A stretch of 64,000 bases of DNA from a virus. The stretch covers positions 1 to 64,000 of IMG/VR virus record IMGVR_UViG_3300000956_000002; one strand, given 5' to 3'. The position numbers were made by a program, and so were the translations under genes. The notes below the pieces were generated by a model that worked only from the letters and a program-made list of their open reading frames with translations, had not been told where the DNA came from and searched no databases. This document shows positions 1 through 64,000 of the stretch, piece after piece (the first letter of the stretch is position 1; every line of letters starts with the position of its first letter).

Positions 1-50
1 TGGTGGAGCCGAGGGGATTCGAACCCCTGACCCCCACAATGCCATTGTGG
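1..50 (-). tRNA. 3' half of tRNA-Ala(GGC), probable attachment-site core
   Basis: Read on the minus strand, the segment ends exactly at base 1 with the CCA tail. It contains the 3' acceptor strand CGGCTCC plus discriminator A, a T arm with AGGGG/CCCCT stem and TTCGAAT loop, and an anticodon arm CCACA-ATGGCAT-TGTGG whose centre is GGC (U33 present). T70 in the acceptor fits the G3:U70 identity of alanine tRNAs. No D arm or 5' acceptor strand follows, so this is a 3' fragment, not a working tRNA. Integrating phages usually carry just such a 3' half as the attachment core, restoring the host gene on insertion. The start of a spurious reading frame (MEPRGFEPLTP) over it is typical of tRNA sequence. 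Confidence 0.8.
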
Positions 51-116
51 ACAAAAGTATCAACTGGCGTGGAGTTGAGAGGCATGTCCGTAAATGTTAC
101 CAGTTCGGCATCCATT

Positions 117-407
117 TTACTCCTGATCCGCCGCCGCATTAAAACGCTTTGCTGCTTCGGAGTTCGACATGGCCACAGCTTCGATGCGCGCCAGTTCTTT
201 ATCCGGATCTGCCGGCACGTCCGTACCGGCTTCGAGTGATGGGTCGATGGGTTGAGATGAATTCAGAACTTCGAGAATCCTCCGCGCCTCCTTCAAGGTT
301 GCGTCGTGGTCAACGTCGTCGTAATCAACTTCGAGGCTGATAACTGGACCGTGCAAAAAGAAGCTTTTATCGCCACGGCCTGGGCCAATCATTTTCCATG
401 TTTTCAT
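117..407 (-). CDS. Hypothetical acidic protein, last gene of the left operon
   Basis: A 96-residue acidic protein that I do not recognise. The start at 407 is chosen because GGAAAGAG lies just upstream, giving a good ribosome binding site; a longer in-frame start at 449 lacks one and would run further into the neighbour. The C-terminal half is predicted helical (KELARIEAVAMSNSEAAKRF). It overlaps the upstream gene by the usual 4-base ATGA junction, so it is probably translationally coupled. It is the last gene of the leftward operon before the tRNA fragment. Confidence 0.6.
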   Translation of the reverse strand: MKTWKMIGPGRGDKSFFLHGPVISLEVDYDDVDHDATLKEARRILEVLNSSQPIDPSLEAGTDVPADPDKELARIEAVAMSNSEAAKRFNAAADQE

Positions 408-697
408 AAATCTCTTTCCGCCGCCCGATTGAGCGATCGACAAACCCATTCTTCGAGGTTCAGGCCGGATGCGCGTGCGGCTTTGTTCCAGCGCTCTTTC
501 TCGGCCGGCAACGGCTCGACGTGCAGGTCAGTCAGTTTTTGCCAGCCGGAGCGTGTCATGATCCAGGCTTGGCGGCCGCAGCGATCGCGATACTTCTGGC
601 CGATGTCGCCAGCGATGCGAGGCGGACCGTCGCCGATGATCTGTTTCATCACACGACGAAAGCCGATGGCGGCGCCGTTGTCAAAGAAGCGTTTCAT
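404..697 (-). CDS. Small protein with a ribbon-helix-helix-like C terminus
   Basis: A 97-residue protein. Residues about 63 to 97 (PLPAEKERWNKAARASGLNL and the following EEWVCRSLNRAAE) have the pattern of the helix-helix part of Arc/CopG-type DNA-binding domains, where a polar helix is followed by GLNLEEW and a second helix. The N-terminal half is not recognised. It is coupled at both ends to its neighbours by ATGA overlaps. A regulatory role is an inference from the helix pattern only. Confidence 0.6.
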   Translation of the reverse strand: MKRFFDNGAAIGFRRVMKQIIGDGPPRIAGDIGQKYRDRCGRQAWIMTRSGWQKLTDLHVEPLPAEKERWNKAARASGLNLEEWVCRSLNRAAERDL

Positions 698-870
698 TTG
701 GCACCTGCGTCCTTTGATGTGATCTCCAAAATGTCCTCGTCGAAAGTGATCGTCACAGCATCCGCGTTCACGGTTCGACTGTCGAGTTGCTGCAACTCAT
801 GCGCCGTGACGACAATGTAGCCGGTGTATTCCCCGGCGTTCTGCTCGTATTTAATCGTCCAATTTTTCAT
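694..870 (-). CDS. Small hypothetical protein (58 aa)
   Basis: The minus strand reads a 58-residue protein beginning MKNWTIKYEQNAGEYTGYIV and ending TSKDAGAK. It starts after a GAGAGA-type ribosome binding site at 870 and stops in an ATGA overlap with the next gene. The pattern is beta-rich with a short alternating hydrophobic segment. Its support is the clean ribosome site, the coupling and the absence of a better gene in any frame. Function unknown. Confidence 0.6.
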   Translation of the reverse strand: MKNWTIKYEQNAGEYTGYIVVTAHELQQLDSRTVNADAVTITFDEDILEITSKDAGAK

Positions 871-919
871 GATCTCTCAATGCGCCCGCCGCTGCGACGG
901 AAGGCGGATGAAAGGTCAG

Positions 920-1141
920 TTACTCAGCGTGTCCGATTTCCTTCGCCCACGATTCCCAAAAGTGGGCCGGATGCGCCGTCGCTTCCCGTTGGATATGGTG
1001 AAGCTGCGGTTTGTTTTCCTGCATGACTTCAGCCAATTCGAAGAGGCGTCCGTCGTCGGTTTTGAACGTGACGCGCCACGCTGAGGATTCGCGGAAGCGC
1101 GACGGCATAGGTTTTGCGGAGACAATTTCGGTGATATTCAT
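920..1141 (-). CDS. Hypothetical protein, 73 aa
   Basis: Starts at MNITEIVSAKPMPSRF and has a compact alpha/beta composition with a stretch WRVTFKTDDGRLFELAEV that looks like a small beta sheet. A longer frame runs upstream, but it would overlap two other plausible small genes, so the internal ATG at 1141 is preferred although the ribosome site is weak. Not recognised. It lies within the leftward operon. Confidence 0.55.
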   Translation of the reverse strand: MNITEIVSAKPMPSRFRESSAWRVTFKTDDGRLFELAEVMQENKPQLHHIQREATAHPAHFWESWAKEIGHAE

Positions 1142-1158
1142 TTTGTGAAAGGTTGAGG

Positions 1159-1278
1159 TTAAAAATAAATCATGAATGCGAGCAAGCTGACAAATCCCGC
1201 CGCGGCCAGCACAACAGCCAGGCCAGCGAATTTCAGGAACTCGCGCAGGGTTAAGGGTTCGTTGTTGTGAAGGCTCAC
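1159..1278 (-). CDS. Small single-span membrane protein
   Basis: A 39-residue protein with a GTG start at 1278. A polar N terminus (VSLHNNEPLTLREFLKF) is followed by about 20 hydrophobic residues (AGLAVVLAAAGFVSLLAFMI), a clear membrane segment. The start overlaps the stop of the upstream gene. Phage operons often carry such one-span peptides; no function can be assigned. Confidence 0.55.
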   Translation of the reverse strand: MSLHNNEPLTLREFLKFAGLAVVLAAAGFVSLLAFMIYF

Positions 1279-1385
1279 GATTGCCTCGCAATCTCCAGCG
1301 CCTTGCGTAGCTCGCTGATTTCAAACTCCAGCCGTTCAGTAAAATCCTCTCGGCTCTCGGCGCTGTAAATGTGATGGATCAACAA
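1275..1385 (-). CDS. Short coiled-coil peptide
   Basis: A 36-residue reading frame with a TTG start that overlaps the stop codon of ardA. The product is mostly charged helix (ERLEFEISELRKALEIARQS) with heptad-like leucines and isoleucines. The support is the start/stop overlap at both ends and the fit between neighbours; the non-ATG start makes the call moderate. Function unknown. Confidence 0.45.
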   Translation of the reverse strand: MLIHHIYSAESREDFTERLEFEISELRKALEIARQS

Positions 1386-1927
1386 TCGCGACAACGGATC
1401 ACTCGATCGTGCGCCATGCGTTCCCAATCGACGTAATTAATCGGACTCCACCAGTTTTTTTCATCCCGCTTGTATTCGCCGGTTTCCTCCCAAAAGTTTT
1501 CTACGTAATCGGCCAGTGAATCCCACTCGCCGCGGTTCTTTTCTTCGAAGGCGCTCACCGCGCTTTCAACGTCGTCCTTGTAGTCGCTGTCGCCGTGGTC
1601 GTAGAAGTGGGCAAAGATTTGCCCGTGTTCTTCAATTGCCTTTGCTAACGCCGCAACAGTGTCGAACGATTCGGACTCGCTCAATTTAATCGGCCCAAAT
1701 CCTTCGTAATCGTGAATCGCCCATTCTTCGGCTCCAGGTTCCGGCGACCGCTTCAACATCGCATCGACCGCCGCGCGGATGTCGTCCGCGTCTTGGTCCG
1801 CGTCGATCCATTCGCCATGCAACGTGCCGGCGTTGTAAGCTGCCAGGCACGCAACATAGATTCGGATCGTGCTGCCCGTTGAATTTTGGCCCTGCTTCTC
1901 TTCGTTATCGGTGCTCATCGTGTTCAT
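1379..1927 (-). CDS. ardA: ArdA-like anti-restriction protein
   Basis: ArdA proteins mimic B-form DNA and block type I restriction-modification enzymes. The 182-residue product has the family landmarks: IRIYVACLAAYNAGTLHGEW near residue 20, then PGAEEWAIHDYEGF, and a strongly acidic C-terminal two thirds ending in a YVENFWEETGEY and WWSPINYVDWERMAHD region. The length matches the usual 165 to 185 residues. The start at 1927 follows AGAGAGAAAGT; a longer frame begins upstream at 2011 without a ribosome site. The gene sits inside the leftward operon, which suits early expression before host restriction acts. Confidence 0.88.
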   Translation of the reverse strand: MNTMSTDNEEKQGQNSTGSTIRIYVACLAAYNAGTLHGEWIDADQDADDIRAAVDAMLKRSPEPGAEEWAIHDYEGFGPIKLSESESFDTVAALAKAIEEHGQIFAHFYDHGDSDYKDDVESAVSAFEEKNRGEWDSLADYVENFWEETGEYKRDEKNWWSPINYVDWERMAHDRVIRCRDC

Positions 1928-2029
1928 ACTTTCTCTCTTTTCCAGGCATGCCCCCGGCGGCTCCGCATTCGTGCGGCTCGTTTGGCGTTTCGCCATTGCG
2001 CGGATTGTCAAATCCGCGACATGGAGGAA

Positions 2030-2122
2030 CTACCGCTTGCCTCGCGTCCAATGCGTCCAGTGATTCGGATTGCGCTTTCTGGCCATGCGACGGCGTTTTG
2101 AGAGGTTCGCTTTTTTCTTCAT
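2030..2122 (-). CDS. Very basic 30-residue peptide
   Basis: Reads MKKKANLSKRRRMARKRNPN followed by HWTHWTRGKR. The gene overlaps the stop of the upstream gene in ATGA fashion. More than one third of residues are Lys or Arg, so binding to nucleic acid is likely on charge alone. The 100 bases between it and ardA hold no further gene that I can see. Confidence 0.5.
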   Translation of the reverse strand: MKKKANLSKRRRMARKRNPNHWTHWTRGKR

Positions 2123-2463
2123 ACCTTTTGCATCGTTGCGAGCGCCTTCGTCATTCCCCTGTCAACCGTCCAGCTTGAGCCGGGCGCAAGGCCGGGAATA
2201 CGTTTAGGTTCGTTCGTTTCGCGTGGGTCGTTCTCGTAATCCCAACTCGCGCAGCCGCACGTGTAGCCATTGGCCGCGCCGCATTCCTCGCAGCCGATAC
2301 CAGCAATTGAAGTCTGCCGCGCCTCCGACTCAGCCCGATCCCGCGCCGATTGCTCGCGCTCCGCTTGTATCCGCGCCCCGTCCGCCGTCACTTCGCCAGC
2401 CAAGTTGAAGTTATCGGCCGCGAACGACATTTCGAACTGTTGGATTGCTGGGCGTCGTTTCAT
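2119..2463 (-). CDS. Hypothetical protein with a small zinc-knuckle motif
   Basis: A 114-residue protein. The N-terminal half is a charged helix (ADGARIQAEREQSARDRAES). Residues about 58 to 70 contain CEECGAANGYTCGCASW, four cysteines arranged as CxxC...CxC, which suggests a metal site. The N and C termini overlap the neighbouring genes by 4 bases. Not recognised beyond the Cys cluster. Confidence 0.6.
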   Translation of the reverse strand: MKRRPAIQQFEMSFAADNFNLAGEVTADGARIQAEREQSARDRAESEARQTSIAGIGCEECGAANGYTCGCASWDYENDPRETNEPKRIPGLAPGSSWTVDRGMTKALATMQKV

Positions 2464-2741
2464 CGTGCGCCCCCAGCCGGTTGAATGTTCACGTCCGCCA
2501 ACGTTTCAATTTTGAGCGTCTTTTCAGCGTAGGCTTGCGCGTCCTGACTCAACGCAAGCAAGTCTGGCCCGTCATAATCTCCAACCCCGCGCATATCCAC
2601 CAAATCCCCGTTGCGCTTGTCGAATTGAAACCAGATGGAACGCTCAGGCAGTCCAGAGCATGGCCAAGTGTCCTTGAATGCTTCCACCTCAGCCCGCGAG
2701 ACGGTGACAGAGTGAAAACAGCCGTTGTCGTGGTATTTCAC
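2460..2741 (-). CDS. Hypothetical protein, 93 aa
   Basis: Begins MKYHDNGCFHSVTVSRAEVE. It has an alpha/beta pattern with WFQFDKRNGDLVDMRG in the middle. Coupled to both neighbours through 4-base overlaps. No family is recognised. Its place between the GGRGI nuclease and ardA puts it among early, host-takeover type genes. Confidence 0.6.
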   Translation of the reverse strand: MKYHDNGCFHSVTVSRAEVEAFKDTWPCSGLPERSIWFQFDKRNGDLVDMRGVGDYDGPDLLALSQDAQAYAEKTLKIETLADVNIQPAGGAR

Positions 2742-3004
2742 AGTTGCCCCCTTTCCGCCGCCGCCTGAGCGCGAAGGATGCGCCCGGCTTCCGCGTAATC
2801 TGACGACATAGACGCCTCAGCCCATGGATTGCGCGCCACCGATGCCGCAACCCGCTCGCAATAGAGCGCGCCGCTGTTCAATTCGTCCTGCGACGTTCCA
2901 ACATCACGGCGAATGCAACGAACGATCATTGCAACCTTGGGCGAACTAGGCGCCGGGATTAAAGGCACCTCGAACGCTTCCGGCGCGTGAAAGTGAGCGT
3001 TCAT
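2738..3004 (-). CDS. Hypothetical protein, 88 aa
   Basis: An 88-residue helical protein (MNAHFHAPEAFEVPLIPAPS at the start, AEAGRILRAQAAAERGQL at the end). It directly follows the GGRGI-type nuclease gene with an ATGA overlap. The tail resembles small phage proteins that carry an alanine-rich helix, but no family is recognised. Confidence 0.6.
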   Translation of the reverse strand: MNAHFHAPEAFEVPLIPAPSSPKVAMIVRCIRRDVGTSQDELNSGALYCERVAASVARNPWAEASMSSDYAEAGRILRAQAAAERGQL

Positions 3005-3639
3005 ACAATCGCCCTTTCCGCTTCAGTGCGCTTATATCCCAACGGAGCCAGGAGGAGATGCTCTGCCCAACCCTTCGCATACCGGAGCCTAACAACACCA
3101 TGAGGCAAGTTGACCGCTTTTTCCCAATCACTGGCAGTCTTCGTCTCCCCCTTTATCGTGATGAACCGCGGCGGATTCTTGCGGGTGTGTGCCAGTGGCT
3201 CTAATAGCCTTTCCTCAGGCCACCCCATTCTAAGCCGATTCCACAGAGTCCATTCTGGAAGACTGGCGATGCGGCACCATTCGCTTGCTGTTTTGGTTTG
3301 CCCACTAATTGTAATTCGGCGCGAGCGCCTTTGGTTATTCCGCTGTTCTTGCTCGGTCGCCCATTTGCAGTTGCCCGGCTCGTAGTTCCCATTTACGTCT
3401 TTACGCTCAATGGAGTGTTCCACGCTTGGTTTAAGCCCCATATCTGCCACGAAATTCTCGAACGAATTATCCCAACGTTCGCAGACTGTGATCCCGCGCC
3501 CGCCATAGTTTTTAAAACCAGGATTCTTTGGATTCTTGCACCGCTGGCGCATCCCTTCCCACGTCTTATACGTTAAGAATTCGAGAGATTTTTTATCCCC
3601 CTTACTACTGAAGCCGTGCCTCAGGTTTCGTTTGTTCAT
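3001..3639 (-). CDS. GGRGI-type putative homing endonuclease (copy 1)
   Basis: A 212-residue protein. Residues about 24 to 100 carry the pattern YKTWEGMRQRCKNP, NYGGRGITVCERW, FVADMGLKP, a SIERKDVNGNYEPGNCKWAT block and a QRNNQRR end. This signature occurs in a large group of phage proteins related in layout to HNH/His-Me and AP2-type homing endonucleases; the catalytic residues are not certain. The C-terminal part has two repeats (ISGQTKTASEWCRIASLP and IKGETKTASDWEKAVNLP), each helix-turn-helix-like and probably DNA-recognition modules. It is the first gene of the leftward operon, which is unusual for a free-standing homing gene. Two more copies lie at 11745 and 34897. Confidence 0.75.
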   Translation of the reverse strand: MNKRNLRHGFSSKGDKKSLEFLTYKTWEGMRQRCKNPKNPGFKNYGGRGITVCERWDNSFENFVADMGLKPSVEHSIERKDVNGNYEPGNCKWATEQEQRNNQRRSRRITISGQTKTASEWCRIASLPEWTLWNRLRMGWPEERLLEPLAHTRKNPPRFITIKGETKTASDWEKAVNLPHGVVRLRYAKGWAEHLLLAPLGYKRTEAERAIV

Positions 3640-3641
3640 AT

Positions 3642-3756
3642 CTCACAACATTTGAAAATCTCCCCAGCTTTGTTGTGAGCCGCGCAAGAACGCGGATTGA
3701 CCGGATAACCGGCAGCCAGGGAGATTAAATCATTTTGAAGGTCCGCACTCACAACA
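3642..3756. repeat. CTCACAACA repeats in the leader of the left operon
   Basis: The nonamer CTCACAACA occurs at 3642..3650, as its exact reverse complement at 3671..3679, and again in direct orientation at 3748..3756. The first two form a perfect 9-bp inverted repeat with a 20-base spacer, immediately upstream of the first leftward gene. The third lies at the inferred transcription start. This could be an operator for a regulator other than the main repressor, or a leader hairpin. Confidence 0.55.
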
Positions 3757-3813
3757 ATACGGAATCTATCAAACTATTTCCCGTAATCAATATCTATTTT
3801 ACGGAATACGGAT
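3757..3813. promoter_or_regulatory. Cluster of TTACGGAA-type operator half-sites
   Basis: Four related words lie within 57 bases: ATACGGAAT at 3757, TTCCCGTAAT at 3777, TTTTACGGAATACGGAT at 3797..3813 with two overlapping half-sites. They match halves of the palindrome TTCCGTAATTTACGGAA found elsewhere in gaps between genes. They overlap the leftward promoter, so repression of the ardA operon by the phage repressor is a natural inference. Confidence 0.6.
3763..3790 (-). promoter_or_regulatory. Leftward sigma70-like promoter of the ardA operon
   Basis: On the minus strand TTGATT (3790..3785) is followed after 16 bases by TAGATT (3768..3763), a reasonable -35/-10 pair. It lies about 125 bases upstream of the first gene and inside the operator cluster. 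No other promoter-like pair is evident closer to the gene. Confidence 0.45.
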
Positions 3814-3825
3814 AACGCGCTGGAA

Positions 3826-4020
3826 ATGAACGAAATAAAAATGTTTGCGCTAACCTCCGATTTTTCACGCTATCAAACAGTAAATCACGACGACACCCAC
3901 CAAACACGCATGGATAAAGGGCCAAATGCACTTCAGCCACTCCGAAAATCGACTTCCAGGCCCTCAAAATCGCATTTCACCCTTTGTTTATCGGCCCAGA
4001 AGCGTTGTCGTCCGATTTAA
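3826..4020 (+). other. Doubtful short open frame in the non-coding block
   Basis: A 64-codon frame beginning MNEIKMFALTSDF. It has no good ribosome site, an unusual composition rich in Thr, Ser and Gln, and no link to a neighbouring gene. I list it only because it is the best open frame between the operators at 3813 and position 4050. It is more likely part of a non-coding region. Confidence 0.15.
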
Positions 4021-4106
4021 ATGCTCAACAATCAAACATCCATTCATCCAAATTAATTGCAGGGATTGGGGAACGAGGAAAGACGGGCTTCTTTGTCAGT
4101 CCTAAA

Positions 4107-4128
4107 AATGTTAGTCACGTCTAACATT
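4107..4128. repeat. Perfect 8-bp inverted repeat
   Basis: AATGTTAG and CTAACATT flank a 6-base centre (TCACGT). It stands alone in the gene-free block and is not related to the TTCCGTAA operator family. It could be a protein-binding dyad or a hairpin of a structured transcript. Confidence 0.5.
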
Positions 4129-4519
4129 GGCCTGGTCGCCAAAATCTGCATTCCGATTCAACTCTCGAACGATCCCCGCTCCACTCGATACGCTCGCTTT
4201 TTGGATGACATTCGGACACCACCGGAGCTAAGTAGCATGATTGCAGGCTGTCACATCACAGTGTGGATGTGGTAGTCGTGGGTTTAATTGCGTGTTTTGA
4301 AGTGGAGCCGAATTGAGGCCGACGACCTGGCCCACATACGCGCGCGTGAGCAGAAAGCGATCGGGGGTATGCCGACGGGTCGCGGTTTTTCTCAGTTATG
4401 TGGTCAGCACACACATGCTTGGATTTTCAGGCTCGAATTTTGGCAGGTGGATTTTCGGGTTGATCGAGCGAATGGAATTTACGGAAAGCGGGAGTGAGAT
4501 TTTTGGTCGAATTTTGAGA

Positions 4520-5040
4520 CAGTTATCCCCACGTCAATAACTGCGACGGAACGAACGTTCTCACGATCCCCTGGAATGAGGAACCCTTCCGGTCAGCGGT
4601 AAAGGGTGGAGCGTGGCGTGAGACGGGTTTCCCCTCTTTCGAGGGAACTGACTGTCGAGCCTGTGGCATCCTCTGGGAATGGTGGTTTAAACCGGTCCAA
4701 ACTTGCAGCACTTGGGCTCTCTTCGGTGTGTTGTTGGTGACGCTGGGGGCCGGTTAAGGCTTCTAACAGCGCCGCGGATGCTATGGGGTTTTGGAGATGG
4801 GTATCCAGGCCGCGGGGTGCGAATGCAAAGGAGCCGCCTTTTTGGCGAGTCGGTTGGCATTGCAACTTAAGCATGGCGGCAATGAACTCGAAGTTACGGA
4901 TTTGGTCAAGGGAGAAAAATGGGTATTGCGTAATTTCCGGAATGATGTATTTCTAACCGTATAGGGACCGCTCCACGCGGAACTTTCGAGCCCCGCTGCC
5001 TGCGACTTAAGCAATCTCGGCACGGGGCTCTTTCTTTTCT
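4520..5040 (+). ncRNA. Candidate structured RNA ending in a terminator
   Basis: From about 3640 to 5070 no frame on either strand looks protein-coding. The part from 4520 is dense in short complementary segments: CAGTTAT/ATAACTG (4520..4526 and 4537..4543), a CCCTC-TTTC-GAGGG hairpin near 4636..4650, CCGC/GCGG near 4970, and a final long GC-rich hairpin with a T-rich tail. The translated shadows on the minus strand look like those over rRNA or other structured RNA genes (Arg, Pro, Ser, Leu rich). Large ornate RNAs such as GOLLD and ROOL are known from phages, often near tRNA genes. I cannot show that this is one of them. Confidence 0.4.
4988..5040 (+). terminator. Rho-independent-type terminator
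   Basis: GAGCCCCG (4988..4995) pairs with CGGGGCTC (5023..5030), extended by TGCC/GGCA inside after one bulged C, and is followed by TTTCTTTTCT. It reads on the plus strand and closes the gene-free block just before the promoter of the rightward operon. Confidence 0.7.
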
Positions 5041-5042
5041 GT

Positions 5043-5070
5043 TTGACATCCGTGATCCGTAGATTACGGT
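5043..5070 (+). promoter_or_regulatory. Rightward promoter overlapped by an operator
   Basis: TTGACA (5043..5048), 16 bases, then TACGGT (5065..5070), with the dyad CCGTA-GAT-TACGG at 5057..5069 lying across spacer and -10. The dyad belongs to the dispersed TTCCGTAA-type palindromes. The first gene starts only a few bases downstream, so the transcript would have a very short leader. Binding of a repressor here would block the whole rightward operon. Confidence 0.6.
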
Positions 5071-5076
5071 TTGGCC

Positions 5077-5358
5077 ATGCTTAAGTCGGAAAATACCACT
5101 TCACCTGCCTCCATCACGCTTCGGACCCGGAAGGGTTTGGAGAGATCACTTTTAGCCGCGATTTGGAAATACGCAGATAAGTGCGCCAGCGCGTGTGGTC
5201 ACGAAAAGAACATCGAGGAGCACGAAGAGTTTTTGGTTTTCAAAGTTTTCCCATTGATCGAAGAGGCGATGAGGACGGCGCACGCGGCGGGGGTAAATGG
5301 CGTCTCATGGGAGGAGTGGGCCAAGGCGAAGAAAAATCTGGTTCTGCCGTGCATATGA
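5077..5358 (+). CDS. Hypothetical protein, first gene of the right operon
   Basis: A 93-residue, mostly helical protein (LERSLLAAIWKYADKCASAC, then a charged middle and VSWEEWAKAKKN). An in-frame TTG lies 6 bases upstream of the ATG at 5077. It overlaps the PP-loop enzyme gene by 4 bases (ATGA), so the two are probably coupled. Not recognised; a small partner of the enzyme is possible from the pairing alone. Confidence 0.6.
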   Translation: MLKSENTTSPASITLRTRKGLERSLLAAIWKYADKCASACGHEKNIEEHEEFLVFKVFPLIEEAMRTAHAAGVNGVSWEEWAKAKKNLVLPCI

Positions 5359-6347
5359 CCCCGACCAAGACAGTCCTTCAACTTCTGCTGACGACGCTCG
5401 TTCTGCGGATCCGGAACAACGGGCGGCGCCTGAATTTGATTGGGCTGTCGGGCGGGAAGGATTCGACGCGATTGGTCGCCTGGGCGATTCACGAGAGTGG
5501 GTATCCCATCGAGAGTTTGATCTTCACGTTTTGTGACACCGAAAATGAATACGACGAAGTTTACCAGCAGATCGCCGCTTTGGATGCCTATGTTCAGTCG
5601 TTTGGATGCAAGCCGATTGTACGCCTCCGCGCTAAAGGAAAGTGGGTGGAAACGTTCCGAATGTTCCCTCTTTTTCTTGCCCTATGCCTTTGGAAAGGGC
5701 GTTTTCCGTCGGCAAAAACTCGGTTCTGCACGCAATTCCTGAAGATCAAACCGACGGAAGAATTCATCTCGACGCTGGTTTGGCAGGGCTACGAGATCGT
5801 CAGCCATTCAGGCGTGCGCGCCGCGGAATCGATCGAGCGTTCGACGATGCAGGAATGGGCACTGGATATGTTCGGTTGCCGGACCCGTCGGCCGATCCTC
5901 AAAGAGACGTTGGAAGATGTGTGGCGTGCGCATCACAAATATGGGTTGCCGATCAACCCGCTCTACAAGGCCGGGTGGAAGCGCGTGGGCTGCCGACTGT
6001 GCATCATGTCCAATAAGGCGGACGTGCGGCGGACGGTCAAAAAGCGGTCGTGGGTGATCGATCTGTATCGCGAGTGGGAAATTGCGGTTGGAAATTATCG
6101 GAAAAAGAAAAAGCGCATCACGGATTTCTCGTCGTGGTTCCACCGTCGCACAGTGCCGCTGGTTCAACGCTCCAGGTTGGTCGATACCAAGCAGGGGCCG
6201 ATGATGGTGGCGACGATCGATGACGTGGCGCGCTGGAGTTTGACCGAGCGCGGCGGGAAACAGGCGCTCGCAGACTTCATGTTCGAAGAGGAGAACTTCG
6301 ATTGGGATGACGCCCATGCTCCGTGCCAGTCGGGATTTTGCGAATGA
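5355..6347 (+). CDS. PAPS reductase-like PP-loop enzyme
   Basis: A 330-residue member of the phosphoadenosine phosphosulfate reductase/ATP-pyrophosphatase fold. The PP-loop LIGLSGGKDSTRLVAW is at residues about 28 to 43. Other family marks are FCDTENEYDEVYQQI, a cluster of Cys (TRFCTQF, KRVGCRLCIMS) that could bind metal or an iron-sulfur cluster, and SGVRAAES. The start at 5355 is fixed by the ATGA overlap. PP-loop proteins of this kind are common in phages and plasmids; relatives include DndC of DNA phosphorothioation and tRNA-thiolating enzymes. Here no dnd-like partners are visible, so the substrate is unknown. It ends with PCQSGFCE. Confidence 0.8.
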   Translation: MTPTKTVLQLLLTTLVLRIRNNGRRLNLIGLSGGKDSTRLVAWAIHESGYPIESLIFTFCDTENEYDEVYQQIAALDAYVQSFGCKPIVRLRAKGKWVETFRMFPLFLALCLWKGRFPSAKTRFCTQFLKIKPTEEFISTLVWQGYEIVSHSGVRAAESIERSTMQEWALDMFGCRTRRPILKETLEDVWRAHHKYGLPINPLYKAGWKRVGCRLCIMSNKADVRRTVKKRSWVIDLYREWEIAVGNYRKKKKRITDFSSWFHRRTVPLVQRSRLVDTKQGPMMVATIDDVARWSLTERGGKQALADFMFEEENFDWDDAHAPCQSGFCE

Positions 6348-6475
6348 AAAATAAAACGATAGAACCGTGGGCGATTTGGGGATGGAAGATTCATCGTCCG
6401 GTCGAGAAAACAGTGAAGCGCAAGAAGGCTTCAAAGAAACGGCGCTCCCAGCCCGAACTTTTCCAGGCAGCATGA
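6344..6475 (+). CDS. Small basic protein (43 aa)
   Basis: Begins MKNKTIEPWAIWGWKIHRPV and continues with a Lys/Arg-rich tail (KRKKASKKRRSQPELFQ). It overlaps the PP-loop gene by ATGA and the next gene by ATGA, which supports it as a real coupled gene. Basic charge suggests nucleic acid binding. Confidence 0.5.
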   Translation: MKNKTIEPWAIWGWKIHRPVEKTVKRKKASKKRRSQPELFQAA

Positions 6476-6783
6476 AACCAATCCCATTTATTCAATTCCT
6501 GCGACCGCACGGTGAGCAACGCCATACCGAGATTGATCTCGAAGATGATTGCTATGCGAAATACGAACAGATCAAAGCGGCGGGCGCGCGGCTGACGGCT
6601 GAGATTTTTGATGGCGGCGAATGTTCCTTCTGTATCGAGGAGCCGGAGCTTGGTGATTACGAGATTTTGATTGTCCAGAACGGACCGAAGGTGCCGGTCG
6701 AGATCACGAAGATGTTGCGCCGATTTGATCCGGCTAATTTCGAGGCGTGGAAAAAGGCATCTATGGCAGAGGAGGAAGTTTGA
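6472..6783 (+). CDS. Hypothetical acidic protein, 103 aa
   Basis: Starts MKPIPFIQFLRPHGEQRHTE. An alternating beta pattern (IDLEDDCYAKYEQIKAAGAR then LTAEIFDGGECSFCIEE) suggests an alpha/beta fold. The start is set by the overlap with the upstream gene; a longer frame begins upstream at 6367 in the same register. It is a type of small phage protein often called conserved hypothetical; no function known. Confidence 0.6.
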   Translation: MKPIPFIQFLRPHGEQRHTEIDLEDDCYAKYEQIKAAGARLTAEIFDGGECSFCIEEPELGDYEILIVQNGPKVPVEITKMLRRFDPANFEAWKKASMAEEEV

Positions 6784-6935
6784 CCCCCGAAGAACAATCC
6801 GCAGAGATCGCGCGCCTGAAAACGATCATCGATCACCTGCACGGGCATCTGCATTTGACGCAGGGGAAGTTGGATGCCGCGCGTCGGGAGATTGATCGGC
6901 TGAAGGGGAAACCCGTGGAGGAGACGACGGAATGA
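6780..6935 (+). CDS. Short coiled-coil protein with TTG start
   Basis: A 51-residue product, TPEEQSAEIARLKTIIDHLH followed by a second helix (KLDAARREIDRLKGK). The leucine and isoleucine spacing fits a coiled coil. The TTG start overlaps the TGA of the upstream gene (TTGA), a non-canonical version of the coupling used throughout this operon. Confidence 0.5.
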   Translation: MTPEEQSAEIARLKTIIDHLHGHLHLTQGKLDAARREIDRLKGKPVEETTE

Positions 6936-6956
6936 ATCGCTGCGACTTTTAATTTT

Positions 6957-7439
6957 ATGAACACAAACACAGTTAGTTCCACAAATCAGCCGGTCGATAA
7001 TTTGCAGGGCGTCCTGGCTGAAACATTGAGATCGTTTCAGCAAGTCTCGGGTGAGGCGTTGGAGGCGGGAAGGAAGGGCGTTAAATCCGCCGTCGAATTC
7101 GCGCAGGAACAGATTCCAGATGTCATCGCGCAGTTGATGGCTTGGGAGTTCATGTATCACCTCTGTTGGGCGCTGGCCGGCGTTGGGTTTATGGCGATCG
7201 TGTTCGTCATCTTTGCGGCGATTTTAAAGAGGGTGAAAATCGTTGGAGACTCTGACGATGTTTTCTTCACGTTCGTCATTGGTGTGGCGATTTCGCTCAT
7301 CGTTTGTGTATTTACGCTCGGCGGTAGTGTTATTCCGAACTCGCTGGTCTGCTTAAAAATCAAGACGGCGCCAAAGGTGTTCCTGATCGAATACTGCAAC
7401 GACATTTTGAAACCGTACAACCGGACGCACAGCCATTAA
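6957..7439 (+). CDS. Membrane protein with two spans
   Basis: A 160-residue protein. An N-terminal soluble, amphipathic region (about residues 1 to 62) is followed by two hydrophobic segments: WALAGVGFMAIVFVIFAAIL and FVIGVAISLIVCVFTLGGSV. It lies in an early-type operon, so it is unlikely to be a holin; a role at the host membrane is possible. Not recognised. Confidence 0.6.
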   Translation: MNTNTVSSTNQPVDNLQGVLAETLRSFQQVSGEALEAGRKGVKSAVEFAQEQIPDVIAQLMAWEFMYHLCWALAGVGFMAIVFVIFAAILKRVKIVGDSDDVFFTFVIGVAISLIVCVFTLGGSVIPNSLVCLKIKTAPKVFLIEYCNDILKPYNRTHSH

Positions 7440-7443
7440 TTTT

Positions 7444-7800
7444 ATGACCAAATTGACCAGGGCTCGGTTGGAGGAGATTAAACGAGTGGCGTCCAGAAAT
7501 CTGGACAAAGAAACGCTATTTGAATTTTGCGATGATTTGATCGCCCATGCCGAGGCGACGGTGGAGAGCCAGACGCCGATCACTGATTCGATCATGAAGG
7601 CCATCGAATCGGAAATGCGCATGCCATCGCGCGCCGAAATCGCCATGGCTGTTTTTCTAGAATGCACGAAGCGGACTCTCGAAAAGATTACGTCGAATAC
7701 CAACGAGGAGGATTTGAAGAAAGCCGTCGGAAGTACGGTTCGATTTAGTGTCTATTCTGCCAGCGAATTGCTGGCCGAGCTATCGAAAGGCCGTCAGTGA
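7444..7800 (+). CDS. Hypothetical helical protein, 118 aa
   Basis: Begins MTKLTRARLEEIKRVASRNL and is mainly alpha-helical, with several acidic stretches. It ends in a GTGA overlap with the DUF1643 gene. No family is recognised. Confidence 0.55.
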   Translation: MTKLTRARLEEIKRVASRNLDKETLFEFCDDLIAHAEATVESQTPITDSIMKAIESEMRMPSRAEIAMAVFLECTKRTLEKITSNTNEEDLKKAVGSTVRFSVYSASELLAELSKGRQ

Positions 7801-8312
7801 CCCTCGTCACCAAACACGGCGGAGACATGCTGGAGAAGCGCACGGCGGTTTTCAGCGAGTGCGAGCGGTATCGGTATTTACTGAGGATCGTGTGGGACCC
7901 GTCGGCGCCGTTGATGGCGAATATCTCGTTGAATCCAAGTACGGCCGACGAAATGCACGACGATCCTACGCTTCGGAGGATTAAGGAGTTCGCGCGCAAA
8001 TTCGGCCACGGCGGACTGCTGATGACGAACCTGTTCGCGTTTCGCGCGACGGATCCGAAGGACATGAAGGCCGAGAAGAATCCGGTCGGCCAGGCGGATT
8101 GGAATGACGTGCATATTCGTGAGGCGGCGGTCGAGGCCAAGACGATTGTCTGCGCCTGGGGTATGCACGGTGAGTTCCTGGGCCGCGGCGCTGAAGTGAG
8201 ATCGATGCTGGCGCGCGCTGGGCATGCGCTGAAGTGTTTCAAACTGTGTTCCAACGGGCAGCCGTATCATCCGTTGTATTTGCCGGCGTCGAGTGATCTG
8301 ATCGATTTTTAA
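7797..8312 (+). CDS. DUF1643 family protein
   Basis: A 171-residue protein. The family marks are RYRYLLRIVWDPSAPLMANI, then NPSTADEMHDDPTLRRI, LLMTNLFAFRATDPKDM, and VCAWGMHGEFLGRG, ending with YHPLYLPASSDL. DUF1643 proteins occur widely in phages and bacteria and have no established function. The GTG start at 7797 overlaps the upstream stop. It closes the first half of the rightward operon; a 29-base gap follows. Confidence 0.85.
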   Translation: MTLVTKHGGDMLEKRTAVFSECERYRYLLRIVWDPSAPLMANISLNPSTADEMHDDPTLRRIKEFARKFGHGGLLMTNLFAFRATDPKDMKAEKNPVGQADWNDVHIREAAVEAKTIVCAWGMHGEFLGRGAEVRSMLARAGHALKCFKLCSNGQPYHPLYLPASSDLIDF

Positions 8313-8341
8313 TCCCCCACCCCAAACAAAAGGAAAAGCCG

Positions 8342-8620
8342 ATGAGCGATGAAGCAAAATACAAAAGCAGAGAATGGCGGAAGTTCAGTCTTTGTTGCCA
8401 TGCGGAATCACGTATTTCGTTTTGGGGATACCAGAGGCCAGGTGATTACGCTGGCACTTATGGGCGGCGCTTAAATGCCCACCAAACGAGACGGCTAAAG
8501 CATTGGGAGCGGAGATTCGTGTATTGGTATAATCGCCTCCGTAAAGACTTTCCCAAATCTCTCCCCAACAATGGCCTAAAATCCCAACGCCAGAAGATTC
8601 AAAAGGGAGGGGTGAAGTGA
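8342..8620 (+). CDS. Hypothetical basic protein, 92 aa
   Basis: Starts MSDEAKYKSREWRKFSLCCH after a clear AAGGAAAAG ribosome site. Many aromatic and basic residues (RRLKHWERRFVYWYNRLRKD) give a positively charged helix. Its end overlaps the next gene by GTGA. Not recognised; nucleic acid binding is possible. Confidence 0.6.
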   Translation: MSDEAKYKSREWRKFSLCCHAESRISFWGYQRPGDYAGTYGRRLNAHQTRRLKHWERRFVYWYNRLRKDFPKSLPNNGLKSQRQKIQKGGVK

Positions 8621-8850
8621 GCATTCAAGAACTGCTATCAAAATTCGAGCCAGCCAAACTGAAGGTGCAATTCCTTCACGAGTGCCTGTCTGACCTTCAG
8701 GCAAATAAGAAATGCGCCAAGGTGACTTTTGAGACTGATGCGATTACGCCGAACTCACTGGTCGGAGAGACTGAGCCAGTTGGAATAATTGTTTGGATAC
8801 CGCGCGATGACTGGAACGAAATGAAGAAAGGCCGACAAAATGAACGATGA
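8617..8850 (+). CDS. Hypothetical protein, 77 aa
   Basis: GTG start at 8617. The N-terminal helix (SIQELLSKFEPAKLKVQFLH) is followed by a beta segment (GIIVWIPRDDWNEMKK). Its last codons overlap the next gene by 11 bases. No family recognised. Confidence 0.55.
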   Translation: MSIQELLSKFEPAKLKVQFLHECLSDLQANKKCAKVTFETDAITPNSLVGETEPVGIIVWIPRDDWNEMKKGRQNER

Positions 8851-8968
8851 GTTGAGGGAAATCTTTTCATGGGTGGTATTCATCATGATACCGGTTTCAG
8901 CTTTTCTTATTTTATATAGCCGAGAGATTTTCGGCCCAACCCCACCAAAGGAACAAGCGAAAATATGA
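8840..8968 (+). CDS. Small single-span membrane protein
   Basis: 42 residues. A hydrophobic segment WVVFIMIPVSAFLILYS follows a short acidic N terminus (MNDELREIF), and the tail is proline-rich and polar. Overlaps neighbours on both sides (ATGA at 8965). Function unknown. Confidence 0.5.
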   Translation: MNDELREIFSWVVFIMIPVSAFLILYSREIFGPTPPKEQAKI

Positions 8969-9105
8969 ACAACATTCAAATCTTCGTTCTAAGCCTGACA
9001 ATGTTTGTTCTGGAATTATTCGACCGCGTAAAAGCGTTACCCTCACTGTCCGTATTGCGAAGGCTGCGGCTGTCATCGGTGCAACAATGGAAAATAACAA
9101 TATGA
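8965..9105 (+). CDS. Small hypothetical protein, 46 aa
   Basis: Begins MNNIQIFVLSLTMFVLELFD, a hydrophobic N-terminal helix, followed by a basic tail (RLRLSSVQQWKITI). The overlaps at both ends (ATGA at 8965 and 9102) support translation. It may be a membrane-anchored peptide. Confidence 0.45.
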   Translation: MNNIQIFVLSLTMFVLELFDRVKALPSLSVLRRLRLSSVQQWKITI

Positions 9106-9584
9106 ATAACAACCAACCCCAATCTCAACCCGAAGTCCAGCAGGGGGAGAAAGAACCAGCAGGTTTAACGCACCCACAAATTCACTGCGACTACTACACT
9201 TGGCTGGAAACAGTAAAGCAGGACCACATAATGATGGGCCTGATCGAGAAGCACGCTACAAGCTTTGTAGGGGCTCACGCTCTCATGATGGAAGCTTGGA
9301 GTCGTTCAAGGGAATTGCTGGCCAAGCGGATCAAATCCAAACCTTCCATCAAATCCCAACTCGAAGCGTTGGTTGGGGAGTTGGGGAAAGAATTTGATGA
9401 CGATACAATTCTTCAACTTTGTCGCGAAGCTGGATTTGATGAACGTCAATGGAAAGCGATGACATACGACCGACAGCCTTATGATGTGACTGTCCCAAGC
9501 TTCGCGCTTAAACAATTCGTGAAGTTCTTTAAAGTAAAACAGACCACCCGCATCCGCGAACTTTTGAAAGGACAAAATGAATAG
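9102..9584 (+). CDS. Hypothetical protein, 160 aa
   Basis: The start at 9102 (MNNNQPQSQPEVQQGEKEPA) forms the ATGA overlap; an in-frame ATG lies 15 bases upstream. The N terminus is Gln/Asn-rich and disordered, the rest helical with a segment SQLEALVGELGKEFDDDTIL. It is coupled to the next gene. Not recognised. Confidence 0.55.
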   Translation: MNNNQPQSQPEVQQGEKEPAGLTHPQIHCDYYTWLETVKQDHIMMGLIEKHATSFVGAHALMMEAWSRSRELLAKRIKSKPSIKSQLEALVGELGKEFDDDTILQLCREAGFDERQWKAMTYDRQPYDVTVPSFALKQFVKFFKVKQTTRIRELLKGQNE

Positions 9585-9888
9585 TGAGAAACAGCAGGAG
9601 AACGAAGAACGGCCTTTAGAGGTTGAAGTTCTTGATGGTCGCATTGTCATTTCGATTGGTATTGAGACCTTGAAATATTGCCACAATCAACTTGAGGAAC
9701 TTCAGGTTAAAGAGGGTTGCGACTGTAAGGGCTTTTTAATCGAGGACGCCGAGGGGTTTGCTCGCGATTTCGTGAACCAGCTTCATAAAGATAGGGAGGA
9801 TGGATCAACCAAGCTGACTGATCTGTTTGACGAAATCATGCTGGACACTGCGAACAATGGGAGCATCCACACCAGAAATTCAAAATGA
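9577..9888 (+). CDS. Hypothetical acidic protein, 103 aa
   Basis: Begins MNSEKQQENEERPLEVEVLD. A beta strand pair (DGRIVISIGIETLKY) is followed by acidic helices. Overlaps the upstream gene by 8 bases and the next by 4. It belongs to the same coupled series; function unknown. Confidence 0.55.
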   Translation: MNSEKQQENEERPLEVEVLDGRIVISIGIETLKYCHNQLEELQVKEGCDCKGFLIEDAEGFARDFVNQLHKDREDGSTKLTDLFDEIMLDTANNGSIHTRNSK

Positions 9889-10856
9889 ACACTGACCGAC
9901 CAACCCCACGAGAAGAGAAATGTCCGACCTGCGGCGGCGTAGGAGGAATTGATAGTGGTGGGATGACCCCCTGGGGAGAGGGAATAAATATTCCCTGTCC
10001 GTCATGCTCGCCTGCCACCCAACCCGAACCCGCGAAGGACTTTTTATCCCCATGGCCGAATGATGTGGATGGCGAGCCAATGACGAGGAGCGAACCCGCG
10101 AAAATGCCACATTGCGCAGCCCCTGCGTGTAGTGGAGTGGCAATAAATTCATCGGGCTTTTGTGAGCGACATCAACCTGAACCCGCGAAGGATGAGTGGG
10201 AAGAAAAACTAAAGATGCATTTAGTTCATCATCCTGCCTGCAAAATTCTAAACACGCCCGGACTGGCTGACTTAATGATGGCGGGAAAGTTTCCTCAATG
10301 CTCTTGCGACTACGAGTCTGTCGCCAATCGGATTGTGGAGGCGGTGAAGCTTCAAGGCCGCTTCGAATGGTGTAGTGTCGGTAATCACAATTTGGGAGGT
10401 TGGGAAATTCAATACCGACTCGATGATGGGCGCCATTATGTTTACGACGAGACTGGAGCATTTGTTTGGAGTGGTGAACCAAAGTTCAACGCTTGGCGGT
10501 GCGGCCAAATGGATCGCGAGTTAAAGTCTCTTCGCGCCGAACTCGAACAGGCCAAAACAGAGAATCAAAAGCTCAGGCAAATCGTTTCCGATAGCGTTCA
10601 AGCTCTCGAATCTGGCGCGGTATCGCCGACAGCCTCTCTCGAATTCATGGCCGAGGTGCCAAAAGAAATCAGACTCGTCGTGCAATCTTATCGCGCCAAG
10701 ATTGAGGGGTTGGAGAAGTTTGCAGAACACGACGATGAATGCCCTGCGAAATGTCTGATGTCAAGAAACGATCCTCTTTGTAGATGTGGGCTCTCTGCGC
10801 TTTTGGAGGGGAGGCACACCGTAGTTCAAGGCCCTTTGGCTTCCGTATCAAAATAA
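9885..10856 (+). CDS. Zinc-ribbon and coiled-coil protein with EPAK repeats
   Basis: A 323-residue protein. The N terminus has CPTCGG and CPSC about 25 residues apart, a zinc-ribbon-like knuckle. A linker with three EPAK repeats (QPEPAKDF, RSEPAKMP, QPEPAKDE) follows, one of them framing a second Cys/His cluster (HCAAPACSG...CERH). The centre has a beta-rich part, and residues about 210 to 235 form a coiled coil (LKSLRAELEQAKTENQKLRQ). It ends with a third Cys cluster (CPAKCLMSRNDPLCRCG). This modular layout suggests repeated acquisition of small metal-binding units. Similar mosaic proteins exist in phages without known function. Confidence 0.6.
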   Translation: MNTDRPTPREEKCPTCGGVGGIDSGGMTPWGEGINIPCPSCSPATQPEPAKDFLSPWPNDVDGEPMTRSEPAKMPHCAAPACSGVAINSSGFCERHQPEPAKDEWEEKLKMHLVHHPACKILNTPGLADLMMAGKFPQCSCDYESVANRIVEAVKLQGRFEWCSVGNHNLGGWEIQYRLDDGRHYVYDETGAFVWSGEPKFNAWRCGQMDRELKSLRAELEQAKTENQKLRQIVSDSVQALESGAVSPTASLEFMAEVPKEIRLVVQSYRAKIEGLEKFAEHDDECPAKCLMSRNDPLCRCGLSALLEGRHTVVQGPLASVSK

Positions 10857-10961
10857 GTGCGAGAAGGTATTCTTAAAACTGATTACCCTGATGAACGTCC
10901 GTTGATGTACGGACTCCAAACTGCTAGCGTTTTGGTGAACCCGCTAAAGGAACGGAAATGA
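10857..10961 (+). CDS. Small hypothetical peptide, 34 aa
   Basis: A GTG codon directly after the upstream stop starts a 34-residue frame (REGILKTDYPDERPLMYGLQ and beyond) that ends in an ATGA overlap with the next gene. The evidence is only the tight packing and the overlap. Function unknown. Confidence 0.4.
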   Translation: MREGILKTDYPDERPLMYGLQTASVLVNPLKERK

Positions 10962-11173
10962 AAGCTATGCAGTGCTTGTACTTCGGTCTCAGTCGCAAAG
11001 GTGACGTGGTTATTCCAGCGAAACTTTACAAGACCCAGGAGGAATTGGATCGGGCCATTGAGGATATAAAAAGGCAGTGCGGCGCCGCACGGATCAAAAT
11101 CAACTCTCGTGATTCTTCGGAATTCCGCGTTTCCCGCCTGAAAGCTTCGATCGTCCAGGAATCGCGTATTTAG
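10958..11173 (+). CDS. Hypothetical protein, 71 aa, end of right operon
   Basis: Begins MKAMQCLYFGLSRKGDVVIP after an AAAGGAACGG ribosome site. Beta strand and helix (YKTQEELDRAIEDIKRQCG) alternate. Its 3' end overlaps the end of a convergent minus-strand gene by 74 bases. Not recognised. Confidence 0.5.
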   Translation: MKAMQCLYFGLSRKGDVVIPAKLYKTQEELDRAIEDIKRQCGAARIKINSRDSSEFRVSRLKASIVQESRI

Positions 11174-11381
11174 GCGGCGGCTCGTTCAGCACTGACGCGC
11201 GGGCGGCGGTGGCGCGCTCAAGTGTAGGCAGGAACCCCATGACACAATCTTCGCCGACGGAGGCTTCAGAGCGATTCTCGGCCTGCGCAATTGCTTTGAT
11301 GCGCTTCATTGCTTCTTCGTCGAGTCGAATCGAAAACGGAACCCTCATTCGGCGCGTACGAATATGAAGCAATGGTGGCAT
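11100..11381 (-). CDS. Ribbon-helix-helix-like regulator
   Basis: The segment MRVPFSIRLDEEAMKRIKAI (an internal possible start is at 11348) followed by a second helix is the classic Arc/CopG/MetJ pattern: a short strand VPFSIRL, helix one, a turn and helix two (EASVGEDCVMGF). The C-terminal tail is basic and disordered. It lies opposite the end of the rightward operon, with a good plus-strand promoter just beyond its 5' end. It may control its own and the adjacent gene. Confidence 0.5.
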   Translation of the reverse strand: MPPLLHIRTRRMRVPFSIRLDEEAMKRIKAIAQAENRSEASVGEDCVMGFLPTLERATAARASVLNEPPPKYAIPGRSKLSGGKRGIPKNHES

Positions 11382-11415
11382 TGTCAAACGATTTAACTAT
11401 TCCCATATTTTTACA

Positions 11416-11443
11416 TTGACTCAATACAAACAATGCGTATCAA
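11416..11443 (+). promoter_or_regulatory. Sigma70-like promoter
   Basis: TTGACT (11416..11421), a 16-base spacer and TATCAA (11438..11443), followed by T. It is placed to drive the 11489 gene. No TTCCGTAA-type palindrome overlaps it, only the single word ATACGGAG nearby, so it may escape the main repressor. Confidence 0.5.
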
Positions 11444-11488
11444 TACGGAGCAGAACGCAATGGAAACAACGAACCTAAATTGAGCATT

Positions 11489-11767
11489 ATGAAAGCCACC
11501 ACACCGACACCGGGGAAGAGAACGCGACATATCGAATTCGAAATAGACGCCAATTTGCTGCCTAACGATCAGGCTGTTTTAATCGTGCTTAACGGAAAGG
11601 TTGTCGCGCACATTGCGCCGGCGGATGACGACCCGGCTTCGATTTGCGTTCACAGTCCGAATTTTGACGGGACGCGCGCTGACCCGTTTTCAAAATCCGT
11701 GACGTTTGATCACGGCGGGAATGGGATGCCGCCGCATATCATGATCAAGTTTGCGGAGAGGGAGTGA
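11489..11767 (+). CDS. Hypothetical protein, 92 aa
   Basis: Begins MKATTPTPGKRTRHIEFEID. It is beta-rich (VLIVLNGKVVAHIAPADDDP) with a glycine-rich late part. It has its own promoter-like sequence and no close neighbour on the same strand until 14248. It overlaps the convergent GGRGI gene by 23 bases. Constitutive expression in a lysogen is possible. Confidence 0.55.
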   Translation: MKATTPTPGKRTRHIEFEIDANLLPNDQAVLIVLNGKVVAHIAPADDDPASICVHSPNFDGTRADPFSKSVTFDHGGNGMPPHIMIKFAERE

Positions 11768-12413
11768 AATTCCTATTGACATTTTTACGAACGGTTCCCT
11801 TTGGTTCGAAAAGCATTTCGGTCGGCCATCCGTTTGATATTCTGGAGTGAATTCTGCTCCACGGTGTTTGTTTAATTTCGCACCAATCAGTCAGAGTTTT
11901 GGTTTCTCCATTGAGGGTAATCCAGATTGTGTCTCGACGGTTTTTCGCTTGGTTTGTCCGAGGAATCCAGAGGCAGTTTCCTGGCTCGTAATTTCCATTC
12001 ACATTCTTCCGCTCTATTGAGTAACCGAGCGGACACTCACCCATGTCCTCCAAAAAGTTTAAAAACCCGCCCTTTCCCAACCATCGTTCACAAATCTTGA
12101 TTCCTCTGCCGCCATAGTCTGGATATGCCTTTTCATTAGGGTTTAAGCATCGGCTTTTCATGCCTGCGAAAATCCGGTAGGTTTTTCCGCGGGATTTTCC
12201 ATGAGTAAGGTGGCATTTCCCTTTCATGCTGACCTTATGGCACCCGCACGACTTCGTGTGTCCGCGCACGACGTTGCTCATAAAAACGTCGATCGGCACG
12301 CCGCACTCACACACGCACTGCGCTATAATTTTGTATCCATTATTTTCGGAACGCTTCCATCCAGTGATCGTCAATTTGTTGAACTTTTTGCCAACCGCCT
12401 CTTCCTTCGTCAT
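11745..12413 (-). CDS. GGRGI-type putative homing endonuclease (copy 2)
   Basis: Starts at MTKEEAVGKKFNKLTITGW (an in-frame ATG at 12455 lies upstream). The N-terminal part has a strand-rich unit with CVCECG and SCGC cysteines (zinc-ribbon-like). The core carries MKSRCLNP, DYGGRGIKICERW, FLEDMG, YSIERKNVNGNYEPGNC and NRR. The C terminus has the ITLNGETKTLTDWCEIK module also seen twice in copy 1. It lies directly downstream of the terminase gene on the same strand, separated by 146 bases with a perfect operator palindrome. Position next to a conserved gene fits homing. Confidence 0.75.
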   Translation of the reverse strand: MTKEEAVGKKFNKLTITGWKRSENNGYKIIAQCVCECGVPIDVFMSNVVRGHTKSCGCHKVSMKGKCHLTHGKSRGKTYRIFAGMKSRCLNPNEKAYPDYGGRGIKICERWLGKGGFLNFLEDMGECPLGYSIERKNVNGNYEPGNCLWIPRTNQAKNRRDTIWITLNGETKTLTDWCEIKQTPWSRIHSRISNGWPTEMLFEPKGTVRKNVNRNFTPSPQT

Positions 12414-12531
12414 AAACAGAAGCACCCGCGCCCCAAGAAAGTAGTCCCGACACATGGCGTGTCGCAGTCTTGGAGCGGGGTGAAAATTTGAGTTTTGTGT
12501 TCAAAGGCTGGACTAAAGCCTAGAACAATCA

Positions 12532-12548
12532 TTCCGTAATTTACGGAA
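12532..12548. promoter_or_regulatory. Perfect 17-bp operator palindrome
   Basis: TTCCGTAATTTACGGAA, with 8-bp arms around one central T. This is the best member of the dispersed family. It lies downstream of the terminase stop and upstream of copy 2 of the GGRGI nuclease. No promoter is obvious around it, so it may act as a roadblock site. Confidence 0.7.
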
Positions 12549-12559
12549 ACCCGCAAGCG

Positions 12560-14191
12560 TTATCGTCCAGCGATGCGTAAATGCTGGATTGCCGGCTGAT
12601 TGCTTTTTGCTCTTTCTGGAGTGTTTAGGTACTCGAGGATTTCGCTCCTTAGTCCGTAACGGAGGGCATCAAAACAGTGCTTAAGTGGATCTTTGGGATC
12701 AACGATCTTGTTTGTGCCGCGGCGAATCTCTTGAAGGGACCGTTTTACGTTTGGACAGTTGTTGCCGACGAACAGGCGTTTTTCGCGTAGAAGCATCCGA
12801 ACCAACTTAACGTCATCCTCAACGGTGTGGTCTGCCTTGGAAACCCCGACAAGCTCTATTTGTCCTTCGGTGACTTTGAAAATCATGGCGGCATCTACGC
12901 TATCGTAAGCTGGATTGTACCGATCAGTTGATGACGTGTCGGACCAATGGCGCCAGAGAAATCCAGGGAAAGTCGGAAACCACTTCTTTTTGTAATGCTC
13001 GTTGATTTGGTCCATCCTCGCCAGTGCTTCGAGCGTGATGTCCTTCGTTGAAATTTCCGTTTTGATGTAAACGATTTCCTCCAGAACGCAGACGTAGGGA
13101 ATGCCGTGGTCAACTACGATGTCCAGAATGACGATTGCGCTGTTTACTGACCCGAGGTCCCATCCACTGGCCAGTGTTTCCGTGCTCCGATCAACTGCGA
13201 GTTTTCCCGGAGGAAAATGAATCGGCGGAATGATCAAGTCAGAAAATAATTCCAGTCGGCGCCCACCCGATTTAGGCCACTTGCCTTCGACGTAGATTTC
13301 GTATTCCTCCGGTGGCGCCGATTCGTAACTGGCGATAAGGTCAACGCGCTCGCGATGTTCGAGTTTAACGTTGTCGTTCAGTTGGATTTCAATGAGGCCG
13401 AGACGTTTTTGGAATTCGCGCGCCTCTTCGACCGGGAGTTTGTTTTGCCGAGTTGGATAATCGGGGTCGGTTCGGTCGCGATAAAAAAGCTGCCAAGCCC
13501 AATGATCTTCGCCTTCAAGCGCCGGATTGGTGTCAGAAATCCAGAAGTGATCTTCGTATTTAACGCCGTGCGCGCGCAGGTTGAGTGTGGTGAAGTTGAA
13601 GATGTTTCGAGTTTTGAACGTGGAAAGCTCGATCACCCAAATGGCGGAGAAACGAAGCTGCTTTGTTTTGGCCGCAATTTCATTCTCGTTGTCGATCGAA
13701 AATAGTCGGCACTCCGATTCGCCGCCGAACCTGTTGCGGATTCTGAAAAAAGGTGTTCGAGATTTCGCATCGAGTTTAGTGCTGCCGACCGGGTTCCCTT
13801 CGTCATCCTTGGCGCCGCGCACAAACGTCGTGTATTCGAACACGGCGTCTGGATCATCACCAGGCTCGGTGCTGTTCCCGACGTTTTCGCGCCAGAGCGG
13901 GATGGCGTACTCGATCAGATCCGTCCAACTTCCTCCGTCTGTGGCCACTTTGTACGAGGTCGTGAACAACCCGACTTTTGCTCCATTCGTATTCCAAAGA
14001 TGGGCGCAAATCTTGTGGCAGATGGCGATGGATTTGCCCGTTTTACGGCCTCCACTGACCAGTAAAAAGCGGTCCCGGTTGTAGAGAACTTCGAATTGCT
14101 TGTCGAACAACGGTGGGCGCCATGGCCCATCATCATCCTCTAGGGCATTTAAAACAGGGGACGTTTCTGAGTGTGGGGTTTGAATCGACAT
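12560..14191 (-). CDS. Terminase large subunit
   Basis: The motor that pumps DNA into the capsid. The 543-residue product has a Walker A motif SGGRKTGKSIAI near residue 45, a middle with IWVIELSTF (Walker B-like), and a C-terminal RNase H-like nuclease part with ASGWDLGSVNSAIVILDI and HCFDALRYGL that carry the metal-binding aspartates. An in-frame ATG at 14209 lies within the operator, so 14191 is preferred. The gene is transcribed opposite to the portal and capsid genes, starting 56 bases from the portal, which is unusual. No small subunit is recognised in the window. Confidence 0.85.
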   Translation of the reverse strand: MSIQTPHSETSPVLNALEDDDGPWRPPLFDKQFEVLYNRDRFLLVSGGRKTGKSIAICHKICAHLWNTNGAKVGLFTTSYKVATDGGSWTDLIEYAIPLWRENVGNSTEPGDDPDAVFEYTTFVRGAKDDEGNPVGSTKLDAKSRTPFFRIRNRFGGESECRLFSIDNENEIAAKTKQLRFSAIWVIELSTFKTRNIFNFTTLNLRAHGVKYEDHFWISDTNPALEGEDHWAWQLFYRDRTDPDYPTRQNKLPVEEAREFQKRLGLIEIQLNDNVKLEHRERVDLIASYESAPPEEYEIYVEGKWPKSGGRRLELFSDLIIPPIHFPPGKLAVDRSTETLASGWDLGSVNSAIVILDIVVDHGIPYVCVLEEIVYIKTEISTKDITLEALARMDQINEHYKKKWFPTFPGFLWRHWSDTSSTDRYNPAYDSVDAAMIFKVTEGQIELVGVSKADHTVEDDVKLVRMLLREKRLFVGNNCPNVKRSLQEIRRGTNKIVDPKDPLKHCFDALRYGLRSEILEYLNTPERAKSNQPAIQHLRIAGR

Positions 14192-14227
14192 TTCCGTATT
14201 TGCTTGCATTTTACGGAAATTACGGGA
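14191..14227. promoter_or_regulatory. Operator sites between terminase and portal genes
   Basis: TTTCCGTATT at 14191 and TTTTACGGAAATTACGGGA at 14209..14227 give an inverted pair with a long centre plus an extra half-site. They lie in the 56-base divergent gap between terminase (minus) and portal (plus), so both directions could be governed from here. Confidence 0.6.
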
Positions 14228-14247
14228 TTGCTCAAGGCAGAAGCGCC

Positions 14248-16836
14248 ATGATCGATCTCAACATCCTCAAAGACTGCGGCATCTCGGCGGAGACGCTGAA
14301 GGATAAGTTCACGCTGAAGGCGCAGCAGGATGCCAAGGCGCGGTGGAGCGATCGACTGGAGTTTGGTGAAGCAGGGCAGAAGGAAAAGATAGGGCGCTTG
14401 TTGGCGCGGATTTGGGCGCGGATCGAGCAGGGCCGGAATTACGGGATCAAACATTATCGGATTTACGAGGCGATCGACGATTCATGGAATTCACCTTTGA
14501 ACCAGGTCACGCCTTCGATGTTGTGGTCGCTGATCGACAAGGATGTGTCGCCGGATACCACGATAGAGAAGCTGAAGTCATGGGGGATTCGGGTGGAGGA
14601 TTACGTTCACGAGACGCCGGATCCGAAAACGCCGGGGAAAACTCAGAAGCAGGTAGAAATTCCGGCCTTCATGCGGCCGCGGGTGAGTTTGGCGAAGAAT
14701 TACACGGAAATCCGCTGGGCGACGTTGGTGAATGATCGGAAGGCGGTGCCGTTTTTCAAATACGAGCCGGCGATCGCCAACCAAGTGACGCAGATGCGGT
14801 GCGAAGTGATTACCGCGCGCGTCGAGGAGATGGCCAATCAATACAACTACCGCGAGTTGGATAAGCAGATGCGCCTGCGGTTGTTGAAATATGGCAGGCA
14901 ATTCAGTTTTCCGCTGGAAGCATGGCATTGGGAATCGCAGTTGGTGGGGGCCGACAGCGGCTATGCCGGCGTGCCGAAGAAGGATGGGGAGGAACGGACA
15001 GAATACGCGTCGGCCGGTGAATCGGCGGATGAGAACGTGACGATCGATGGGACGTATTCGGGGAACGCGGTTGAGGCCATGACGGAAGAGGACGGCGCGC
15101 TGGGAACAGCGAGCCCCACCCCAAAGGCGAAGTATATCGAGGCGACGGTCAAGGAAGGCATCCGGTATCACCTGCCGCATCCAGCGCGGACGTATTGCGA
15201 CCTGGCGCATTGGGCGGCGACGTTCAACTCCGACAGCGGCGCGCGATATGCGGGTTACTGGAAAGTGATGCGCTTCGGCGAACTGGCGGCGTGCCGGGAT
15301 TATTGGAACATCGATCGCATCAAAATTTCGAATTCGGGCAGTTGGTACACGGCGGGAAAAGGAATTTTCGAGAACGTGTATCCGTGCGTGATGGAATTTC
15401 CGTCGGCGGTTGGACAGAGCGCCGGGGTTGGCGAACACGACGGTGAACGAGTAGTCGGCGACGGGTTCTACGCGAGCACGATGGAGGATAGCGGGATTCT
15501 GGTGAATCACTATTTCGAGAAGCTGAACCCAAAAGAGAACGGGCTGGGCGATTACGATTACGACGTGTGGTTCCGTTTCGTGGTGGCGGCCGATGGCACG
15601 GTGATTTACTGCGAGCCGCTGCCATACTGCCCGGTAGGGTATGTGGGATACGATGCGGATGAAGCGAATGTTTTCCAGTCGAGCATGATGCTGGAGATCA
15701 TTCCGTGGGAAACGCATCTCAACAACCTGTTTTCCCAATACATCATCAGCGTGATCCAGAATTGCTACAACATCACGCAGGTCGATACTGATATTGTTCC
15801 GGAGGATGCGATCCAAGGGCTTGGGAAAATTCCAAGCCTGGCGAACCTCACGACGATCTTAAGATTTTCCGGTAACGAACTGGCCAAGCGTCAGAAAGAA
15901 GTCCGCGCGTTATACAGCGAGCGGTTGTCGCTGTTGAACACGCAGGAAATTGCGCAGGCGATCAAGACGTGTTTGGAACTAACAGAACGCCTACTGGTGA
16001 TGAGCCCGCAGGAAATGGGACAGGCGGCGAGCCACGAGCAGACGCGCGAGGAGGTTCGAGTGGTTTCCGCGAATTCGAGTTCACGATTGGAATTCACGGG
16101 CAACGCGATGGAGCCGTGGACCGACAGAATCAAGCGCATCAACTACGAAGGGCTCATGGCTTATGGCGACGATGAATTTTACGCCCAGGTCCCGTGCTCG
16201 CCGGACCTTCAAGATAAAGAAACGCGCGAAGGTGTTCTTCAGGCCCTCGGGTTCACGTACGAAGGGATCGACGACGAAACGGGGCGGTTGACGGTCAAGG
16301 CCAGCTTGAAGGAATTGAAACGGATGGGCGGCGGGTCGAGCGAAAAGACGGCGATTCCGTATGACAAATTTGTGGCCAACCGGGATTCGCGCGATCGCAT
16401 CAACGAACGCGAGAACGCGCAACAGCAGGTGGCATTTATCGATCGGGTGCTGGCCAACCCGATGCTGATGCAGGCGGTGGGGCCAGACCAGGGCATTGCG
16501 ATGATGAATCGCGTGGCGCGCGGATTGGGATTTGATCGCGACTTCAAGCTGGTGAACAAGATGAACGATGCACAGATGTTGCAGCAGCACACCGAGCAAA
16601 TCATGCAGGGCGTGCAGCAACGGCTTGAGCAAAACAACCAGCAGATGGCCGAGCAGATTAAGGGCATCGTGGATTTGGTCGGGAAGAAAAACGCCGAGCA
16701 GGATGCGCAGATCAAGGCGCTGGCTGGATCGCAGATGCGCGCCATTCGTGGATTGCCACCTGGAGCCGGCGGGATGAACGAAATGCCTGGGATGGAATCG
16801 CCGATGCAGTCGCCGATGGACCAGATGGTCGCCTAA
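14248..16836 (+). CDS. Portal protein
   Basis: The 862-residue product is called portal from position (next to terminase, before scaffold and coat), length (P22-type portals are about 700 residues or more) and architecture. It has a large mixed core and a C-terminal coiled coil rich in Gln (TEQIMQGVQQRLEQNNQQMA, around residues 775 to 800) that would fit a barrel, followed by a Met/Pro/Gly-rich tail. The start at 14248 follows the operator and is preferred over an upstream in-frame ATG at 14113, which would overlap the terminase gene. No motif is diagnostic, so the call depends on context. Confidence 0.75.
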   Translation: MIDLNILKDCGISAETLKDKFTLKAQQDAKARWSDRLEFGEAGQKEKIGRLLARIWARIEQGRNYGIKHYRIYEAIDDSWNSPLNQVTPSMLWSLIDKDVSPDTTIEKLKSWGIRVEDYVHETPDPKTPGKTQKQVEIPAFMRPRVSLAKNYTEIRWATLVNDRKAVPFFKYEPAIANQVTQMRCEVITARVEEMANQYNYRELDKQMRLRLLKYGRQFSFPLEAWHWESQLVGADSGYAGVPKKDGEERTEYASAGESADENVTIDGTYSGNAVEAMTEEDGALGTASPTPKAKYIEATVKEGIRYHLPHPARTYCDLAHWAATFNSDSGARYAGYWKVMRFGELAACRDYWNIDRIKISNSGSWYTAGKGIFENVYPCVMEFPSAVGQSAGVGEHDGERVVGDGFYASTMEDSGILVNHYFEKLNPKENGLGDYDYDVWFRFVVAADGTVIYCEPLPYCPVGYVGYDADEANVFQSSMMLEIIPWETHLNNLFSQYIISVIQNCYNITQVDTDIVPEDAIQGLGKIPSLANLTTILRFSGNELAKRQKEVRALYSERLSLLNTQEIAQAIKTCLELTERLLVMSPQEMGQAASHEQTREEVRVVSANSSSRLEFTGNAMEPWTDRIKRINYEGLMAYGDDEFYAQVPCSPDLQDKETREGVLQALGFTYEGIDDETGRLTVKASLKELKRMGGGSSEKTAIPYDKFVANRDSRDRINERENAQQQVAFIDRVLANPMLMQAVGPDQGIAMMNRVARGLGFDRDFKLVNKMNDAQMLQQHTEQIMQGVQQRLEQNNQQMAEQIKGIVDLVGKKNAEQDAQIKALAGSQMRAIRGLPPGAGGMNEMPGMESPMQSPMDQMVA

Positions 16837-16860
16837 CGATTTTTAAAACACAAAAACCCC

Positions 16861-17655
16861 ATGAACTATCACGCACAAAACCTATCGGACGGAAAACACT
16901 CAATCTTTTGGTGGGGCCGCGCATGGCTCGAACTCCTTTCTAGAAGATTTAGGACAGAATGGATTTTTGGGAGACGGGCTGGTGGGCCGTCTTTTAAAAT
17001 CGAGTTCGGAGAAGGTGATTCCGATGCAGATTTAACGCTTCACTTTTCCGTCCCGTGGATTTTCTCACTGTGGCTCACGATCGAGAATGTCTGGAGAACG
17101 AAGCCGTTTTGGATTGGATTCTACATCTACGAAAAGGTTGCCTACTGCATTTCGATCGCTGCGTTCACGAACGAAAAACGGCACAATGATCCATGGTATC
17201 GAAAAACGATCTATCGCGATTTCCCCTGGGCGCTGACGTGGCACTCCACGGAAATTCTTTGTGAGTCCGCTGAGACAGGGTGGGCAGTCGTATATCGAGA
17301 GGATCGCAAAACACGAAAATGCCGAGACACATTTGAAGTCATGCGCGAGAAGGAGGCGGCTGAAATCAAAGTCAGCAGCAAGTGGCCTTATCGATACGTT
17401 TTGAAAAACGGGACAGTGCAAGATGTTGTCGCCACGATGCACGTCAACCGCATGGAGTGGCGTGCCCGTTGGTGGCCCATAATACCCATTAAAAAATCCC
17501 GCACGAGCATCAGCGTGGATTTCTCTGATGAAGTCGGAGAAGGAACCGGTTCATGGAAAGGCGGGACCATTGGATGTGGATACGACATGTTGCCCGGCGA
17601 AAAGGCTATCGAATGTCTCCGCCGAATGGAGCGCGAACGGAAATTTGATCGATAA
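16861..17655 (+). CDS. Hypothetical structural-region protein, 264 aa
   Basis: A Trp-rich protein (FWWGRAWLELLSRRF, WRARWWPIIPIKK) with a glycine-rich late motif GSWKGGTIGCGYDMLPGE. It lies between portal and scaffold in the same direction with short gaps and is probably expressed with the late genes. Proteins with this late motif occur in phage structural regions in my recollection, without known role. Confidence 0.55.
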   Translation: MNYHAQNLSDGKHSIFWWGRAWLELLSRRFRTEWIFGRRAGGPSFKIEFGEGDSDADLTLHFSVPWIFSLWLTIENVWRTKPFWIGFYIYEKVAYCISIAAFTNEKRHNDPWYRKTIYRDFPWALTWHSTEILCESAETGWAVVYREDRKTRKCRDTFEVMREKEAAEIKVSSKWPYRYVLKNGTVQDVVATMHVNRMEWRARWWPIIPIKKSRTSISVDFSDEVGEGTGSWKGGTIGCGYDMLPGEKAIECLRRMERERKFDR

Positions 17656-17681
17656 TCTCACAACTTCAACAAAACCCCATT

Positions 17682-19304
17682 ATGCCTAAAACCAGCAAAC
17701 CAGCCGGCGGAACTCCCGCTGAAACGCCAAGTTCAACCGCAACTCCACCTGCCGCGGAAACTCCGCCAGCGACCGAGACTCCGGCGGCCGAGCCAAAGCC
17801 GACGCCGACGCCGGAAGAACTCCAGAAGGCGGCGGATGAAATGGTCAATCTTCTGAGTCGCCCGGTGAATTCCTTCGTGAACGCGAGGATCAAGGAGGAA
17901 CAGGCCAAGGCGGAGAAGATTTCAACCGCGGATGCGGATGAGAATCCGGAAAAGGATTTGAAGCAAGACGATGCTCCGGAAGGAGGTGAGAAACAGGAAG
18001 GAGCGGAAACACCGACGGAAGAAAAGCCTGCCGAACCGGCGCCTGAACCTGAATCTCCGCCGAGCGGAGAGCGATTTGTGCCTGGCGCGATGACGCCGGA
18101 GGAGATCAAGGCCACCGCGCGCGAGGCCGTGCGTGAAGAGATTGAAGCGCGCGAGCCGGAGCCCGCGGAGCCGCCGGCAGTTCCACGTGGAACGCCTGAA
18201 GATGAAGGTTTATCGGAGGCTGCCCAGGATCAATTGGTGGTCCTGAGGGAAATGGCCGCACTGAATCCGGCGCATAAGGATTTGCCGGAACGCCAGAAGA
18301 AATTTTGGAAGCAGGAGGAGAAGTATCGCGCGCAATGGGAACAGGCAAATCCCGGCGCGGCGTTCGATCCGAACTCTGGCGATCACGCGTCGTTCTACAA
18401 AAACGAACCGTTTGTCCCCATGCGCGATTTCAAGGCCGCAGAACGTTCGATCATTGCGCGCGAGGCTGAGGAGCGGGCGGTAAATCGTCTCCGGAAGGAG
18501 CAGGAGCCACGTTTGCGCGAGATCGAATTGAAGGAGCGCGAGCGCGAGGCGGCGCCGGAGATTGCGAATTCGGTGGCGGATACGGCCGAGGAGGTTTTTG
18601 CGTCCGTCCCGCAGTTCAAGGACCTGTTCAAACCAAAGGCGTTATCCAAGGCGGATATGGAAAAAGCCGAGCAGATCAATCCGATCCTGGCCGACGACGC
18701 ACAGGCCGAGATGGAACGGGCGGTTGTGCTGGTTGGGGAACTTGAAAAACTGACGCGACTGCCTGGGCATTACCAAATCGATTACTCGAAGAAGCACAAG
18801 GCCAAGAACGGCCAGGTCATCGCGCCGCATGTCGAACTGGAACACGAAGCCGGCGAGGCTGAGGTGGAATTGCTCAAGAAAAGCGAGCGCAACGGCAAGA
18901 AGTTGATCTCCGTAGCCGAGCGCGATGCTCGAGTACAGCAGATCAACCGGATGCCGGCGGCGAGGATGAAACAGGCGGCGGAAGAGTTGTTTGCGCGCTA
19001 CGATTGGCTGCAACCAAGCGACACACGAGCGCACATTATCGCGAAATCCAAGGCCAGATTGAGTCAAAAGGCCGAGCGCTTCGCAAAAATCACGCCGACA
19101 GCGGCTCAAAACTCAGCGCCCGACAACAAACCAGCGCCATCAACGCCGAAACCTGCGGCAACTCCAGCAAAACCAAGCGGAAAAGCCGGTTTGCCGAGGG
19201 GCACTTCAGGTGTTTCATCGTCCGACGTAGCGGACAATGCGCCGAAAACCAAGAGCGAAGTCGAAAAAACAGCAGATTTTCTGGTGAATCGCTACCGCCC
19301 GTAA
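17682..19304 (+). CDS. Scaffolding-like protein
   Basis: A 540-residue, highly charged protein. The first 150 residues are Pro/Ala/Thr/Glu-rich and disordered, the centre (about 250 to 330) is strongly helical (EEERAVNRLRKEQEPRLREI region), and the tail is Pro/Lys/Ser-rich. Composition, length and place directly before the coat protein gene fit a capsid scaffold. No protease motif is visible. Confidence 0.65.
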   Translation: MPKTSKPAGGTPAETPSSTATPPAAETPPATETPAAEPKPTPTPEELQKAADEMVNLLSRPVNSFVNARIKEEQAKAEKISTADADENPEKDLKQDDAPEGGEKQEGAETPTEEKPAEPAPEPESPPSGERFVPGAMTPEEIKATAREAVREEIEAREPEPAEPPAVPRGTPEDEGLSEAAQDQLVVLREMAALNPAHKDLPERQKKFWKQEEKYRAQWEQANPGAAFDPNSGDHASFYKNEPFVPMRDFKAAERSIIAREAEERAVNRLRKEQEPRLREIELKEREREAAPEIANSVADTAEEVFASVPQFKDLFKPKALSKADMEKAEQINPILADDAQAEMERAVVLVGELEKLTRLPGHYQIDYSKKHKAKNGQVIAPHVELEHEAGEAEVELLKKSERNGKKLISVAERDARVQQINRMPAARMKQAAEELFARYDWLQPSDTRAHIIAKSKARLSQKAERFAKITPTAAQNSAPDNKPAPSTPKPAATPAKPSGKAGLPRGTSGVSSSDVADNAPKTKSEVEKTADFLVNRYRP

Positions 19305-19322
19305 CAGGTTTAGGTCGAATAG

Positions 19323-19347
19323 TTTCCGTATTCCGTGAGTTACGGAT
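19323..19347. promoter_or_regulatory. Operator site before the coat gene
   Basis: TTTCCGTATTCCGTGAGTTACGGAT combines three half-sites, TTTCCGTA, TTCCGTGA and TTACGGAT. It lies in the 67-base gap between scaffold and coat genes. A TTGACC follows at 19356, but there is no room for a promoter before the start codon at 19372, so this looks like a site that acts on transcripts passing through. Confidence 0.55.
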
Positions 19348-19371
19348 GAAACATTTGACCTTAAACTTGTT

Positions 19372-21111
19372 ATGGATACACCGGTAATTTCCGATCGCTT
19401 CACCGAGCAATGCGCGGTGGTTTACGCGAACAACAACGACACCTGCGGCGGGGCAACGCGGGAAAACATTGCGTATTTCACGCCCGACCTGATGCAGACG
19501 ATGTTTGCGCCGGGTGGTTTGTGGGCGGAGATGGATGCGTGGTTCGAGACGGCCTTCGAAATGAAGGCGTGCGGCACGCGCACCTACTCGATGTATGACT
19601 GGATCATGGCCAACACGCGCCAAGGCGGCGCGCAACTCCTGCAAAAGATCAAGCAGGGCCCAGGCAAATCACTTTTGCAGCCGTTCATCCTCGCGCGCCA
19701 AAGCTCGATCATCAATGACGACTACTGGAACGTCTCGAACGGCTGGCAGCAGAACGCGTATTCCGCAGGATCGACCGGGCCGTTGACCTCCGACGATTTG
19801 GCGGAAGGCGAATCGACTGATCGCGTCGTCCGCGTGACATCTTCGAACGGCATTGAACTGGTGAGTAACTGGTTCAATCCCGGCATGCAGCAGTTCATCG
19901 TGACGAACGAAAGCGACACGGTGGGCATCGGCATGTGGCAGGTTTTGGCCAGCGCTGCGGCGACCAACGGCAGTTACGTCGATGTGTTGCTCCGCGACAT
20001 GAACGGCGGCGCCACCCAATCCAACTACGATTCTTCGCCGACCTCCGGTTTGCTGGTGCGTTCGACGAATAACGTCAATGACTTCGAAAAATGGTGCCAC
20101 AACGAGCCGAATTACGACGGCCGCAAGCTGGTGCCGATGTGGATCAAGACGTTCCGCCGTTCACGCTGCGTCGATTCCGAATACCTGAAGTTTTACGCGC
20201 GGCTCATGTCCGGCGCGAACAAGGCGTTCAAGGAATTCGGCGACCTTCCGCTGGCCGAGCGCAATGCCCAGGACGAACTGCATCACAAGAAAGCGTTCGT
20301 GAACAACTTCTTCTTCAGCGTGCCGTCGGATGCGAACCAGAACATCAACGACTGGCAGGAATTGGAAGAAATCCGGACGCCCAGCGGTTACTCGGTTGAC
20401 CCCGGCACGGGCGGCAAGTTGATTGCGTTGCGAGCCGAAAACATCGGTGTGCTCGAACAACTCCGGCGCTGCAATCGCGTGCGCGATTTGCAGAACCAAC
20501 CGCTGAACTTCTACGAGTTCCTGAACGAGAACTATCGCATCATGCGCAGTCGCGGGAACAACCCTAAGAAGGGCGGGGCGATGGAAATCGACTGGTACAC
20601 CGATAGCACGACCGCGGCGAACATTCATCGTGGCGTCATCGCGTATTGGAAGAAGGAGACGCAGGAAACCCTGGCGCTGAACCACGAGATGACCAAGACG
20701 AACACGTTCGGGATGAAATATCGCTCCTACAGCGACTTCGTTTTCCCGACGGGCTTGACCATCAACATCATCGTGAACGACGCGTTCGACGATTGGGTTA
20801 ATGCCGGCGGTCCCCGCATTTTGACGGCGTTGGATCTCGGCGCCAACGGGACGGTTTACTGGCTGCAAGTGGCGTCCAACCGCAAGCAGTACACGACCGG
20901 AGAAGTCGATAACCTGGCGAAGATCGATCGCGAATGGGCGTGTGTGATGGAAAGCGTCAGCGAAGAGCGGACGTTGCATTCCGACACTGGCGCTGTGGTT
21001 GTCGAATGCCCGCAGGATCAACTTTGGATTTGGGGCATCGCAAACGAAACGCCGGATGTGACCGGTGTGAACACCGAGAACGAAACGCCGTACTACCACG
21101 ACTTGATCTAA
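19372..21111 (+). CDS. Major capsid protein (by position)
   Basis: A 579-residue protein following the scaffold gene. It is rich in Asn, Asp, Thr and aromatic residues, with few long helices, as coat proteins are. It has no recognised motif, so the assignment rests on gene order, size and the attenuator-like hairpins downstream. Its length exceeds the HK97 core (about 300 residues), which suggests extra domains. Confidence 0.65.
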   Translation: MDTPVISDRFTEQCAVVYANNNDTCGGATRENIAYFTPDLMQTMFAPGGLWAEMDAWFETAFEMKACGTRTYSMYDWIMANTRQGGAQLLQKIKQGPGKSLLQPFILARQSSIINDDYWNVSNGWQQNAYSAGSTGPLTSDDLAEGESTDRVVRVTSSNGIELVSNWFNPGMQQFIVTNESDTVGIGMWQVLASAAATNGSYVDVLLRDMNGGATQSNYDSSPTSGLLVRSTNNVNDFEKWCHNEPNYDGRKLVPMWIKTFRRSRCVDSEYLKFYARLMSGANKAFKEFGDLPLAERNAQDELHHKKAFVNNFFFSVPSDANQNINDWQELEEIRTPSGYSVDPGTGGKLIALRAENIGVLEQLRRCNRVRDLQNQPLNFYEFLNENYRIMRSRGNNPKKGGAMEIDWYTDSTTAANIHRGVIAYWKKETQETLALNHEMTKTNTFGMKYRSYSDFVFPTGLTINIIVNDAFDDWVNAGGPRILTALDLGANGTVYWLQVASNRKQYTTGEVDNLAKIDREWACVMESVSEERTLHSDTGAVVVECPQDQLWIWGIANETPDVTGVNTENETPYYHDLI

Positions 21112-21131
21112 GTCGGAACGAATCTTTACCG

Positions 21132-21209
21132 GGACTGCTTCTCACAGGCGGCAGTCCTCGGTTTAAGAAAATGATCCGGCTTGGGTTCATTGGGGTTCCT
21201 GAGCCGGAT
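21132..21209 (+). terminator. Two tandem hairpins downstream of the coat gene
   Basis: GGACTGC (21132..21138) pairs with GCAGTCC (21151..21157), and ATCCGGCT (21174..21181) pairs with AGCCGGAT (21202..21209). The second is followed by TCTCTTAAAAA rather than a run of T. Incomplete termination here would give more coat protein than downstream products, as is common in phages. Confidence 0.45.
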
Positions 21210-21237
21210 TCTCTTAAAAACCCCAGCGCATAACCCC

Positions 21238-21702
21238 ATGAGATATTTCAAAAAAATCCTTCCGAAAAACCCGGTGGAAGTGAACGGGAAGATGTTCACG
21301 TTTCCGGCGACGGCGGCAGGAGTCGGTTTGCTGGCGGTGAATCCCGCGACACGTCCGGATTTGATTCGCGGCTTTGAGATGTTGATCGCCAAGCAGCGTG
21401 GCGGGATTTCCGAGATCACGCAGGCTGAATACGAAGGCGAAAAAAAAAAGACACCGAGCCCGAAACCAAAGTCGGGGCAGGACTCGCTCACAGCCAGCCA
21501 GTTCAACCAAATCCGCCTCGCCGCCGACCGCGTAAATGCGGCGCGTGCGGACACTGAGCGGGAGCGGGCAAAGCGGCAATTGACGCCGACGATCAACCGA
21601 AGCTTCAAGCGGCCGGGGATGAAATTCGCAGGGGCGACGGCCAATCCTGAACCGGGCCAGACGCAGCCGGGGCAATGGCGACCGGGGATTTCCGATCGGT
21701 AA
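21238..21702 (+). CDS. Hypothetical head-region protein, 154 aa
   Basis: The start at 21238 (MRYFKKILPKNPVEVNGKMF) lies 28 bases after the second hairpin. The first 60 residues look like a beta-rich unit, the rest is Lys/Gln/Pro-rich and disordered, with a run of ten A bases near 21440 that would be prone to slippage. Probably a small head or decoration protein from context. Confidence 0.5.
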   Translation: MRYFKKILPKNPVEVNGKMFTFPATAAGVGLLAVNPATRPDLIRGFEMLIAKQRGGISEITQAEYEGEKKKTPSPKPKSGQDSLTASQFNQIRLAADRVNAARADTERERAKRQLTPTINRSFKRPGMKFAGATANPEPGQTQPGQWRPGISDR

Positions 21703-21708
21703 TCGCGA

Positions 21709-23271
21709 ATGCAAACCTACCAACAATTCACGACGAAGCTGCGGGGCAGAATCTGGCCTGGGCGTGAGCCTGCGAATTTGGTGGCGCCGCATGACGCGAT
21801 GTTTCAGACGGCGATGCTCGAACTCCAGAAGTGGGTGCCGTGCCTGAAGGAATACAACATTTCAACTTACGAAAGCGCGGACCGTGAATGGGATGGGGCC
21901 AAGACGCGCGTGCAGATGCCGAATGGGCAGATTCGTCGGGTTTACACCGTGGCCGGCGGAACTGATCGCTGGCGGGATCGCGTTTTTTATCGGTCGTCGA
22001 ATGTCCGGGAGATGGAGTGCTGGGCGCGCAATTTGATGGACGCCGAGACGCCGCCATTGCCGGATTTGGGTTACGGCGTGCGGGCGGAGAGCGAATCCAG
22101 CGATTGGGAACATGGCCGGGCGCGTCAGGGGATTTGGGCGCATTACCGCGGGAAGCTTTACATGGCGCCGTGGTTGCAGACCTACGAATTGCTGGTCGTT
22201 GAATGGGACGGCGAGAAGCAAGAATGGCAGGCCGGCGATGGGGTTGATCCGCGCATTTGGCGACACGATGCCGAGATGGCGGTGGAACTTTACGTCAAAT
22301 GGCGGCACGAACAGAGTTACGGCGACATTGGTATTTCTCGGGAAATCAAAGCGACGTTCGACCGTGTGCTGGCAGATTTGATGCACTGGTGCCGGGAGAA
22401 TACGCGCCAGCGGCAGGATGAAATTTGCGCGTCGGAAGGTGGGACGATCGATCCGCGTCCGGCGGGCACAGATGATTTGTCGGAGGACGATGAGGATCCG
22501 ACAGAGAATACGACGGATGAGGATGAAGTGCTGTTCAACGCGGTCGGCGATTTAGGCGACGACACAGAAGCGGCGGCGGCGGTGGCTGAAGCCGTCATTG
22601 CCGATAATCCCGAAGTTTTCATTGCGCTCGGGGACCTGACTTACAACGACGATTTCGAGGCAGACTTCGGCGTCAAATACAGCGCGCTCATGACCGGTAA
22701 TAAACTGATTCCAGTGCCGGGAAATCACGACGTTATCGATGGGAGCCTCAATACGTTCTCAGAATACTTTGCGGATTTCGTGGGGAACAATGGCCGGAAT
22801 TACGAAGCGACGATCGGGCCTTGCCACATCCTTGTTTACAACACGGAGGACACGGACGGCATCGATCCTGATTCAGCCCAGGCGGAATGGTTGCGGGCGA
22901 AACTGCTGCTTTCGACAGCGCGCTGGAAAATTGTGGTGATGCACAAGGCGCCGTATTCGTCGGACTCGACGCACGGTTCGAACGCTGATTTGCAATTCCC
23001 GTGGGAGGATTGGGGGGCAGTGCCAGATGTCATCATAGCGGCTCACGCGCACGATTACGAACGGTTGGAGGTTGGTGGCGTTCCGTATTTCGTCGTCGGG
23101 ACCGGCGGACATTCGCTTCGAGATTTCGGATCGGCGGTAGATGGCAGTCAGTTCCGGGACAACACGCACTACGGTCGGCTCATTGGGGAAGTGAATTGCG
23201 ATCGCATGATTTTGAGTTTCAAGAGCGTGGACAATGAAGTCCTAGACTCACTGACGATCACGAAGGAATGA
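21709..23271 (+). CDS. Head-tail adaptor fused to a metallophosphoesterase
   Basis: A 520-residue protein in two parts. Residues 1 to about 245 have a helical and Trp-rich pattern (MLELQKWVPCLKEYNISTYE, VELYVKWRHEQSYGDIGISR) as in podovirus adaptor or tail-tube connector proteins that follow the coat gene. After an acidic linker (DDLSEDDEDPTENTTDEDE), residues about 280 to 510 form a calcineurin-like phosphoesterase: GDLGDDTE, GDLTYNDDF, VPGNHDVID, VVMHKAPYSS and AHAHDYERL give the D-x-H, G-D, G-N-H-D, H and G-H-x-H-type metal ligands (here AHAHD). I infer the fusion from one continuous frame without a break. A hydrolase on the virion is rare. Confidence 0.7.
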   Translation: MQTYQQFTTKLRGRIWPGREPANLVAPHDAMFQTAMLELQKWVPCLKEYNISTYESADREWDGAKTRVQMPNGQIRRVYTVAGGTDRWRDRVFYRSSNVREMECWARNLMDAETPPLPDLGYGVRAESESSDWEHGRARQGIWAHYRGKLYMAPWLQTYELLVVEWDGEKQEWQAGDGVDPRIWRHDAEMAVELYVKWRHEQSYGDIGISREIKATFDRVLADLMHWCRENTRQRQDEICASEGGTIDPRPAGTDDLSEDDEDPTENTTDEDEVLFNAVGDLGDDTEAAAAVAEAVIADNPEVFIALGDLTYNDDFEADFGVKYSALMTGNKLIPVPGNHDVIDGSLNTFSEYFADFVGNNGRNYEATIGPCHILVYNTEDTDGIDPDSAQAEWLRAKLLLSTARWKIVVMHKAPYSSDSTHGSNADLQFPWEDWGAVPDVIIAAHAHDYERLEVGGVPYFVVGTGGHSLRDFGSAVDGSQFRDNTHYGRLIGEVNCDRMILSFKSVDNEVLDSLTITKE

Positions 23272-23300
23272 GATTTTTAACAATTTTAAGGAACCTATTT

Positions 23301-23762
23301 ATGAAAACAGAAGTGAGAGGTCCAGGGCTTGATAAAAACGCAACGAACTCGCGAATTTATTTGAAGCGGGAGGCGCAAGAAATCGCGAGCGCCACACAAG
23401 TGGATGTCCTCGGCGCAGCGCTGGAGGCTGGTGGCGATTATCTCATTGAGGCGTTGATCACGTTCACAGTGGAAACCAACGGGGCCGCGTTTTCGCTGGA
23501 TGTGTCGGCGGACGACATCTCGGTGGATATGTGGGCCGTGGACGCAAATGGGTTGACCAGTCGCCTGGTCGCAAATTCTTTAGCCGAGGAGATCGCGGTC
23601 GGAGGCGATTTGGCTGCGGAAGGGTGTTTGCATTTAAACGGGGTCGTTTTAGGCGCGGCGGGTGGGAATTTCAAAATCAAGTCAGGACAGCACACATCGG
23701 CTCCAGAGGCGCCGTTGGCGATCGGGGCTGGAAGTTACCTGCGCGTCACGAAACTCAATTAA
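23301..23762 (+). CDS. Hypothetical beta-rich virion protein
   Basis: The start at 23301 follows TTTTAAGGAACC, a good ribosome site; an in-frame ATG at 23268 overlaps the upstream gene. The protein (153 residues) alternates short hydrophobic strands with Gly and Asn, typical of small tail or decoration proteins. No family recognised. Confidence 0.55.
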   Translation: MKTEVRGPGLDKNATNSRIYLKREAQEIASATQVDVLGAALEAGGDYLIEALITFTVETNGAAFSLDVSADDISVDMWAVDANGLTSRLVANSLAEEIAVGGDLAAEGCLHLNGVVLGAAGGNFKIKSGQHTSAPEAPLAIGAGSYLRVTKLN

Positions 23763-23776
23763 GGAAAGGAAACACC

Positions 23777-24022
23777 ATGGCACTACTTGCTCCATACGTT
23801 CCGACTGAAATCGTGCATCCGGATGCTGATGGCGCTTTGCCGCCAAGTAGCAGCGACGGAGCCGCTGGACTTATCGGGAATGGTCCGCCGGATGGGAACA
23901 CTGCCAGCGATGGAACGACTGCGGAAGATGCGGTCGAAGGGACGACGTGGCTGGATGATGACACGGACGTTCTTTACGTGAAAAAGGCGGACGGGACCTG
24001 GACGACGGGAACGAGCGTTTAA
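23777..24022 (+). CDS. Small acidic tail-region protein
   Basis: 81 residues, starting MALLAPYVPTEIVHPDADGA after AAGGAAAGGAAACACC. The middle is Gly/Ser/Asp-rich and the end has DVLYVKKADGTWTTG, a pattern seen in tail fibre modules. It is placed between adaptor and fibre genes. Confidence 0.55.
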   Translation: MALLAPYVPTEIVHPDADGALPPSSSDGAAGLIGNGPPDGNTASDGTTAEDAVEGTTWLDDDTDVLYVKKADGTWTTGTSV

Positions 24023-24026
24023 ATTT

Positions 24027-25016
24027 ATGAGACTGATTCAAAAACTTATTTTGTGCCTGGCTATTGCTGTTCCTGTGCTCGGGGACGGGCCAAAGATTGC
24101 AGGCCGAGAATTTACTGAGTGGTTGAACGACTTTTTGGACACAAGTTCGTTGCTCCCTAAAAACGAAGGAATCGCAACCAGCTTGACAGTGGTCGGGTCA
24201 ATTACCAATTTCGCGAAAGCTGAGATTACAACCACTACTCTATCGGGTTCGTCGATCACGCTCGATTGGACTGCTGGCGGAGAATACCGGCACACAATGG
24301 CCGCGGACACAACGTTGTCGTTCGCAAACTCCACCGGAACAAACCGAACAATCGTTTTAAACGCCTACCCTGACGGCACACATAGCTACACTTGGCCTTC
24401 AGGGGTGATTCCACTGACGCTTACAAATCAACCTTTGTCGCAAGGTTTAACCAAAATCTATTTCGACAGGATAGATGGGACAAATTATTTGAGCGTCTCC
24501 CCGGAGCCACGCAAGGACAGGATGCTATTCACTGGACTTCAATTCAGTGACGGGATCGGTGCGGTCCCAAACACAAACGATTACACAGCCGTCACATTCA
24601 TGCACTACAAGTTCAGTGGCACTGCGGCGACGAATGCGAATTACGGCGTTTATCCAATTGTTCCGGTCCCAGACAATTTGAACACCAACGTCGCTCTGCG
24701 CGCGCGCTTGACGGTTCGGTTGAGCGGAACTGACACTGACCCATCTACTTGGAACTTAGGCGTTCAAAACGTATCAAATTCAGCGAGCGGGTCATTTGGA
24801 GGCGCCGGAAATTGGGTGTCAATCACCATGTCTGGAGATGCTTCTGGAGCCGCGAACGATCTTGAACGAAGTAGCTGGGTGACCCTTACCGGATGGGCGG
24901 GCGCGTTGACTGCTGGGCAATCGATGTTCGTTGTCCTTAACCGGAATGGGGCAAGCGACACTTCGAATGTTGGCGTCTGGGATGTAAACCTCGAACTGGA
25001 GTACGGCATCCAATGA
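24027..25016 (+). CDS. Secreted fibre-like beta protein
   Basis: A 329-residue protein with an N-terminal signal peptide (MRLIQKLILCLAIAVPVLG, then DG). Residues about 75 to 155 have the beta-sandwich pattern common in phage tail fibres (GSSITLDWTAGG, TLSFANSTGTNRTIVL, YTWPSGVIP). The C terminus is another beta-rich domain ending NLELEYGIQ. Fibre proteins normally stay in the cytoplasm until lysis, so the signal peptide is unexpected. The start overlaps nothing and the end overlaps the next gene by 4 bases. Confidence 0.6.
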   Translation: MRLIQKLILCLAIAVPVLGDGPKIAGREFTEWLNDFLDTSSLLPKNEGIATSLTVVGSITNFAKAEITTTTLSGSSITLDWTAGGEYRHTMAADTTLSFANSTGTNRTIVLNAYPDGTHSYTWPSGVIPLTLTNQPLSQGLTKIYFDRIDGTNYLSVSPEPRKDRMLFTGLQFSDGIGAVPNTNDYTAVTFMHYKFSGTAATNANYGVYPIVPVPDNLNTNVALRARLTVRLSGTDTDPSTWNLGVQNVSNSASGSFGGAGNWVSITMSGDASGAANDLERSSWVTLTGWAGALTAGQSMFVVLNRNGASDTSNVGVWDVNLELEYGIQ

Positions 25017-25882
25017 AAAAGCTTTTCCTTATATTTTTGCTGGTTTTGATACCGACAGTGATACACGGCTCCACCCGCGTGATTCCGTGGCCCAATCTGC
25101 CTATAGGGTCGCCTTTGTTGCTCGATAAGGTCGATTCCGCTAACCTCTACTCTGCTTACTCAGTTTCGAGAAAACTTCGGAACGGTTATTCTGGGGCAGC
25201 ATTTCAGGTTCGACGTGCTAGCGACAACACGACGACTAACATTGGTTTCATTGGAACTGCTGTCGATACGGCAGGGCTTCTCGCATTCTGTTCCGGAACG
25301 GACGGGTTTTTGCCCATCGTTTACAATCAAGGACCAGCTTCAAGTCGTGACATCGCATCCGCCTCCGGAAACCAACCAAAGATCGTAACCGCTGGCGTTC
25401 TTGAAACTGGCAACAACTCGCGGCCTTGCATGGTCTTTGATGGGTCGGATGATTTTTTGAACCTCACAGCGACGATCGCTCTTCCAGTCAGCTTTTATAT
25501 CGTGGTGGCAAACACATCGACTGTGAACATTGACACGATTATTTACGGAGGTTCAACGACACGCGCCAGCCTGAAACAGCGCACCGGGCCGCTGTTCGGA
25601 TTGAATTCTGGAACAGATCAAACCTACTCATCGTACGTAAACGGGAATTGGTATCTTGTCCGGGCGACATTCCAGTCCGGAAACGAAGCGTTTCGGCTTA
25701 ACGCAAACTCCGAGGACGCAACCAAGGATGCAGGATCGAACTCCGTAACTTCGCTGGGATTTGGGGCAGCGACCGCCACTGGCCAGTTTAAGAGCAGCGA
25801 ATTGATTTACTTTAACCAAGGAACCCACGCCGATGAAGCTACTATTTTGGCAGATATTAACGCTCACTACGCTCTCTATTAA
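25013..25882 (+). CDS. Secreted arabinofuranosidase/LamG-like fibre protein
   Basis: A 289-residue protein with a signal peptide (MKKLFLIFLLVLIPTVIHGS). Residues about 35 to 120 match the pattern of the AbfB/LamG-like modules of phage fibres: AYSVSRKLRNGYSGAAFQVR, RASDNTTTNIGF, TAGLLAFCSGTDGF, PKIVTAGVLETGNNSRPCMV and FDGSDDFLN. Such domains bind or cut polysaccharides, or serve only as a scaffold. It is coupled to the upstream gene by an ATGA overlap and overlaps the next gene by 50 bases. Confidence 0.6.
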   Translation: MKKLFLIFLLVLIPTVIHGSTRVIPWPNLPIGSPLLLDKVDSANLYSAYSVSRKLRNGYSGAAFQVRRASDNTTTNIGFIGTAVDTAGLLAFCSGTDGFLPIVYNQGPASSRDIASASGNQPKIVTAGVLETGNNSRPCMVFDGSDDFLNLTATIALPVSFYIVVANTSTVNIDTIIYGGSTTRASLKQRTGPLFGLNSGTDQTYSSYVNGNWYLVRATFQSGNEAFRLNANSEDATKDAGSNSVTSLGFGAATATGQFKSSELIYFNQGTHADEATILADINAHYALY

Positions 25883-27593
25883 AGTTGCGGCCGGGACGTA
25901 TTACATAGATTGGGACGGCGGTTCGGATGCGAACAACGGAATAAGCACCGGTACGGCTTGGAAGCGTTCCCCTGGAATGGTTGGGTTCGCTGGCTCGTAT
26001 TCGCACGCGGCGGGGGACCACTTTATTTTTAAAGGCGGCGTCACTTGGCCAAGGACGGTGCTTCCACTGACAATCGCTAACTCTGGAAACTCTTCTACGC
26101 CGGATGTTTATCGTTCGACAAACACATGGTATAGCGGAGGAAGTTTCGCCATCCCATGTTTTGACGGAGAGCACATTCAGCTTGTTGGGTCGATTTCGTC
26201 ACCGATTTACGTCACGGGCGATTACATCACAATTTCAGGAATTGAGATCAAGCGACAACTGGTTCCGAACTCAGCCGGTTTCAACGCCTACGGGCATGGT
26301 GGAATTCGGGTTTCAGCGGCAGGGTCTTTTGTGACAGTAAGGGAATGCTGGATTCATGATTGGCTCCCTGCTGTTAGCGCAGCTACGCCGAACAATACCG
26401 ACTCTGATTTCGGTGGCGTCGTTGGGTTAAGCGGCTCATCAAATATTGTCGTAATCACAAATGTGATCGGGCCGGGTCTGCCTCCAGTCGGTTTGACTGG
26501 AAACAGTGGATGCGGAGTCGGCGGAACAGTTCTCGTCGTTTCGAGCAATCGTATTTTTGGAGTGACGGAATGTATCAACGGGGGCGCGACAAACATTTCC
26601 TTCAACTACCTCAGCTATTGCACGAACTCGTACGATCCGCCCTACCATCCGAATGTGATTTACCACGGGCTCGCGAGCAACGGTAAGGCGTGGATATACG
26701 GGAACACGATCCACGGAATTGATACTGAATTTCAAACGATGTTATTGCACGTTGGCTACCTCGGAGCCACCAACACGGCCTACTACATCTCAGGGAATTT
26801 GATTTACGATGTGTCGTCTCCAATCGACGTTGACGAATCGGGGATCGTAATAGCTAACAGCGGAACAAAGGCTTACATTTACAATAATACCATTTCCAGA
26901 AGCATCACGGTTGCAGCGTTAAAACGCAACCAGACCTATCACATCAGCCTTTTGGAGTGTAAAAATAACCTCTGGATTTCCGACACGCCAACCGGGAACC
27001 CAATCGGAACAGCGGCCACTACTTCCGCCTATGCGCCAGTGGAATCTTTGGTTGACGACAACAATGTGTGGCTGACTTCCGCGCAGGCCGTAACGGCAGG
27101 CTACACGACCGTAAATCTTTTCCAGGGCACGTCCGCTACGGCTGGGCTCGGCGACAATTATTATTCATTGGTGTTCCCAAGATACGATGTGCTGGGTCGC
27201 GAAAGGCAATCTGTGGGGGATTGGGATATTGGAGCCTACGCTCTGGTCGGGCCAACGATTTCAACGATCCCAGACCAATCGATTTATAAAGACGAAGCAA
27301 CCGCGGCAATCCCGTTTACGTTAAGCGACATCGACGATGCGGAGGCGGATTTAACTCTGAGCGTCGAGTCCAGTAACACAGCTTTGATACAAACGGGTGA
27401 CATTTCTTTTGGTGGAAGCGGAGCAAGTCGGACGATAACCGTGACACCCGACGCAGGAGAAACAGGCTCATCGACGATAACCGTCACGGCTGAAGACCCT
27501 AACGGAAACACCGGATCTACTGAGTTTCTAATCGATGTCACCGAGCCGATCGTTATCCCTGCGCGCGTCGGAACTTTCGTCCGGCGCCGATAA
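25833..27593 (+). CDS. Secreted beta-helix protein with Ig-like domain
   Basis: A 586-residue protein. A hydrophobic N terminus (MKLLFWQILTLTTLSIKVAA) is followed by GTYYIDWDGGSDANNGISTG, the start of many right-handed beta-helix proteins, then repeating short strands rich in Asn, Gly, Ile and Val up to about residue 465. The last 110 residues form an Ig/cadherin-like domain (ISTIPDQSIYKDEATAAIPF, then TITVTAEDPNGNTGST). The start is an ATG 50 bases inside the upstream gene and lacks a strong ribosome site, so the exact start is uncertain. Surface polysaccharide recognition is likely. Confidence 0.6.
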   Translation: MKLLFWQILTLTTLSIKVAAGTYYIDWDGGSDANNGISTGTAWKRSPGMVGFAGSYSHAAGDHFIFKGGVTWPRTVLPLTIANSGNSSTPDVYRSTNTWYSGGSFAIPCFDGEHIQLVGSISSPIYVTGDYITISGIEIKRQLVPNSAGFNAYGHGGIRVSAAGSFVTVRECWIHDWLPAVSAATPNNTDSDFGGVVGLSGSSNIVVITNVIGPGLPPVGLTGNSGCGVGGTVLVVSSNRIFGVTECINGGATNISFNYLSYCTNSYDPPYHPNVIYHGLASNGKAWIYGNTIHGIDTEFQTMLLHVGYLGATNTAYYISGNLIYDVSSPIDVDESGIVIANSGTKAYIYNNTISRSITVAALKRNQTYHISLLECKNNLWISDTPTGNPIGTAATTSAYAPVESLVDDNNVWLTSAQAVTAGYTTVNLFQGTSATAGLGDNYYSLVFPRYDVLGRERQSVGDWDIGAYALVGPTISTIPDQSIYKDEATAAIPFTLSDIDDAEADLTLSVESSNTALIQTGDISFGGSGASRTITVTPDAGETGSSTITVTAEDPNGNTGSTEFLIDVTEPIVIPARVGTFVRRR

Positions 27594-28089
27594 GCACAAC
27601 GCTAATCGCGAGCAAAGCAGCGCTGCTGTTCGTGTCTGGAACTTCGTTGGGCGTCGGCGTTGGGTCTGGTATCACTGGAAGGCCCGGAATCGTGGATGGA
27701 AGATTAACGTCAAATGTCGCGATGGTAAATGAGCCGAATATTTGAATCGAGTCGCCGGTCGTGGCTTGGTAGTAATCAAACTTCACGTCATGCGTTCCTG
27801 GCGTAAACGCTGATCCCAAGTCTGGAATTAGTCCGTAGATATCATACGGGGCCACCTCTGTGGCGTTTTGAGCCTCAAAAACAAGAGGTACAACAATCTT
27901 GTGGGCATAAACCAATCCATCGATGAATAGGAATGATCTGGTAATATCTGGTTCGAGATCAATAACCCCGACATGGAGATGGACCCCGGCGTTGTCCTGA
28001 TCGACGGTGATATCCAAAGTTGCAATCGCCTTTGATGTTTGAGCCGAAAGCGCAAAAAGCGCGCAGAGTATTGTTAGGATTTTTTTCAT
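27553..28089 (-). CDS. Secreted protein with VPD-type C-terminal sorting tail
   Basis: A 178-residue protein on the opposite strand. It begins MKKILTILCALFALSAQTSK (signal peptide; the longer frame starts at 28146). The last 30 residues are NEVPDTNSS, a hydrophobic span AALLAISVVLIGAG and the basic end RKFRRAQG, the three-part pattern of PEP-CTERM/VPDSG-CTERM tails that exosortase systems process. The middle is a beta-rich domain (TLDITVDQDNAGVHLHVGVI). Its 3' end overlaps the end of the fibre gene. Reverse orientation in the structural block marks it as a moron. The motif is why I infer a Verrucomicrobiota-like host. Confidence 0.65.
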   Translation of the reverse strand: MKKILTILCALFALSAQTSKAIATLDITVDQDNAGVHLHVGVIDLEPDITRSFLFIDGLVYAHKIVVPLVFEAQNATEVAPYDIYGLIPDLGSAFTPGTHDVKFDYYQATTGDSIQIFGSFTIATFDVNLPSTIPGLPVIPDPTPTPNEVPDTNSSAALLAISVVLIGAGRKFRRAQG

Positions 28090-28204
28090 AGACTTTGATT
28101 TGTCATACACCGGGCGGAAACGGAAAGCAATATAAAAATATAACAATAGTAAGGACGGTTAATGGTCGGGTGTTCAGGATAGGCGAGCCGAGTTTTTCTC
28201 ATTG

Positions 28205-28217
28205 TTTTTCCGTAAAA
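28205..28217. promoter_or_regulatory. Operator half-site upstream of the tailspike gene
   Basis: TTTTTCCGTAAAA lies 23 bases before the tailspike start codon and 115 bases from the start of the divergent CTERM-protein gene. It has only one strong arm; a weak CGGGTTAC follows. It belongs to the dispersed family by sequence and by its place in a gap between genes. Confidence 0.4.
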
Positions 28218-28239
28218 TCCGGGTTACTGAAGAATTCGT

Positions 28240-31200
28240 ATGGCCCAATTTCCTTTGCCGCAGCCGATTAAGATCGTGGATTCTGGTCCGCCGCCGAATG
28301 CGAATTACGCGGCGTCGAACAAACAGTATAAGGGCCATGGCAGTCCGGAGGGTGTGGTGGCGGGGATTGTGGGGGATGAGTATCTGGATTTGGACACGGG
28401 CGCTAAATGGAGCAAGATGGGGCCTGATGAAGCTCCGCCGCGACAAACAAAAGACGGTTGGCAACCAGATGGGGTTGATTTGGCGGATATTCGAGATTTT
28501 GGGGTGGCTCCAGATTCGGAAGATGACCAAGGGGATTTGATCCAAACGGCTTTGGACGCCTCGGCGGAAGAGGGTTTCGTTCTGACTGTGCCGGATGGGA
28601 TTTATCTGCACACGGCATTGACGGTTTCGGGGTTAATTCGAATCCGCGGCACTGGCAAAGGGAAGGCGATTTTCAAGGCGCGCGAAGCGTACGACAGCAC
28701 GAATGGACTTTGGACGGTGCAAGCTGGCGCCGACGTTGTTTTCGAGGACGTAGGTTTGCATGGGAACGATCAAGTGAATCGCATCCTGCGCATCAACGCT
28801 GGCGCTGACGTGGAAGTCTTGCGGTCGAAGATTTCGAATGCCTACGGTTCTGTTTCGGTATCGGCTACAGTTTGTGGAATTTTCTGCGGTGGCGGTGGAA
28901 CCTTACGTGTACTGGATTCGGTCGTTCAGGATTTGATTGCCGAACCTGATGGCGATAACACCGGGAACGTGCCTGGCACTGTTCGCGGTATTTCGATTGC
29001 CAAACAAGGGAGCGAGGATCCACCGACAGAAGTTTTGATTTCGCGATGCACGTTCAAGAATATTTTATCCGGCGACGGCGCTTCGGAGCGCAACGAGGAT
29101 TCAGATGCCATCGCGTATCAGTCGTTTGGTCAGGACACGAAAGGCAACGTAAAGGTCATCGGTAATCATTTCCATAATATCGGCAAGCGGTGGATGAAGA
29201 TTTTGAGTCCTGGTGTGATTTTCGCTGATAACGATGGGACGAATGAATCGACTTCAACGCGGCCGATGTATGCCATCGTGAGCGCAAATAGCTCCGATAT
29301 TACTGTGGCGAGGAATCACGCTGTCGGCGGCGCTGTCGGGTTATTTTGCGACGTCGGAAATCCTGGGGCGTGGGCGTGCAATAATGTTCACGTCGTCAAT
29401 AATTACTGCAAACAGAGCGAGTCTGATCCATACACTTCCGCGGAGGGATGCAGAACATTCGGTGGAACATCGGAGCTTTGCTCGGGTGTTAAAATCAGCG
29501 ACAACGATTTCATCGGGTTTCTGATTGGTGTGCATGTGAACGACGGGTCGGTTGGTGTCGTTGTCACGGACAACTACATTGAGGCCACCGAGGCGTGCGT
29601 GCATGTCTCGTGGCGGTACAATTCCGAGAATTTGTTGAACTATCCAGACCCGGATATGGTTCTGGTGCATGGGAACGTTGGGATGGCGACGACGTACGGG
29701 TTGAGGTGGAAGGGCGCAACGCAGGCGGTGTCAGGTGATAATCTTTTTGAGGCCGGCGATGCGCTCATCGTTGAAGGCGATTATGCGACGACGTTTGTTA
29801 CAGTTGAGAGGTTTAACCAGCAAATTCGTGGCGGAACGATCAAAGGGATTACGGCGCCTTTTTTGGTTGGATCGACCACAGCCACAACATACGGATCAGA
29901 GACACCTCAAGTTCAATCGATAGATACGGCCTCAAGCGGTGGGGTTGCCGGGCTCTCTGCTGAAACGCGCGATGGGACCAGAAATCGGCGAATCAGAATG
30001 ACTGTCGTTGACGGCGCGAATCCATCAACTGACCAACGAGCAGGACTTGAGACTACGCAGTCCTCGGGTGGGACAGTGCCGTTTTTTATTAAGCTTGGTG
30101 GAACTGTTCGAAAGTGGATCGACTCGATTGGGCGCCATTTCTTCTCTGATCCAACAACAGATAGCCTTGCGGTCAGTATCTCTGAGGGAACAAGCAGTCC
30201 AGAAGGGGTGAGGGTGGCGAATCCTGGTTCCATTTACATTCAGCGAGATGGATCAACTGGACGAGTCTTTTGGAGGAAAGAATCCGGCACGAGCAATACT
30301 GGATGGAGCGTTTCGAGAAACAAGGAGGATTTTCTCGATTGGGGAGCAAGTGGCGCTGGAGTTGATGATGTTTCATCGGCGTTTACGTCAGCGGTGGCCG
30401 CACGATCTCACATTGTAATTGAAAGTGGAACGTATTCTTTTGCGGATGATTACACGATTGCCGCTGGGGTTGTGTTGATAATGCGACCAGGGGCAAAATT
30501 AAAGCCAGCGAGCGGGAAGAAGATCACGATCAACGGCGAAGTGCAGGCCGGGCGGCATGAGATTTTTGATTACAGCGCCGGCGGCAAAGTGGCTTTTGGG
30601 TCATTCGCTCGAATGACTTTTATTCTGCCGGAATGGTGGGGAGCGGTTGGTGATGCTTCGACTAATAACGACACAGCATTCGGAAGGATTTACGATGCAG
30701 CGTTGGGCGCCTCTGAAAACAAGCAGACGCTTTTATTGGCTTCGTCTTATTACAATTTCGTGGCCGGGTTCACGGTCAAATCGAAAACGGCGATTAAAGG
30801 ACAAGGGCATCGTCAAACTCGTTTGCAGTTTGCGCCGACTTCGAGCGGTAGATTAATTACACTTCCGGAGGATGGGGACAACTTCACGATTGAAGGCGTC
30901 CAACTCAATTGCAATGCGTTCTCGGCTGGAGTCAGAACAACGGCCATCGGCGCCGCCGGAGACACTGACGAGATTAACACGCTTCTCGCTCGCGACGTGG
31001 TGATCTCAAATTTCAACCAATACGGTTTCAATTTCGGCTCCTGCATCTGGTCGCGATTTGAGGCTGTCGAATTTGATAGTGTTTCGAATCGTGTCGCTCT
31101 CGGGGGCACCGGAGATGGATCGGCTATCTGCATCAATTTCCGAAGCTTTTCAAACGCCATAGAGATTGGGAGCATGTGTCGCGCTGGGCAATGTGAACAA

Positions 31201-32307
31201 TTTCTCAAGACGGTGGATGCAGCGTCTCTTTCGGTTGAAAATAATTCCTTCGAACAATCCGATGCGACAATCGATGCCGTCTTAAACAAGACGAGCTTCA
31301 TTGACGTGGTTGGGAGCAACGTCCGCATCGAGAAGAATTACTTCGAGGGCATCCGGTCGGACAATCCCGGCGCCGTGATTAATATCACGTCAGCGGATTC
31401 TCCTGTCGTCTCAGAAAACCGATTGAATGGGCATCGCCCCGGAGGGAGTACGTCGGTTTCGGAGATTTTCGTAAGAATAAATGCTTCCGTAAATGGCGGC
31501 TGGGTTGCGTGCAATACGTTTCTCGGGGTGCCGGACTATTACATCCAAGTCAACGGATCGTCGCAGCCTGTATCGGCGCCGCAAAATACCTACCTCAACA
31601 ACAGTGAGGTTCCCTACACGGCGTTCTCGCAAATCGAAGCAATGATGTCTCCATCTGTGACCGACCTAACGATGTCCACGGAGATTCGTTTTTGCCGCCC
31701 CCAGGTGACGAGAATCACCAGCGCCAATACCAACGTCGCGACGGTTCAGGTATGGGAAAAGTATCGGAGCGGTGGCTCCGGTTCCGCTAATGACGGCGTT
31801 CAGGTTGTTTCAAAACTGACGAACGATGCTGGAAACAATTCCCAAACTCAGGTTGGTACGATGGGCTGGATGTATGAGAATCCGGCTGACTCGACTGAGC
31901 AGGCGAAGTTTCGTGTTCAAGTTATGAACACTGGTCAACTCGCGACCGGTTTTGAGGCGTTGTCCAAAGGGGGATTCTATACGCAAGGCCCGCCAATCTC
32001 CGACATCGTGGTTTCCGCTGTCGATGTGGTCGGAACACAAAAGAATTGGAAGTGCATCCTTACAGCGACCGGGAAAAAATACTCCTGCCCCAATCCATCC
32101 GCTGGGACACCGGCGCTGCCGGAAGGTTGGAAATGTTTTGTGAAGTTGAACATCGGCGGAGTTGGAACAGGAACAGTTGATTTCGTGAACGCCACGGATC
32201 GCATCCGGCCATCTGGAGCTTCCTCCTACAGCTTGTCGGCCGATGGGAAATACGTCGAACTCGAGTACATCGGAAACAACGACTGGATCATCATTCGCGA
32301 AGGATAA
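28240..32307 (+). CDS. Tailspike with two beta-helix parts
   Basis: A 1355-residue protein. The first 80 residues (MAQFPLPQPIKIVDSGPPPN and on) probably attach it to the tail. From DIRDFGVAPDSEDDQGDLIQ (about residue 82) a pectate-lyase-like beta-helix begins, with repeating short strands and Asn ladders to about residue 535. A second helix begins at DFLDWGASGAGVDDVSSAFT (about 690), with the sentence-like hallmark GAVGDASTNND at about 800. The C terminus is a beta-rich trimerisation or receptor-binding part. Long tandem beta-helix spikes usually bind and cleave capsular or exopolysaccharide. No signal peptide is present, unlike the three genes before it. Confidence 0.75.
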   Translation: MAQFPLPQPIKIVDSGPPPNANYAASNKQYKGHGSPEGVVAGIVGDEYLDLDTGAKWSKMGPDEAPPRQTKDGWQPDGVDLADIRDFGVAPDSEDDQGDLIQTALDASAEEGFVLTVPDGIYLHTALTVSGLIRIRGTGKGKAIFKAREAYDSTNGLWTVQAGADVVFEDVGLHGNDQVNRILRINAGADVEVLRSKISNAYGSVSVSATVCGIFCGGGGTLRVLDSVVQDLIAEPDGDNTGNVPGTVRGISIAKQGSEDPPTEVLISRCTFKNILSGDGASERNEDSDAIAYQSFGQDTKGNVKVIGNHFHNIGKRWMKILSPGVIFADNDGTNESTSTRPMYAIVSANSSDITVARNHAVGGAVGLFCDVGNPGAWACNNVHVVNNYCKQSESDPYTSAEGCRTFGGTSELCSGVKISDNDFIGFLIGVHVNDGSVGVVVTDNYIEATEACVHVSWRYNSENLLNYPDPDMVLVHGNVGMATTYGLRWKGATQAVSGDNLFEAGDALIVEGDYATTFVTVERFNQQIRGGTIKGITAPFLVGSTTATTYGSETPQVQSIDTASSGGVAGLSAETRDGTRNRRIRMTVVDGANPSTDQRAGLETTQSSGGTVPFFIKLGGTVRKWIDSIGRHFFSDPTTDSLAVSISEGTSSPEGVRVANPGSIYIQRDGSTGRVFWRKESGTSNTGWSVSRNKEDFLDWGASGAGVDDVSSAFTSAVAARSHIVIESGTYSFADDYTIAAGVVLIMRPGAKLKPASGKKITINGEVQAGRHEIFDYSAGGKVAFGSFARMTFILPEWWGAVGDASTNNDTAFGRIYDAALGASENKQTLLLASSYYNFVAGFTVKSKTAIKGQGHRQTRLQFAPTSSGRLITLPEDGDNFTIEGVQLNCNAFSAGVRTTAIGAAGDTDEINTLLARDVVISNFNQYGFNFGSCIWSRFEAVEFDSVSNRVALGGTGDGSAICINFRSFSNAIEIGSMCRAGQCEQFLKTVDAASLSVENNSFEQSDATIDAVLNKTSFIDVVGSNVRIEKNYFEGIRSDNPGAVINITSADSPVVSENRLNGHRPGGSTSVSEIFVRINASVNGGWVACNTFLGVPDYYIQVNGSSQPVSAPQNTYLNNSEVPYTAFSQIEAMMSPSVTDLTMSTEIRFCRPQVTRITSANTNVATVQVWEKYRSGGSGSANDGVQVVSKLTNDAGNNSQTQVGTMGWMYENPADSTEQAKFRVQVMNTGQLATGFEALSKGGFYTQGPPISDIVVSAVDVVGTQKNWKCILTATGKKYSCPNPSAGTPALPEGWKCFVKLNIGGVGTGTVDFVNATDRIRPSGASSYSLSADGKYVELEYIGNNDWIIIREG

Positions 32308-32316
32308 TATTCGCCC

Positions 32317-32721
32317 ATGCGAAGGTCATATCGAATCCCGGAACCAGCCAACCCGCTTGATCCAGAGATCGCGCAAGCGATGGTCACGAGCCGCCTTCAG
32401 GTCCCGCCTGATGACGTTTTCGAGGCACAATTTAGCGAGGAGGACCTTGTAAAGTTCAAAGAAGCAGACCAGAAGCTACTAGGTCTTATGAGCATACAAC
32501 GTCAGTGGATTGATTGGCTGATATCTGCGGTGCAGAAACAGGATGATTCTATTCGTCAGGTTGACGCCGAGGTGGCGCGTCGAAAAATTGACCTGGCAAA
32601 ATTGAAAAGCGAAACAGAGGAACAAACAATCGTATGGCGCATTTTACGATGGATGATCCCACTGCTCGTGGGTGGCGCGCTAACTGCAATTGGCTCGCTT
32701 CTGATCAAGGGGGGTCTGTGA
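32317..32721 (+). CDS. Coiled-coil protein with a C-terminal membrane span
   Basis: 134 residues. A helical coiled-coil part (about 60 to 105, DDSIRQVDAEVARRKIDLAK) precedes a single span ILRWMIPLLVGGALTAIGSLL. This shape is found in spanin-like and tail-associated small membrane proteins. It sits right after the tailspike and is coupled to the next gene by a GTGA overlap. Confidence 0.55.
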   Translation: MRRSYRIPEPANPLDPEIAQAMVTSRLQVPPDDVFEAQFSEEDLVKFKEADQKLLGLMSIQRQWIDWLISAVQKQDDSIRQVDAEVARRKIDLAKLKSETEEQTIVWRILRWMIPLLVGGALTAIGSLLIKGGL

Positions 32722-32867
32722 AGAAATTGCAAAAGCAATTGCAGGACGTGGTGGATCAGATCCGCAGCGAAGATCGCGACTCCAGTAAAGACGCGAAATA
32801 CAACGCCGCGCTGTGCTCTGCAATTGACTCCATTCAAAAGCGGCCGCGGAAATCGCATGAAGTTTGA
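32718..32867 (+). CDS. Small coiled-coil peptide, GTG start
   Basis: 49 residues (KKLQKQLQDVVDQIRSEDRD at the start), helical and charged. The GTG overlaps the upstream stop, and its end overlaps the next gene by 11 bases. Function unknown. Confidence 0.45.
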   Translation: MKKLQKQLQDVVDQIRSEDRDSSKDAKYNAALCSAIDSIQKRPRKSHEV

Positions 32868-33249
32868 TTCGCTACTTGCTCGCATCGATCGCCTGCCGCC
32901 TTGTTTGTGCCGGCTGCTGGCGCGTCGAAACGTCACCGGCGGGGGTTGGGCGCCGAAAAGCACGCGGGACATCGCCGCGGATGCCGGGCTGTCGAAATCA
33001 GCGGTGGCGGAATTAAGCCGACGCCGAACGTGGCGTGGAACTCCGATTGGAATGGCCGATGCGTTCGCGCGCGGGTGTGGCGTGAACCTGGCGGAGGTGG
33101 ATGCAGTGATCAAGCGACTAAGGTATCATCGGACGCGCCTGCGGCATCTCAGTAAAGGCAATGGGCATCAGCGGCGGATGATTGCGGATTTGTTGAAGCA
33201 AGTGAAAAACCAAAACCCCATGGAAAGTTCGAGCACTCTCAATGGATGA
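32857..33249 (+). CDS. Helix-turn-helix protein
   Basis: 130 residues. The segment STRDIAADAGLSKSAVAELS (about residues 35 to 55) has the helix-turn-helix pattern (an A/DIA, G and S-V/I spacing), with basic helices after it. It ends by overlapping the next gene by 8 bases. It could be a late transcription regulator or an early regulatory gene that was drawn into this cluster. Confidence 0.5.
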   Translation: MKFDSLLARIDRLPPCLCRLLARRNVTGGGWAPKSTRDIAADAGLSKSAVAELSRRRTWRGTPIGMADAFARGCGVNLAEVDAVIKRLRYHRTRLRHLSKGNGHQRRMIADLLKQVKNQNPMESSSTLNG

Positions 33250-33604
33250 AACAATTCACCTCTCCAAGAATGAATCGGAGACTCCGACGCCAACGCCGCC
33301 GGGAGTTCAGACAACAAAAACTGAGACGAAGATCGAGTCGGTGGAGACTGAGATCACGCCGGCCAACGGACGACGACATCGCCATCCTGGTGAACTGATG
33401 GGGATGAGCGGGCGGTTTTGGATCGCCTTCATTGGAATGCTCGGTGTCGTTTATATCGCTGGTGTGGTAGTTCACAAATCGAAGGACGAGATCGATCCTC
33501 AAGTGTCGGCGATGATTCTCGGCGGGTTCCTTACGCTGATCGGCAACGTCGCTTCCAACTATTTTGGACAAAACACCGGGCCGACGAAGCCTAAGACTTC
33601 ATAG
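33242..33604 (+). CDS. Membrane protein with two spans, holin-like
   Basis: 120 residues: an acidic/Pro/Thr-rich N-terminal tail, a span RFWIAFIGMLGVVYIAGVVV, a charged loop (HKSKDEIDPQVS), and a second weaker span AMILGGFLTLIGNVAS. The place among small late genes suits a holin, but there is no diagnostic sequence. Confidence 0.45.
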   Translation: MDETIHLSKNESETPTPTPPGVQTTKTETKIESVETEITPANGRRHRHPGELMGMSGRFWIAFIGMLGVVYIAGVVVHKSKDEIDPQVSAMILGGFLTLIGNVASNYFGQNTGPTKPKTS

Positions 33605-33616
33605 TCCAATCCACGA

Positions 33617-33662
33617 TTGACGGTCCGATGGGTGAACGTTACCGTAATTACGGAATACGGAT
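33617..33662 (+). promoter_or_regulatory. Promoter with an overlapping operator
   Basis: TTGACG (33617..33622), 17 bases and TACCGT (33640..33645), with the perfect 12-bp dyad CCGTAATTACGG at 33642..33653 covering the -10 and followed by another half-site TACGGAT. The arrangement is the same as at 5043: a TTGAC-type -35 with the -10 inside the operator. Confidence 0.55.
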
Positions 33663-33666
33663 AAGT

Positions 33667-34113
33667 ATGAAAAAATTCACCCAAATCATCGCCCTTGTAG
33701 CGCTCACCATCGGCATGCTCAGTCCCATCGGACCGGTGGCGTGTTCGAAAACAACACTGTCGGCTGACGGCGTTTACCAGGGAGACAAAACCCTTTACTC
33801 CGCCGAAAAAACGATTACCACGGCCTACAAATCCTTCGACGCGTTTTTGAAGTGGGAGGAAACCTATCGGGCGGCGCTGCCGGTGGATGTCAGCCGAGCG
33901 GCCGACACTGTTCGTTTGAACGCCAAGAAATGGATCGATAGCGCGAGCGCCATGCGTGACGCCTATGCTTCCAGCCCGACAAAGGAAAATCGGGACAAGC
34001 TGCAACTCACACTGTCGTTGATCGACACGGCGCTGGCTGAATCGTTGAAATACATGCAGGCCAACAAGTCGATTGCGCCGGCGCCGCCGAGCAATTTGCC
34101 AGTGAAGAAATAA
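33667..34113 (+). CDS. Small exported, possibly lipoprotein, helical protein
   Basis: 148 residues. The N terminus MKKFTQIIALVALTIGMLSP then IGPVACSKTT resembles a lipoprotein signal, though the lipobox PVAC lacks the usual Leu. The mature part is helical and would form a bundle (about residues 45 to 130). It has its own promoter and operator, so it may be expressed from the prophage as well as late. A spanin subunit or superinfection-exclusion role is possible. Confidence 0.5.
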   Translation: MKKFTQIIALVALTIGMLSPIGPVACSKTTLSADGVYQGDKTLYSAEKTITTAYKSFDAFLKWEETYRAALPVDVSRAADTVRLNAKKWIDSASAMRDAYASSPTKENRDKLQLTLSLIDTALAESLKYMQANKSIAPAPPSNLPVKK

Positions 34114-34136
34114 TCTCAAATCTCGAAAGGAACGAT

Positions 34137-34337
34137 ATGGATCCGATCACCGTTATAACCCTCGCCTCAGCAGCGATGGCGCTCGTAAAGCAGGCTATGC
34201 CGACAATTCGTGACGCCATCAACGGCGGGCAGTTATCGGCTGAAGATGAAGCCAAGGTGCGCGCCGAATACGAATCGCTCAGGAAACAACTCGGGGGCGA
34301 ATTCACCGGCAGTCATTGGGAGTTAAGCGGGCGATAA
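34137..34337 (+). CDS. Small hypothetical protein, 66 aa
   Basis: Begins MDPITVITLASAAMALVKQA after a GAAAGGAACG site. The first 20 residues form a weak hydrophobic helix; the rest is a charged helix. It is close to the small membrane protein gene downstream. Function unknown. Confidence 0.5.
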   Translation: MDPITVITLASAAMALVKQAMPTIRDAINGGQLSAEDEAKVRAEYESLRKQLGGEFTGSHWELSGR

Positions 34338-34339
34338 TT

Positions 34340-34555
34340 ATGATCGCCGCAATAACTGGAGCATCGTTACTAACGGTCATCATCTGGTTGGTGGTGGCCG
34401 GTTTGATTTACTGGATTCTCGAATGGGGGCTCTCCAAGGTTGGACTTCCTGAGCCCTTTGCGAAGATCGCCAAAGTGATTCTCGTGCTGCTGGTCGTCCT
34501 GGTGGCGGTTAATGCGTTACTGATGCTGGTTGGGCGTCCGATAATCGTTTGGTAG
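34340..34555 (+). CDS. Membrane protein with two spans, holin-like
   Basis: 71 residues; the start at 34340 is preferred. Two hydrophobic segments (LLTVIIWLVVAGLIYWILEW and KIAKVILVLLVVLVAVNALL) flank a GLPEPFAKI turn. This exact layout, with Pro-Glu-Pro-Phe-Ala-Lys between the spans, is common in uncharacterised phage membrane proteins near lysis genes. Its end overlaps the convergent minus-strand gene. Confidence 0.55.
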   Translation: MIAAITGASLLTVIIWLVVAGLIYWILEWGLSKVGLPEPFAKIAKVILVLLVVLVAVNALLMLVGRPIIVW

Positions 34556-34900
34556 TTCGAACGGAATACTGTTGGCTTCGCAGAGATTTTTGACGGCATC
34601 CTTTTCGGTGTGGCCCCACATGCAGCGTTCTGACTCTTCCATGATGCGGCAATAGCCGGCGATGATTTCAAATGGGTCATCGCTTTTGCAGTAGGAACGG
34701 TGGTCGGAATAACGTTCTTTGCCGTCGCCATCAAACGGCAGTAACATCGCCATCCATTTCGGAAACGCGCGCGTCGATTCTCCTGGGCAATTGTGCGTCC
34801 AGATGCCGTGCTTTTGCTTGAATACCTTGAGTTGAGATTTATCGCTTGGCCGCGGCGGATGATCTCGCGGCACTTCGAGGAGTAGGGGTTGGTTGCTCAT
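34517..34900 (-). CDS. Hypothetical protein, 127 aa
   Basis: Starts MSNQPLLLEVPRDHPPRPSD. It contains several Cys and His and a Trp-rich middle without a clear motif. It is the last gene of the leftward replication operon and is coupled to the GGRGI nuclease gene upstream by a 4-base overlap. Not recognised. Confidence 0.5.
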   Translation of the reverse strand: MSNQPLLLEVPRDHPPRPSDKSQLKVFKQKHGIWTHNCPGESTRAFPKWMAMLLPFDGDGKERYSDHRSYCKSDDPFEIIAGYCRIMEESERCMWGHTEKDAVKNLCEANSIPFELPNDYRTPNQHQ

Positions 34901-35625
34901 TGTGATTTCCTTCGTTGAAATGGTCGCCGATTTTTTGGTTGATCACGCACCGGTATCCATTTGCAATTTGAAGGCTCGTAGTTGCCATTCACATCAACTC
35001 TTTCGATTGAATACCCAGGAGGACGCTCACCCATGTCCTGAAGGAAATTGTCGAAAGAATTTTTCCACCTATCACAGATAGCGATTCCGCGCCCGCCATA
35101 GTCTTTAAAAAATTCGTATTTGGGATTTAAGCACCGCGTTTTCATGTGACTCCAGCTAACATAGGCTGGAGATTGTTTGCTTCGACCGCGTTTGATTCTT
35201 GAGCAGCCGCACGATTTTCCGACCCCATTTTCAAGTTTTCTAAAAGACTTACTCACTTCTGCGCCGCAATCACATTTACAAATGCACGAGGGATAGCGTT
35301 GATTTATGGGAGATCGAAAAGATAAAATCGTCAAACGACCGTATCTTTTCCCGATGTAATCAGTGAATACAAACTTCGTCGTTTCGACTGGAATGTTTTT
35401 TGTCTTTTTTCGTCTCAGACACCCACAGGATTTAAAATGTCCAAAATTCAGGCGGTATCCTTTAAGTAACTTTTCTGATCCGCAGTCGCATCGACACATC
35501 CATATAGCGTCCCGTTTTTGATCTAAACCATGAAAGGAAACGACCAGTAACCTTGAGAAGCGCTTGCCTGTTAAATCCACAAAACGCGAGTGGGTTGGCT
35601 TTCTGGAATCAACGATTGTGATCAT
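34897..35625 (-). CDS. GGRGI-type putative homing endonuclease (copy 3)
   Basis: A 242-residue protein. Two N-terminal units of the same kind (MCRCDCGSEKLLKGYRL with SCGC, then CKCDCGAEVSKSF with SCGC) look like duplicated zinc-binding recognition modules. The GGRGI core follows: MKTRCLNP, DYGGRGIAICDRW, FLQDMGERPPG, YSIERVDVNGNYEPSNCKW and NRR. It lacks the C-terminal ETKT module of copies 1 and 2. It lies between small genes just downstream of the helicase gene, coupled on both sides. Confidence 0.75.
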   Translation of the reverse strand: MITIVDSRKPTHSRFVDLTGKRFSRLLVVSFHGLDQKRDAIWMCRCDCGSEKLLKGYRLNFGHFKSCGCLRRKKTKNIPVETTKFVFTDYIGKRYGRLTILSFRSPINQRYPSCICKCDCGAEVSKSFRKLENGVGKSCGCSRIKRGRSKQSPAYVSWSHMKTRCLNPKYEFFKDYGGRGIAICDRWKNSFDNFLQDMGERPPGYSIERVDVNGNYEPSNCKWIPVRDQPKNRRPFQRRKSQ

Positions 35626-35628
35626 AAA

Positions 35629-35730
35629 TTAATTCCCCCGCCGAGCCGACCAGGCTGGGACCGGGACGCATTTACAGTTGAGGTCTTGGAACCATGCGTT
35701 CCGCCAAACGTTTGGGAGGGAAAGTGTCAT
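35629..35730 (-). CDS. Small hypothetical peptide, 33 aa
   Basis: Begins MTLSLPNVWRNAWFQDLNCK and ends in a short basic tail. It overlaps the upstream gene by ATGA and ends just before the GGRGI gene. Two Cys (CKC) are present. Supported only by coupling. Confidence 0.4.
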   Translation of the reverse strand: MTLSLPNVWRNAWFQDLNCKCVPVPAWSARRGN

Positions 35731-35906
35731 TGAAATCGTTTATCCAGCGCCGACAAACCGCATGTGCATTCGCCACCTTTGCGCCGCGGACAAAAAAGCG
35801 CATGTCTCGCGTGACTTCGAACCCACGCTTCAAACCGCTCCAGGCGTCGAACTTCGCGCTGGAGATTCGCTATGATCCGGTCAACGGTTTTGGGTTCGAT
35901 GGACAT
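35727..35906 (-). CDS. Small Cys-containing protein, 59 aa
   Basis: Begins MSIEPKTVDRIIANLQREVR, a helix, followed by a basic segment and GGECTCGLSALDKRFQ. It starts immediately after the helicase stop. The Cys pair could bind zinc. Function unknown. Confidence 0.5.
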   Translation of the reverse strand: MSIEPKTVDRIIANLQREVRRLERFEAWVRSHARHALFCPRRKGGECTCGLSALDKRFQ

Positions 35907-35908
35907 GG

Positions 35909-37384
35909 TTAATCTCCGTACGGCGTGCGGGCGTTCGATTCGTATGGAACATTCGAAACTTTGCTGGCGCTCTCGTAGCGTGTGAACGATTTCAGGAACG
36001 TGAGATTCACGTCGCCGGTTGGACCATTGCGCTGTTTGGCGATCAAGAGGTTGATCGGCACGGCTTCGATCTCCTGCGGCTCATCGGCGGCATCTTCGTC
36101 CTCTTCGCGCTGCGCTTTGTAGAGCAAGCCGACGAGATCCGCATCCTGCTCGATGGCGCCGGACTCGCGAAGGTCTGAAAGGCGTGGCTTCCGGTTTTTG
36201 TCTTTTTCGAGTTCCCGGTTGAGTTGGGCGAGGACGATCACCGGCACGTCGAGTTCTTTAGCCAGCGCCTTAATGCCGTTGGATATGATCGAGATTTCCT
36301 GCTGGCGATTGTCGAACTTTTTTCCCGTTCCTCCGTTCAAGAGTTGCAGGTAATCAATGACGAACAGTTTGATGCCATGCTGCTGATACATTCGCCGGGC
36401 CTTCGCGCGCAGTTGCATGATGGACAGGCCGGCGGTTTCATCGAGATAGATTGGGGCGTTTGCTATTTTTCCGGAGGCCCCGGTGAGTCTTGGAAAGTCG
36501 CGTTCAGCCAAAAATCCATCGCGGACGTTCCGAAGGTTGACTCTGGCGCGCGAACAGATCGTCCGAACGATCAGGGACTTGCTGGACATTTCGAGGCTGA
36601 AGATTCCAACAGGCTTTTTTTCTTCGATGGCCACGTGTTCGGCGATGTTCATGGCCAGGGCGGTCTTGCCCATCGACGGCCTACCAGCGATGACGATCAT
36701 CTCTCCGCCCTTCAAGCCGCCGGTCATTTTATCGAAGTCTGGAAATCCAGTTCCGACTCCCATCAGCGCGCCGGCATTTTGGTGATATTGCTCAATCTCG
36801 TTGATAGCCTCGTGCGTTATAGCCTTGATCGATTTATCCACTGAAACGATGCGGTCCTGGCTGATCTCCAGAATATTCCGCTCTACTTCGTCCAAGAGAG
36901 CTTCCACGTCGCCTTGGTGCTCGTAAACCTGCCCCACGGCTTGCGTGCAGGTCTGGATGACCTTCCGAAGCAGGAACTTCTCGCGCAGGATGTCGGCGTA
37001 GTACTCGAGGTTGGCAGCCGACGGGACGCAGTTCATCAGCCCGGCGATGTAAGGCATGCCGCCTAAGGCTTCCAGTTGGTTGCGATCCTTCAGGTATTGA
37101 CCGACGCCGATGGGGTCGATCAACTCGCCTTTATCCTGCATCTCTGCCAGCACGTCGAAAAGCGCCTGGTGGCGCATGTCGTAAAACATCTCGCTGCCGC
37201 GGCGCAGTTTGTCGATCGCCAGCGGCATGCAGGTCTTAGGTTCGAGCAGAATGGACCCAAGGACGCCCTGCTCGGCTTCGATGCTGTGCGGTGGCAATCT
37301 GTCCGCAACCTGAGGCATTGGTAGCGGGGATGAATCGCGGCGGCGCCGGCGGGGTTGCTCAAGCATTTGGTCGGGGTCCATCAT
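35909..37384 (-). CDS. dnaB: Replicative DNA helicase, DnaB family
   Basis: A 491-residue hexameric helicase that unwinds DNA at the phage fork. The N-terminal domain (PPHSIEAEQGVLGSILLEPK at about residue 31) is followed by a RecA-like core with Walker A AGRPSMGKTALAMNIAEH, IFSLEMSSKS, Walker B LFVIDYLQLL, VIVLAQLNRELE and QRNGPTGDVNLTFLKSFTRY. The length is normal. It overlaps the upstream loader/initiator gene by 26 bases on the same strand. This is the clearest core replication gene in the window. Confidence 0.95.
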   Translation of the reverse strand: MMDPDQMLEQPRRRRRDSSPLPMPQVADRLPPHSIEAEQGVLGSILLEPKTCMPLAIDKLRRGSEMFYDMRHQALFDVLAEMQDKGELIDPIGVGQYLKDRNQLEALGGMPYIAGLMNCVPSAANLEYYADILREKFLLRKVIQTCTQAVGQVYEHQGDVEALLDEVERNILEISQDRIVSVDKSIKAITHEAINEIEQYHQNAGALMGVGTGFPDFDKMTGGLKGGEMIVIAGRPSMGKTALAMNIAEHVAIEEKKPVGIFSLEMSSKSLIVRTICSRARVNLRNVRDGFLAERDFPRLTGASGKIANAPIYLDETAGLSIMQLRAKARRMYQQHGIKLFVIDYLQLLNGGTGKKFDNRQQEISIISNGIKALAKELDVPVIVLAQLNRELEKDKNRKPRLSDLRESGAIEQDADLVGLLYKAQREEDEDAADEPQEIEAVPINLLIAKQRNGPTGDVNLTFLKSFTRYESASKVSNVPYESNARTPYGD

Positions 37385-38312
37385 TGGATTTCCATTTGTC
37401 AGAGAGTTGAGTGTTGAGGTTTTTGATGTCTCTTTTTAAAGCTGCCCACTCTTCGCGCTTTTCCCGGTTGTGCCAGTCCCGGCCGGTTGGAGACTCGGAT
37501 GAATGGCGATTTTCGAGTTCTTTAACCCTTTTCTCCTTCGCCTCGATGATCTTTGAGATGTCGAAGGTTGACATGGGTTTCGATCCATTCGACTCAGGCC
37601 ACGCCTTGCCGGGATTGCGGTCCTCCCACTGGCATTTCTTCGACCAGGCCCCACTGGCGTAGTTGTGCCATTTACCGACAGGTTGGCCTTGCCGATCGCG
37701 ATAATTCCGCCCGACGGTCTCGTTCCAAAGGCTGTCCAAAAACTCAACGGTTGCCACCCTTGCCGGCTTTCCGACCGTGCAGTAAACAATTGCAGTAAGC
37801 GGGTTTTTAGCTTGCTCCAACGTCGGAAACCCAGGCGGAGGCTCAACATCGAAATCCCTACCCCCTGCACCCCCACCCTTCAAAGAAACTCCATCTCCAT
37901 TACCAGAAGGTGGAGAGAGCGTTACAGGGTGCGTTACAGCATTGTTTAAACGCGCTTTTTGAACACGTAAACGAGTCTGGTTACGCTTCTTCCACTCGTT
38001 ACGCATCCGGCGATTTATTAGCGTTACAACACCATCACGCTCCGTTACATCCGCTGCTCCGGTCTGGTCGAGTTCAGTGATGGCAAGGCTCAGTTCTTCC
38101 AATGTGCAACGTCCGGTCCGAGCCAAAACGGGTCGGGAGCCGGAGATTAAACCACATCGGTCGTCAAGGTGCATCGCGAACACAAACTCCAGCCAGATCG
38201 ATCGAGTAGCGTGACAACAGCGCGAGAGCTTCTCATCGCCAAGATGATCTTTCGGGAAGAATTGGAGGTAGGGAAATTTCAAGCGTACTTGCGGTGCATC
38301 TTCCCGTGGCAT
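37359..38312 (-). CDS. Phage replication initiator/helicase loader-like protein
   Basis: About 317 residues. The N-terminal domain begins KFPYLQFFPKDHLGDEKLSR, then VFAMHLDDRCG, with a winged-helix pattern of phage DnaD/DUF1376-like initiators (LEELSLAITELDQTGAADVT). A Pro/Gly-rich linker follows, then a C-terminal part with a long charged helix (KIIEAKEKRVKELENRHSSE). It lies directly upstream of dnaB, as in many phages. Two starts are possible: ATG at 38312 (used here), or TTG at 38282, which would overlap the HNH stop as TTGA. Confidence 0.7.
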   Translation of the reverse strand: MPREDAPQVRLKFPYLQFFPKDHLGDEKLSRCCHATRSIWLEFVFAMHLDDRCGLISGSRPVLARTGRCTLEELSLAITELDQTGAADVTERDGVVTLINRRMRNEWKKRNQTRLRVQKARLNNAVTHPVTLSPPSGNGDGVSLKGGGAGGRDFDVEPPPGFPTLEQAKNPLTAIVYCTVGKPARVATVEFLDSLWNETVGRNYRDRQGQPVGKWHNYASGAWSKKCQWEDRNPGKAWPESNGSKPMSTFDISKIIEAKEKRVKELENRHSSESPTGRDWHNREKREEWAALKRDIKNLNTQLSDKWKSNDGPRPNA

Positions 38313-38860
38313 TGACTGCAAAGCCAAATTACATAAAGTGGTTTTGTGTAATCCGGGTGGTGCATTTGAAGAGGATTGGAAGAGGAGCATTTTTCGCAAT
38401 TTGAAAGGATTGGAATAATCCCTGACTTCGCCGCTTTGCGGGCTAGGCTGCGAGCTTTGAATTTGTGCTTATTGTGTAAATAGTAATTTCTGGAGTATTC
38501 CTTCCTCTGTAAATGACCGACTTTTGATTTTAAATGATCTGGAACACGGTTATCCATCCCCCTACATGAAAGCCCGCAATATTTTCTTCTGAGTAAAGCA
38601 GATGGGGACTCGATTGAACCATCTGAATTAGTTTTTCGAACAAGCAAAGAACCACAAAAAAGACAATGTTTTACGGGAGTAGGTTTTAATCGACAACTAA
38701 CTCGACCATCACGCGGTTCTGGCGCGTTCATTTTCCTCCAAAGTTTAGAATCTTTCTTACTGCATTCCTTGCACTTATTAAGGTGACCGTCTCTCATTAG
38801 AGGGTGAGGGTAAAATTCGTCGAGCGATTTTTCGGCACCACATTTGAAGCATATTTTCAT
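38279..38860 (-). CDS. HNH endonuclease with zinc ribbons
   Basis: A 193-residue protein. N-terminal CFKCGAEKSLDEFYPHP and CKECS form a zinc knuckle also seen in homing nucleases. A second CLFCGS...CGLSC cluster follows in the middle. The C-terminal CEKCSSSNPLQMHHPDY, then WLCSQCHGKMHRKY is an HNH domain with its metal-binding His. It overlaps the start of the initiator gene by 34 bases, so its insertion may have supplied that gene with new upstream sequence. Neighbours are replication genes, a usual target. Confidence 0.8.
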   Translation of the reverse strand: MKICFKCGAEKSLDEFYPHPLMRDGHLNKCKECSKKDSKLWRKMNAPEPRDGRVSCRLKPTPVKHCLFCGSLLVRKTNSDGSIESPSALLRRKYCGLSCRGMDNRVPDHLKSKVGHLQRKEYSRNYYLHNKHKFKARSLARKAAKSGIIPILSNCEKCSSSNPLQMHHPDYTKPLYVIWLCSQCHGKMHRKYA

Positions 38861-39058
38861 TTCAATGAAACAAATCGCCCTTCAAAGCGCCGAACCTCAC
38901 GCGGGCTGACAACCGGCCTGACGGCCTGAAATTTACCCAATTCGGCGCCTTGAAAGGCGGCTTTGCTATCCGGTGTCATTTATCATGGCAGCGTGAGATG
39001 CCGACCCCACGGTGAGAGTTTATTGTTTTTTACGCAAGGTTTTTCCGTCAAATTCGGT
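38861..39058. other. Gene-free gap with inverted repeat, possible origin
   Basis: About 200 bases without a gene. GCGCCGAA (38887..38894) pairs with TTCGGCGC (38941..38948), flanked by partly matching outer parts (CTTCAA and TTGAAAG). Between them is a tandem GGCCTGAC/GGCCTGAA. A T- and A-rich segment and an operator follow at 39021..39067. It lies next to the replication genes and heads the leftward replication operon, so an origin or a regulated promoter is possible. Confidence 0.4.
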
Positions 39059-39067
39059 TTACGGAAA
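39040..39067. promoter_or_regulatory. Long-spaced operator near the methyltransferase 3' end
   Basis: TTTTTCCGTCAAATTCGGTTTACGGAAAC has arms TTTCCGT and ACGGAAA separated by 12 bases instead of the usual 1 to 3. On the minus strand TTTGACGGAAAAACC overlaps it and could be a -35. It lies just downstream of the C5-methyltransferase stop and upstream of the HNH and replication genes. Confidence 0.45.
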
Positions 39068-39074
39068 CTTCTGG

Positions 39075-39785
39075 TCATGGGTTTTGGGGTTGGGTGCCTG
39101 AAAGAATTCTGAATGCAGTTGCAGCCACGATTGGAACTTGTCCATTTCCTGATGCCGTAAGGCGGTCCAGTCGATTGGCCACCCCATCAACCATTCGCTC
39201 AACTGTGGGTTCTGCTTTCGACCCACATACGTTCCACGGCGTAAGGCTTTCTTCCTGGCGTTGGAACCGCCGCAATTGTCCCGGTCGCTCGCCCGCGGGG
39301 TAGGCCAAGACGAACAATCGTCGTCGCACATGTGGAGCACCAACGGAACATGCTGAAAACACTCCCCATCGCGCATCCATCCCCATTCCGGCAATGTCAG
39401 CAAGGACTCGGTTGAGTCCTCGAATAGCAAGGTCTGACGAGTTTTCAATGAACGCGAATCGTGGTCGAACTTCGCGAATGATCCGCGCGAACTCTCCCCA
39501 CAATCCTGAACGTTCACCTTCGATTCCGACACGGCATCCAGCCGGGCTGATATCCTGGCATGGAAATCCGCCGCAAACGATATCAACGCCGCGCCATGGC
39601 TTTCCGTCAAAGGTTCGAACGTCGTCCCAAATCGGGAACCATGGCAGGATTCCGTCTCGCTGGCGTTGGAGGAGGATTTGGCGGCAGTAAGGTTCAATTT
39701 CGACCGCACAAACAGTTCGATGCCCGAGAAGCATTCCGCCGAGGATTCCACCGCCGCATCCTGCAAATAGGTGTAACTCATTCAC
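39075..39785 (-). CDS. DNA cytosine-5 methyltransferase
   Basis: A 236-residue C5-methylase. Motif I is LHLFAGCGGGILGGML near residue 5, motif IV GGFPCQDISPAG with the catalytic Cys near residue 75, motif VI ENSSDL, motif VIII-like RRRLFVLAYP, and motif X ASGNGQVPIVAATAF near the C terminus. A GTG start at 39785 is set by the overlap with the RusA-like gene. It is short for the family (about 300 to 400 residues), so the target-recognition domain is small. The sequence methylated is unknown. Protection from restriction is the likely role. Confidence 0.85.
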   Translation of the reverse strand: MNELHLFAGCGGGILGGMLLGHRTVCAVEIEPYCRQILLQRQRDGILPWFPIWDDVRTFDGKPWRGVDIVCGGFPCQDISPAGCRVGIEGERSGLWGEFARIIREVRPRFAFIENSSDLAIRGLNRVLADIAGMGMDARWGVFSACSVGAPHVRRRLFVLAYPAGERPGQLRRFQRQEESLTPWNVCGSKAEPTVERMVDGVANRLDRLTASGNGQVPIVAATAFRILSGTQPQNP

Positions 39786-40251
39786 CCCGCTCCTCCCTGA
39801 CGCACTGTTCGTAGGCGGCGCCGAAGATTTGGGCGGATTCAACGCCGTTGGTTTCATTGTCGAGATTGGTGATCGTTATCACGGCGCCTTCCTGGCCTTC
39901 TGGCACGTCGATGATTTCAAAACTCCCCCTTTTGATGTGCTTCGAGGAATCGTTTGCGGGCAGCAATGAGGCAATCCAAGATTGTGGTGTATCCGTTATC
40001 CCCATCGCTACGGCCGTCCGATACGCGGAGTGCAACTGCGACTCCAAAGATCGAATTGCCGCGTTTAGCCACGCCTTTGTGTCGTCGTTTTGGAGGATGT
40101 ATCGCTGGCCGTTTTTCCTCATGCCGATCTTCTTGTCGTTTTTCTTCGACGGGACTCGGCCCAGGTTGCGGATGTGAAGAACCAGCGGCTCCGAGGTTTC
40201 GCTGGATAAACGACTCACTGGCGTTTGGGAATTTGGCGAGGATGGATTCAC
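39778..40251 (-). CDS. RusA-like Holliday junction resolvase (possible frame shift)
   Basis: From about residue 20 the pattern LHIRNLGRVPSKKNDKKIG, RYILQNDDTKAWLNAAIRSL, and PEGQEGAVITITNL fits RusA-like endonucleases, which cleave four-way junctions. The GTG start at 40251 gives an N terminus (NPSSPNSQTPVSRLSSE) unlike the family. The overlapping frame from 40258 reads MTRESILAKFPNASESFIQR, which looks like the known N terminus of such phage proteins. The two frames may therefore be joined by a shift or a sequencing error near 40180. Lacking homologs I call it RusA-like only. Confidence 0.55.
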   Translation of the reverse strand: MNPSSPNSQTPVSRLSSETSEPLVLHIRNLGRVPSKKNDKKIGMRKNGQRYILQNDDTKAWLNAAIRSLESQLHSAYRTAVAMGITDTPQSWIASLLPANDSSKHIKRGSFEIIDVPEGQEGAVITITNLDNETNGVESAQIFGAAYEQCVREERGE

Positions 40252-40254
40252 GAG

Positions 40255-40359
40255 TCATCGGTGTAAAAATTTCAATAGGACGAACCAAGCGAAAGCCACG
40301 ACCGGTAGTGCAAGGATCACCAGGCAGAGAATCGCGAGAATGTTTTTGATGGTGTTCAT
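40255..40359 (-). CDS. Small single-span membrane protein
   Basis: 34 residues: MNTIKNILAILCLVILALPV then VAFAWFVLLKFLHR, hydrophobic through almost its whole length. The stop overlaps the start of the next leftward frame (ATGA-type). Function unknown. Confidence 0.45.
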   Translation of the reverse strand: MNTIKNILAILCLVILALPVVAFAWFVLLKFLHR

Positions 40360-40362
40360 GGC

Positions 40363-40827
40363 TTAAAATGGAACGTCATCTTCGGCGTCAGGTGGTGTGT
40401 CATCCGACGGCGGTGGTGGAGTTGGTCGCGCGGGAGTTGATCTACCTGTCGGCACGCCGGCAGTCGGTGGTCGCGGCGAACTTGGCCGTTCCGAAGAGGC
40501 GGATTGTCGATCGAGAAACTGAATCGAGTCGCCAACGCATTTCAGTTTCGTGTAGGTCTTTCCGTTGGACTCCCACGAATCGAGTTTCAGTCGAGCATCC
40601 ACGTCAACGAGCGAACCGGCTCGGCAGTATTGCGAAATGGCTTCCGCGGTTTTTCCGAAGAAATCGACTTCGACAATGGCGATCTCTTCTTTGTCCTGGC
40701 CTTTGTAATTGTAGGAGCGCTGAGTCTCGATCGAGATCGTCGTCAGCGTCGTCTGGCCGACAGGTTTACTAACTGGCGCTTGCGTGAGGACACCAAGCAG
40801 GGAGACGCGATTTCGGGAGGGTTTCAT
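40363..40827 (-). CDS. ssb: Single-stranded DNA-binding protein
   Basis: 154 residues. The OB-fold part has NRVSLLGVLTQAPVSKPVG, TISIETQRSYNYKGQ, IVEVDFFGKTAEAISQYCRA and GSLVDVDARLKLDSWESNG, characteristic of SSB. The tail is Pro/Ser-rich and ends DDVPF, the acidic tip by which SSB binds partner proteins. The start is directly adjacent to the nuclease gene upstream. It protects ssDNA during replication and recombination. Confidence 0.92.
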   Translation of the reverse strand: MKPSRNRVSLLGVLTQAPVSKPVGQTTLTTISIETQRSYNYKGQDKEEIAIVEVDFFGKTAEAISQYCRAGSLVDVDARLKLDSWESNGKTYTKLKCVGDSIQFLDRQSASSERPSSPRPPTAGVPTGRSTPARPTPPPPSDDTPPDAEDDVPF

Positions 40828-41934
40828 TTATTCTTTTCGTTTCAACTGTGGTTCCGGTTTCTCGCCGACCTCGACGCACCCGTCTAAAATCTGATCCATC
40901 ATTTCGTCCAGCGCCTTGCCGTAAAGCCCCGTCGCTTTCCAGATCAGCCCTTTGAGCCCACGCGCTTCCTCGCCGTGCTTCTTCGTTTCCTTCTTCGCCT
41001 CGCCCTTCGTGATGCCGCATTCCTGCTGGAAATCTTTGAGCGTCACGCCCAGAGCTTTCACGCGTTCAAATACCTCCGGCAATTCGACGATGGTTTCACG
41101 TGGTGTGCCGTCCTTCAGAAAATAACCAGGCACGTCCTCGTTGGCTTTTAGACGCCTTTTGGCTTCAGCGCGCAAATCGTTCACGATCGCTTCGATGCGT
41201 GGAATGAGCCCAAGATGGACTGAAAGTTCAGCGCCGGTTAGTGCTGGAATTGTTGACGTATCTGTTCTCGATACAGCCAAATTTAGATTCAAGCGTTCAG
41301 GACAACGGAGGCGCGCGCGGCAATACTTGCATTGGCGTTCACCGGGAACCCGCGGCGCATCCGGTATCTCGGCCGCAGCGATGATCTCCTGAATCTTCAG
41401 CAGCGCAGCGCCAGCGGTTTCCAGCGTGTAGGTCGCCGTCTCTTTGATGGCCCCGAAGCGCGGGATAATCGCGACCGTTACCTCAGCAACCCCGTATTTG
41501 TGAATCACGAGGATTGCCAACGTCGCCAACTGCGGATTCTCTGGCGCTGTCGTGACCGGCAGAAACCCGGATTTGAAATCGATGCACAGCGCTTTTCCGT
41601 CCTTCAAATAAACGCGGTCAGGCTGGCCGGAGAAGTCGTCGTTAAACCAGATTCGCTCTTCGGCGATGAAGTTGTTCGTATCAAACCCATGCCGCTCCAC
41701 GAGTTGATGCGCCTTGCGGCTCATGTGCTCGTAGGTGGATTGTTCTTCGCTAGACAGTTCGAGTAGCGCCTCAGTGTCACCCGCCAAGGCCGCGTGGATT
41801 CGTATCCCAGATTCCTTCACGTCCTCGGCGGCGTCGAGTTCTGGAAGTCCCTCCTGAGCATTGCGCGATCCAGGGCAGAGATATGCCTGCTCCACGGCAC
41901 TCGCGCTCATTTTTCCTTGACGTGGGTCGCTCAT
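40828..41934 (-). CDS. PD-(D/E)XK (DUF2800-like) nuclease
   Basis: 368 residues. The start at 41934 (MSDPRQGKMSASAVEQAYLC) is preferred because it follows the upstream stop by one base. Landmarks are SGQPDRVYLKDGKALCIDFKSG (the D-x-K core), a C-terminal CKYCRARLRCPE Cys cluster like those of RecB/Cas4-type iron-sulfur nucleases, and a helical tail. DUF2800 proteins occur in phage recombination operons. Its partners here are the Rad50-like ATPase and a putative annealing protein, so a role in DNA end processing is likely. Confidence 0.75.
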   Translation of the reverse strand: MSDPRQGKMSASAVEQAYLCPGSRNAQEGLPELDAAEDVKESGIRIHAALAGDTEALLELSSEEQSTYEHMSRKAHQLVERHGFDTNNFIAEERIWFNDDFSGQPDRVYLKDGKALCIDFKSGFLPVTTAPENPQLATLAILVIHKYGVAEVTVAIIPRFGAIKETATYTLETAGAALLKIQEIIAAAEIPDAPRVPGERQCKYCRARLRCPERLNLNLAVSRTDTSTIPALTGAELSVHLGLIPRIEAIVNDLRAEAKRRLKANEDVPGYFLKDGTPRETIVELPEVFERVKALGVTLKDFQQECGITKGEAKKETKKHGEEARGLKGLIWKATGLYGKALDEMMDQILDGCVEVGEKPEPQLKRKE

Positions 41935-41935
41935 G

Positions 41936-43237
41936 TTATTTCGCCACCATCCCATCTTCAATGACTACGGAAACCTCTCCGCCGGTTGAAACGCGCTCCA
42001 TCCATACCTGCGCGTCGTTCTTGGCTGCGATGTCGGCAACCATGGCCAAGCTTTCCTCGTCGAGAAGCGAGCCGTCCCGAATAAGGAGCACGCGCAATTT
42101 CGGATTCAATGCGAGCCCAATGGCGATCGATACTTTTGTCTGGTCAGCGGAACTTGCCTGAGAAAATGGAATGCCATTGAAAACAACGTTTCCGCTCGCG
42201 TCGAAACTGAGTCCGGGAATCGGATACTTCGCGTCGGATATCGCCTTCGTTTTTTCAGCTTCAATGGCTTCGAGGCGTGCGGTCAGATCGTCCGCCTTCT
42301 TTTGTTTTTCAGCGTGCTTCTGAGCGGTTGTGGCTCTCTCTTTATTCTTGCGGACCTTCTGGTTTGTTTCGGCAGCCGTGTTGGCTTTGGTTACGAACGG
42401 CGCGAGGTCGATATCCACCAAAGCAGCAACCTCTGCTTCCGTTACAGCGATTAATTTCTTTTGCTCGTCAATATCCTCGACTGCGACGGCCCGCTGGGTT
42501 TCCAGTTCTTTGATGGCCTGGACGAGTTCTTCGATTTGTGCGCGTTTGTCCGAAATTTGTGAGTCAAATGTTGCGAGTCCGCGTTCACTATTCGCAGCGT
42601 CGATTTTTGATTGTTCAAGGCGGGCTCGCCGTCGGGCGTTCAGCGCATTCTTCTCCGATGCTGCTTGCTGCTCCTTAAGGATATCAGCCGTAGAAACTTC
42701 CTCGTCAGGAACGCCGTCGAATTTCGGGTTCGCATCGAGGGCGATCTTGAGAGCTTTCGCTTCCCGATTTACTGCTGTTCGTTCGTCGTAAAGCGACTTG
42801 TATTCGGTATCCTGTTTCGAAAAGTCGAGGCCGACCAATCTGCGAAGCGTTTCCGCCTGGGTGTCAGCGCGGCGGGCGAATTCCAAAGGGTCGAAGCTGA
42901 GTGTTCCGACAAGCTTATCAAGAATAGACTGCGGGCTCGGAAACTTAGCTCCTTCCTTATTTGTGACGACGAGGTTGGTTCCGCCAGCAGCGGTGAACGT
43001 TCTCTTCACGATCAACTCGCCAAGGTCGATCACAACCTCCGCGTTCGGCTGACCGTCGCGCACGGGCTTCTGTGGAAGAGTTGAACCTCCGCCAAGCCCA
43101 TACATTATCGAGTCGAGGACCGACGACTTCCCTTGGCCATTCCTTCCGCCAATGACGACGACGTTTCCATCCGGTGTGATTTCAACCGCAGAAAGACGTT
43201 TAACGTTCTGCGAGTGAAGCCTAATTATTTTGCTCAT
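41936..43237 (-). CDS. Rad50/SbcC-like ATPase
   Basis: 433 residues. The N terminus has a Walker A motif GGRNGQGKSSVLDSIMYGLG near residue 32. A long coiled-coil middle runs from about 130 to 330 with many Glu/Lys/Ala. The C-terminal part has an ABC-type signature FSQASSADQTKVSIAIGLAL and a Walker B-like LRVLLIRDGSLLDEE. It is short for Rad50 or RecF, as phage forms are. It overlaps nothing and lies directly upstream of the nuclease, so the two probably form a repair or recombination complex. Confidence 0.8.
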   Translation of the reverse strand: MSKIIRLHSQNVKRLSAVEITPDGNVVVIGGRNGQGKSSVLDSIMYGLGGGSTLPQKPVRDGQPNAEVVIDLGELIVKRTFTAAGGTNLVVTNKEGAKFPSPQSILDKLVGTLSFDPLEFARRADTQAETLRRLVGLDFSKQDTEYKSLYDERTAVNREAKALKIALDANPKFDGVPDEEVSTADILKEQQAASEKNALNARRRARLEQSKIDAANSERGLATFDSQISDKRAQIEELVQAIKELETQRAVAVEDIDEQKKLIAVTEAEVAALVDIDLAPFVTKANTAAETNQKVRKNKERATTAQKHAEKQKKADDLTARLEAIEAEKTKAISDAKYPIPGLSFDASGNVVFNGIPFSQASSADQTKVSIAIGLALNPKLRVLLIRDGSLLDEESLAMVADIAAKNDAQVWMERVSTGGEVSVVIEDGMVAK

Positions 43238-43261
43238 GATCTATGGGGTTGATTTTTGATT

Positions 43262-44380
43262 TTACGGTTGAACCGCTTTCAGAATTTCCTCCTTGGCACC
43301 GAGAATCACCTTGGCCTGCTGCATCGTCAGGTCGGTAACATCGGCGGCGCTTTCAGCCCACGTACCAAATTCGCGCGCAACGGCGGCTTGAATCTGCCCC
43401 CATCCGAGATTGTTTTGAACCAACCACTCCGAGAGGCGGGTTTTATCGTTCGCCAGCGCATTGGCCGGTGGGGTCGCGGGCTCGGCCTTCTTTTCCGTTT
43501 TGGCTGCGGGTTCTTTCGGTGGTTCCGCCGCAGGTTTCGTTTCAGCCGGCGGTGGAGTTTCGGTCTTGGACTTGTCGGCGCCGAAGATTCCGGCCTTCGC
43601 TTCCTTTTGAGGCAACGGGAAGGCGGATTCGATAGTAGTTTGCCCATCCTTAATCGCAGACCGAAGTCCGGTGAGAGTTTCCAAATCTTCGAGGTCGATT
43701 TCCTCAATGCCCTTCCGATCAAGCGCGAACAAGATCCGATCCAACGTCACGCCCATTTTAGTGAAAACTTCGATGGCTTTGTCGCGGCGCTCGTTCAAGG
43801 TTTTGGCGTCACCGATAGCGACACGCTTCGCTGCCTCGTAAACCGGCTTCACAAGGACACCAGGCACTACTTTAAATATGGCATCGCGCAGGGCGATGGC
43901 AGAGCAGGCATTGGTCGCGAGATTGATGTCATCGGAATCGGGGCGTTCTTTGAACTTCTTTTTTGTGACAGTCCGGCGCTTCTCAATGCTGATCGCGGAA
44001 TTCTTCTCAAGATCGTGGCATACCGCCTGGATGATTACGTGTGGGTCATCCGTGATGTTGGTTCCGACGATACGGCTGGCCGCGCGTAAATTGCCGTAGC
44101 ACGACAAGGCTATTTCAGCGAGTCGGATAGAAGGACCTTTGATGAATTTCTTGGAGCCATCGTCGTTTTTCCCGCGAGGTAAACTGTAAAAGCACGCCTC
44201 CGCTGTTTCCACATCAAGGGTTGCCATTGTAAGCATCTCCTTTTTGACCTGGGCGATACTGCGAGGGTATTTGCGCGCAGTCGCAATCTGCACATCTATC
44301 TGTGCGCGCTCCATAGCCTCCACTGCTGATGGGGAAGCGGGCATAAGTTCGGCGTCAATTGTCTCGGGTTGATCATTCAT
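43262..44380 (-). CDS. Putative single-strand annealing/recombination protein
   Basis: 372 residues. The first 230 residues (AQVKKEMLTMATLDVETAEA, FIKGPSIRLAEIALSCYGNL, EKRRTVTKKKFKE, VVPGVLVKPVYEAAK) form a folded domain that, from its operon and pattern, resembles phage proteins annotated as recombination or annealing proteins. The rest is a Pro/Lys/Ala linker and a C-terminal helical bundle (LSEWLVQNNLGWGQIQAAVA). I do not recognise the family with certainty. The gene order with ATPase, nuclease and SSB favours recombination. Confidence 0.5.
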   Translation of the reverse strand: MNDQPETIDAELMPASPSAVEAMERAQIDVQIATARKYPRSIAQVKKEMLTMATLDVETAEACFYSLPRGKNDDGSKKFIKGPSIRLAEIALSCYGNLRAASRIVGTNITDDPHVIIQAVCHDLEKNSAISIEKRRTVTKKKFKERPDSDDINLATNACSAIALRDAIFKVVPGVLVKPVYEAAKRVAIGDAKTLNERRDKAIEVFTKMGVTLDRILFALDRKGIEEIDLEDLETLTGLRSAIKDGQTTIESAFPLPQKEAKAGIFGADKSKTETPPPAETKPAAEPPKEPAAKTEKKAEPATPPANALANDKTRLSEWLVQNNLGWGQIQAAVAREFGTWAESAADVTDLTMQQAKVILGAKEEILKAVQP

Positions 44381-44489
44381 ATAGTTTCGATTTTGAAATT
44401 GATGCTGGTTCTACTCGTGTTTCAACCTCTCGGCTGTCCAAGCCCGACAGAACGTTGCGGTAATCGCTAACTTGGAAAATTGTCATCAT
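44373..44489 (-). CDS. Small hypothetical peptide, 38 aa
   Basis: Reads MMTIFQVSDYRNVLSGLDSR and ends SKSKLYE. It overlaps the HTH gene stop and the start of the downstream gene (ATGAATGA), filling the gap exactly. A second ATG lies 3 bases downstream. No function. Confidence 0.45.
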   Translation of the reverse strand: MMTIFQVSDYRNVLSGLDSREVETRVEPASISKSKLYE

Positions 44490-44803
44490 TTCTTTGGATG
44501 CGCGCGGAAGTAACGTTCGTGGCCGGCTTCAATCAGTGTTCTTGGGTGAAAACGAAATTCATTTCCGAATTCGATGGCCGGAATTTTGTTCTTTCTCGCG
44601 AGGGTATTCAGCGTCTTAACACTGCACTGAAGCCATTCGGCAGCCTGTTTCGATGTCAGCGTGGCATCCAATTGCGCTTCCACTAGGCCGGCGCCTTTGA
44701 AAAGCGAGGCGAGTCGGGTCAGTAACTTCAACGCTTCGGCGGTCGAAATGGGATCGGCCGTCAAAGTCGTTTTCAGTTCTTCCGCGTGCATCGCCTCGCT
44801 CAT
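44486..44803 (-). CDS. Excisionase/MerR-type HTH protein
   Basis: 105 residues. The segment LTSKQAAEWLQCSVKTLNTL, followed by ARKNKIPAIEFGNEFRF and HPRTLIEAG, is the winged HTH of the excisionase/MerR-like family (HTH_17). Such proteins bind DNA and often act as directionality factors in excision or as regulators. A partner integrase is not in the window. It lies at the upstream part of the leftward recombination operon. Confidence 0.65.
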   Translation of the reverse strand: MSEAMHAEELKTTLTADPISTAEALKLLTRLASLFKGAGLVEAQLDATLTSKQAAEWLQCSVKTLNTLARKNKIPAIEFGNEFRFHPRTLIEAGHERYFRAHPKK

Positions 44804-44823
44804 AGGTCCCCACCTGTTTCGCT

Positions 44824-45612
44824 TTATCCTGCGACCAAAAACGGAGTGAGTTTAACTTCGTTGGCGATCGTGGCCCAAATGGAGCGACGAACATCTTCGA
44901 GCAGCGCCGTGCGGCGAATGATCTCGAAATTGAACGTCAACTTTCCTTCGACCAGATCGTAACGGAGCCGAATATCCACCAGGCGCGCAGGTTCGCCTTC
45001 GAGGATCGGAACTTGAATCTGGAACACTGACGGGATTTCAAGGTCGCCACGTTGACCGGCCTTGCCGACGGTCGTTTTCTCGTAGGCCAGTGAAACGTCG
45101 CCATTCTCCAGTCGAATGCCGCTCTTGAAGTTTGAGCTTTGTTCGGCGTGAAGCGTCCGCGCGATGTCCAGCATTTCGCCGCCGGATGGGGCCACGAAAT
45201 CAGCCGTATTGTCCTCGACGAACTCCGCGAACTGCCGCTGATTCATGTTCTGCTTGTTTCGATCATCCCAGGTTTTCCAGCGGTCGGAATAGGTGACGAT
45301 GAACTCGGCGCTGTGTTCAGCCCAACGCGGTTCGTCCGGCGTTGGGGCGTCAATCAACGCCAATGCGCTGCCGCCGCGGCGAACATGGATCTCCGTGCCA
45401 GCGCGCTTGAAGTGGTTCACGTATTCGATGAACGACGCCAAGGCGAGCAGCTTCATGGCGCGCTTGGTGCGCAGCGGATTCGGCAGGAACTTTTCCAGGT
45501 CCTCCACGCGGTTGTCGTGCTTAACGATGACGTACGGGTGGCGTTGAATTTCATCACTCGACTTCGCGCGCAGAACCAAATCTTCGAACTTCTCAACAAA
45601 TGTTTCGTCCAT
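44824..45612 (-). CDS. DUF2303 family protein
   Basis: 262 residues. Family-type features are DNRVEDLEKFLPNPLRTKRA, FIEYVNHFKRAGTEIHVR, AEHSAEFIVTYSDRWKTWDD, FAEFVEDNTADFVAPSGGE, and ASLAYEKTT-like SLAYEKTTVG. DUF2303 (YfdQ-like) proteins are common in temperate phages near recombination genes and have no established function. The start at 45612 is a single ATG followed by an acidic helix. Confidence 0.7.
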   Translation of the reverse strand: MDETFVEKFEDLVLRAKSSDEIQRHPYVIVKHDNRVEDLEKFLPNPLRTKRAMKLLALASFIEYVNHFKRAGTEIHVRRGGSALALIDAPTPDEPRWAEHSAEFIVTYSDRWKTWDDRNKQNMNQRQFAEFVEDNTADFVAPSGGEMLDIARTLHAEQSSNFKSGIRLENGDVSLAYEKTTVGKAGQRGDLEIPSVFQIQVPILEGEPARLVDIRLRYDLVEGKLTFNFEIIRRTALLEDVRRSIWATIANEVKLTPFLVAG

Positions 45613-45619
45613 AGTTCCT

Positions 45620-45997
45620 TTATTGGTTCACCGCGCGTTGCATCGGTTGTTCGTTCTGCGCTTCAGCGCCATCAACGACGGCGAACATTTCCGTCTGCTT
45701 TGGATCATCGCGCTGGAGCCCGCCATCCTCGGTGTCGAACATTGTCGTCGCCTTCGGATCGAGTTTGGGAACCTTCGGCTCACAAACAGCCGTGATTTCG
45801 ATGGCGTCAGCGCTAGGCCGAAGCGTCATCTCAATTTTGAGTTTCCCTTTCTTGCCGGTTTTCCGAACTTGCTTCACAAGGTCGGCCAATGTCTGGCTCG
45901 CTTCCGCGACCAGCGCGCCACGCCGAAGTTCGCAAAGGGTTTTCGCGAACGAATTCGACGGAGCAATTTCCGCAGGTGGAGTTTTACTGTTTTTCAT
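45620..45997 (-). CDS. Conserved-type phage protein, 125 aa
   Basis: Starts MKNSKTPPAEIAPSNSFAKT. A helix (SFAKTLCELRRGALVAEASQ) and beta strands (KLKIEMTLRPSADAIEITAV) suggest a compact fold, with an acidic Gln-rich tail. It resembles, in layout, small proteins found next to DUF2303 in other phages; no function. It is the second gene of the leftward operon after the immunity switch. Confidence 0.55.
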   Translation of the reverse strand: MKNSKTPPAEIAPSNSFAKTLCELRRGALVAEASQTLADLVKQVRKTGKKGKLKIEMTLRPSADAIEITAVCEPKVPKLDPKATTMFDTEDGGLQRDDPKQTEMFAVVDGAEAQNEQPMQRAVNQ

Positions 45998-46010
45998 GTT
46001 TTCGAAAGTG

Positions 46011-46070
46011 ACTACGGCTTACGGACCAAAAAGAAATGACTTGCGTAATATACGAAACGATGTATCGTAA
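46011..46070. promoter_or_regulatory. Degenerate operator half-sites
   Basis: CTACGGCTTACGGAC near 46012, CGTAATATACG at 46044..46054 (inverted 4-bp arms) and ATCGTAAATTAC at 46064 all lie in the 74-base gap between the 46072 gene and the 45620 gene. They are weaker versions of the palindrome and could tune the leftward operon. Confidence 0.4.
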
Positions 46071-46071
46071 A

Positions 46072-46275
46072 TTACTTGGATGACGGTTTGCTCATCTCTT
46101 TGAGCATGTCCTTCTCATCCTTTGCGACTTGCGTGAGCACAGCACGATCACAATACGGCCCGATAGATTCGCCTTTGTGTGCGGCGACAACGGACGCGCG
46201 TCGGTGCGTTTCCAGCGCAAGGTTGACTGTGATGTTTGGGTTCTTTCGTTCCTCAGCAGGGGTGAGCTTTCGCAT
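46072..46275 (-). CDS. Small RHH-like regulator of the immunity region
   Basis: 67 residues. NITVNLALETHRRASVVAAH (strand and helix) and the following helix look like a ribbon-helix-helix. It is divergent from the HTH repressor across a shared operator, the place where Cro-type regulators are found. It is the first gene of the leftward early operon. Role inferred from position. Confidence 0.5.
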   Translation of the reverse strand: MRKLTPAEERKNPNITVNLALETHRRASVVAAHKGESIGPYCDRAVLTQVAKDEKDMLKEMSKPSSK

Positions 46276-46290
46276 ATCGTTAAACGGACT

Positions 46291-46316
46291 TTCCGTAATT
46301 TACGGATTTACGTCAA
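46291..46316. promoter_or_regulatory. Immunity-region operator and leftward -35
   Basis: TTCCGTAATTTACGGA at 46291..46306 is almost the perfect palindrome, followed by another TTTACG. On the minus strand TTGACG (46316..46311) lies just upstream of it, so the operator sits where the -10 and spacer of the leftward promoter would be. It is between the two divergent regulatory genes. Confidence 0.65.
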
Positions 46317-46345
46317 CACCTTTTTGAAGAAAATTTTTTAAGCCT

Positions 46346-46735
46346 ATGCCTGAAATCAATATAATCCTCAAACATGCCAGAAAATCGCGGGAATTAACGC
46401 TCGCACAGGTGTCGAAAGACACCGGAATACCACTCACGACACTGAACAGTTGGGAGCGCGGGGCGAATTTTCCGCGCGGGAAAAATCGGGAAATCATCGC
46501 GGAATACTATAAGATGCCGAAGGAATCGCTCGATTATTCGCTGGTGAACTCATCTGGTGGCCGAGAGTTCGATATTGGGCAAATCTCGCAGGCCATGGCT
46601 CAATCTGAATACGAGACAAGGCCAGTGATGCTTCATAAGTCTTACTGGAAAATGGCGGAAGATGTTCGAAAGAGCGCTGGCGACGTGGATTTCAATGAGA
46701 TGTTCGCGCGGCTTCTGAAGGCTGAGAGCAAGTAA
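46346..46735 (+). CDS. HTH (Xre-type) repressor
   Basis: 129 residues. Residues about 5 to 55 contain LKHARKSRELTLAQVSKDTG, IPLTTLNSWERGANFPRG, a typical lambda-cI/Xre HTH with NSWERG in the recognition region. The C-terminal part (about 75 to 129) is not a LexA-like protease; it is helical and may dimerise. Short repressors without a protease domain are common. It is divergent from the early operon, with the strongest operators of the family on one side, so it is the best candidate to bind the dispersed palindromes. Confidence 0.7.
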   Translation: MPEINIILKHARKSRELTLAQVSKDTGIPLTTLNSWERGANFPRGKNREIIAEYYKMPKESLDYSLVNSSGGREFDIGQISQAMAQSEYETRPVMLHKSYWKMAEDVRKSAGDVDFNEMFARLLKAESK

Positions 46736-46790
46736 GTAGGCATTCGGCCACGCGTTGGATTTTCCAGCAGAAGAAAGTTTCGATTTTCTC

Positions 46791-46833
46791 TTGCTTCGGA
46801 GTTTCCGTAGTATACGATTTACGGAAATTTACG
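46791..46833 (+). promoter_or_regulatory. Promoter-like pair with overlapping operator
   Basis: TTGCTT (46791..46796), 16 bases, TACGAT (46813..46818), with TTTCCGTA at 46802 and TTTACGGAAATTTACG at 46818..46833 as operator halves. It would drive the HNH gene and the glycan cassette. The half-site overlaps the start codon region, so repression is likely. Confidence 0.5.
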
Positions 46834-46834
46834 C

Positions 46835-47308
46835 ATGGAGCCAATCAAGCCAATAGCACCGCCAGAAAGTAAAGACGGAAAGTTTCTGTGGAGATTTTGG
46901 TCGAAAGTCGAAAGGAAAGGTGAATGTTGGACCTGGATAAAGCCGGCGATTAACGGCTACGGATATTTTTGGTTTAAAGGGAAATGGATGCTGGCTCACA
47001 GGGTTTCGTATTTTCTAAAAACAGGAATTTTCTTAGACGGGCTCGTTCTTGATCACTTGTGCAGAAACAGAGCTTGCGTAAATCCAGACCATCTTGAGCC
47101 GGTAACTCAGAGGGAAAATGTACTTCGCGGAATTGGGCCGGTCGCTAAGAACAACGCTAAAACACACTGCAAGCGAGGACATCTACTCGAAGGGGAAAAT
47201 CTCATCAGATGCTCTGCGTTGAAGGGGTGGAGGATTTGCAAGAAGTGCGTGGCGGAGAAGCAGTCAAAAAGATACTTCGAAAAAAAGAAACAAAAGAAAC
47301 ATGCCTGA
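46835..47308 (+). CDS. HNH endonuclease (HNH_3 type)
   Basis: 157 residues. The pattern FWSKVERKGECWTWIKPAIN, GYGYFWFKGKWMLAHRVSYF, LVLDHLCRNRACVNPDHLEP and NVLRGI is the HNH_3 homing-nuclease motif with its catalytic His (DHLC) and metal-binding Cys/His; the C-terminal CKRGH...CKKC pair is a second knuckle. It is the first gene after the repressor, overlapping the next gene by 8 bases. Confidence 0.85.
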   Translation: MEPIKPIAPPESKDGKFLWRFWSKVERKGECWTWIKPAINGYGYFWFKGKWMLAHRVSYFLKTGIFLDGLVLDHLCRNRACVNPDHLEPVTQRENVLRGIGPVAKNNAKTHCKRGHLLEGENLIRCSALKGWRICKKCVAEKQSKRYFEKKKQKKHA

Positions 47309-48695
47309 AATACTTCAAGACGATCTCGAAACCGATTATCAAAAGTCGCTGGCCGTCATAGCGGCGGATAAGAAGGCGAGCGTCAAACATCTTCAGCAGC
47401 GGCTCAAGTTAAGTTACGGGCGAGCGGCGCAAATCATGGCCAAGCTGGAGCGGGATGGAATCCTGGCGCCACCGCAAAAAGGCCAGGCCCGTGAGATTTT
47501 GTTCGATAAAATCGATGCTTTACTGCTTTCGTCCGCGTCCCCATCCGAGGCTCCACGTGTTCTAGCCGACGATGGAAAAGTCAGCAATTCGACTCCACCT
47601 CAGGTTGATTCCCCTGAGGCACTGACAGGCGCGGACGCTTCTTTAGTGGGCGGGTGGCGGAATGGAGACGCAGCCCTAGAAAAGCGGGAGGGCACCCCTT
47701 CCGCAATCGCCGGAAACGAAACGGGTCGCTCCCAATGCGATACGGCGGTTGAAAAGGGGTCGCAATCAATTGCAGGTTCGAGTCCTGCCCTGTCCACCAA
47801 TCCTATCAAGTTGTGCGTCATCGCATACCTGCCGAAGCCCAGCGAAAAATTCCATACGCTGGCGTTCCTCGAAAACCTGAAGCGCAATCCGCCGGCCCAT
47901 GACCTCATCACGTTCAGCGATTGCCCGGATTTTGGTGAGTATGGGAAGCCGACGGTGCGACTGGATTTGGAAGGCAAAAAATCGATCGAGGAATACTTCC
48001 CTGACTTGAAGGAGAAGGTTCACGGATTCGCCAACATTGCTTTCTATCTGGCCTTTTGCATCGCATGGAAAAACGGCTTCTCCCATTTCTTGTATGCCGA
48101 GATGGATTGCAGGTTTAGGAACAGAGGCCCGGATGGTTCGGTCAAGTGGGACGAATTTCTCGTCGCTGAATTCCTCGACGCCCAGGACGAAAGGCCGGTC
48201 GAACTCGTCGTTGGCGGAACGATGATGGTGGATAATCCGTATCGATCTGACGCGGAGACAGCGCAACGAACGAAGGAGTTGCTGGCTAAGTGGAATCCGA
48301 ATCTTACCAGCCGTGCTCCGAAGGAACGCAATAAGCCGATTGCCTGTCGAGCGCAACGAGGCGTCAAAGACAACACTTCGATGGTTGGCTGCAATGGCGC
48401 GGGAGCCGTTTACTCGGTTGCTGGACTTCGGGCGCTCTTTCCGGAAATCAAAAACTTTTCTGGCGCGACAGGGACCATAGCGACGTTCGCGAAAAACGGT
48501 TTGCCGTTCGATTGGGAAATCGCAAAACGACTTTGGTCAAGATACAAGTCCGCGGCCTTCGATTATGTCGCTCACCTGCCTTCAGAGTTCAGTTCGTTTG
48601 GTGACTCTGTTTCAACTGAGGACGAGCGGATGGACATGCTTAGAACGGCAAAGTGCGTTCTAGTTCATCCCGTTAAATCCCGCATTATTGAATAA
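47301..48695 (+). CDS. FtsK-gamma-like domain joined to a glycosyltransferase-like protein
   Basis: One open frame of 464 residues with two unlike parts. Residues about 8 to 70 (DYQKSLAVIAADKKASVKHL, then LKLSYGRAAQIMAKLERDGI and AREIL) match the winged-helix gamma domain of FtsK, which binds KOPS DNA. Residues about 170 to 460 (LCVIAYLPKPSEKFHTLAFL, YAEMDCRF with a D-x-D-like site, VVGGTMMVDNPYRS, MVGCNGAGAVYSVAG) look like a GT-A-type glycosyltransferase. The link between them is low complexity and covers a tRNA-like segment at 47648..47799. The frame may have been opened across an insertion; the second protein might begin near 47812 instead. Confidence 0.55.
   Translation: MPEILQDDLETDYQKSLAVIAADKKASVKHLQQRLKLSYGRAAQIMAKLERDGILAPPQKGQAREILFDKIDALLLSSASPSEAPRVLADDGKVSNSTPPQVDSPEALTGADASLVGGWRNGDAALEKREGTPSAIAGNETGRSQCDTAVEKGSQSIAGSSPALSTNPIKLCVIAYLPKPSEKFHTLAFLENLKRNPPAHDLITFSDCPDFGEYGKPTVRLDLEGKKSIEEYFPDLKEKVHGFANIAFYLAFCIAWKNGFSHFLYAEMDCRFRNRGPDGSVKWDEFLVAEFLDAQDERPVELVVGGTMMVDNPYRSDAETAQRTKELLAKWNPNLTSRAPKERNKPIACRAQRGVKDNTSMVGCNGAGAVYSVAGLRALFPEIKNFSGATGTIATFAKNGLPFDWEIAKRLWSRYKSAAFDYVAHLPSEFSSFGDSVSTEDERMDMLRTAKCVLVHPVKSRIIE
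47648..47799 (+). other. tRNA-Leu/Ser-like element with a large insert
   Basis: The 5' piece GGGCGGG-TG-GCG-loop-CGC reads as acceptor strand and D arm. The 3' piece has a T arm (GCAGG-TTCGAGT-CCTGC), acceptor strand CCTGTCC, discriminator A and CCA. The two acceptor strands pair completely with two G:U pairs. Between them lie about 100 bases that do not give a normal anticodon arm: GCCCT/AGGGC has an 11-base loop, and hairpins TTCCG/CGGAA and GTCGC/GCGAT follow. It is therefore a degenerate or interrupted class II tRNA, or a tRNA-like structure. It is within an open frame. Confidence 0.4.
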
Positions 48696-49486
48696 TGAGC
48701 AAAGGATACGTCAGCTACAGACCGGAAGGACGACTTGGCAACGCGCTCTACCAGGCAAGCGCTGCAATGGCGTATGCGTGGGACCACGGCATGGAGTTTT
48801 CGATGCCTACGACCAGCCGTGATCCTAAATGGTGTCCTACTTATCTGCCGCATTTGGCAAAGCCAGATTACGATCCGTCGCTGCCGGTGATCATGGTGGA
48901 GGAGCGCGGGTATCGGTTCCAAAAACTGCCGTGGGATGACCGCTGGAAAGATGGGCACAACATTGTGCTGAACGGATTTTTTCAAAGCCCGAAATACTGG
49001 CAGCATCATCGCGATCGGATTTTGGAGTCGTTTGGCTTCCAGTGGCGCAAAATGGAAATGTTTTGGTGTGCGGTGCATGTCCGTCGCGGCGATGCGCTTC
49101 GTTATCCAGAAAAACATTTGCTCCAAACGAAGGAATGGATCGAAGCGCAGATGCGAAAGTTTCCGCATTACAGCTTTCGATTTTTCTCAGACGACTACCC
49201 ATGGTGCCGCGAGCAATTCGGGCATCGCATCGACTGCTACTTCGATGATTTTCCGAGGTGCATGGAAGTCGCCGACGACCGTCCCGAAGTTCAAGACCTC
49301 GTTGACGCAGCGTGTTGTTCGCATTTGATCGGCAGTTCCTCGACGTTCGCGGCCTGGATTTATTTCTTAAATCGCAATCCCAACAAGCGCGCAATTTTCC
49401 CGAAGGAGTGGCTGAAAACCGGGTGGGAAGGAACGACACAGGAAACGTGGCGGGACGTGCTTCCAATGGAGGTCGAACGCGCATGA
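48695..49486 (+). CDS. Alpha-1,2-fucosyltransferase-like (GT11) protein
   Basis: 263 residues. Family motifs are GRLGNALYQASAAMAYAW at residue 12, FWCAVHVRRGDALRYP near residue 125, FSDDYPWC, and SSTFAAWIYFLNRNP near 225. HxRRGD is the donor-binding motif of GT11 fucosyltransferases. It transfers sugars to a glycan, here of unknown kind. The start overlaps the upstream stop (TAATG). It is the second gene of the cassette. Confidence 0.8.
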   Translation: MSKGYVSYRPEGRLGNALYQASAAMAYAWDHGMEFSMPTTSRDPKWCPTYLPHLAKPDYDPSLPVIMVEERGYRFQKLPWDDRWKDGHNIVLNGFFQSPKYWQHHRDRILESFGFQWRKMEMFWCAVHVRRGDALRYPEKHLLQTKEWIEAQMRKFPHYSFRFFSDDYPWCREQFGHRIDCYFDDFPRCMEVADDRPEVQDLVDAACCSHLIGSSSTFAAWIYFLNRNPNKRAIFPKEWLKTGWEGTTQETWRDVLPMEVERA

Positions 49487-49602
49487 AATCCAAACCGCAA
49501 AAACGCTGCCACGGCTCGCGCCAAAAACATTCGTTCATCGATGGCATTTGCGAATGGTGTGGCACGACGCGCAAAGAGGCGCGGAAGAGTAGTCGTAAAT
49601 GA
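49483..49602 (+). CDS. Tiny zinc-knuckle protein, 39 aa
   Basis: Begins MKSKPQKRCHGSRQKHSFID and ends GICEWCGTTRKEARKSSRK. Cys and His positions (CH...H...CxxC) fit a small zinc ribbon. Its overlaps with neighbours are ATGA on both sides, so it is probably real and coupled within the glycan cassette. Basic charge suggests an accessory DNA- or RNA-binding role. Confidence 0.5.
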   Translation: MKSKPQKRCHGSRQKHSFIDGICEWCGTTRKEARKSSRK

Positions 49603-50270
49603 AAATTGATCCTGAACAGTTAGTTGAAGCAGGCCAAATGCTCATTGGTTTGGGCAGGCATATTCAGAGGACGTTTCCCGTCCCGAATGCGGTCGGATCT
49701 CAGTATGGCGAATTTGAAGTCCTGCGGAAATTGCTGCCCCACGACAACGGAATTTACGTCGATGTGGGCGCTAGCTGGCCTAAAGATTGTTCGAACACCT
49801 GGCAGTTTTATGAAATCGGCTGGCGAGGATTATTGGTTGAACCTTTGCCGGATTGTTGGCCGGCGATTCTGCATCAACGTCCGGAGGATTACCTCTGCAC
49901 GACCGCGGCCTCGGACAAAGATGGGTTTGCAACTTTGCATCGTTGCCGGTCGGTAAGTTCACTCGATTCAACTTGGCGCAACGATAACGACGGGTCGATG
50001 CCGGTGATGACGGAACGGCTGGAGACGATTCTGAAGCGCTATAAGGAGGTCGATTGGACCAAGACCGATTTGCTGTCGATCGATGTCGAAGGCCACGAAT
50101 GGGAGGTTCTGAACGGGATTGATTGGGGCACCTTCACGCCAAAGGTGATTATCGTGGAATATGCCGATCAAAACGGAAAAGACATTTCCGCAGAGTGGCA
50201 TCCCATTTTGATGAACCGCTACACCGTTCACGCGGAGAATCGGCTGAATAGGATTTACGTGAGAAAATGA
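49599..50270 (+). CDS. FkbM-family methyltransferase (1)
   Basis: 223 residues. Landmarks are YVDVGASWPKDCSNTWQFYE, GWRGLLVEPLPDCWPAI, SVSSLDSTW, LLSIDVEGHEWEVLNGIDW and PKVIIVEYAD. FkbM methylases add a methyl group to sugars or polyketides. ATGA overlaps at both ends couple it to the cassette. It probably methylates a sugar hydroxyl of the same glycan. Confidence 0.85.
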   Translation: MKIDPEQLVEAGQMLIGLGRHIQRTFPVPNAVGSQYGEFEVLRKLLPHDNGIYVDVGASWPKDCSNTWQFYEIGWRGLLVEPLPDCWPAILHQRPEDYLCTTAASDKDGFATLHRCRSVSSLDSTWRNDNDGSMPVMTERLETILKRYKEVDWTKTDLLSIDVEGHEWEVLNGIDWGTFTPKVIIVEYADQNGKDISAEWHPILMNRYTVHAENRLNRIYVRK

Positions 50271-51055
50271 GCGACCTCATCGTAGCTTTTTGTCCGACGT
50301 TCAGCCGCGCGCACTTACTCGCGCGCGCGATCGCTGCATGGGAGGCGCAAACTTATTCCGACCGCCTGTTGATTTGTGTGGATGACTCCGGCCAGTTGGA
50401 CTCGCAAAAGAGCGATCAAGGAAAATGGGAAATCGTGTCGTTGCCGCGGCGCTGTCGAAGTCTGTCGGAGAAAAACAATCTCTGCATTTCGCTCGCGCCG
50501 GCAGGAGCCAAAAAGTTCATGAAGTTTGACGACGACGACCTGGCTTATCCGTGGGCGTGTGAAGCGGCCGCTGAAGCGCTCGATCGCGGGATGATTTGCC
50601 AGCCAAGGTTCGCGATCGATTACGTCGAGAACGAATGGGTGATCACGCCGACTCATTCCCATTCACCAAAGAAGTGCAGCCTCGAAGCGTCGTTCGCGTA
50701 CCACGGAACTTGGTCATTTACCGAAGAGTTCTACTTGAAGATGCGCGGATACGCTCCGATGCTCTATGCTGGCGACGATGGCGAACTCGATAAGCGCCGG
50801 CGCGAGATGAAGATTCGCTCTGTCGGTTTGGATAAGCGATACCCGCCTTACTACAAATATTTCGCCATGTATCACCGGGCGCATCCTGAAGCGTTGCTTG
50901 GTTCACCTGGGCCAATAAGTCAGCGCGGGCCTTCGATGGAAGCCTACATCAACACTCCACGCGCGCCTTACATCGGTCGTTTGCCAGAATATAAAGGGCC
51001 GCCCATTTGGCTCGATCCGCTGCCGACTAAAACTTTGGAACGGAGGAGATGGTGA
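50267..51055 (+). CDS. Glycosyltransferase family 2-like protein
   Basis: 262 residues. The start IVAFCPTFSRAHLLARAIAA is a nucleotide-sugar-binding fold, followed by LLICVDDSGQLDSQ and the metal-binding KKFMKFDDDDLAYPWACEAA. It is a GT-A fold inverting enzyme; sugar and acceptor are unknown. The late part YAGDDGELDKRRREM is a second acidic site. Coupled by ATGA with the upstream gene. Confidence 0.8.
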   Translation: MSDLIVAFCPTFSRAHLLARAIAAWEAQTYSDRLLICVDDSGQLDSQKSDQGKWEIVSLPRRCRSLSEKNNLCISLAPAGAKKFMKFDDDDLAYPWACEAAAEALDRGMICQPRFAIDYVENEWVITPTHSHSPKKCSLEASFAYHGTWSFTEEFYLKMRGYAPMLYAGDDGELDKRRREMKIRSVGLDKRYPPYYKYFAMYHRAHPEALLGSPGPISQRGPSMEAYINTPRAPYIGRLPEYKGPPIWLDPLPTKTLERRRW

Positions 51056-51059
51056 ATTT

Positions 51060-51629
51060 ATGAAACAAATCTCAAATCGCAACCAACTGGCCGAACTCTT
51101 GATCGAACTTGGGCTCACCGGAGAAGCGGCATTTATCGGCTGTGCGGAGTGCTATTACGAAAGTTATTTCGCCGAACGCTGGCCGGGTCACGCAAATTGG
51201 ATCGATCCCTGGCGTGTGCTGAATACTCCCGGATTTTCAGGACATGGCGAGGACACAGATAAAGGACAAGAGGAACGCTATCACCGTATTCTCGCCAAGG
51301 CGCAGAAGTTCAACGGGCGCGTTAAAGTCATTCGGGCGACCAGTGAAGAAGCGGCGCCGAGGTTTGGGAATGGCACGCTCGATTTCGTCTATATCGACGC
51401 CGATCACTCGCTGGATGCGGCTCGGCAGGATATTGCGTTGTGGGCGCCGAAGGTGAAACGCGGTGGTATCCTGGCGGGTCATGATTACCTCGAAGGGATG
51501 CACAACGGCCAACTCTACGGCGTGAAGCAAGCCGTCGCGGAGTTCGCCGCGAAAAGCAATCTCTCGGTCAACGTGACTCAGGAATCCGATTGGCCAAGCT
51601 GGTGGCTGCGGAGGGAGCCAGCACGATGA
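51060..51629 (+). CDS. SAM-dependent methyltransferase (type 24)
   Basis: 189 residues. AAFIGCAECYYESYFAERWP near residue 20 is a SAM-binding motif I variant, with VKVIRATSEEAAPRFGNGTL, DFVYIDADHSLDAARQDIAL and GGILAGHDYLEG later. The order fits the Methyltransf_24 group, which methylates sugars or small molecules. It follows the GT2 gene by 4 bases. Confidence 0.8.
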   Translation: MKQISNRNQLAELLIELGLTGEAAFIGCAECYYESYFAERWPGHANWIDPWRVLNTPGFSGHGEDTDKGQEERYHRILAKAQKFNGRVKVIRATSEEAAPRFGNGTLDFVYIDADHSLDAARQDIALWAPKVKRGGILAGHDYLEGMHNGQLYGVKQAVAEFAAKSNLSVNVTQESDWPSWWLRREPAR

Positions 51630-52315
51630 ACGCACTTATCACGCTCGCGACCTCGGAGGTATCAGCCATCGCAAAACCATTCATCGAGAACCAACGCGCG
51701 TACGCCGACCGATGGGGATATGAATTCATTTGCTACCCGCAGAGGTATATCGATTGGGAACATCTCCACCCGTCGTTTTCCAAGGTGCCGCTTATCGACA
51801 GGGCGCTGAAGGCGGATTTTGAATATATCGTGTTCGCCGACGCTGATGTGGCGTTCACGAATTTCCAAAAGGATATTTCGGATATTTTGCGCACGAGGTT
51901 GGCAGAACGTCCCGAGCTTTGGTTGGCTGGAAAAGAGCAGCGTAACTGGATTACCTGGAAATATATTTGCAATGGTCTGCTGGTTATTCGCAACACGCCA
52001 GACGCGCGCGCGTTCATGGATAAGTGGATCGATTATTGCCTCAACGGAACGCCGAACATTGAACCCGGCAAGCGCGTGATGATGCGCGATCATCCCTGGG
52101 AGCAATTCCCATTTGATCAGTTGATTCGCGAGACGCAGTACCACGGGGCATACGCTGCGCTGTCGGCGGAGATCGGCGGGTTCTGTCCTGAAATCTGGAC
52201 AGACGGCGATGAGTGGAAGCCGGGGCATTTGACGATGCACTTCGCTGGGCCTGCAACCTTCGAACGTCGCGCCCAGGTTTTCAAAGAGAAATATCAACCA
52301 CTGATCGTTTATTGA
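51626..52315 (+). CDS. Galactosyltransferase-like (GT34/MNN10-type) protein
   Basis: 229 residues; the ATG at 51626 overlaps the upstream stop. FIENQRAYADRWGYEF, then YIVFADADVAFTNFQKDI with the DxD site, NGLLVIRNTPDARAFMD, DHPWEQFPFDQL, and HLTMHFAGP fit galactosyltransferases of the GMA12/MNN10 kind. Role: adding one sugar to the phage or host glycan. Confidence 0.75.
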   Translation: MNALITLATSEVSAIAKPFIENQRAYADRWGYEFICYPQRYIDWEHLHPSFSKVPLIDRALKADFEYIVFADADVAFTNFQKDISDILRTRLAERPELWLAGKEQRNWITWKYICNGLLVIRNTPDARAFMDKWIDYCLNGTPNIEPGKRVMMRDHPWEQFPFDQLIRETQYHGAYAALSAEIGGFCPEIWTDGDEWKPGHLTMHFAGPATFERRAQVFKEKYQPLIVY

Positions 52316-52316
52316 T

Positions 52317-52970
52317 ATGCTAACTTCCTTCGACGATCTCTTCACGCGATATTCCGTCCGCCCGAACGGAATCCTTCACCTTGGCGCTTCGGACGATGGG
52401 CGCGAATTGCCGCATTATGCGAAGGCGTGTCCCGGCGGCCCCATTCTACTCGTCGAGGCCCTGCCTAAAGTCTGCGCGCGACTGGAGAAGAAGCTGACGC
52501 ATCCTAACATGCGAGCAATTTGCGCGTGCGTCAGTGATAAGGATGGCGAGGAGCGTGATTTTCACGTGGCCAACAACGCGGGCCAGAGCAGTTCTTTACT
52601 GTCGTTTGGAACCCACACTGTTGAGCATCCCAGCGTCCAATTCATCGGCGACACAAAGCTTGTTACGACTCGCGTCGATACGTTGCTAGCGAAAGAACTC
52701 GCGGTGATGGCGCAACGTCCGTGGTTCGGAAACATCGATCTTCAGGGGGCCGAGTTGATGGCGCTTCGGGGGTTCGGACCATTTCTCGAAGCATTCTCAT
52801 GGCTCTATATCGAAGTGAACAAACGCCCACTCTACCAGGGAGCGCCGATGATTGGCGAACTGGATGCGTTTTTAGCACCGCACGGATTTAATCGCCGAGA
52901 GACTTGGTGGTTTCAGCATTCGAACGGGCAGGAAGCCGGATGGGGGGATGCTATCTGGACACGGAGGTGA
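52317..52970 (+). CDS. FkbM-family methyltransferase (2)
   Basis: 217 residues. PNGILHLGASDDGRELPHYA, LLVEALPKVCARLEKKL, VTTRVDTLLAKELA, IDLQGAELMALRGFGPFLEA and WLYIEVNKRPLY follow the FkbM order. The second copy may methylate a different position. It is the last methylase of the cassette. Confidence 0.8.
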   Translation: MLTSFDDLFTRYSVRPNGILHLGASDDGRELPHYAKACPGGPILLVEALPKVCARLEKKLTHPNMRAICACVSDKDGEERDFHVANNAGQSSSLLSFGTHTVEHPSVQFIGDTKLVTTRVDTLLAKELAVMAQRPWFGNIDLQGAELMALRGFGPFLEAFSWLYIEVNKRPLYQGAPMIGELDAFLAPHGFNRRETWWFQHSNGQEAGWGDAIWTRR

Positions 52971-52971
52971 G

Positions 52972-53310
52972 ATGAGAAAACGTCAGGACATCAGGAAAGT
53001 GAAGTGGATAATCGTTCCATGGAATAATTCTGTGCGCGAGCTTCTTTACTACTGGCAAGTCGATCCTGATGGTCGAGGCTATTGGTATCATCTTTGGTGG
53101 GATCGCCGAACATTTTATTGGCTGGCCAAAAAGCACAAGGCTCATGCGGAAGTGGTGTGTGATTTGTGGTTCTCATTCTCCGGCGCAATCGTTCGAAAAC
53201 CACGCCTGCACCGTGCGATTCTCTCGAAATACTGGCGGCGCTGCATTCTGGCGAAGATTCCGAGGGTTGGTTTGTTCCACAAATGTCCCCATTGCAAAGG
53301 AGAGTTTTGA
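52972..53310 (+). CDS. Hypothetical Trp-rich basic protein, 112 aa
   Basis: Starts MRKRQDIRKVKWIIVPWNNS. It is aromatic and basic (YWYHLWWDRRTFYWLAKKH) and ends LFHKCPHCKGEF, a one-sided zinc knuckle. The glycan cassette ends here or one gene before. Function unknown. Confidence 0.55.
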   Translation: MRKRQDIRKVKWIIVPWNNSVRELLYYWQVDPDGRGYWYHLWWDRRTFYWLAKKHKAHAEVVCDLWFSFSGAIVRKPRLHRAILSKYWRRCILAKIPRVGLFHKCPHCKGEF

Positions 53311-53313
53311 TTT

Positions 53314-53724
53314 ATGGCCAATCGCAAACGCACACGCAAACTTAAGAACACCGAAATCAAAAACAATCTGCGTGCTTTTTCCGACGCGCATAAGAAGCAC
53401 AAGCGGGAACGCGAAGAGGCGGAGATGAAGGAGCAGCTTGGCCGCGCGCGATTGCTGTACGACGAATTCAAGCGGGCAATGACGGAATCTGGTCCGGCGA
53501 AAACGTGGGATGAGATTTTAGTGGCGCTGGAGGCGTTGAAGGACGCGATCAAAAAGGTGTGCAAGAACAAGTTCGTCCGGAACGCAATGATGCGCGAGGT
53601 CAACCTTGCGGAGCATAGATTTCTCACGGTGTATGGACCGAAGTCCAAAACCGAATTGAAAACGCGAATGAAAATGCCGCATCGCGATGACGTGGATGGC
53701 GGTGGTGATCCGAGGAACAATTGA
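53314..53724 (+). CDS. Coiled-coil basic protein, 136 aa
   Basis: Begins MANRKRTRKLKNTEIKNNLR. A long charged helix (HKKHKREREEAEMKEQLGRA) is followed by more helices. It precedes the Dam-like gene and is probably part of the same transcript. Not recognised. Confidence 0.55.
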   Translation: MANRKRTRKLKNTEIKNNLRAFSDAHKKHKREREEAEMKEQLGRARLLYDEFKRAMTESGPAKTWDEILVALEALKDAIKKVCKNKFVRNAMMREVNLAEHRFLTVYGPKSKTELKTRMKMPHRDDVDGGGDPRNN

Positions 53725-54242
53725 TGGACGAATTGGTTCTAACTCCAGATCCGCCGCCAGTTCATCGACAGGCATTTGCTGGATTGACCGAAGGAAAAGA
53801 TGAATGGCTTACCCCCCCCCATATCATCAAATCGCTGGGCGAGTTTGACCTCGATCCATGTTCGCCGATCGAACGCCCATGGCCGACGGCGAAACAGCAT
53901 TATCATCGGCTCGACAACGGACTAATGAAAGAATGGGCCGGTCGGGTTTGGATGAATCCTCCGTACGGTCCGGAGACTTCAAAATGGATGTCGCGACTCG
54001 CGGCTCATGGAAATGGGATTGCGTTTATCTTCGCTCGAACTGAGACCGAGACTTTCTTTAAACACGTGTGGCCAGTCGCAAATGCCATCCTGTTCCTAAA
54101 AGGGCGTGTCCGTTTCCATCACGTTAGTGGTCGTGCCGCCGATGCCGCTGGTGCGCCGTCGTGCCTCATCGCTTACGGGAATGAGAACGTCGAGGCGTTG
54201 GGAAAATCCGGAATTCCCGGAAAACTTCTCAGGATTCAATAA
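53724..54242 (+). CDS. Phage DNA N-6-adenine methyltransferase (Dam type)
   Basis: 172 residues. WLTPPHIIKSLGEFDLDPCS near residue 25 and GRVWMNPPYGPETSKWM near residue 65 carry the phage Dam order (FDLDPC, then NPPYG). A run of nine C bases at 53812..53820 encodes part of the TPP segment and is a place for slippage. It methylates adenine, probably to protect phage DNA. The start at 53724 overlaps the upstream stop. It overlaps the convergent giant gene by 7 bases. Confidence 0.85.
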   Translation: MDELVLTPDPPPVHRQAFAGLTEGKDEWLTPPHIIKSLGEFDLDPCSPIERPWPTAKQHYHRLDNGLMKEWAGRVWMNPPYGPETSKWMSRLAAHGNGIAFIFARTETETFFKHVWPVANAILFLKGRVRFHHVSGRAADAAGAPSCLIAYGNENVEALGKSGIPGKLLRIQ

Positions 54243-57200
54243 CGCGCCATCCCCCGCCCGACGCGCGAAAGACTCGGCGCTCTGAGACTGACGCGATTGG
54301 TATTCTGATCGCGCTGCCGAACTCCAATCATGGCGCCAGCTTGCGCCCAATTCTGCTGGGCCTGCTGGATTTCAGTAGCGAGATTGGCTCCGGGTTGAGC
54401 GGCGGCGCGGCGCATCATTTCAGCGCGCTCGATGGGGGTCATTCGGCGGGTCAGTGCGCGCGTTTCCGGATTGCGCGAGCGCCAGTAATTTTGCACGGCT
54501 CTCACCGGATCCTTATTGCCCATGCGCAAGTTGGCCTGGACGGCTTCGCGTGCGGCGCGTTGGAATCCGGCGCGATCGCCCCGGAAAGCTGCGTTATCCA
54601 TCTTCTGCTTCCACGGGGTAGATTCGTCAATGCCGCGGGCGACAGCGCCTTTATAGGCTGGACGAATGAGATCAGGCGTCGCGAATCGTTTGATGTCGGC
54701 GACGGCGTTGGCGCCGGCGCGTCGGCCTTCCTGAGAGTCGAGGCGATTGATGACGATCTTGGAATCCGGGATGAATTTGGCAGCCATGTCAGGCAGACCG
54801 AACATGGGATCACCGCTGGCGACCATTCCGTGAATCCAAGATGCGATGGACTTGCCCGCTTCCCAAACGGCGAGGGTGGGTTCAAAGCTGGCGCGCGCCG
54901 GGGTGTTGGCCGGGATGAGGAGGTTGCCGAGGATTCCCAACAGCGGCACGCTTTCGAGCCCCAGGCGGGCAACACCGGCGGCGCCGCGGCCAAGCGACTG
55001 TTCCTCCCATGGCAGGCGGTTTTGCGATTCCTGATTGTAGAGCGCCCGGCGGAGCATGCGGGCCACGAGTTCGTCCTGAAGTTGGCCGCCGGCGCCGGTC
55101 ATGGCCAGAGCCAACCCAGCGAGGGCCATGGAGCGCGCCCACAGTTTCATCTTGCCGGTTTCGGTGTTGGTCGGGACCGCCATGGATTCCTCCCAATCAG
55201 CGAAGGAGCGAAGTGACCAGCCGTAGAGCGGCCGGACCATGTTGGACAGGAACGAGCCGTCCTTGAACTTCAACGGCGAGTTCGAGAACGATGCGCGGTT
55301 CATCTTGTTGATGAGGGTTTCGGTCAAAGCCTGGCGATTCTCGGTCGTCAGGAATTGGGCCGACTGCGGGTTGGACTGGAGTTCAGCCATGAAGGCGGCG
55401 GCGCGCTCGTCGAAGCTCATGCCCGCCATTTGATACGTGCGGCGGACTTGAGACAAAGTTTGTTCACTCAAGCCGAGTTCCTTCGGGCTCAGGCGATTGA
55501 CTGGATCGGCTGGGTCCTGAAGGTTGAACGTCCGAGGTAATCCGCCACGCATCCAGTTGGTATAGAGTTTCTTCAGAGAATCCTGCATGCCCTGGACTGG
55601 ACCCCACTGCGAATTGACGGCATTCCACATGGCGCCGTTGATGGCCGCGTCACCCATGGTCGGGAACCCGGCGTTGGCCAGGGCGAGAAGAGTGGCCTCG
55701 AACAGCCCGGCGGCGTATCCCCCAACCTTGGCGGCGCCTTCGAACTCATTGGCTGGGATGCCGCCGCGGTAGAGGATGGAGCCGAGGATTTGATTGTCGA
55801 ACTGCGCAACTTTATCCGGAAGTTGATACATGCCAGCGGCTTCGAGTTCGCGAACCGATTGCAGCCGGCGGGGGACGTTGACGGACAGTTCGCGGATGAC
55901 ATCGCGCAAGGCGGACAGGTAAGCCTCGCGGGCGTTACCTTTGAGGAGTTGTGGGACACCGCGGGCCATGCCGCGCAGTAGGTAGCCGAACGACTTCGGG
56001 ACCCCGACGAAGGCGAAACTGGCGAGGATTTTAGCCGCTTCCGCCTTGGTGAACAGCATCGAGCGCAGGGTGGTGTTGAACTCGTCCATGCCGGCGGCGC
56101 GCAACTGGCGTCCGAGGAAGATCGACGACACGTTTTTCATCGTCGTCACGATGTTTCCGATGAGCGAACCGACGAGCGCGCCAGCCCCGCGGTTGAACAG
56201 GGTGTTGAAATCCGAGTTCGACACCGACGGATTCTGTAAATCGTTCAGAACACCTTGGATGCGTGCGCGACGGTCCTTTAAGTTCTGCCAGTTATCGAAG
56301 GTTTGGCCGCGGCGCCGTTCCACTTCTTTGAGGGCAATGGCCGACTGTTTGGCGTTGGGTTTGCCAAGGCGTTCGAGTTCCTTAGCCTTAGCGCTGAGAT
56401 CGGATTCCTGGCGTTCGAGGTCTTTATCGATGGCCTGAAGGGTGGCGACGACGCGATCGACGGCCACGCTCTGCATGCCGGCGGCGTGGTTGGACACGTC
56501 ATCGGTGGTGGTGAAGCCGGTGCGATAGAACGTCCATGGCGCGAGGGCATCGCCGCGGGCCTGGGTGAAGCTGTTCTTGGCGTCACCGGATTTGCCACCC
56601 TGCTCGGCGGCCGCGACCTTTTCCTGCACGGCGTTGGACCAGTTGGATACGATGCGACCGAACTCCTCGAGTACGATTTCTTTGGCTTGGTCTGGCGGGA
56701 TGGTACTCGAGCTTGCGAGTTCGTTGGCCAAGGCATCGATCGTCGGGATGACGTTCGGGTTGGCCTTCATCATGTTGGCTGCGACCTCGAAAGCGCCGCC
56801 CTTGCCGTCAAAAATGGTGCGCTTCGCGAATTCCGGGTTGCGATCAATCAAAAGGCTGGCGCCGACCTGTGGCCAGAGTTGGTTCAAGGCAGCTTCAATG
56901 GCGGCCGGGTCGCCGGCTTTGACCGCATCGGAGACGGCTTTGGCTTGGGCAGCCAGCGAATAATCAAACATCCGCGGCACCAGATACGGGCTCGTCCGGA
57001 GGGCTGACCGGTAGTTCGAGGTCTTTTTGAGCCCGCGGGCGTCCTTGGTGATCTGTTCGTCGAACTTGGCGGCGAGATTGAGGGCGTCGAACCCGGCCTT
57101 GGATTGGGCCTCCAGATGCGCCATATCCTCGCGGGTGACGACTTCACCGGAAGAGAGGGTGTCGCCGACGTTGTAGCCGCCCTGTTGACGTTGCCATGAG

Positions 57201-60200
57201 GCGGCGAGTTCCTGGCCAACCCGTTGCTGATAGATGCGGTTGGCTTCAACGATGGAGCGGCCGCGGAGATTGTTCCACGTCAGTCCATGGCTTTTCATGG
57301 CCGCCCGCTGAGTCATCGGCAGCGTGTGGACGGCGCGTTCGAACCAATCCCGCGACCATTTGTGCATCTGATCGGCGCGATTCAAGACCGACCGAGCCTG
57401 GCCGACGAGGCGCGAACCGGACTTCGAGATGGCGGATCCGATAATGGAATACGCCTGTCCCCACAACGGCGACTGGTTTTCGGGCATGATGTGCTGGAGC
57501 CCGCCGTAGTAGTTTTTGAGCAGTTCGAGGTTGTGCGCGTGATAACGGCGGGTGGGATCGTCTGCGTTCTGCGGGTTGGCCAGCCAGTTTTCGAGGAAGC
57601 CGATGGCCTTGCGTTGTTCATCCCAGCGTTGGCGGAGATGGACGACGTTGCCGTCGAGGACTTCGTGGCCGATGCCGATGGTGGCGCCGGACATGGGCAG
57701 CGGCGGGGCGCCGTTCACGCCGGGGACGACCGGGAGGGTGATGGTAGAACCCGCGTCGTCGGCGCTGCGGAGGGCTTTGCCGGGCTCAGGACTGCCGCCC
57801 CATGAGGTTTGATCGTTGAGGATTTCCTTCCGGAGCGCCTGGAATTGAGGATCGGCTTTGATCCTGGCGGCGATTCCGCCGGCATCGACGGCTGCCAACA
57901 GGGGTTCGAGTTCGGACAACATCTCTTCTTCGAGTTCTTTGAAGGCGAACTCGGCGGACATGGCGTTGCGGACCTTACGTTCGCGATCGCGCATCGCCCG
58001 GCGGACAGTGGCCACCGGGTCTTTCGAGAAGTCGTCGGCCAACTTTTTGGCCATGCCGTTGAGTTGCGCGCGCAAGCCGGTTTGCTTGGCGAGATTGGCA
58101 GCTTGGATTCTGGCCGCGAGCTTCGGTGACTTGGCGAGGATGTAACTGGCCCACTTGAGGAGATTCTGATTGTTGAGCGGTTGGCCGGTGGAACGTTTGA
58201 TGTCCTTGTAAATTTCGAGGATGGATCGTCCGCCGCCTTGGCCGGTGAATAGCGCGTTCTGCCCCTCGGGTGTTGACGACAGGGCCGTCACCATGTCGTT
58301 GAGCGTTTGTTCCATGGCGACGGTGGATTCGCTGGCCTCGCGGATGCCGCGGAGTTCGCCCTGCAACACCGCCATGTCGCGATCGGTCTTGGCTTCCTGC
58401 TTTAGCGCCGCGGTCGCTTCTTTGATGGCAGAGTCGAACACCGCTTTGGAATTCGTGAGGATGGCCTGCGCGGCTTGATTCTGCGCCGCCTTGGCTTGCA
58501 CGCGGGCGATGAAATCCTGGAAATGGCGCGAGGTCAGTTTCTTGAACGCCTTCGAACTGTCGTCGAGAACCTGCTGGAGAATTTCTTCGAACCGCAGGAT
58601 GGATTGGCCACCTTCGCCGGCAAGGCGCGCGCGACGATATGGGTCGTTGGCCAGCCGGGCTTTCATCTGTTGGTAGGTTTCGCGACCTTGAGGATTCAGT
58701 TGCTCGCCGATGTCGCGAATGCCTTTCCAGTTGCGGTAATCGAAAGCGTTTTGGACCTTCGGATCGGCGGTGTTGACGCCGAATTGATCGAGGATGTTCG
58801 TCACGTCGGCAGCCTGGGCGAGTTGCGATTCGCCTTCGATCTGCTGCTCCATGGCGGACGACGCGAGGTTGGCGGCGTTGATCGCCTCGTTGGCATCGGT
58901 GACGAATGTGCCGCGTTCAATCGCGCGCTCAAACGCCGGTTGCGCATCATACTTCTGGCGTCCTTCGAGGATGTCGCGGTAAACGCGTTCGCTGGCCGTC
59001 GGGTCTTTGAGTAAACCTTTGAGCCCTTTCCATAATTGCGCGAACCATTGTTTGATGCGGTTGATGATGCCGGGTGAGCGTTGTTCGAGAGTTTCCTGAG
59101 CCAGTCGATCGCCGAAAATCTTGGCAGCGTACTCGTCGAGGTTGATGAACGGGTAGAGGTCCATCGACCAGCCGGGCTCTCTGACGCGGAATTGGAATTC
59201 AACGCTGCTGAGTTTTCCGTCGCGGATTTCTTGAGGCGCGTTCGCCGGCATTTTGGCCAGGCGTTCAGCTTCGAGCGCGGCGCGGTCAGCTTCTGGCAAT
59301 GATTGAATGAGGATGTGAAAGATTTCGTGCGCCGCAGCATCGGGCTTTGCTCCTTCAGCCAATCGCACGAGGCTTCCCAGCATACCGCCTTTGAGCATCA
59401 CTTGCCCTTGGAACCCACCGCCAATGTAACGACGGAGTTCGAGAGTAAGCGGACCGGAGTTCAATCCGCTGGCCTGAAAGATTTCGTGCGCTCGGAGAAG
59501 GACTTTCTTCGTCTGCGGACTCAAGGCGGAGGCATTGACGAGAGTCGGGATGTTGGCATCGGTTGCTCTGCCGATTGCCACCGATGGGCCTTGCGGCGGT
59601 GGAGTATTGACAGGTTCTGTGACGAGAGTACCTTGGCTTCCTTCCGCCTTCAGGGGAGCCGTTTGGGGCGTCGATCCTCGGGGTGACGGAGCAGCAGCAC
59701 CAAACTGTTGGCTGTTGCCGTTTGCTCTCCGCATTGTTCCCTTGTCGATATTCAACACCTGTTCGGAAGTGAGCGTCTGCGTTCCAAACTTCGGGCCGTC
59801 ATCGATCGTCACCGACTGCAACATTGTCTCATCATCGGGACGCGTCTTGACGTTCGTGACTGTGAAGCGCTCGCCTTGAATCTTGAACTTATCGCCGACG
59901 GAGAGTTCATCGCTGACAATCGGCTTGGTGTTCTTGCGCTCCTTCGCGGCGACGGTTTGGAATTTGGCATCCTGAGTGGCCTGCTTTACTTCGGAATAGA
60001 AAGCCTCGCGGTCGGACTTCCGTTTCTTCGGCGCCTCGATGATTTGATTGAGCAGCGTTTCAGGATCGATCGGGCGACCAGTGTTTTGCTCAACGCCTTG
60101 CGCGGCCACGTCTGGAGCCGATGCGGTTGGACTATCGACGAACAATTTGGGCATCGCCTTTTGGGCAGCACGCCAGAGGTCCGCGTGTTCGGATTTTTCG

Positions 60201-62212
60201 CCGGGTTTGATACGGCGCAGCTTTCCGACGTAGCCTTCAATGTCGTCCACGATGTCGGGAGCGCGTTCGTATTTTGGAGCGGACGGCTTCGGTTGAACTT
60301 GTAAGTCCGGCTTACCAGTTGGTGCAACCATTTCGGTGGGTTCAACGAATTGGTTTTGAACTGCCGACGCCGATGGTTGAACCGTTGCAGTTTCTGAAAC
60401 AGTTGGCGAGACGCGGACATTAACCGTCCCATCCTCATTCGGTGACGCGTTAATTACACCCGCTTCAGCCAATTCCTGCCACGACGGCGCCTCTGGACCA
60501 AGAACCGATTTTATGTGGGCGTCGGGAATTCCAAAGTCAGCCATCGAAATATCCATGCTTCGACCTTGCATGTTGGCTTCGAGGTTTCGCCGAATCTCAG
60601 GTGATGAGAATTGATTGGGGTCGCGCGGGAAACGAATATCGAACGACTCATCTTCCGTGGCGGATGGCTGATTGATCGGCGTGCTGGCGATTGGAACGGG
60701 CTGTTGAATGACTGGAATACTTGCGCGTGCGGCTTCCTGTAATTTGGAGAGCGCTGCACGGTTTTCTTCGGCGTAGGTCCGGCGCGCCTGTGTTCTGGTC
60801 TTTTGATTGTCGCCCACATTCGGAAGGCGAAAACCAAATCGGTCGAGTTCTCCCAAGGCAGCATCGATGATGTCGAAATCTGGAAGCGTCAGATTGCCGC
60901 GTTGAATTGTCGCGATGGCGTTACCAACTTGGCTGGCCATTTCTGGCGCCAACCCTGCGGCGTTCAACTCAGCCGCTAATGTTTGTGCCGCCTGCTGACG
61001 AATCTGCTCGACGCGAGAGACGGCAATAGGTTGTTGAATTGTCTCACCGGGCTGTTCGCCTTCCACTGTTTGGAATTCGAGTTCGTCGGTCGGCAGCATG
61101 CTGGTTAAACCAAGTCCTCGAAGATTCATCCCGGATGTGTCTTGGTAGGGATAGAACGGATTCTCCGGCGCAACGCGCTCTTGGATCGGCAACGGCGGAG
61201 GTTCGCTGACGACTTCGAATTCACCGTCCATCGTCGGAGATGCCGGCGGAGGCGTTTGTAGATCGGCGCCGGTCTGAAATTGATTTTCGCCGCGATCAAC
61301 AGCCGCACGAGCCCCGGCAGTCAGAGCGCCGATTCCCGCCGCCATGCCGCCGCCCCACCCAGCGGCTTCCCACGTCTCGGCGATGATTTCGTTCAGCGGT
61401 TTGTCGGGATCGTAAGAAGCTTTGGCGACTGCGATTTGACCAAGTTGATCGAGCGCTTCTTCCCCAGCTTCTTTGAAGATTTCGCCGGAGACATTGCGCA
61501 CGATGCTGTAGATCGAACCCGGAGGCATGTTGCGCGTCACGCCTTCGCCGAGATGGCCAGGCATGAACCGCGTCAGCAATCCAGTGATGGCGCCGCTGGC
61601 CAAGGCTGGCAGTCGCGCTTTGGCCGTAGCCATATCTGGCGAGAACCCTTGCGCTTCGTACGCCTGTTCTGCGGCATCCTGAGTTGAGCCTGCACTTTGA
61701 AGGCCGCCGACGATTGCGGCGCCAACCGGTCCAGCGTATCGACCGGCCACGATGCTCGGCGCTTGCTGGGCTGCCATGCCGCCAAAGTATTCCGCGAACT
61801 CGCGTCCGATGTCTGGATTCTGGCCGCCCAACGTTTGAGAAACGTCAGCCAACTCTGCGGAACCTGCGCGTGCATTGGATTGGAGCGCACGTCCGACTGG
61901 AGTCAGGCTGATTAAATTGAATAACCCGCCAAGACCTGATTCCAAACTTCGCAAGCCTTGAGCGCCGCCCAATGCGAGGCGTTCGAGGATGGTCGATTCG
62001 TCGGGCTGCATCTCGGCTTCACGTTGCGCTTGCTGGCGGAGACGTAGCGCGGCGCCAGATTCGCGGTAGGTGTTGATTGGTCCGCTGTATTGTGGAGTTG
62101 GTTCTGGATAAGGTTCGTAATCGTAAACAACTTCCCACTCACGGGGATCGTATCCCGAAGGGAGATCAGGACCACTCACGACTTCCCATTCGTTCGGATC
62201 GTAGGCTGGCAT
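54236..62212 (-). CDS. Giant virion protein with zincin motif
   Basis: 2658 residues from MPAYDPNEWEVVSGPDL at 62212; an earlier in-frame ATG at 62251 lies on the operator. The first residues have the motif EWEVV twice (residues about 9 and 25), and GEFEVVSE and LEFQTVEG follow near residues 330 and 375. Residue about 960 has HEIFH (DAAAHEIFHILIQSLPEADR), a zinc-protease-type motif. Long helical and Ala/Gln-rich parts follow to the end. Size, late-type orientation and the motif fit large polyvalent virion or ejection proteins of DarB kind. It is the only gene for 8 kb and its antisense frames are shadows. Confidence 0.7.
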   Translation of the reverse strand: MPAYDPNEWEVVSGPDLPSGYDPREWEVVYDYEPYPEPTPQYSGPINTYRESGAALRLRQQAQREAEMQPDESTILERLALGGAQGLRSLESGLGGLFNLISLTPVGRALQSNARAGSAELADVSQTLGGQNPDIGREFAEYFGGMAAQQAPSIVAGRYAGPVGAAIVGGLQSAGSTQDAAEQAYEAQGFSPDMATAKARLPALASGAITGLLTRFMPGHLGEGVTRNMPPGSIYSIVRNVSGEIFKEAGEEALDQLGQIAVAKASYDPDKPLNEIIAETWEAAGWGGGMAAGIGALTAGARAAVDRGENQFQTGADLQTPPPASPTMDGEFEVVSEPPPLPIQERVAPENPFYPYQDTSGMNLRGLGLTSMLPTDELEFQTVEGEQPGETIQQPIAVSRVEQIRQQAAQTLAAELNAAGLAPEMASQVGNAIATIQRGNLTLPDFDIIDAALGELDRFGFRLPNVGDNQKTRTQARRTYAEENRAALSKLQEAARASIPVIQQPVPIASTPINQPSATEDESFDIRFPRDPNQFSSPEIRRNLEANMQGRSMDISMADFGIPDAHIKSVLGPEAPSWQELAEAGVINASPNEDGTVNVRVSPTVSETATVQPSASAVQNQFVEPTEMVAPTGKPDLQVQPKPSAPKYERAPDIVDDIEGYVGKLRRIKPGEKSEHADLWRAAQKAMPKLFVDSPTASAPDVAAQGVEQNTGRPIDPETLLNQIIEAPKKRKSDREAFYSEVKQATQDAKFQTVAAKERKNTKPIVSDELSVGDKFKIQGERFTVTNVKTRPDDETMLQSVTIDDGPKFGTQTLTSEQVLNIDKGTMRRANGNSQQFGAAAPSPRGSTPQTAPLKAEGSQGTLVTEPVNTPPPQGPSVAIGRATDANIPTLVNASALSPQTKKVLLRAHEIFQASGLNSGPLTLELRRYIGGGFQGQVMLKGGMLGSLVRLAEGAKPDAAAHEIFHILIQSLPEADRAALEAERLAKMPANAPQEIRDGKLSSVEFQFRVREPGWSMDLYPFINLDEYAAKIFGDRLAQETLEQRSPGIINRIKQWFAQLWKGLKGLLKDPTASERVYRDILEGRQKYDAQPAFERAIERGTFVTDANEAINAANLASSAMEQQIEGESQLAQAADVTNILDQFGVNTADPKVQNAFDYRNWKGIRDIGEQLNPQGRETYQQMKARLANDPYRRARLAGEGGQSILRFEEILQQVLDDSSKAFKKLTSRHFQDFIARVQAKAAQNQAAQAILTNSKAVFDSAIKEATAALKQEAKTDRDMAVLQGELRGIREASESTVAMEQTLNDMVTALSSTPEGQNALFTGQGGGRSILEIYKDIKRSTGQPLNNQNLLKWASYILAKSPKLAARIQAANLAKQTGLRAQLNGMAKKLADDFSKDPVATVRRAMRDRERKVRNAMSAEFAFKELEEEMLSELEPLLAAVDAGGIAARIKADPQFQALRKEILNDQTSWGGSPEPGKALRSADDAGSTITLPVVPGVNGAPPLPMSGATIGIGHEVLDGNVVHLRQRWDEQRKAIGFLENWLANPQNADDPTRRYHAHNLELLKNYYGGLQHIMPENQSPLWGQAYSIIGSAISKSGSRLVGQARSVLNRADQMHKWSRDWFERAVHTLPMTQRAAMKSHGLTWNNLRGRSIVEANRIYQQRVGQELAASWQRQQGGYNVGDTLSSGEVVTREDMAHLEAQSKAGFDALNLAAKFDEQITKDARGLKKTSNYRSALRTSPYLVPRMFDYSLAAQAKAVSDAVKAGDPAAIEAALNQLWPQVGASLLIDRNPEFAKRTIFDGKGGAFEVAANMMKANPNVIPTIDALANELASSSTIPPDQAKEIVLEEFGRIVSNWSNAVQEKVAAAEQGGKSGDAKNSFTQARGDALAPWTFYRTGFTTTDDVSNHAAGMQSVAVDRVVATLQAIDKDLERQESDLSAKAKELERLGKPNAKQSAIALKEVERRRGQTFDNWQNLKDRRARIQGVLNDLQNPSVSNSDFNTLFNRGAGALVGSLIGNIVTTMKNVSSIFLGRQLRAAGMDEFNTTLRSMLFTKAEAAKILASFAFVGVPKSFGYLLRGMARGVPQLLKGNAREAYLSALRDVIRELSVNVPRRLQSVRELEAAGMYQLPDKVAQFDNQILGSILYRGGIPANEFEGAAKVGGYAAGLFEATLLALANAGFPTMGDAAINGAMWNAVNSQWGPVQGMQDSLKKLYTNWMRGGLPRTFNLQDPADPVNRLSPKELGLSEQTLSQVRRTYQMAGMSFDERAAAFMAELQSNPQSAQFLTTENRQALTETLINKMNRASFSNSPLKFKDGSFLSNMVRPLYGWSLRSFADWEESMAVPTNTETGKMKLWARSMALAGLALAMTGAGGQLQDELVARMLRRALYNQESQNRLPWEEQSLGRGAAGVARLGLESVPLLGILGNLLIPANTPARASFEPTLAVWEAGKSIASWIHGMVASGDPMFGLPDMAAKFIPDSKIVINRLDSQEGRRAGANAVADIKRFATPDLIRPAYKGAVARGIDESTPWKQKMDNAAFRGDRAGFQRAAREAVQANLRMGNKDPVRAVQNYWRSRNPETRALTRRMTPIERAEMMRRAAAQPGANLATEIQQAQQNWAQAGAMIGVRQRDQNTNRVSLRAPSLSRVGRGMARY

Positions 62213-62250
62213 ACTGAGGGTCCTATACTCTGAATTGGCACTTGACGCCA

Positions 62251-62265
62251 TCCGTAAATTACGGA
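62251..62265. promoter_or_regulatory. Operator upstream of the giant gene
   Basis: TCCGTAAATTACGGA at 62251..62265 is a near-perfect palindrome with 7-bp arms and a central A, followed by ATA. It lies 39 bases upstream of the giant gene's start. A rightward small RNA with terminator begins near it, so the site could govern two divergent transcripts. Confidence 0.6.
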
Positions 62266-62347
62266 ATAGGTTACGCGTCCGAACAATCGGTGTGGAAGCC
62301 GAGGGTAAGCGACCGGAACGGTTCAGATGAAATTTTGGGTAACTCCA

Positions 62348-62403
62348 AACCCGCTCGAAAAACGTCTTACCACGTCTTCCACCGAGCGGGTTCTCTTTTT
62401 TTT
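62348..62403 (+). terminator. Strong plus-strand terminator
   Basis: AACCCGCTCG (62348..62357) pairs perfectly with CGAGCGGGTT (62383..62392), followed by CTC and nine T. It reads rightward. No plus-strand gene lies upstream within the gap, so it probably ends a small transcript that begins near 62266. Confidence 0.75.
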
Positions 62404-62758
62404 CCGCGTTTGGACCGTGAGCCGTGCCGCGATATAGGTTGCACGAACTCCGGCGGCCCAACTTCGGTTGGTGCTGGTGAAGGCGTCGGCGAGGACGAGA
62501 ACTCCCCGGCGTGGACGACAAGGAAAACTTCAGTCCTGTGCGGCTGGCGGGATGAGTACAGCTAAGAGTGCAGAGTAACGCCTGCATCTCCTGCCGGATT
62601 ATCGGCGTACGACGCCACAGGATTGAATTTTTCTTTGCCTTCCGACGTTGGCTTTTAAGCCTGCACTCCATTTAGGAGGGGTAGGGGTGGTTGTCTTATC
62701 GGGTTCGTTTTCTTTTGGCTTTCCCTCTCCCGCCTCTTCTGTCAGTAGCTTTAGGTGT
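62404..62758. other. Gene-free spacer
   Basis: About 350 bases without a supported gene. It has short GC-rich inverted segments (for example GGCGGCCCAACTTCGGTTGG near 62450) and a TTTAGGAGGGGTAGGGG purine run near 62670. No open frame with a ribosome site is seen on either strand before 62759. Confidence 0.5.
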
Positions 62759-62869
62759 ATGCCAAAAAACGACCCACCCAAAAGCGACAACACCATTTGG
62801 TTTTTTATTGGAGCCGCCTTTGCAATCGGATTCGTCCTCTACGTGATGCTCGGAGGCGGGGCAGAGTGA
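62759..62869 (+). CDS. Small single-span membrane protein
   Basis: 36 residues: MPKNDPPKSDNTIWFFIGAA then FAIGFVLYVMLGGGAE. A polar N terminus and one span. It is convergent with the last gene, starts 6 bases after a TAGGTG, and ends 4 bases before the stop of that gene. Plausible, but ribosome site weak. Confidence 0.4.
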   Translation: MPKNDPPKSDNTIWFFIGAAFAIGFVLYVMLGGGAE

Positions 62870-62873
62870 CCGA

Positions 62874-64000
62874 TTACCAAGTCGGATCACCGTAGTAGCG
62901 CTTCATCAGTGGAACTTGGCCGATGGCATTGCCGGTCAATTCGATCAATGCGCGAGGATCGAGATAGGTGAACGGCTTAAACACAGGCTCGAAATCCTGC
63001 ATGAACCGGTTGGTGTCGAAATTCGGCTGGAGCCTCGAACCGGGGACGACTGACGCCTGAAGTGGAGGTGCGGCAGGCCCGAGGTATTCCAGTGGCGCTT
63101 CAGCCGGAGTGGGCGGCAAAGGAATTGGAGCCCGATTGTAATCCGTGCGTGTGTCAGCGAATGACGCATCCCGTGCGCTGATCATCGGCACCGGTATCTC
63201 TTGCCCTTGCGGCCCGACCTTAACCATCTGGCCAGTTTGGCGACTGCGAAGGACTCTCCATCCGTTTCCCCCTTGTTGCGGGCCACGCGGAGCGCCACTC
63301 ATCTGCGGAGGAGGCGGCGCAAAATCGCTGCCGTTACCCATGTCGATACCACCGTCGTCGTAGGATTCGTCGTAACCGCCGGTATCGTATCCAAAATTAT
63401 CAACCGGAGCCGCAGGCGGCGTGGAACTTAATCCGATCATCCGTCCTATCTTAGTGAAGAATCCTGGGTCATCTTGCGGAGAGAGCGCCGACGGATTGTC
63501 CTGCGCGTAACGATTAGCGAAACCACGGATCATAGTCATCGTCGCGGGATCAAATCTACGCGAGAACATCTGCGTCACCTGTTGAGGAGTCAAAGCCCCA
63601 GCGGCCGCAGCAGCAGCCACATCTTGATAGTATTTGCGGTCGGACTCCGATTTGAAGTTTGCCATCGAATCCTGATGGAAGCGTTCGCGTTGATCGTATC
63701 CACTTTTATTGAATCGCTCGCGTTGCTGACGATTGGCTTCCGCATTGAGCGCCTGAATCTGGCGCCATTTTTCCTGAGCAGTCAGCGTCTTGTCGGCGTG
63801 GATGCGTTGCTGTTGCTGATTGATCCAATCACGCTCGTTTCTTACCTGCGTCTCTCCAAACCGGGCTTCATCCAATTCGAACTTTAGAGGATTCAGATAA
63901 TTCGCAAGCCGTTGGCTTCGCAAATCCTCCAATCCGGACTGATACTTGAGACGTTGCCATTCGGTCGGCAACATTCGAGCCCCACGTTCTTTGGCGTCCA
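62874..64000 (-). CDS. Gln-rich virion/ejection-like protein (cut by window edge)
   Basis: At least 366 residues from an internal ATG at 63974; the frame stays open to base 64000, so the true start is outside. The first 120 residues are helical, Gln/Arg-rich (ERDWINQQQQRIHADKTLTA), as in ejection or tail-associated proteins. The middle is Pro/Gly/Asp-rich and disordered, ending YYGDPTW. It precedes the giant gene on the same strand. Role by context only. Confidence 0.55.
   Translation of the reverse strand, partial: DAKERGARMLPTEWQRLKYQSGLEDLRSQRLANYLNPLKFELDEARFGETQVRNERDWINQQQQRIHADKTLTAQEKWRQIQALNAEANRQQRERFNKSGYDQRERFHQDSMANFKSESDRKYYQDVAAAAAAGALTPQQVTQMFSRRFDPATMTMIRGFANRYAQDNPSALSPQDDPGFFTKIGRMIGLSSTPPAAPVDNFGYDTGGYDESYDDGGIDMGNGSDFAPPPPQMSGAPRGPQQGGNGWRVLRSRQTGQMVKVGPQGQEIPVPMISARDASFADTRTDYNRAPIPLPPTPAEAPLEYLGPAAPPLQASVVPGSRLQPNFDTNRFMQDFEPVFKPFTYLDPRALIELTGNAIGQVPLMKRYYGDPTW

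Follow-up and report, generated by a model that had tools for sequence, protein, structure and literature searches.

Dispersed palindromes as probable repressor operators in an uncultured temperate phage, with analogous networks in its relatives

The phage studied here carries a palindrome, TTCCGTAAnTTACGGAA, and its half-site, TTACGGAA, in about 19 clusters over an 80,252-b record, and analogous palindrome networks with different sequences, reported here for the first time, occur in relatives that share its portal protein. The palindromes are probably operators of a single phage-encoded dimeric XRE-type repressor, the product of the gene at 46346, which would silence nearly every transcription unit in a lysogen. 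The presence of a dispersed repressor-site network around an XRE repressor gene is well supported, while the repression, the identity of the binding protein, and the route of induction are what we infer. The stretch under study, referred to here as the window, is 64,000 nt long, and the scans were extended to the full phage record. The integrase and tRNA-Ala att repeats in this record show that the phage is temperate. The portal-like virion protein (14248..16836, plus strand, with its ATG set at 14248 by homology) defines the phage family and has 70 relatives. Searches for close relatives gave no match for the repressor and the terminase in IMG/VR, for the terminase in genomes, or for the phage DNA, terminase, and portal among annotated phages, and host searches with the 3' half of the tRNA-Ala (one phylum sample, 297 genomes) and with the portal protein (further phylum samples, two of them from one phylum) returned no match.

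The motif and its distribution

Seven palindromes with at most three mismatches start in the window (at 4926, 12532, 14211, 19331, 46041, 46291, and 62250), against 0.19 expected, and the full record holds nine, adding 65196 and 76385, with none in a reversed-pattern control. The half-site is the commonest 8-mer of intergenic DNA, with 16 copies against 2.5 expected. A sequence-only reading of this DNA had placed the sites almost exclusively between genes, and the genome scan agrees, as 15 of the 16 exact half-sites lie in gaps that constitute a fraction of 0.142 of the genome. Same-letter permutations containing CG had a mean gap share of 0.46, and the gap-richest of them are fragments of the motif itself that overlap one another. 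At a threshold of 13/16, full sites number nine in gaps and none in genes, with 0.5 expected overall. The best sites are near-symmetric 17-bp dyads with 6-8 of 8 pairs matched, and half-sites are found on both strands. Fixed scoring rules were used for these counts in place of a freely iterated weight matrix, which was dropped because it drifted to GC-rich chance matches. An interpretation of the sites as RNA elements was also rejected, as Rfam gave no match at the sites and the 1-base loop and direct-repeat variants are unsuited to a hairpin.

The motif is private to the phage, with 0-4 copies of the half-site per contig in 23 comparison contigs, and an IMG/VR scan for the palindrome matched 25 other contigs with a single copy each, and therefore revealed no second copy of the network. 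This distribution bears on whether the phage exploits a host regulator through these sites, for which CtrA sites in alphaproteobacterial phages provide a precedent (PMC9437464). We consider this highly improbable, given a motif confined to one record, the single TTACGGAA in G897, which has the same 43-bp tRNA-Ala att core as the phage, and the different palindrome borne by each related phage.

The motif or its half-sites are present at all of the places listed in the sequence-only reading, which had described them as related palindromes or half-sites. The sites themselves stand, but those at 3757-3813, 4479, 14211, and 46803-46833 are half-sites or direct-repeat arrays rather than palindromes. 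That list omitted 4926-4942 and five places beyond the window (65196-65234, 72943-72976, 76385-76401, 80065-80079, and 80188-80195). The array at 3757..3813 lies upstream of the HNH gene 3639(-) and holds TTACGGAATACGGATAA, which recurs at 33648, and a lone plus-strand TTACGGAA (4479..4486) is found inside a 1.5-kb non-coding stretch. A half-site and the palindrome TTGCGTAATTTCCGGAA occupy 4894..4942, and ATCCGTAGATTACGGTT (5055..5071) covers the -10 position of TTGACA-17-TACGGT. Sites flank both ends of the gene for the terminase large subunit (12560..14209, minus strand, PHROG terminase match): directly past its stop and 76 bp upstream of the HNH gene 12455(-) is TTCCGTAATTTACGGAA (12532..12548), an exact palindrome whose 8-bp arms had been correctly described, while the inverted and direct half-sites at 14191..14227, between the divergent terminase and portal genes, overlap TTGAGC-16-TAAAAT. 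For the half-site and palindrome TTCCGTGAGTTACGGAT at 19323..19347, the ATG at 19372 lies 24 bp on, and for the half-site and degraded palindrome at 28205..28231, the ATG at 28240 lies 15 bp on. CCGTAATTACGG and a direct half-site (33639..33662) are found 11 bp before the ATG at 33667, over the -10 position of TTGACG-17-TACCGT, and three half-sites (39030..39066) upstream of the 38860(-) operon overlap TTGACG-18-AACAAT. A half-site and TTGCGTAATATACGAAA (46011..46070) precede the early/replication operon starting at 45997(-); TTCCGTAATTTACGGAT (46291..46307) lies between the divergent genes 46275(-) and 46346(+), with a minus-strand TTGACG 3 bp before it; and inverted and direct half-sites (46802..46833) end immediately before the ATG of the HNH gene 46835. 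Finally, ATCCGTAAATTACGGAA (62250..62266) precedes a giant minus-strand gene, whose start (62212) is 37 bp away. The spacing of the direct repeats varies from 7 to 10 bp, and a simple dimer does not account for this variation.

Promoter overlap and the candidate repressor

Sites precede nearly every transcription unit, including the repressor, the early operon, terminase/portal, the tail genes, and the integrase. Sigma70-like promoter matches are overlapped by 9 of 18 clusters, against 3.9 in the control (P=0.007), in a consensus scan that may not fit the host, and TTGAC lies at most 35 bp away in 8 of 20 sites (control 3.2, P=0.011). In line with the promoter overlap previously claimed for some sites, those at 5055 and 33639 lie over -10 positions. 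The companion claim that 12532 and 19323 leave no room for a promoter is not firm, as the gaps there measure 104 and 67 bp and the start codons lie 76 and 24 bp downstream. Because about half of the sites overlap promoter matches, operator action would explain most of them, and the near-symmetric 17-bp dyads suggest dimer binding without orientation. In a lysogen, repressor bound at the ~19 clusters would directly silence nearly all transcription units, with the early replication operon, terminase/portal, tail genes, HNH genes, integrase, and the repressor's own promoter as targets. Strong sites would comprise TTACGGAA and its complement around one base, and weaker sites single or directly repeated half-sites. 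Most sites coincide with a promoter or follow it closely, 2-80 bp ahead of a start codon, so the expected action is a block of initiation or early elongation, and the in-operon sites 19323 and 33639 may double as roadblocks.

The best candidate for the binding protein is a 129-aa XRE/HTH_3 repressor (46346..46735, plus strand), which matches Pfam HTH_3 (4.6e-6, 27.0 bits against a cut-off of 23) and the PHROG annotation for transcriptional repressors, and has a weak RstR/DicA-like match below cut-off. It has no sequence match in the PDB, and its sequence hence does not resemble that of the TipsytheTRex repressor, a protein of solved structure and of the L5 type that joins an HTH to a stoperator domain; its C-terminal half matched no domain. 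Its AlphaFold single-sequence model was unusable, such models being uninformative here. Sites do flank this gene as had been proposed: the palindromic operator candidate at 46291 adjoins both it and its divergent neighbor, with others at 46011-46070 and 46802-46833, and this gene order makes the 46346 protein the most likely binder. The neighbor, a 67-aa ribbon-helix-helix-like ORF (46072..46275, minus strand; ParD E=0.012, below cut-off), could be a lytic regulator analogous to Cro, or else the binder in place of the XRE protein. The 46291 site is immediately in front of this ORF and 46041 is adjacent, but its ParD score is under cut-off, and its single-sequence model contains no ribbon. The case for a binder other than the XRE protein, whether this ORF or another small phage protein, also draws on the relatives G883 and G889, in whose clade no XRE was found and which have in common a sigma-region-4-like HTH protein (51236-51667 and 2409-2864, respectively), a candidate binder for that clade that is absent from G890, which has no network. 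Set against these points is the XRE gene found behind a site in both G885 and G891, and we regard a different binder as rather improbable.

Networks in portal-sharing relatives

Relatives sharing the portal carry analogous odd-centred 17-bp palindromes, each with a different sequence: TAAACTATnATAGTTTA, TATAAYCTnAGRTTATA, TATACTGTnACAGTATA, TAGGCAAAnTTTGCCTA, and TTTAGC-N5-GCTAAA. These occupy 11 gaps in G883, 6 in G889, and 4 in G885, against a shuffled maximum of 2, with at most 3 gaps for even-centred windows; in 44 bacterial loci used as controls, no 17-mer cluster occupied more than 2 gaps. Another 45 loci, which were partial, were too short for judging networks. Two flagged motifs were rejected, that of G890 because it is a 36-bp tandem array and that of G893 because it is a Shine-Dalgarno string. 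The XRE gene follows its site by 0 bp in G885 and 11 bp in G891, and all 3 sites of G891 stand immediately after TTGAC. No close homologue of the repressor was found in any network-bearing relative, and it counts against the XRE repressor as the best explanation that the clade with the clearest networks (G883/G889/G887) lacks a recognizable XRE gene.

The marking of almost every transcription-unit start could also mean that the palindromes serve to switch on lytic genes, either as activator sites or as promoter elements specific to the phage, and the G883/G889 sites, whose ends fall 0-8 bp ahead of most start codons and which contain a -10-like TATNAT or TATAAT, would fit this. However, positions 2-16 bp before an ATG or over -10 boxes suit a classical activator badly, the occurrence of sites as direct repeats and single half-sites disfavors a core promoter, none of the proteins searched proved to be a phage RNA polymerase, and sites inside the relatives' structural genes are hard to reconcile with activators; we consider this explanation very unlikely.

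Three relatives have sites upstream of the same orthologues and also within structural genes, with 4 intragenic sites in G883, 4 in G889, and 5 in G887 against a shuffle expectation near 0. Some of these share identical homologous codon positions, and the changes among them are synonymous or conservative and match each phage's own consensus. Two of the 13 (G883 58091 and G887 21344) are at a gene edge, near the next start. Intragenic sites, together with 19323 and 33639 in short gaps of same-strand gene runs, are what would be expected of true stoperators, which mainly halt read-through by elongating RNA polymerase, as proposed for L5, rather than acting at promoters. The phage itself has no intragenic full sites, half of its clusters overlap promoter-like matches, and its dyads have a symmetry that L5-type sites lack, those being asymmetric and dependent on orientation (PMC9283540), so we judge this unlikely for the phage; an elongation block is more plausible in the relatives with sites inside genes. 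Returning to operators, the results point to a set that as a whole keeps its places while its specificity changes. A stronger version, in which all sites, including the intragenic ones, are fixed at homologous positions, rewritten to new palindromes, and act as dimer-bound roadblocks, is a serious possibility that falls somewhat short of even likelihood; such roadblocks would be a symmetric, palindromic counterpart to stoperators.

Comparison with known silencing networks

Few phage groups are documented to silence the whole genome through one repressor and dispersed sites. In the uncultured temperate family studied here, several members have symmetric networks, each with its own sequence but with a common geometry. 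The question of how a repressor and ~20 sites could change specificity together while lysogeny is kept can therefore be tested on sequence data, and the intragenic sites at homologous codons would be a natural record of such repressor-site co-evolution.

The phiC31 repressor with its conserved inverted repeats (CIBs) and the P1 C1 operators likewise pair many intergenic operators with one repressor, while the repressor families, sequences, and hosts differ from those of the phage. The arrangement at 46291 resembles DicA/RstR-type XRE repressors, in which a small HTH_3 repressor lies beside divergent operators, a likeness that rests on weak model matches; known members act at one control region and are not known to act genome-wide.

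The sequence-only reading had likened the network to L5 stoperators. L5 and cluster A phages, and also Streptomyces phage R4, have many dispersed repressor sites, mostly in short gaps and including the repressor gene (PMC6550527, PMC9283540, PMC10276819), and the phage matches this with its repressor-like clusters dispersed in gaps and at the repressor gene. That part of the comparison holds, but the likeness to L5 does not extend to the sites themselves. Each L5 site is an asymmetric sequence of 13 bp that a monomer binds and that is oriented with transcription, its reversal leading to loss of repression (PMC9283540, PMC6550527), whereas the best phage sites are near-symmetric 17-bp dyads, do not have the asymmetric ~13-bp form, and do not follow transcription in orientation, and about half of the clusters overlap promoter-like matches. 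The L5 repressor is a monomer with two DNA-binding domains, and the candidate in the phage is a small XRE protein. The stoperator claim is only partly supported; symmetry and placement fit operators, and an elongation block is required at no site.

Bacillus phage SPbeta provides a further parallel, as its SPBRE is repeated in the promoter regions of many phage genes and was predicted from sequence long before the master repressor MrpR was found (PMC10516654). The phage similarly has one repeated motif at the promoters of many units, these promoters being consensus predictions. In contrast to the tyrosine-recombinase fold of MrpR and the 15-bp motif of SPBRE, the candidate in the phage is an XRE protein and its dyad spans 17 bp with an odd centre.

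A palindrome network in the gaps between genes

The dispersed palindrome network of this phage is real. Palindromes with at most three mismatches number 7 in the window against 0.19 expected, and the whole 80,252-b record contains 9, with 0 for the reversed pattern. The most over-represented 8-mer, TTACGGAA (16 copies against 2.5 expected), is also the commonest 8-mer of the gaps, which make up 14% of the genome and hold 15 of its 16 copies; for CG-containing permutations of its letters the share in gaps is 16%. Half-sites with one mismatch are gap-enriched as well (42%), and full sites scoring at least 13/16 occur 9 times in gaps and 0 times in genes, with 0.5 expected overall. These counts agree with the sequence-only reading, which had put the sites mostly between genes, and a palindrome or half-site is present at every place it listed.

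Strong sites have the form TTCCGTAAnTTACGGAA. Weaker sites are either lone half-sites (4479, 80188) or direct half-sites spaced 7-10 bp apart (33648, 14211, 46819), the latter often with an inverted half-site alongside. The sites group into about 19 clusters (18 counted, plus 5055) and stand ahead of almost every transcription unit, as judged on gene starts from our own gene caller, with the portal start placed at 14248 by homology. The units behind them are three HNH genes (3639 and 12455, both minus, and 46835), the 5181 unit, the divergent terminase and portal, 19372, 28240, 33667, 38860 (minus), the early operon (45997, minus), the divergent pair 46275 (minus) and repressor gene 46346, the giant gene (62212, minus), the divergent pair 65168 (minus) and 65358 (plus), 72922 and 76372 (both minus), and the integrase (80011, minus). 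Start codons lie between 2 and about 180 bp from their sites.

The window comprises the initial 64 kb of an IMG/VR virus record whose gene products also include a tyrosine integrase (78701-80011, minus), terminase, portal-like protein, DnaB helicase, exonuclease, ArdA, C5 methylase and XRE regulator. A 46-bp direct repeat at both record ends (1-46 and 80207-80252) can be read as the 3' half of a gene for tRNA-Ala(GGC), a putative attachment core; ARAGORN found no complete tRNA gene for it. Given the integrase and the att-like end repeat, the phage is most likely temperate. The half-site at 80188 lies about 12 bp from this core.

Several other features of the record were observed. The protein encoded at 47301-48695 has an FtsK gamma (KOPS-binding) domain at its N-terminus; glycosyl- and methyltransferase genes follow it, homologues occur in contigs G026, G884 and G885, and within its gene lies a possibly spurious 149-nt Rfam tRNA match (47648-47796, 31.5 bits). 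Three HNH endonuclease paralogues (3001-3639, 11745-12455, 34897-35625) belong to PHROG 374/3377 and were not detected by Pfam. The 2658-aa giant gene (54236-62212) had no match in PHROG or NCBIfam and is related to proteins of 3574-4833 aa in G883, G889 and G887. The 8-9-mers AACCCCAT/AAAACCCC are in excess (11 against 1.4 expected; for example 16861, 17682 and 21238), often directly upstream of ATGs of structural genes without a Shine-Dalgarno sequence.

Palindromes of other sequence in related phages

The exact window palindrome occurs in other IMG/VR contigs as single copies only. Portal alignment found 70 relatives, and the comparison set of 23 contigs, whole or as stored pieces, comprised 22 portal relatives and G897, which shares the att core; 16 of the 23 yielded an integrase when searched for one. 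Near-palindromic windows that resemble one another and lie in different gaps were sought blind. This search recovered the known motif of the window phage (7 gaps) and returned, as new motifs, TAAACTATnATAGTTTA in G883 (11 gaps), TATAAYCTnAGRTTATA in G889 (6), TAGGCAAAnTTTGCCTA in G885 (4) and weaker sets in G891, G902 and G897 (3 each). Shuffled controls with 17-bp windows reached 2 at most, and even-centred windows 3 at most, one above or equal to controls. G887 has a further motif, TATACTGTnACAGTATA. The palindromes, 17 bp and odd-centred, thus have a common geometry but unlike letters. Each motif is private to its phage: TTACGGAA to the window phage (16 copies, 0-4 elsewhere), ATAGTTTA to G883 (14, 0-6 elsewhere) and ACAGTATA to G887 (8, 0-2 elsewhere).

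Other repeats were seen as well. G897 (pieces L211-L213; 43-bp att core identical) carries TTATACGTTACGTATAA-like palindromes at 2283/2307, 29823/29847, 41692/41716 and 5144, three of the four places being pairs 24 bp apart. In G890, units of about 36 bp (TGACTCGTTC...TGGTTCTCTC) are repeated in tandem within a 0.9-kb gap (48506-49350, L189), and G026 has a short tandem array of CCCCTATGTCCGGAGGGGTG-like units (23145-23260, L092).

Conserved places and candidate binders

The apparent divergence across the phage family is the most interesting part of the network finding. In G883 and G889, sites lie 0-8 bp ahead of the same orthologues (integrase, MRYDP protein, MPTFYEIA, MPNIRPSDF and MAILRL genes), and G887 has sites at two of these. 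Intragenic sites in this clade, whose members are fragments or single genomes, are far above chance, and three sets fall at homologous codons: G883 11559, G887 29919 and G889 40503; G883 34363 and G887 8419; and G889 13080 and G887 4101. In the first, the codons CTA, CTG and CTC all encode leucine and each fits its own phage's consensus; in the second, the site encodes LYYDSI within surroundings only about 29% identical, and GAT and GAC again each fit their own consensus. No counterpart site was found at the homologous codon for G883 38473, G889 19926 and 36106, or G887 17204. Part of the similarity in the first set comes from protein constraint, and the claim of conserved places therefore rests on the whole pattern. 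For the structural-gene sites of this clade, a role as roadblock fits better than one as promoter.

An XRE gene starts 0 bp behind a site in G885 and 11 bp behind one in G891, where TTGAC directly precedes 3 of 3 sites; in the window phage, 46346 begins 38 bp behind the 46291 site. The XRE protein of the window phage is the likely candidate binder. An XRE gene was sought in the G883/G889/G887 clade and none was found; a diverged sigma-region-4-like HTH protein, common to G883 and G889 and absent from the network-less relative G890, is a candidate binder there, in a very small sample.

Operator or stoperator action

Of the 18 clusters counted, 9 share bases with a sigma70-like match, where positions drawn at random from the gaps give 3.9 (P=0.007), and 8 of 20 sites have TTGAC within 35 bp (control 3.2, P=0.011). 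The site covers the -10 element of TTGACG-17-TACCGT at 33617 and of TTGACA-17-TACGGT at 5042, as the sequence-only reading had noticed in saying that some sites overlap promoters, and a half-site lies within the spacer of TTGACA-16-TAAAGT at 65217. Such placement on predicted promoters is classical operator placement. Most likely, one dimeric repressor would bind at operators of nearly all units. Blocking of read-through may occur at sites such as 19323, but nothing in the genome of the window phage calls for it.

The network had been likened to the stoperators of mycobacteriophage L5, which are asymmetric and monomer-bound, and whose reversal abolishes repression (PMC9283540; PMC6550527). The likeness holds in part: with its dispersed sites, the network would act in the manner of a multi-operator or stoperator system. 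However, asymmetry, the defining feature of L5 stoperators, is lacking in the near-symmetric sites of the window phage, and by the features tested the network is no stoperator set of the L5 type.
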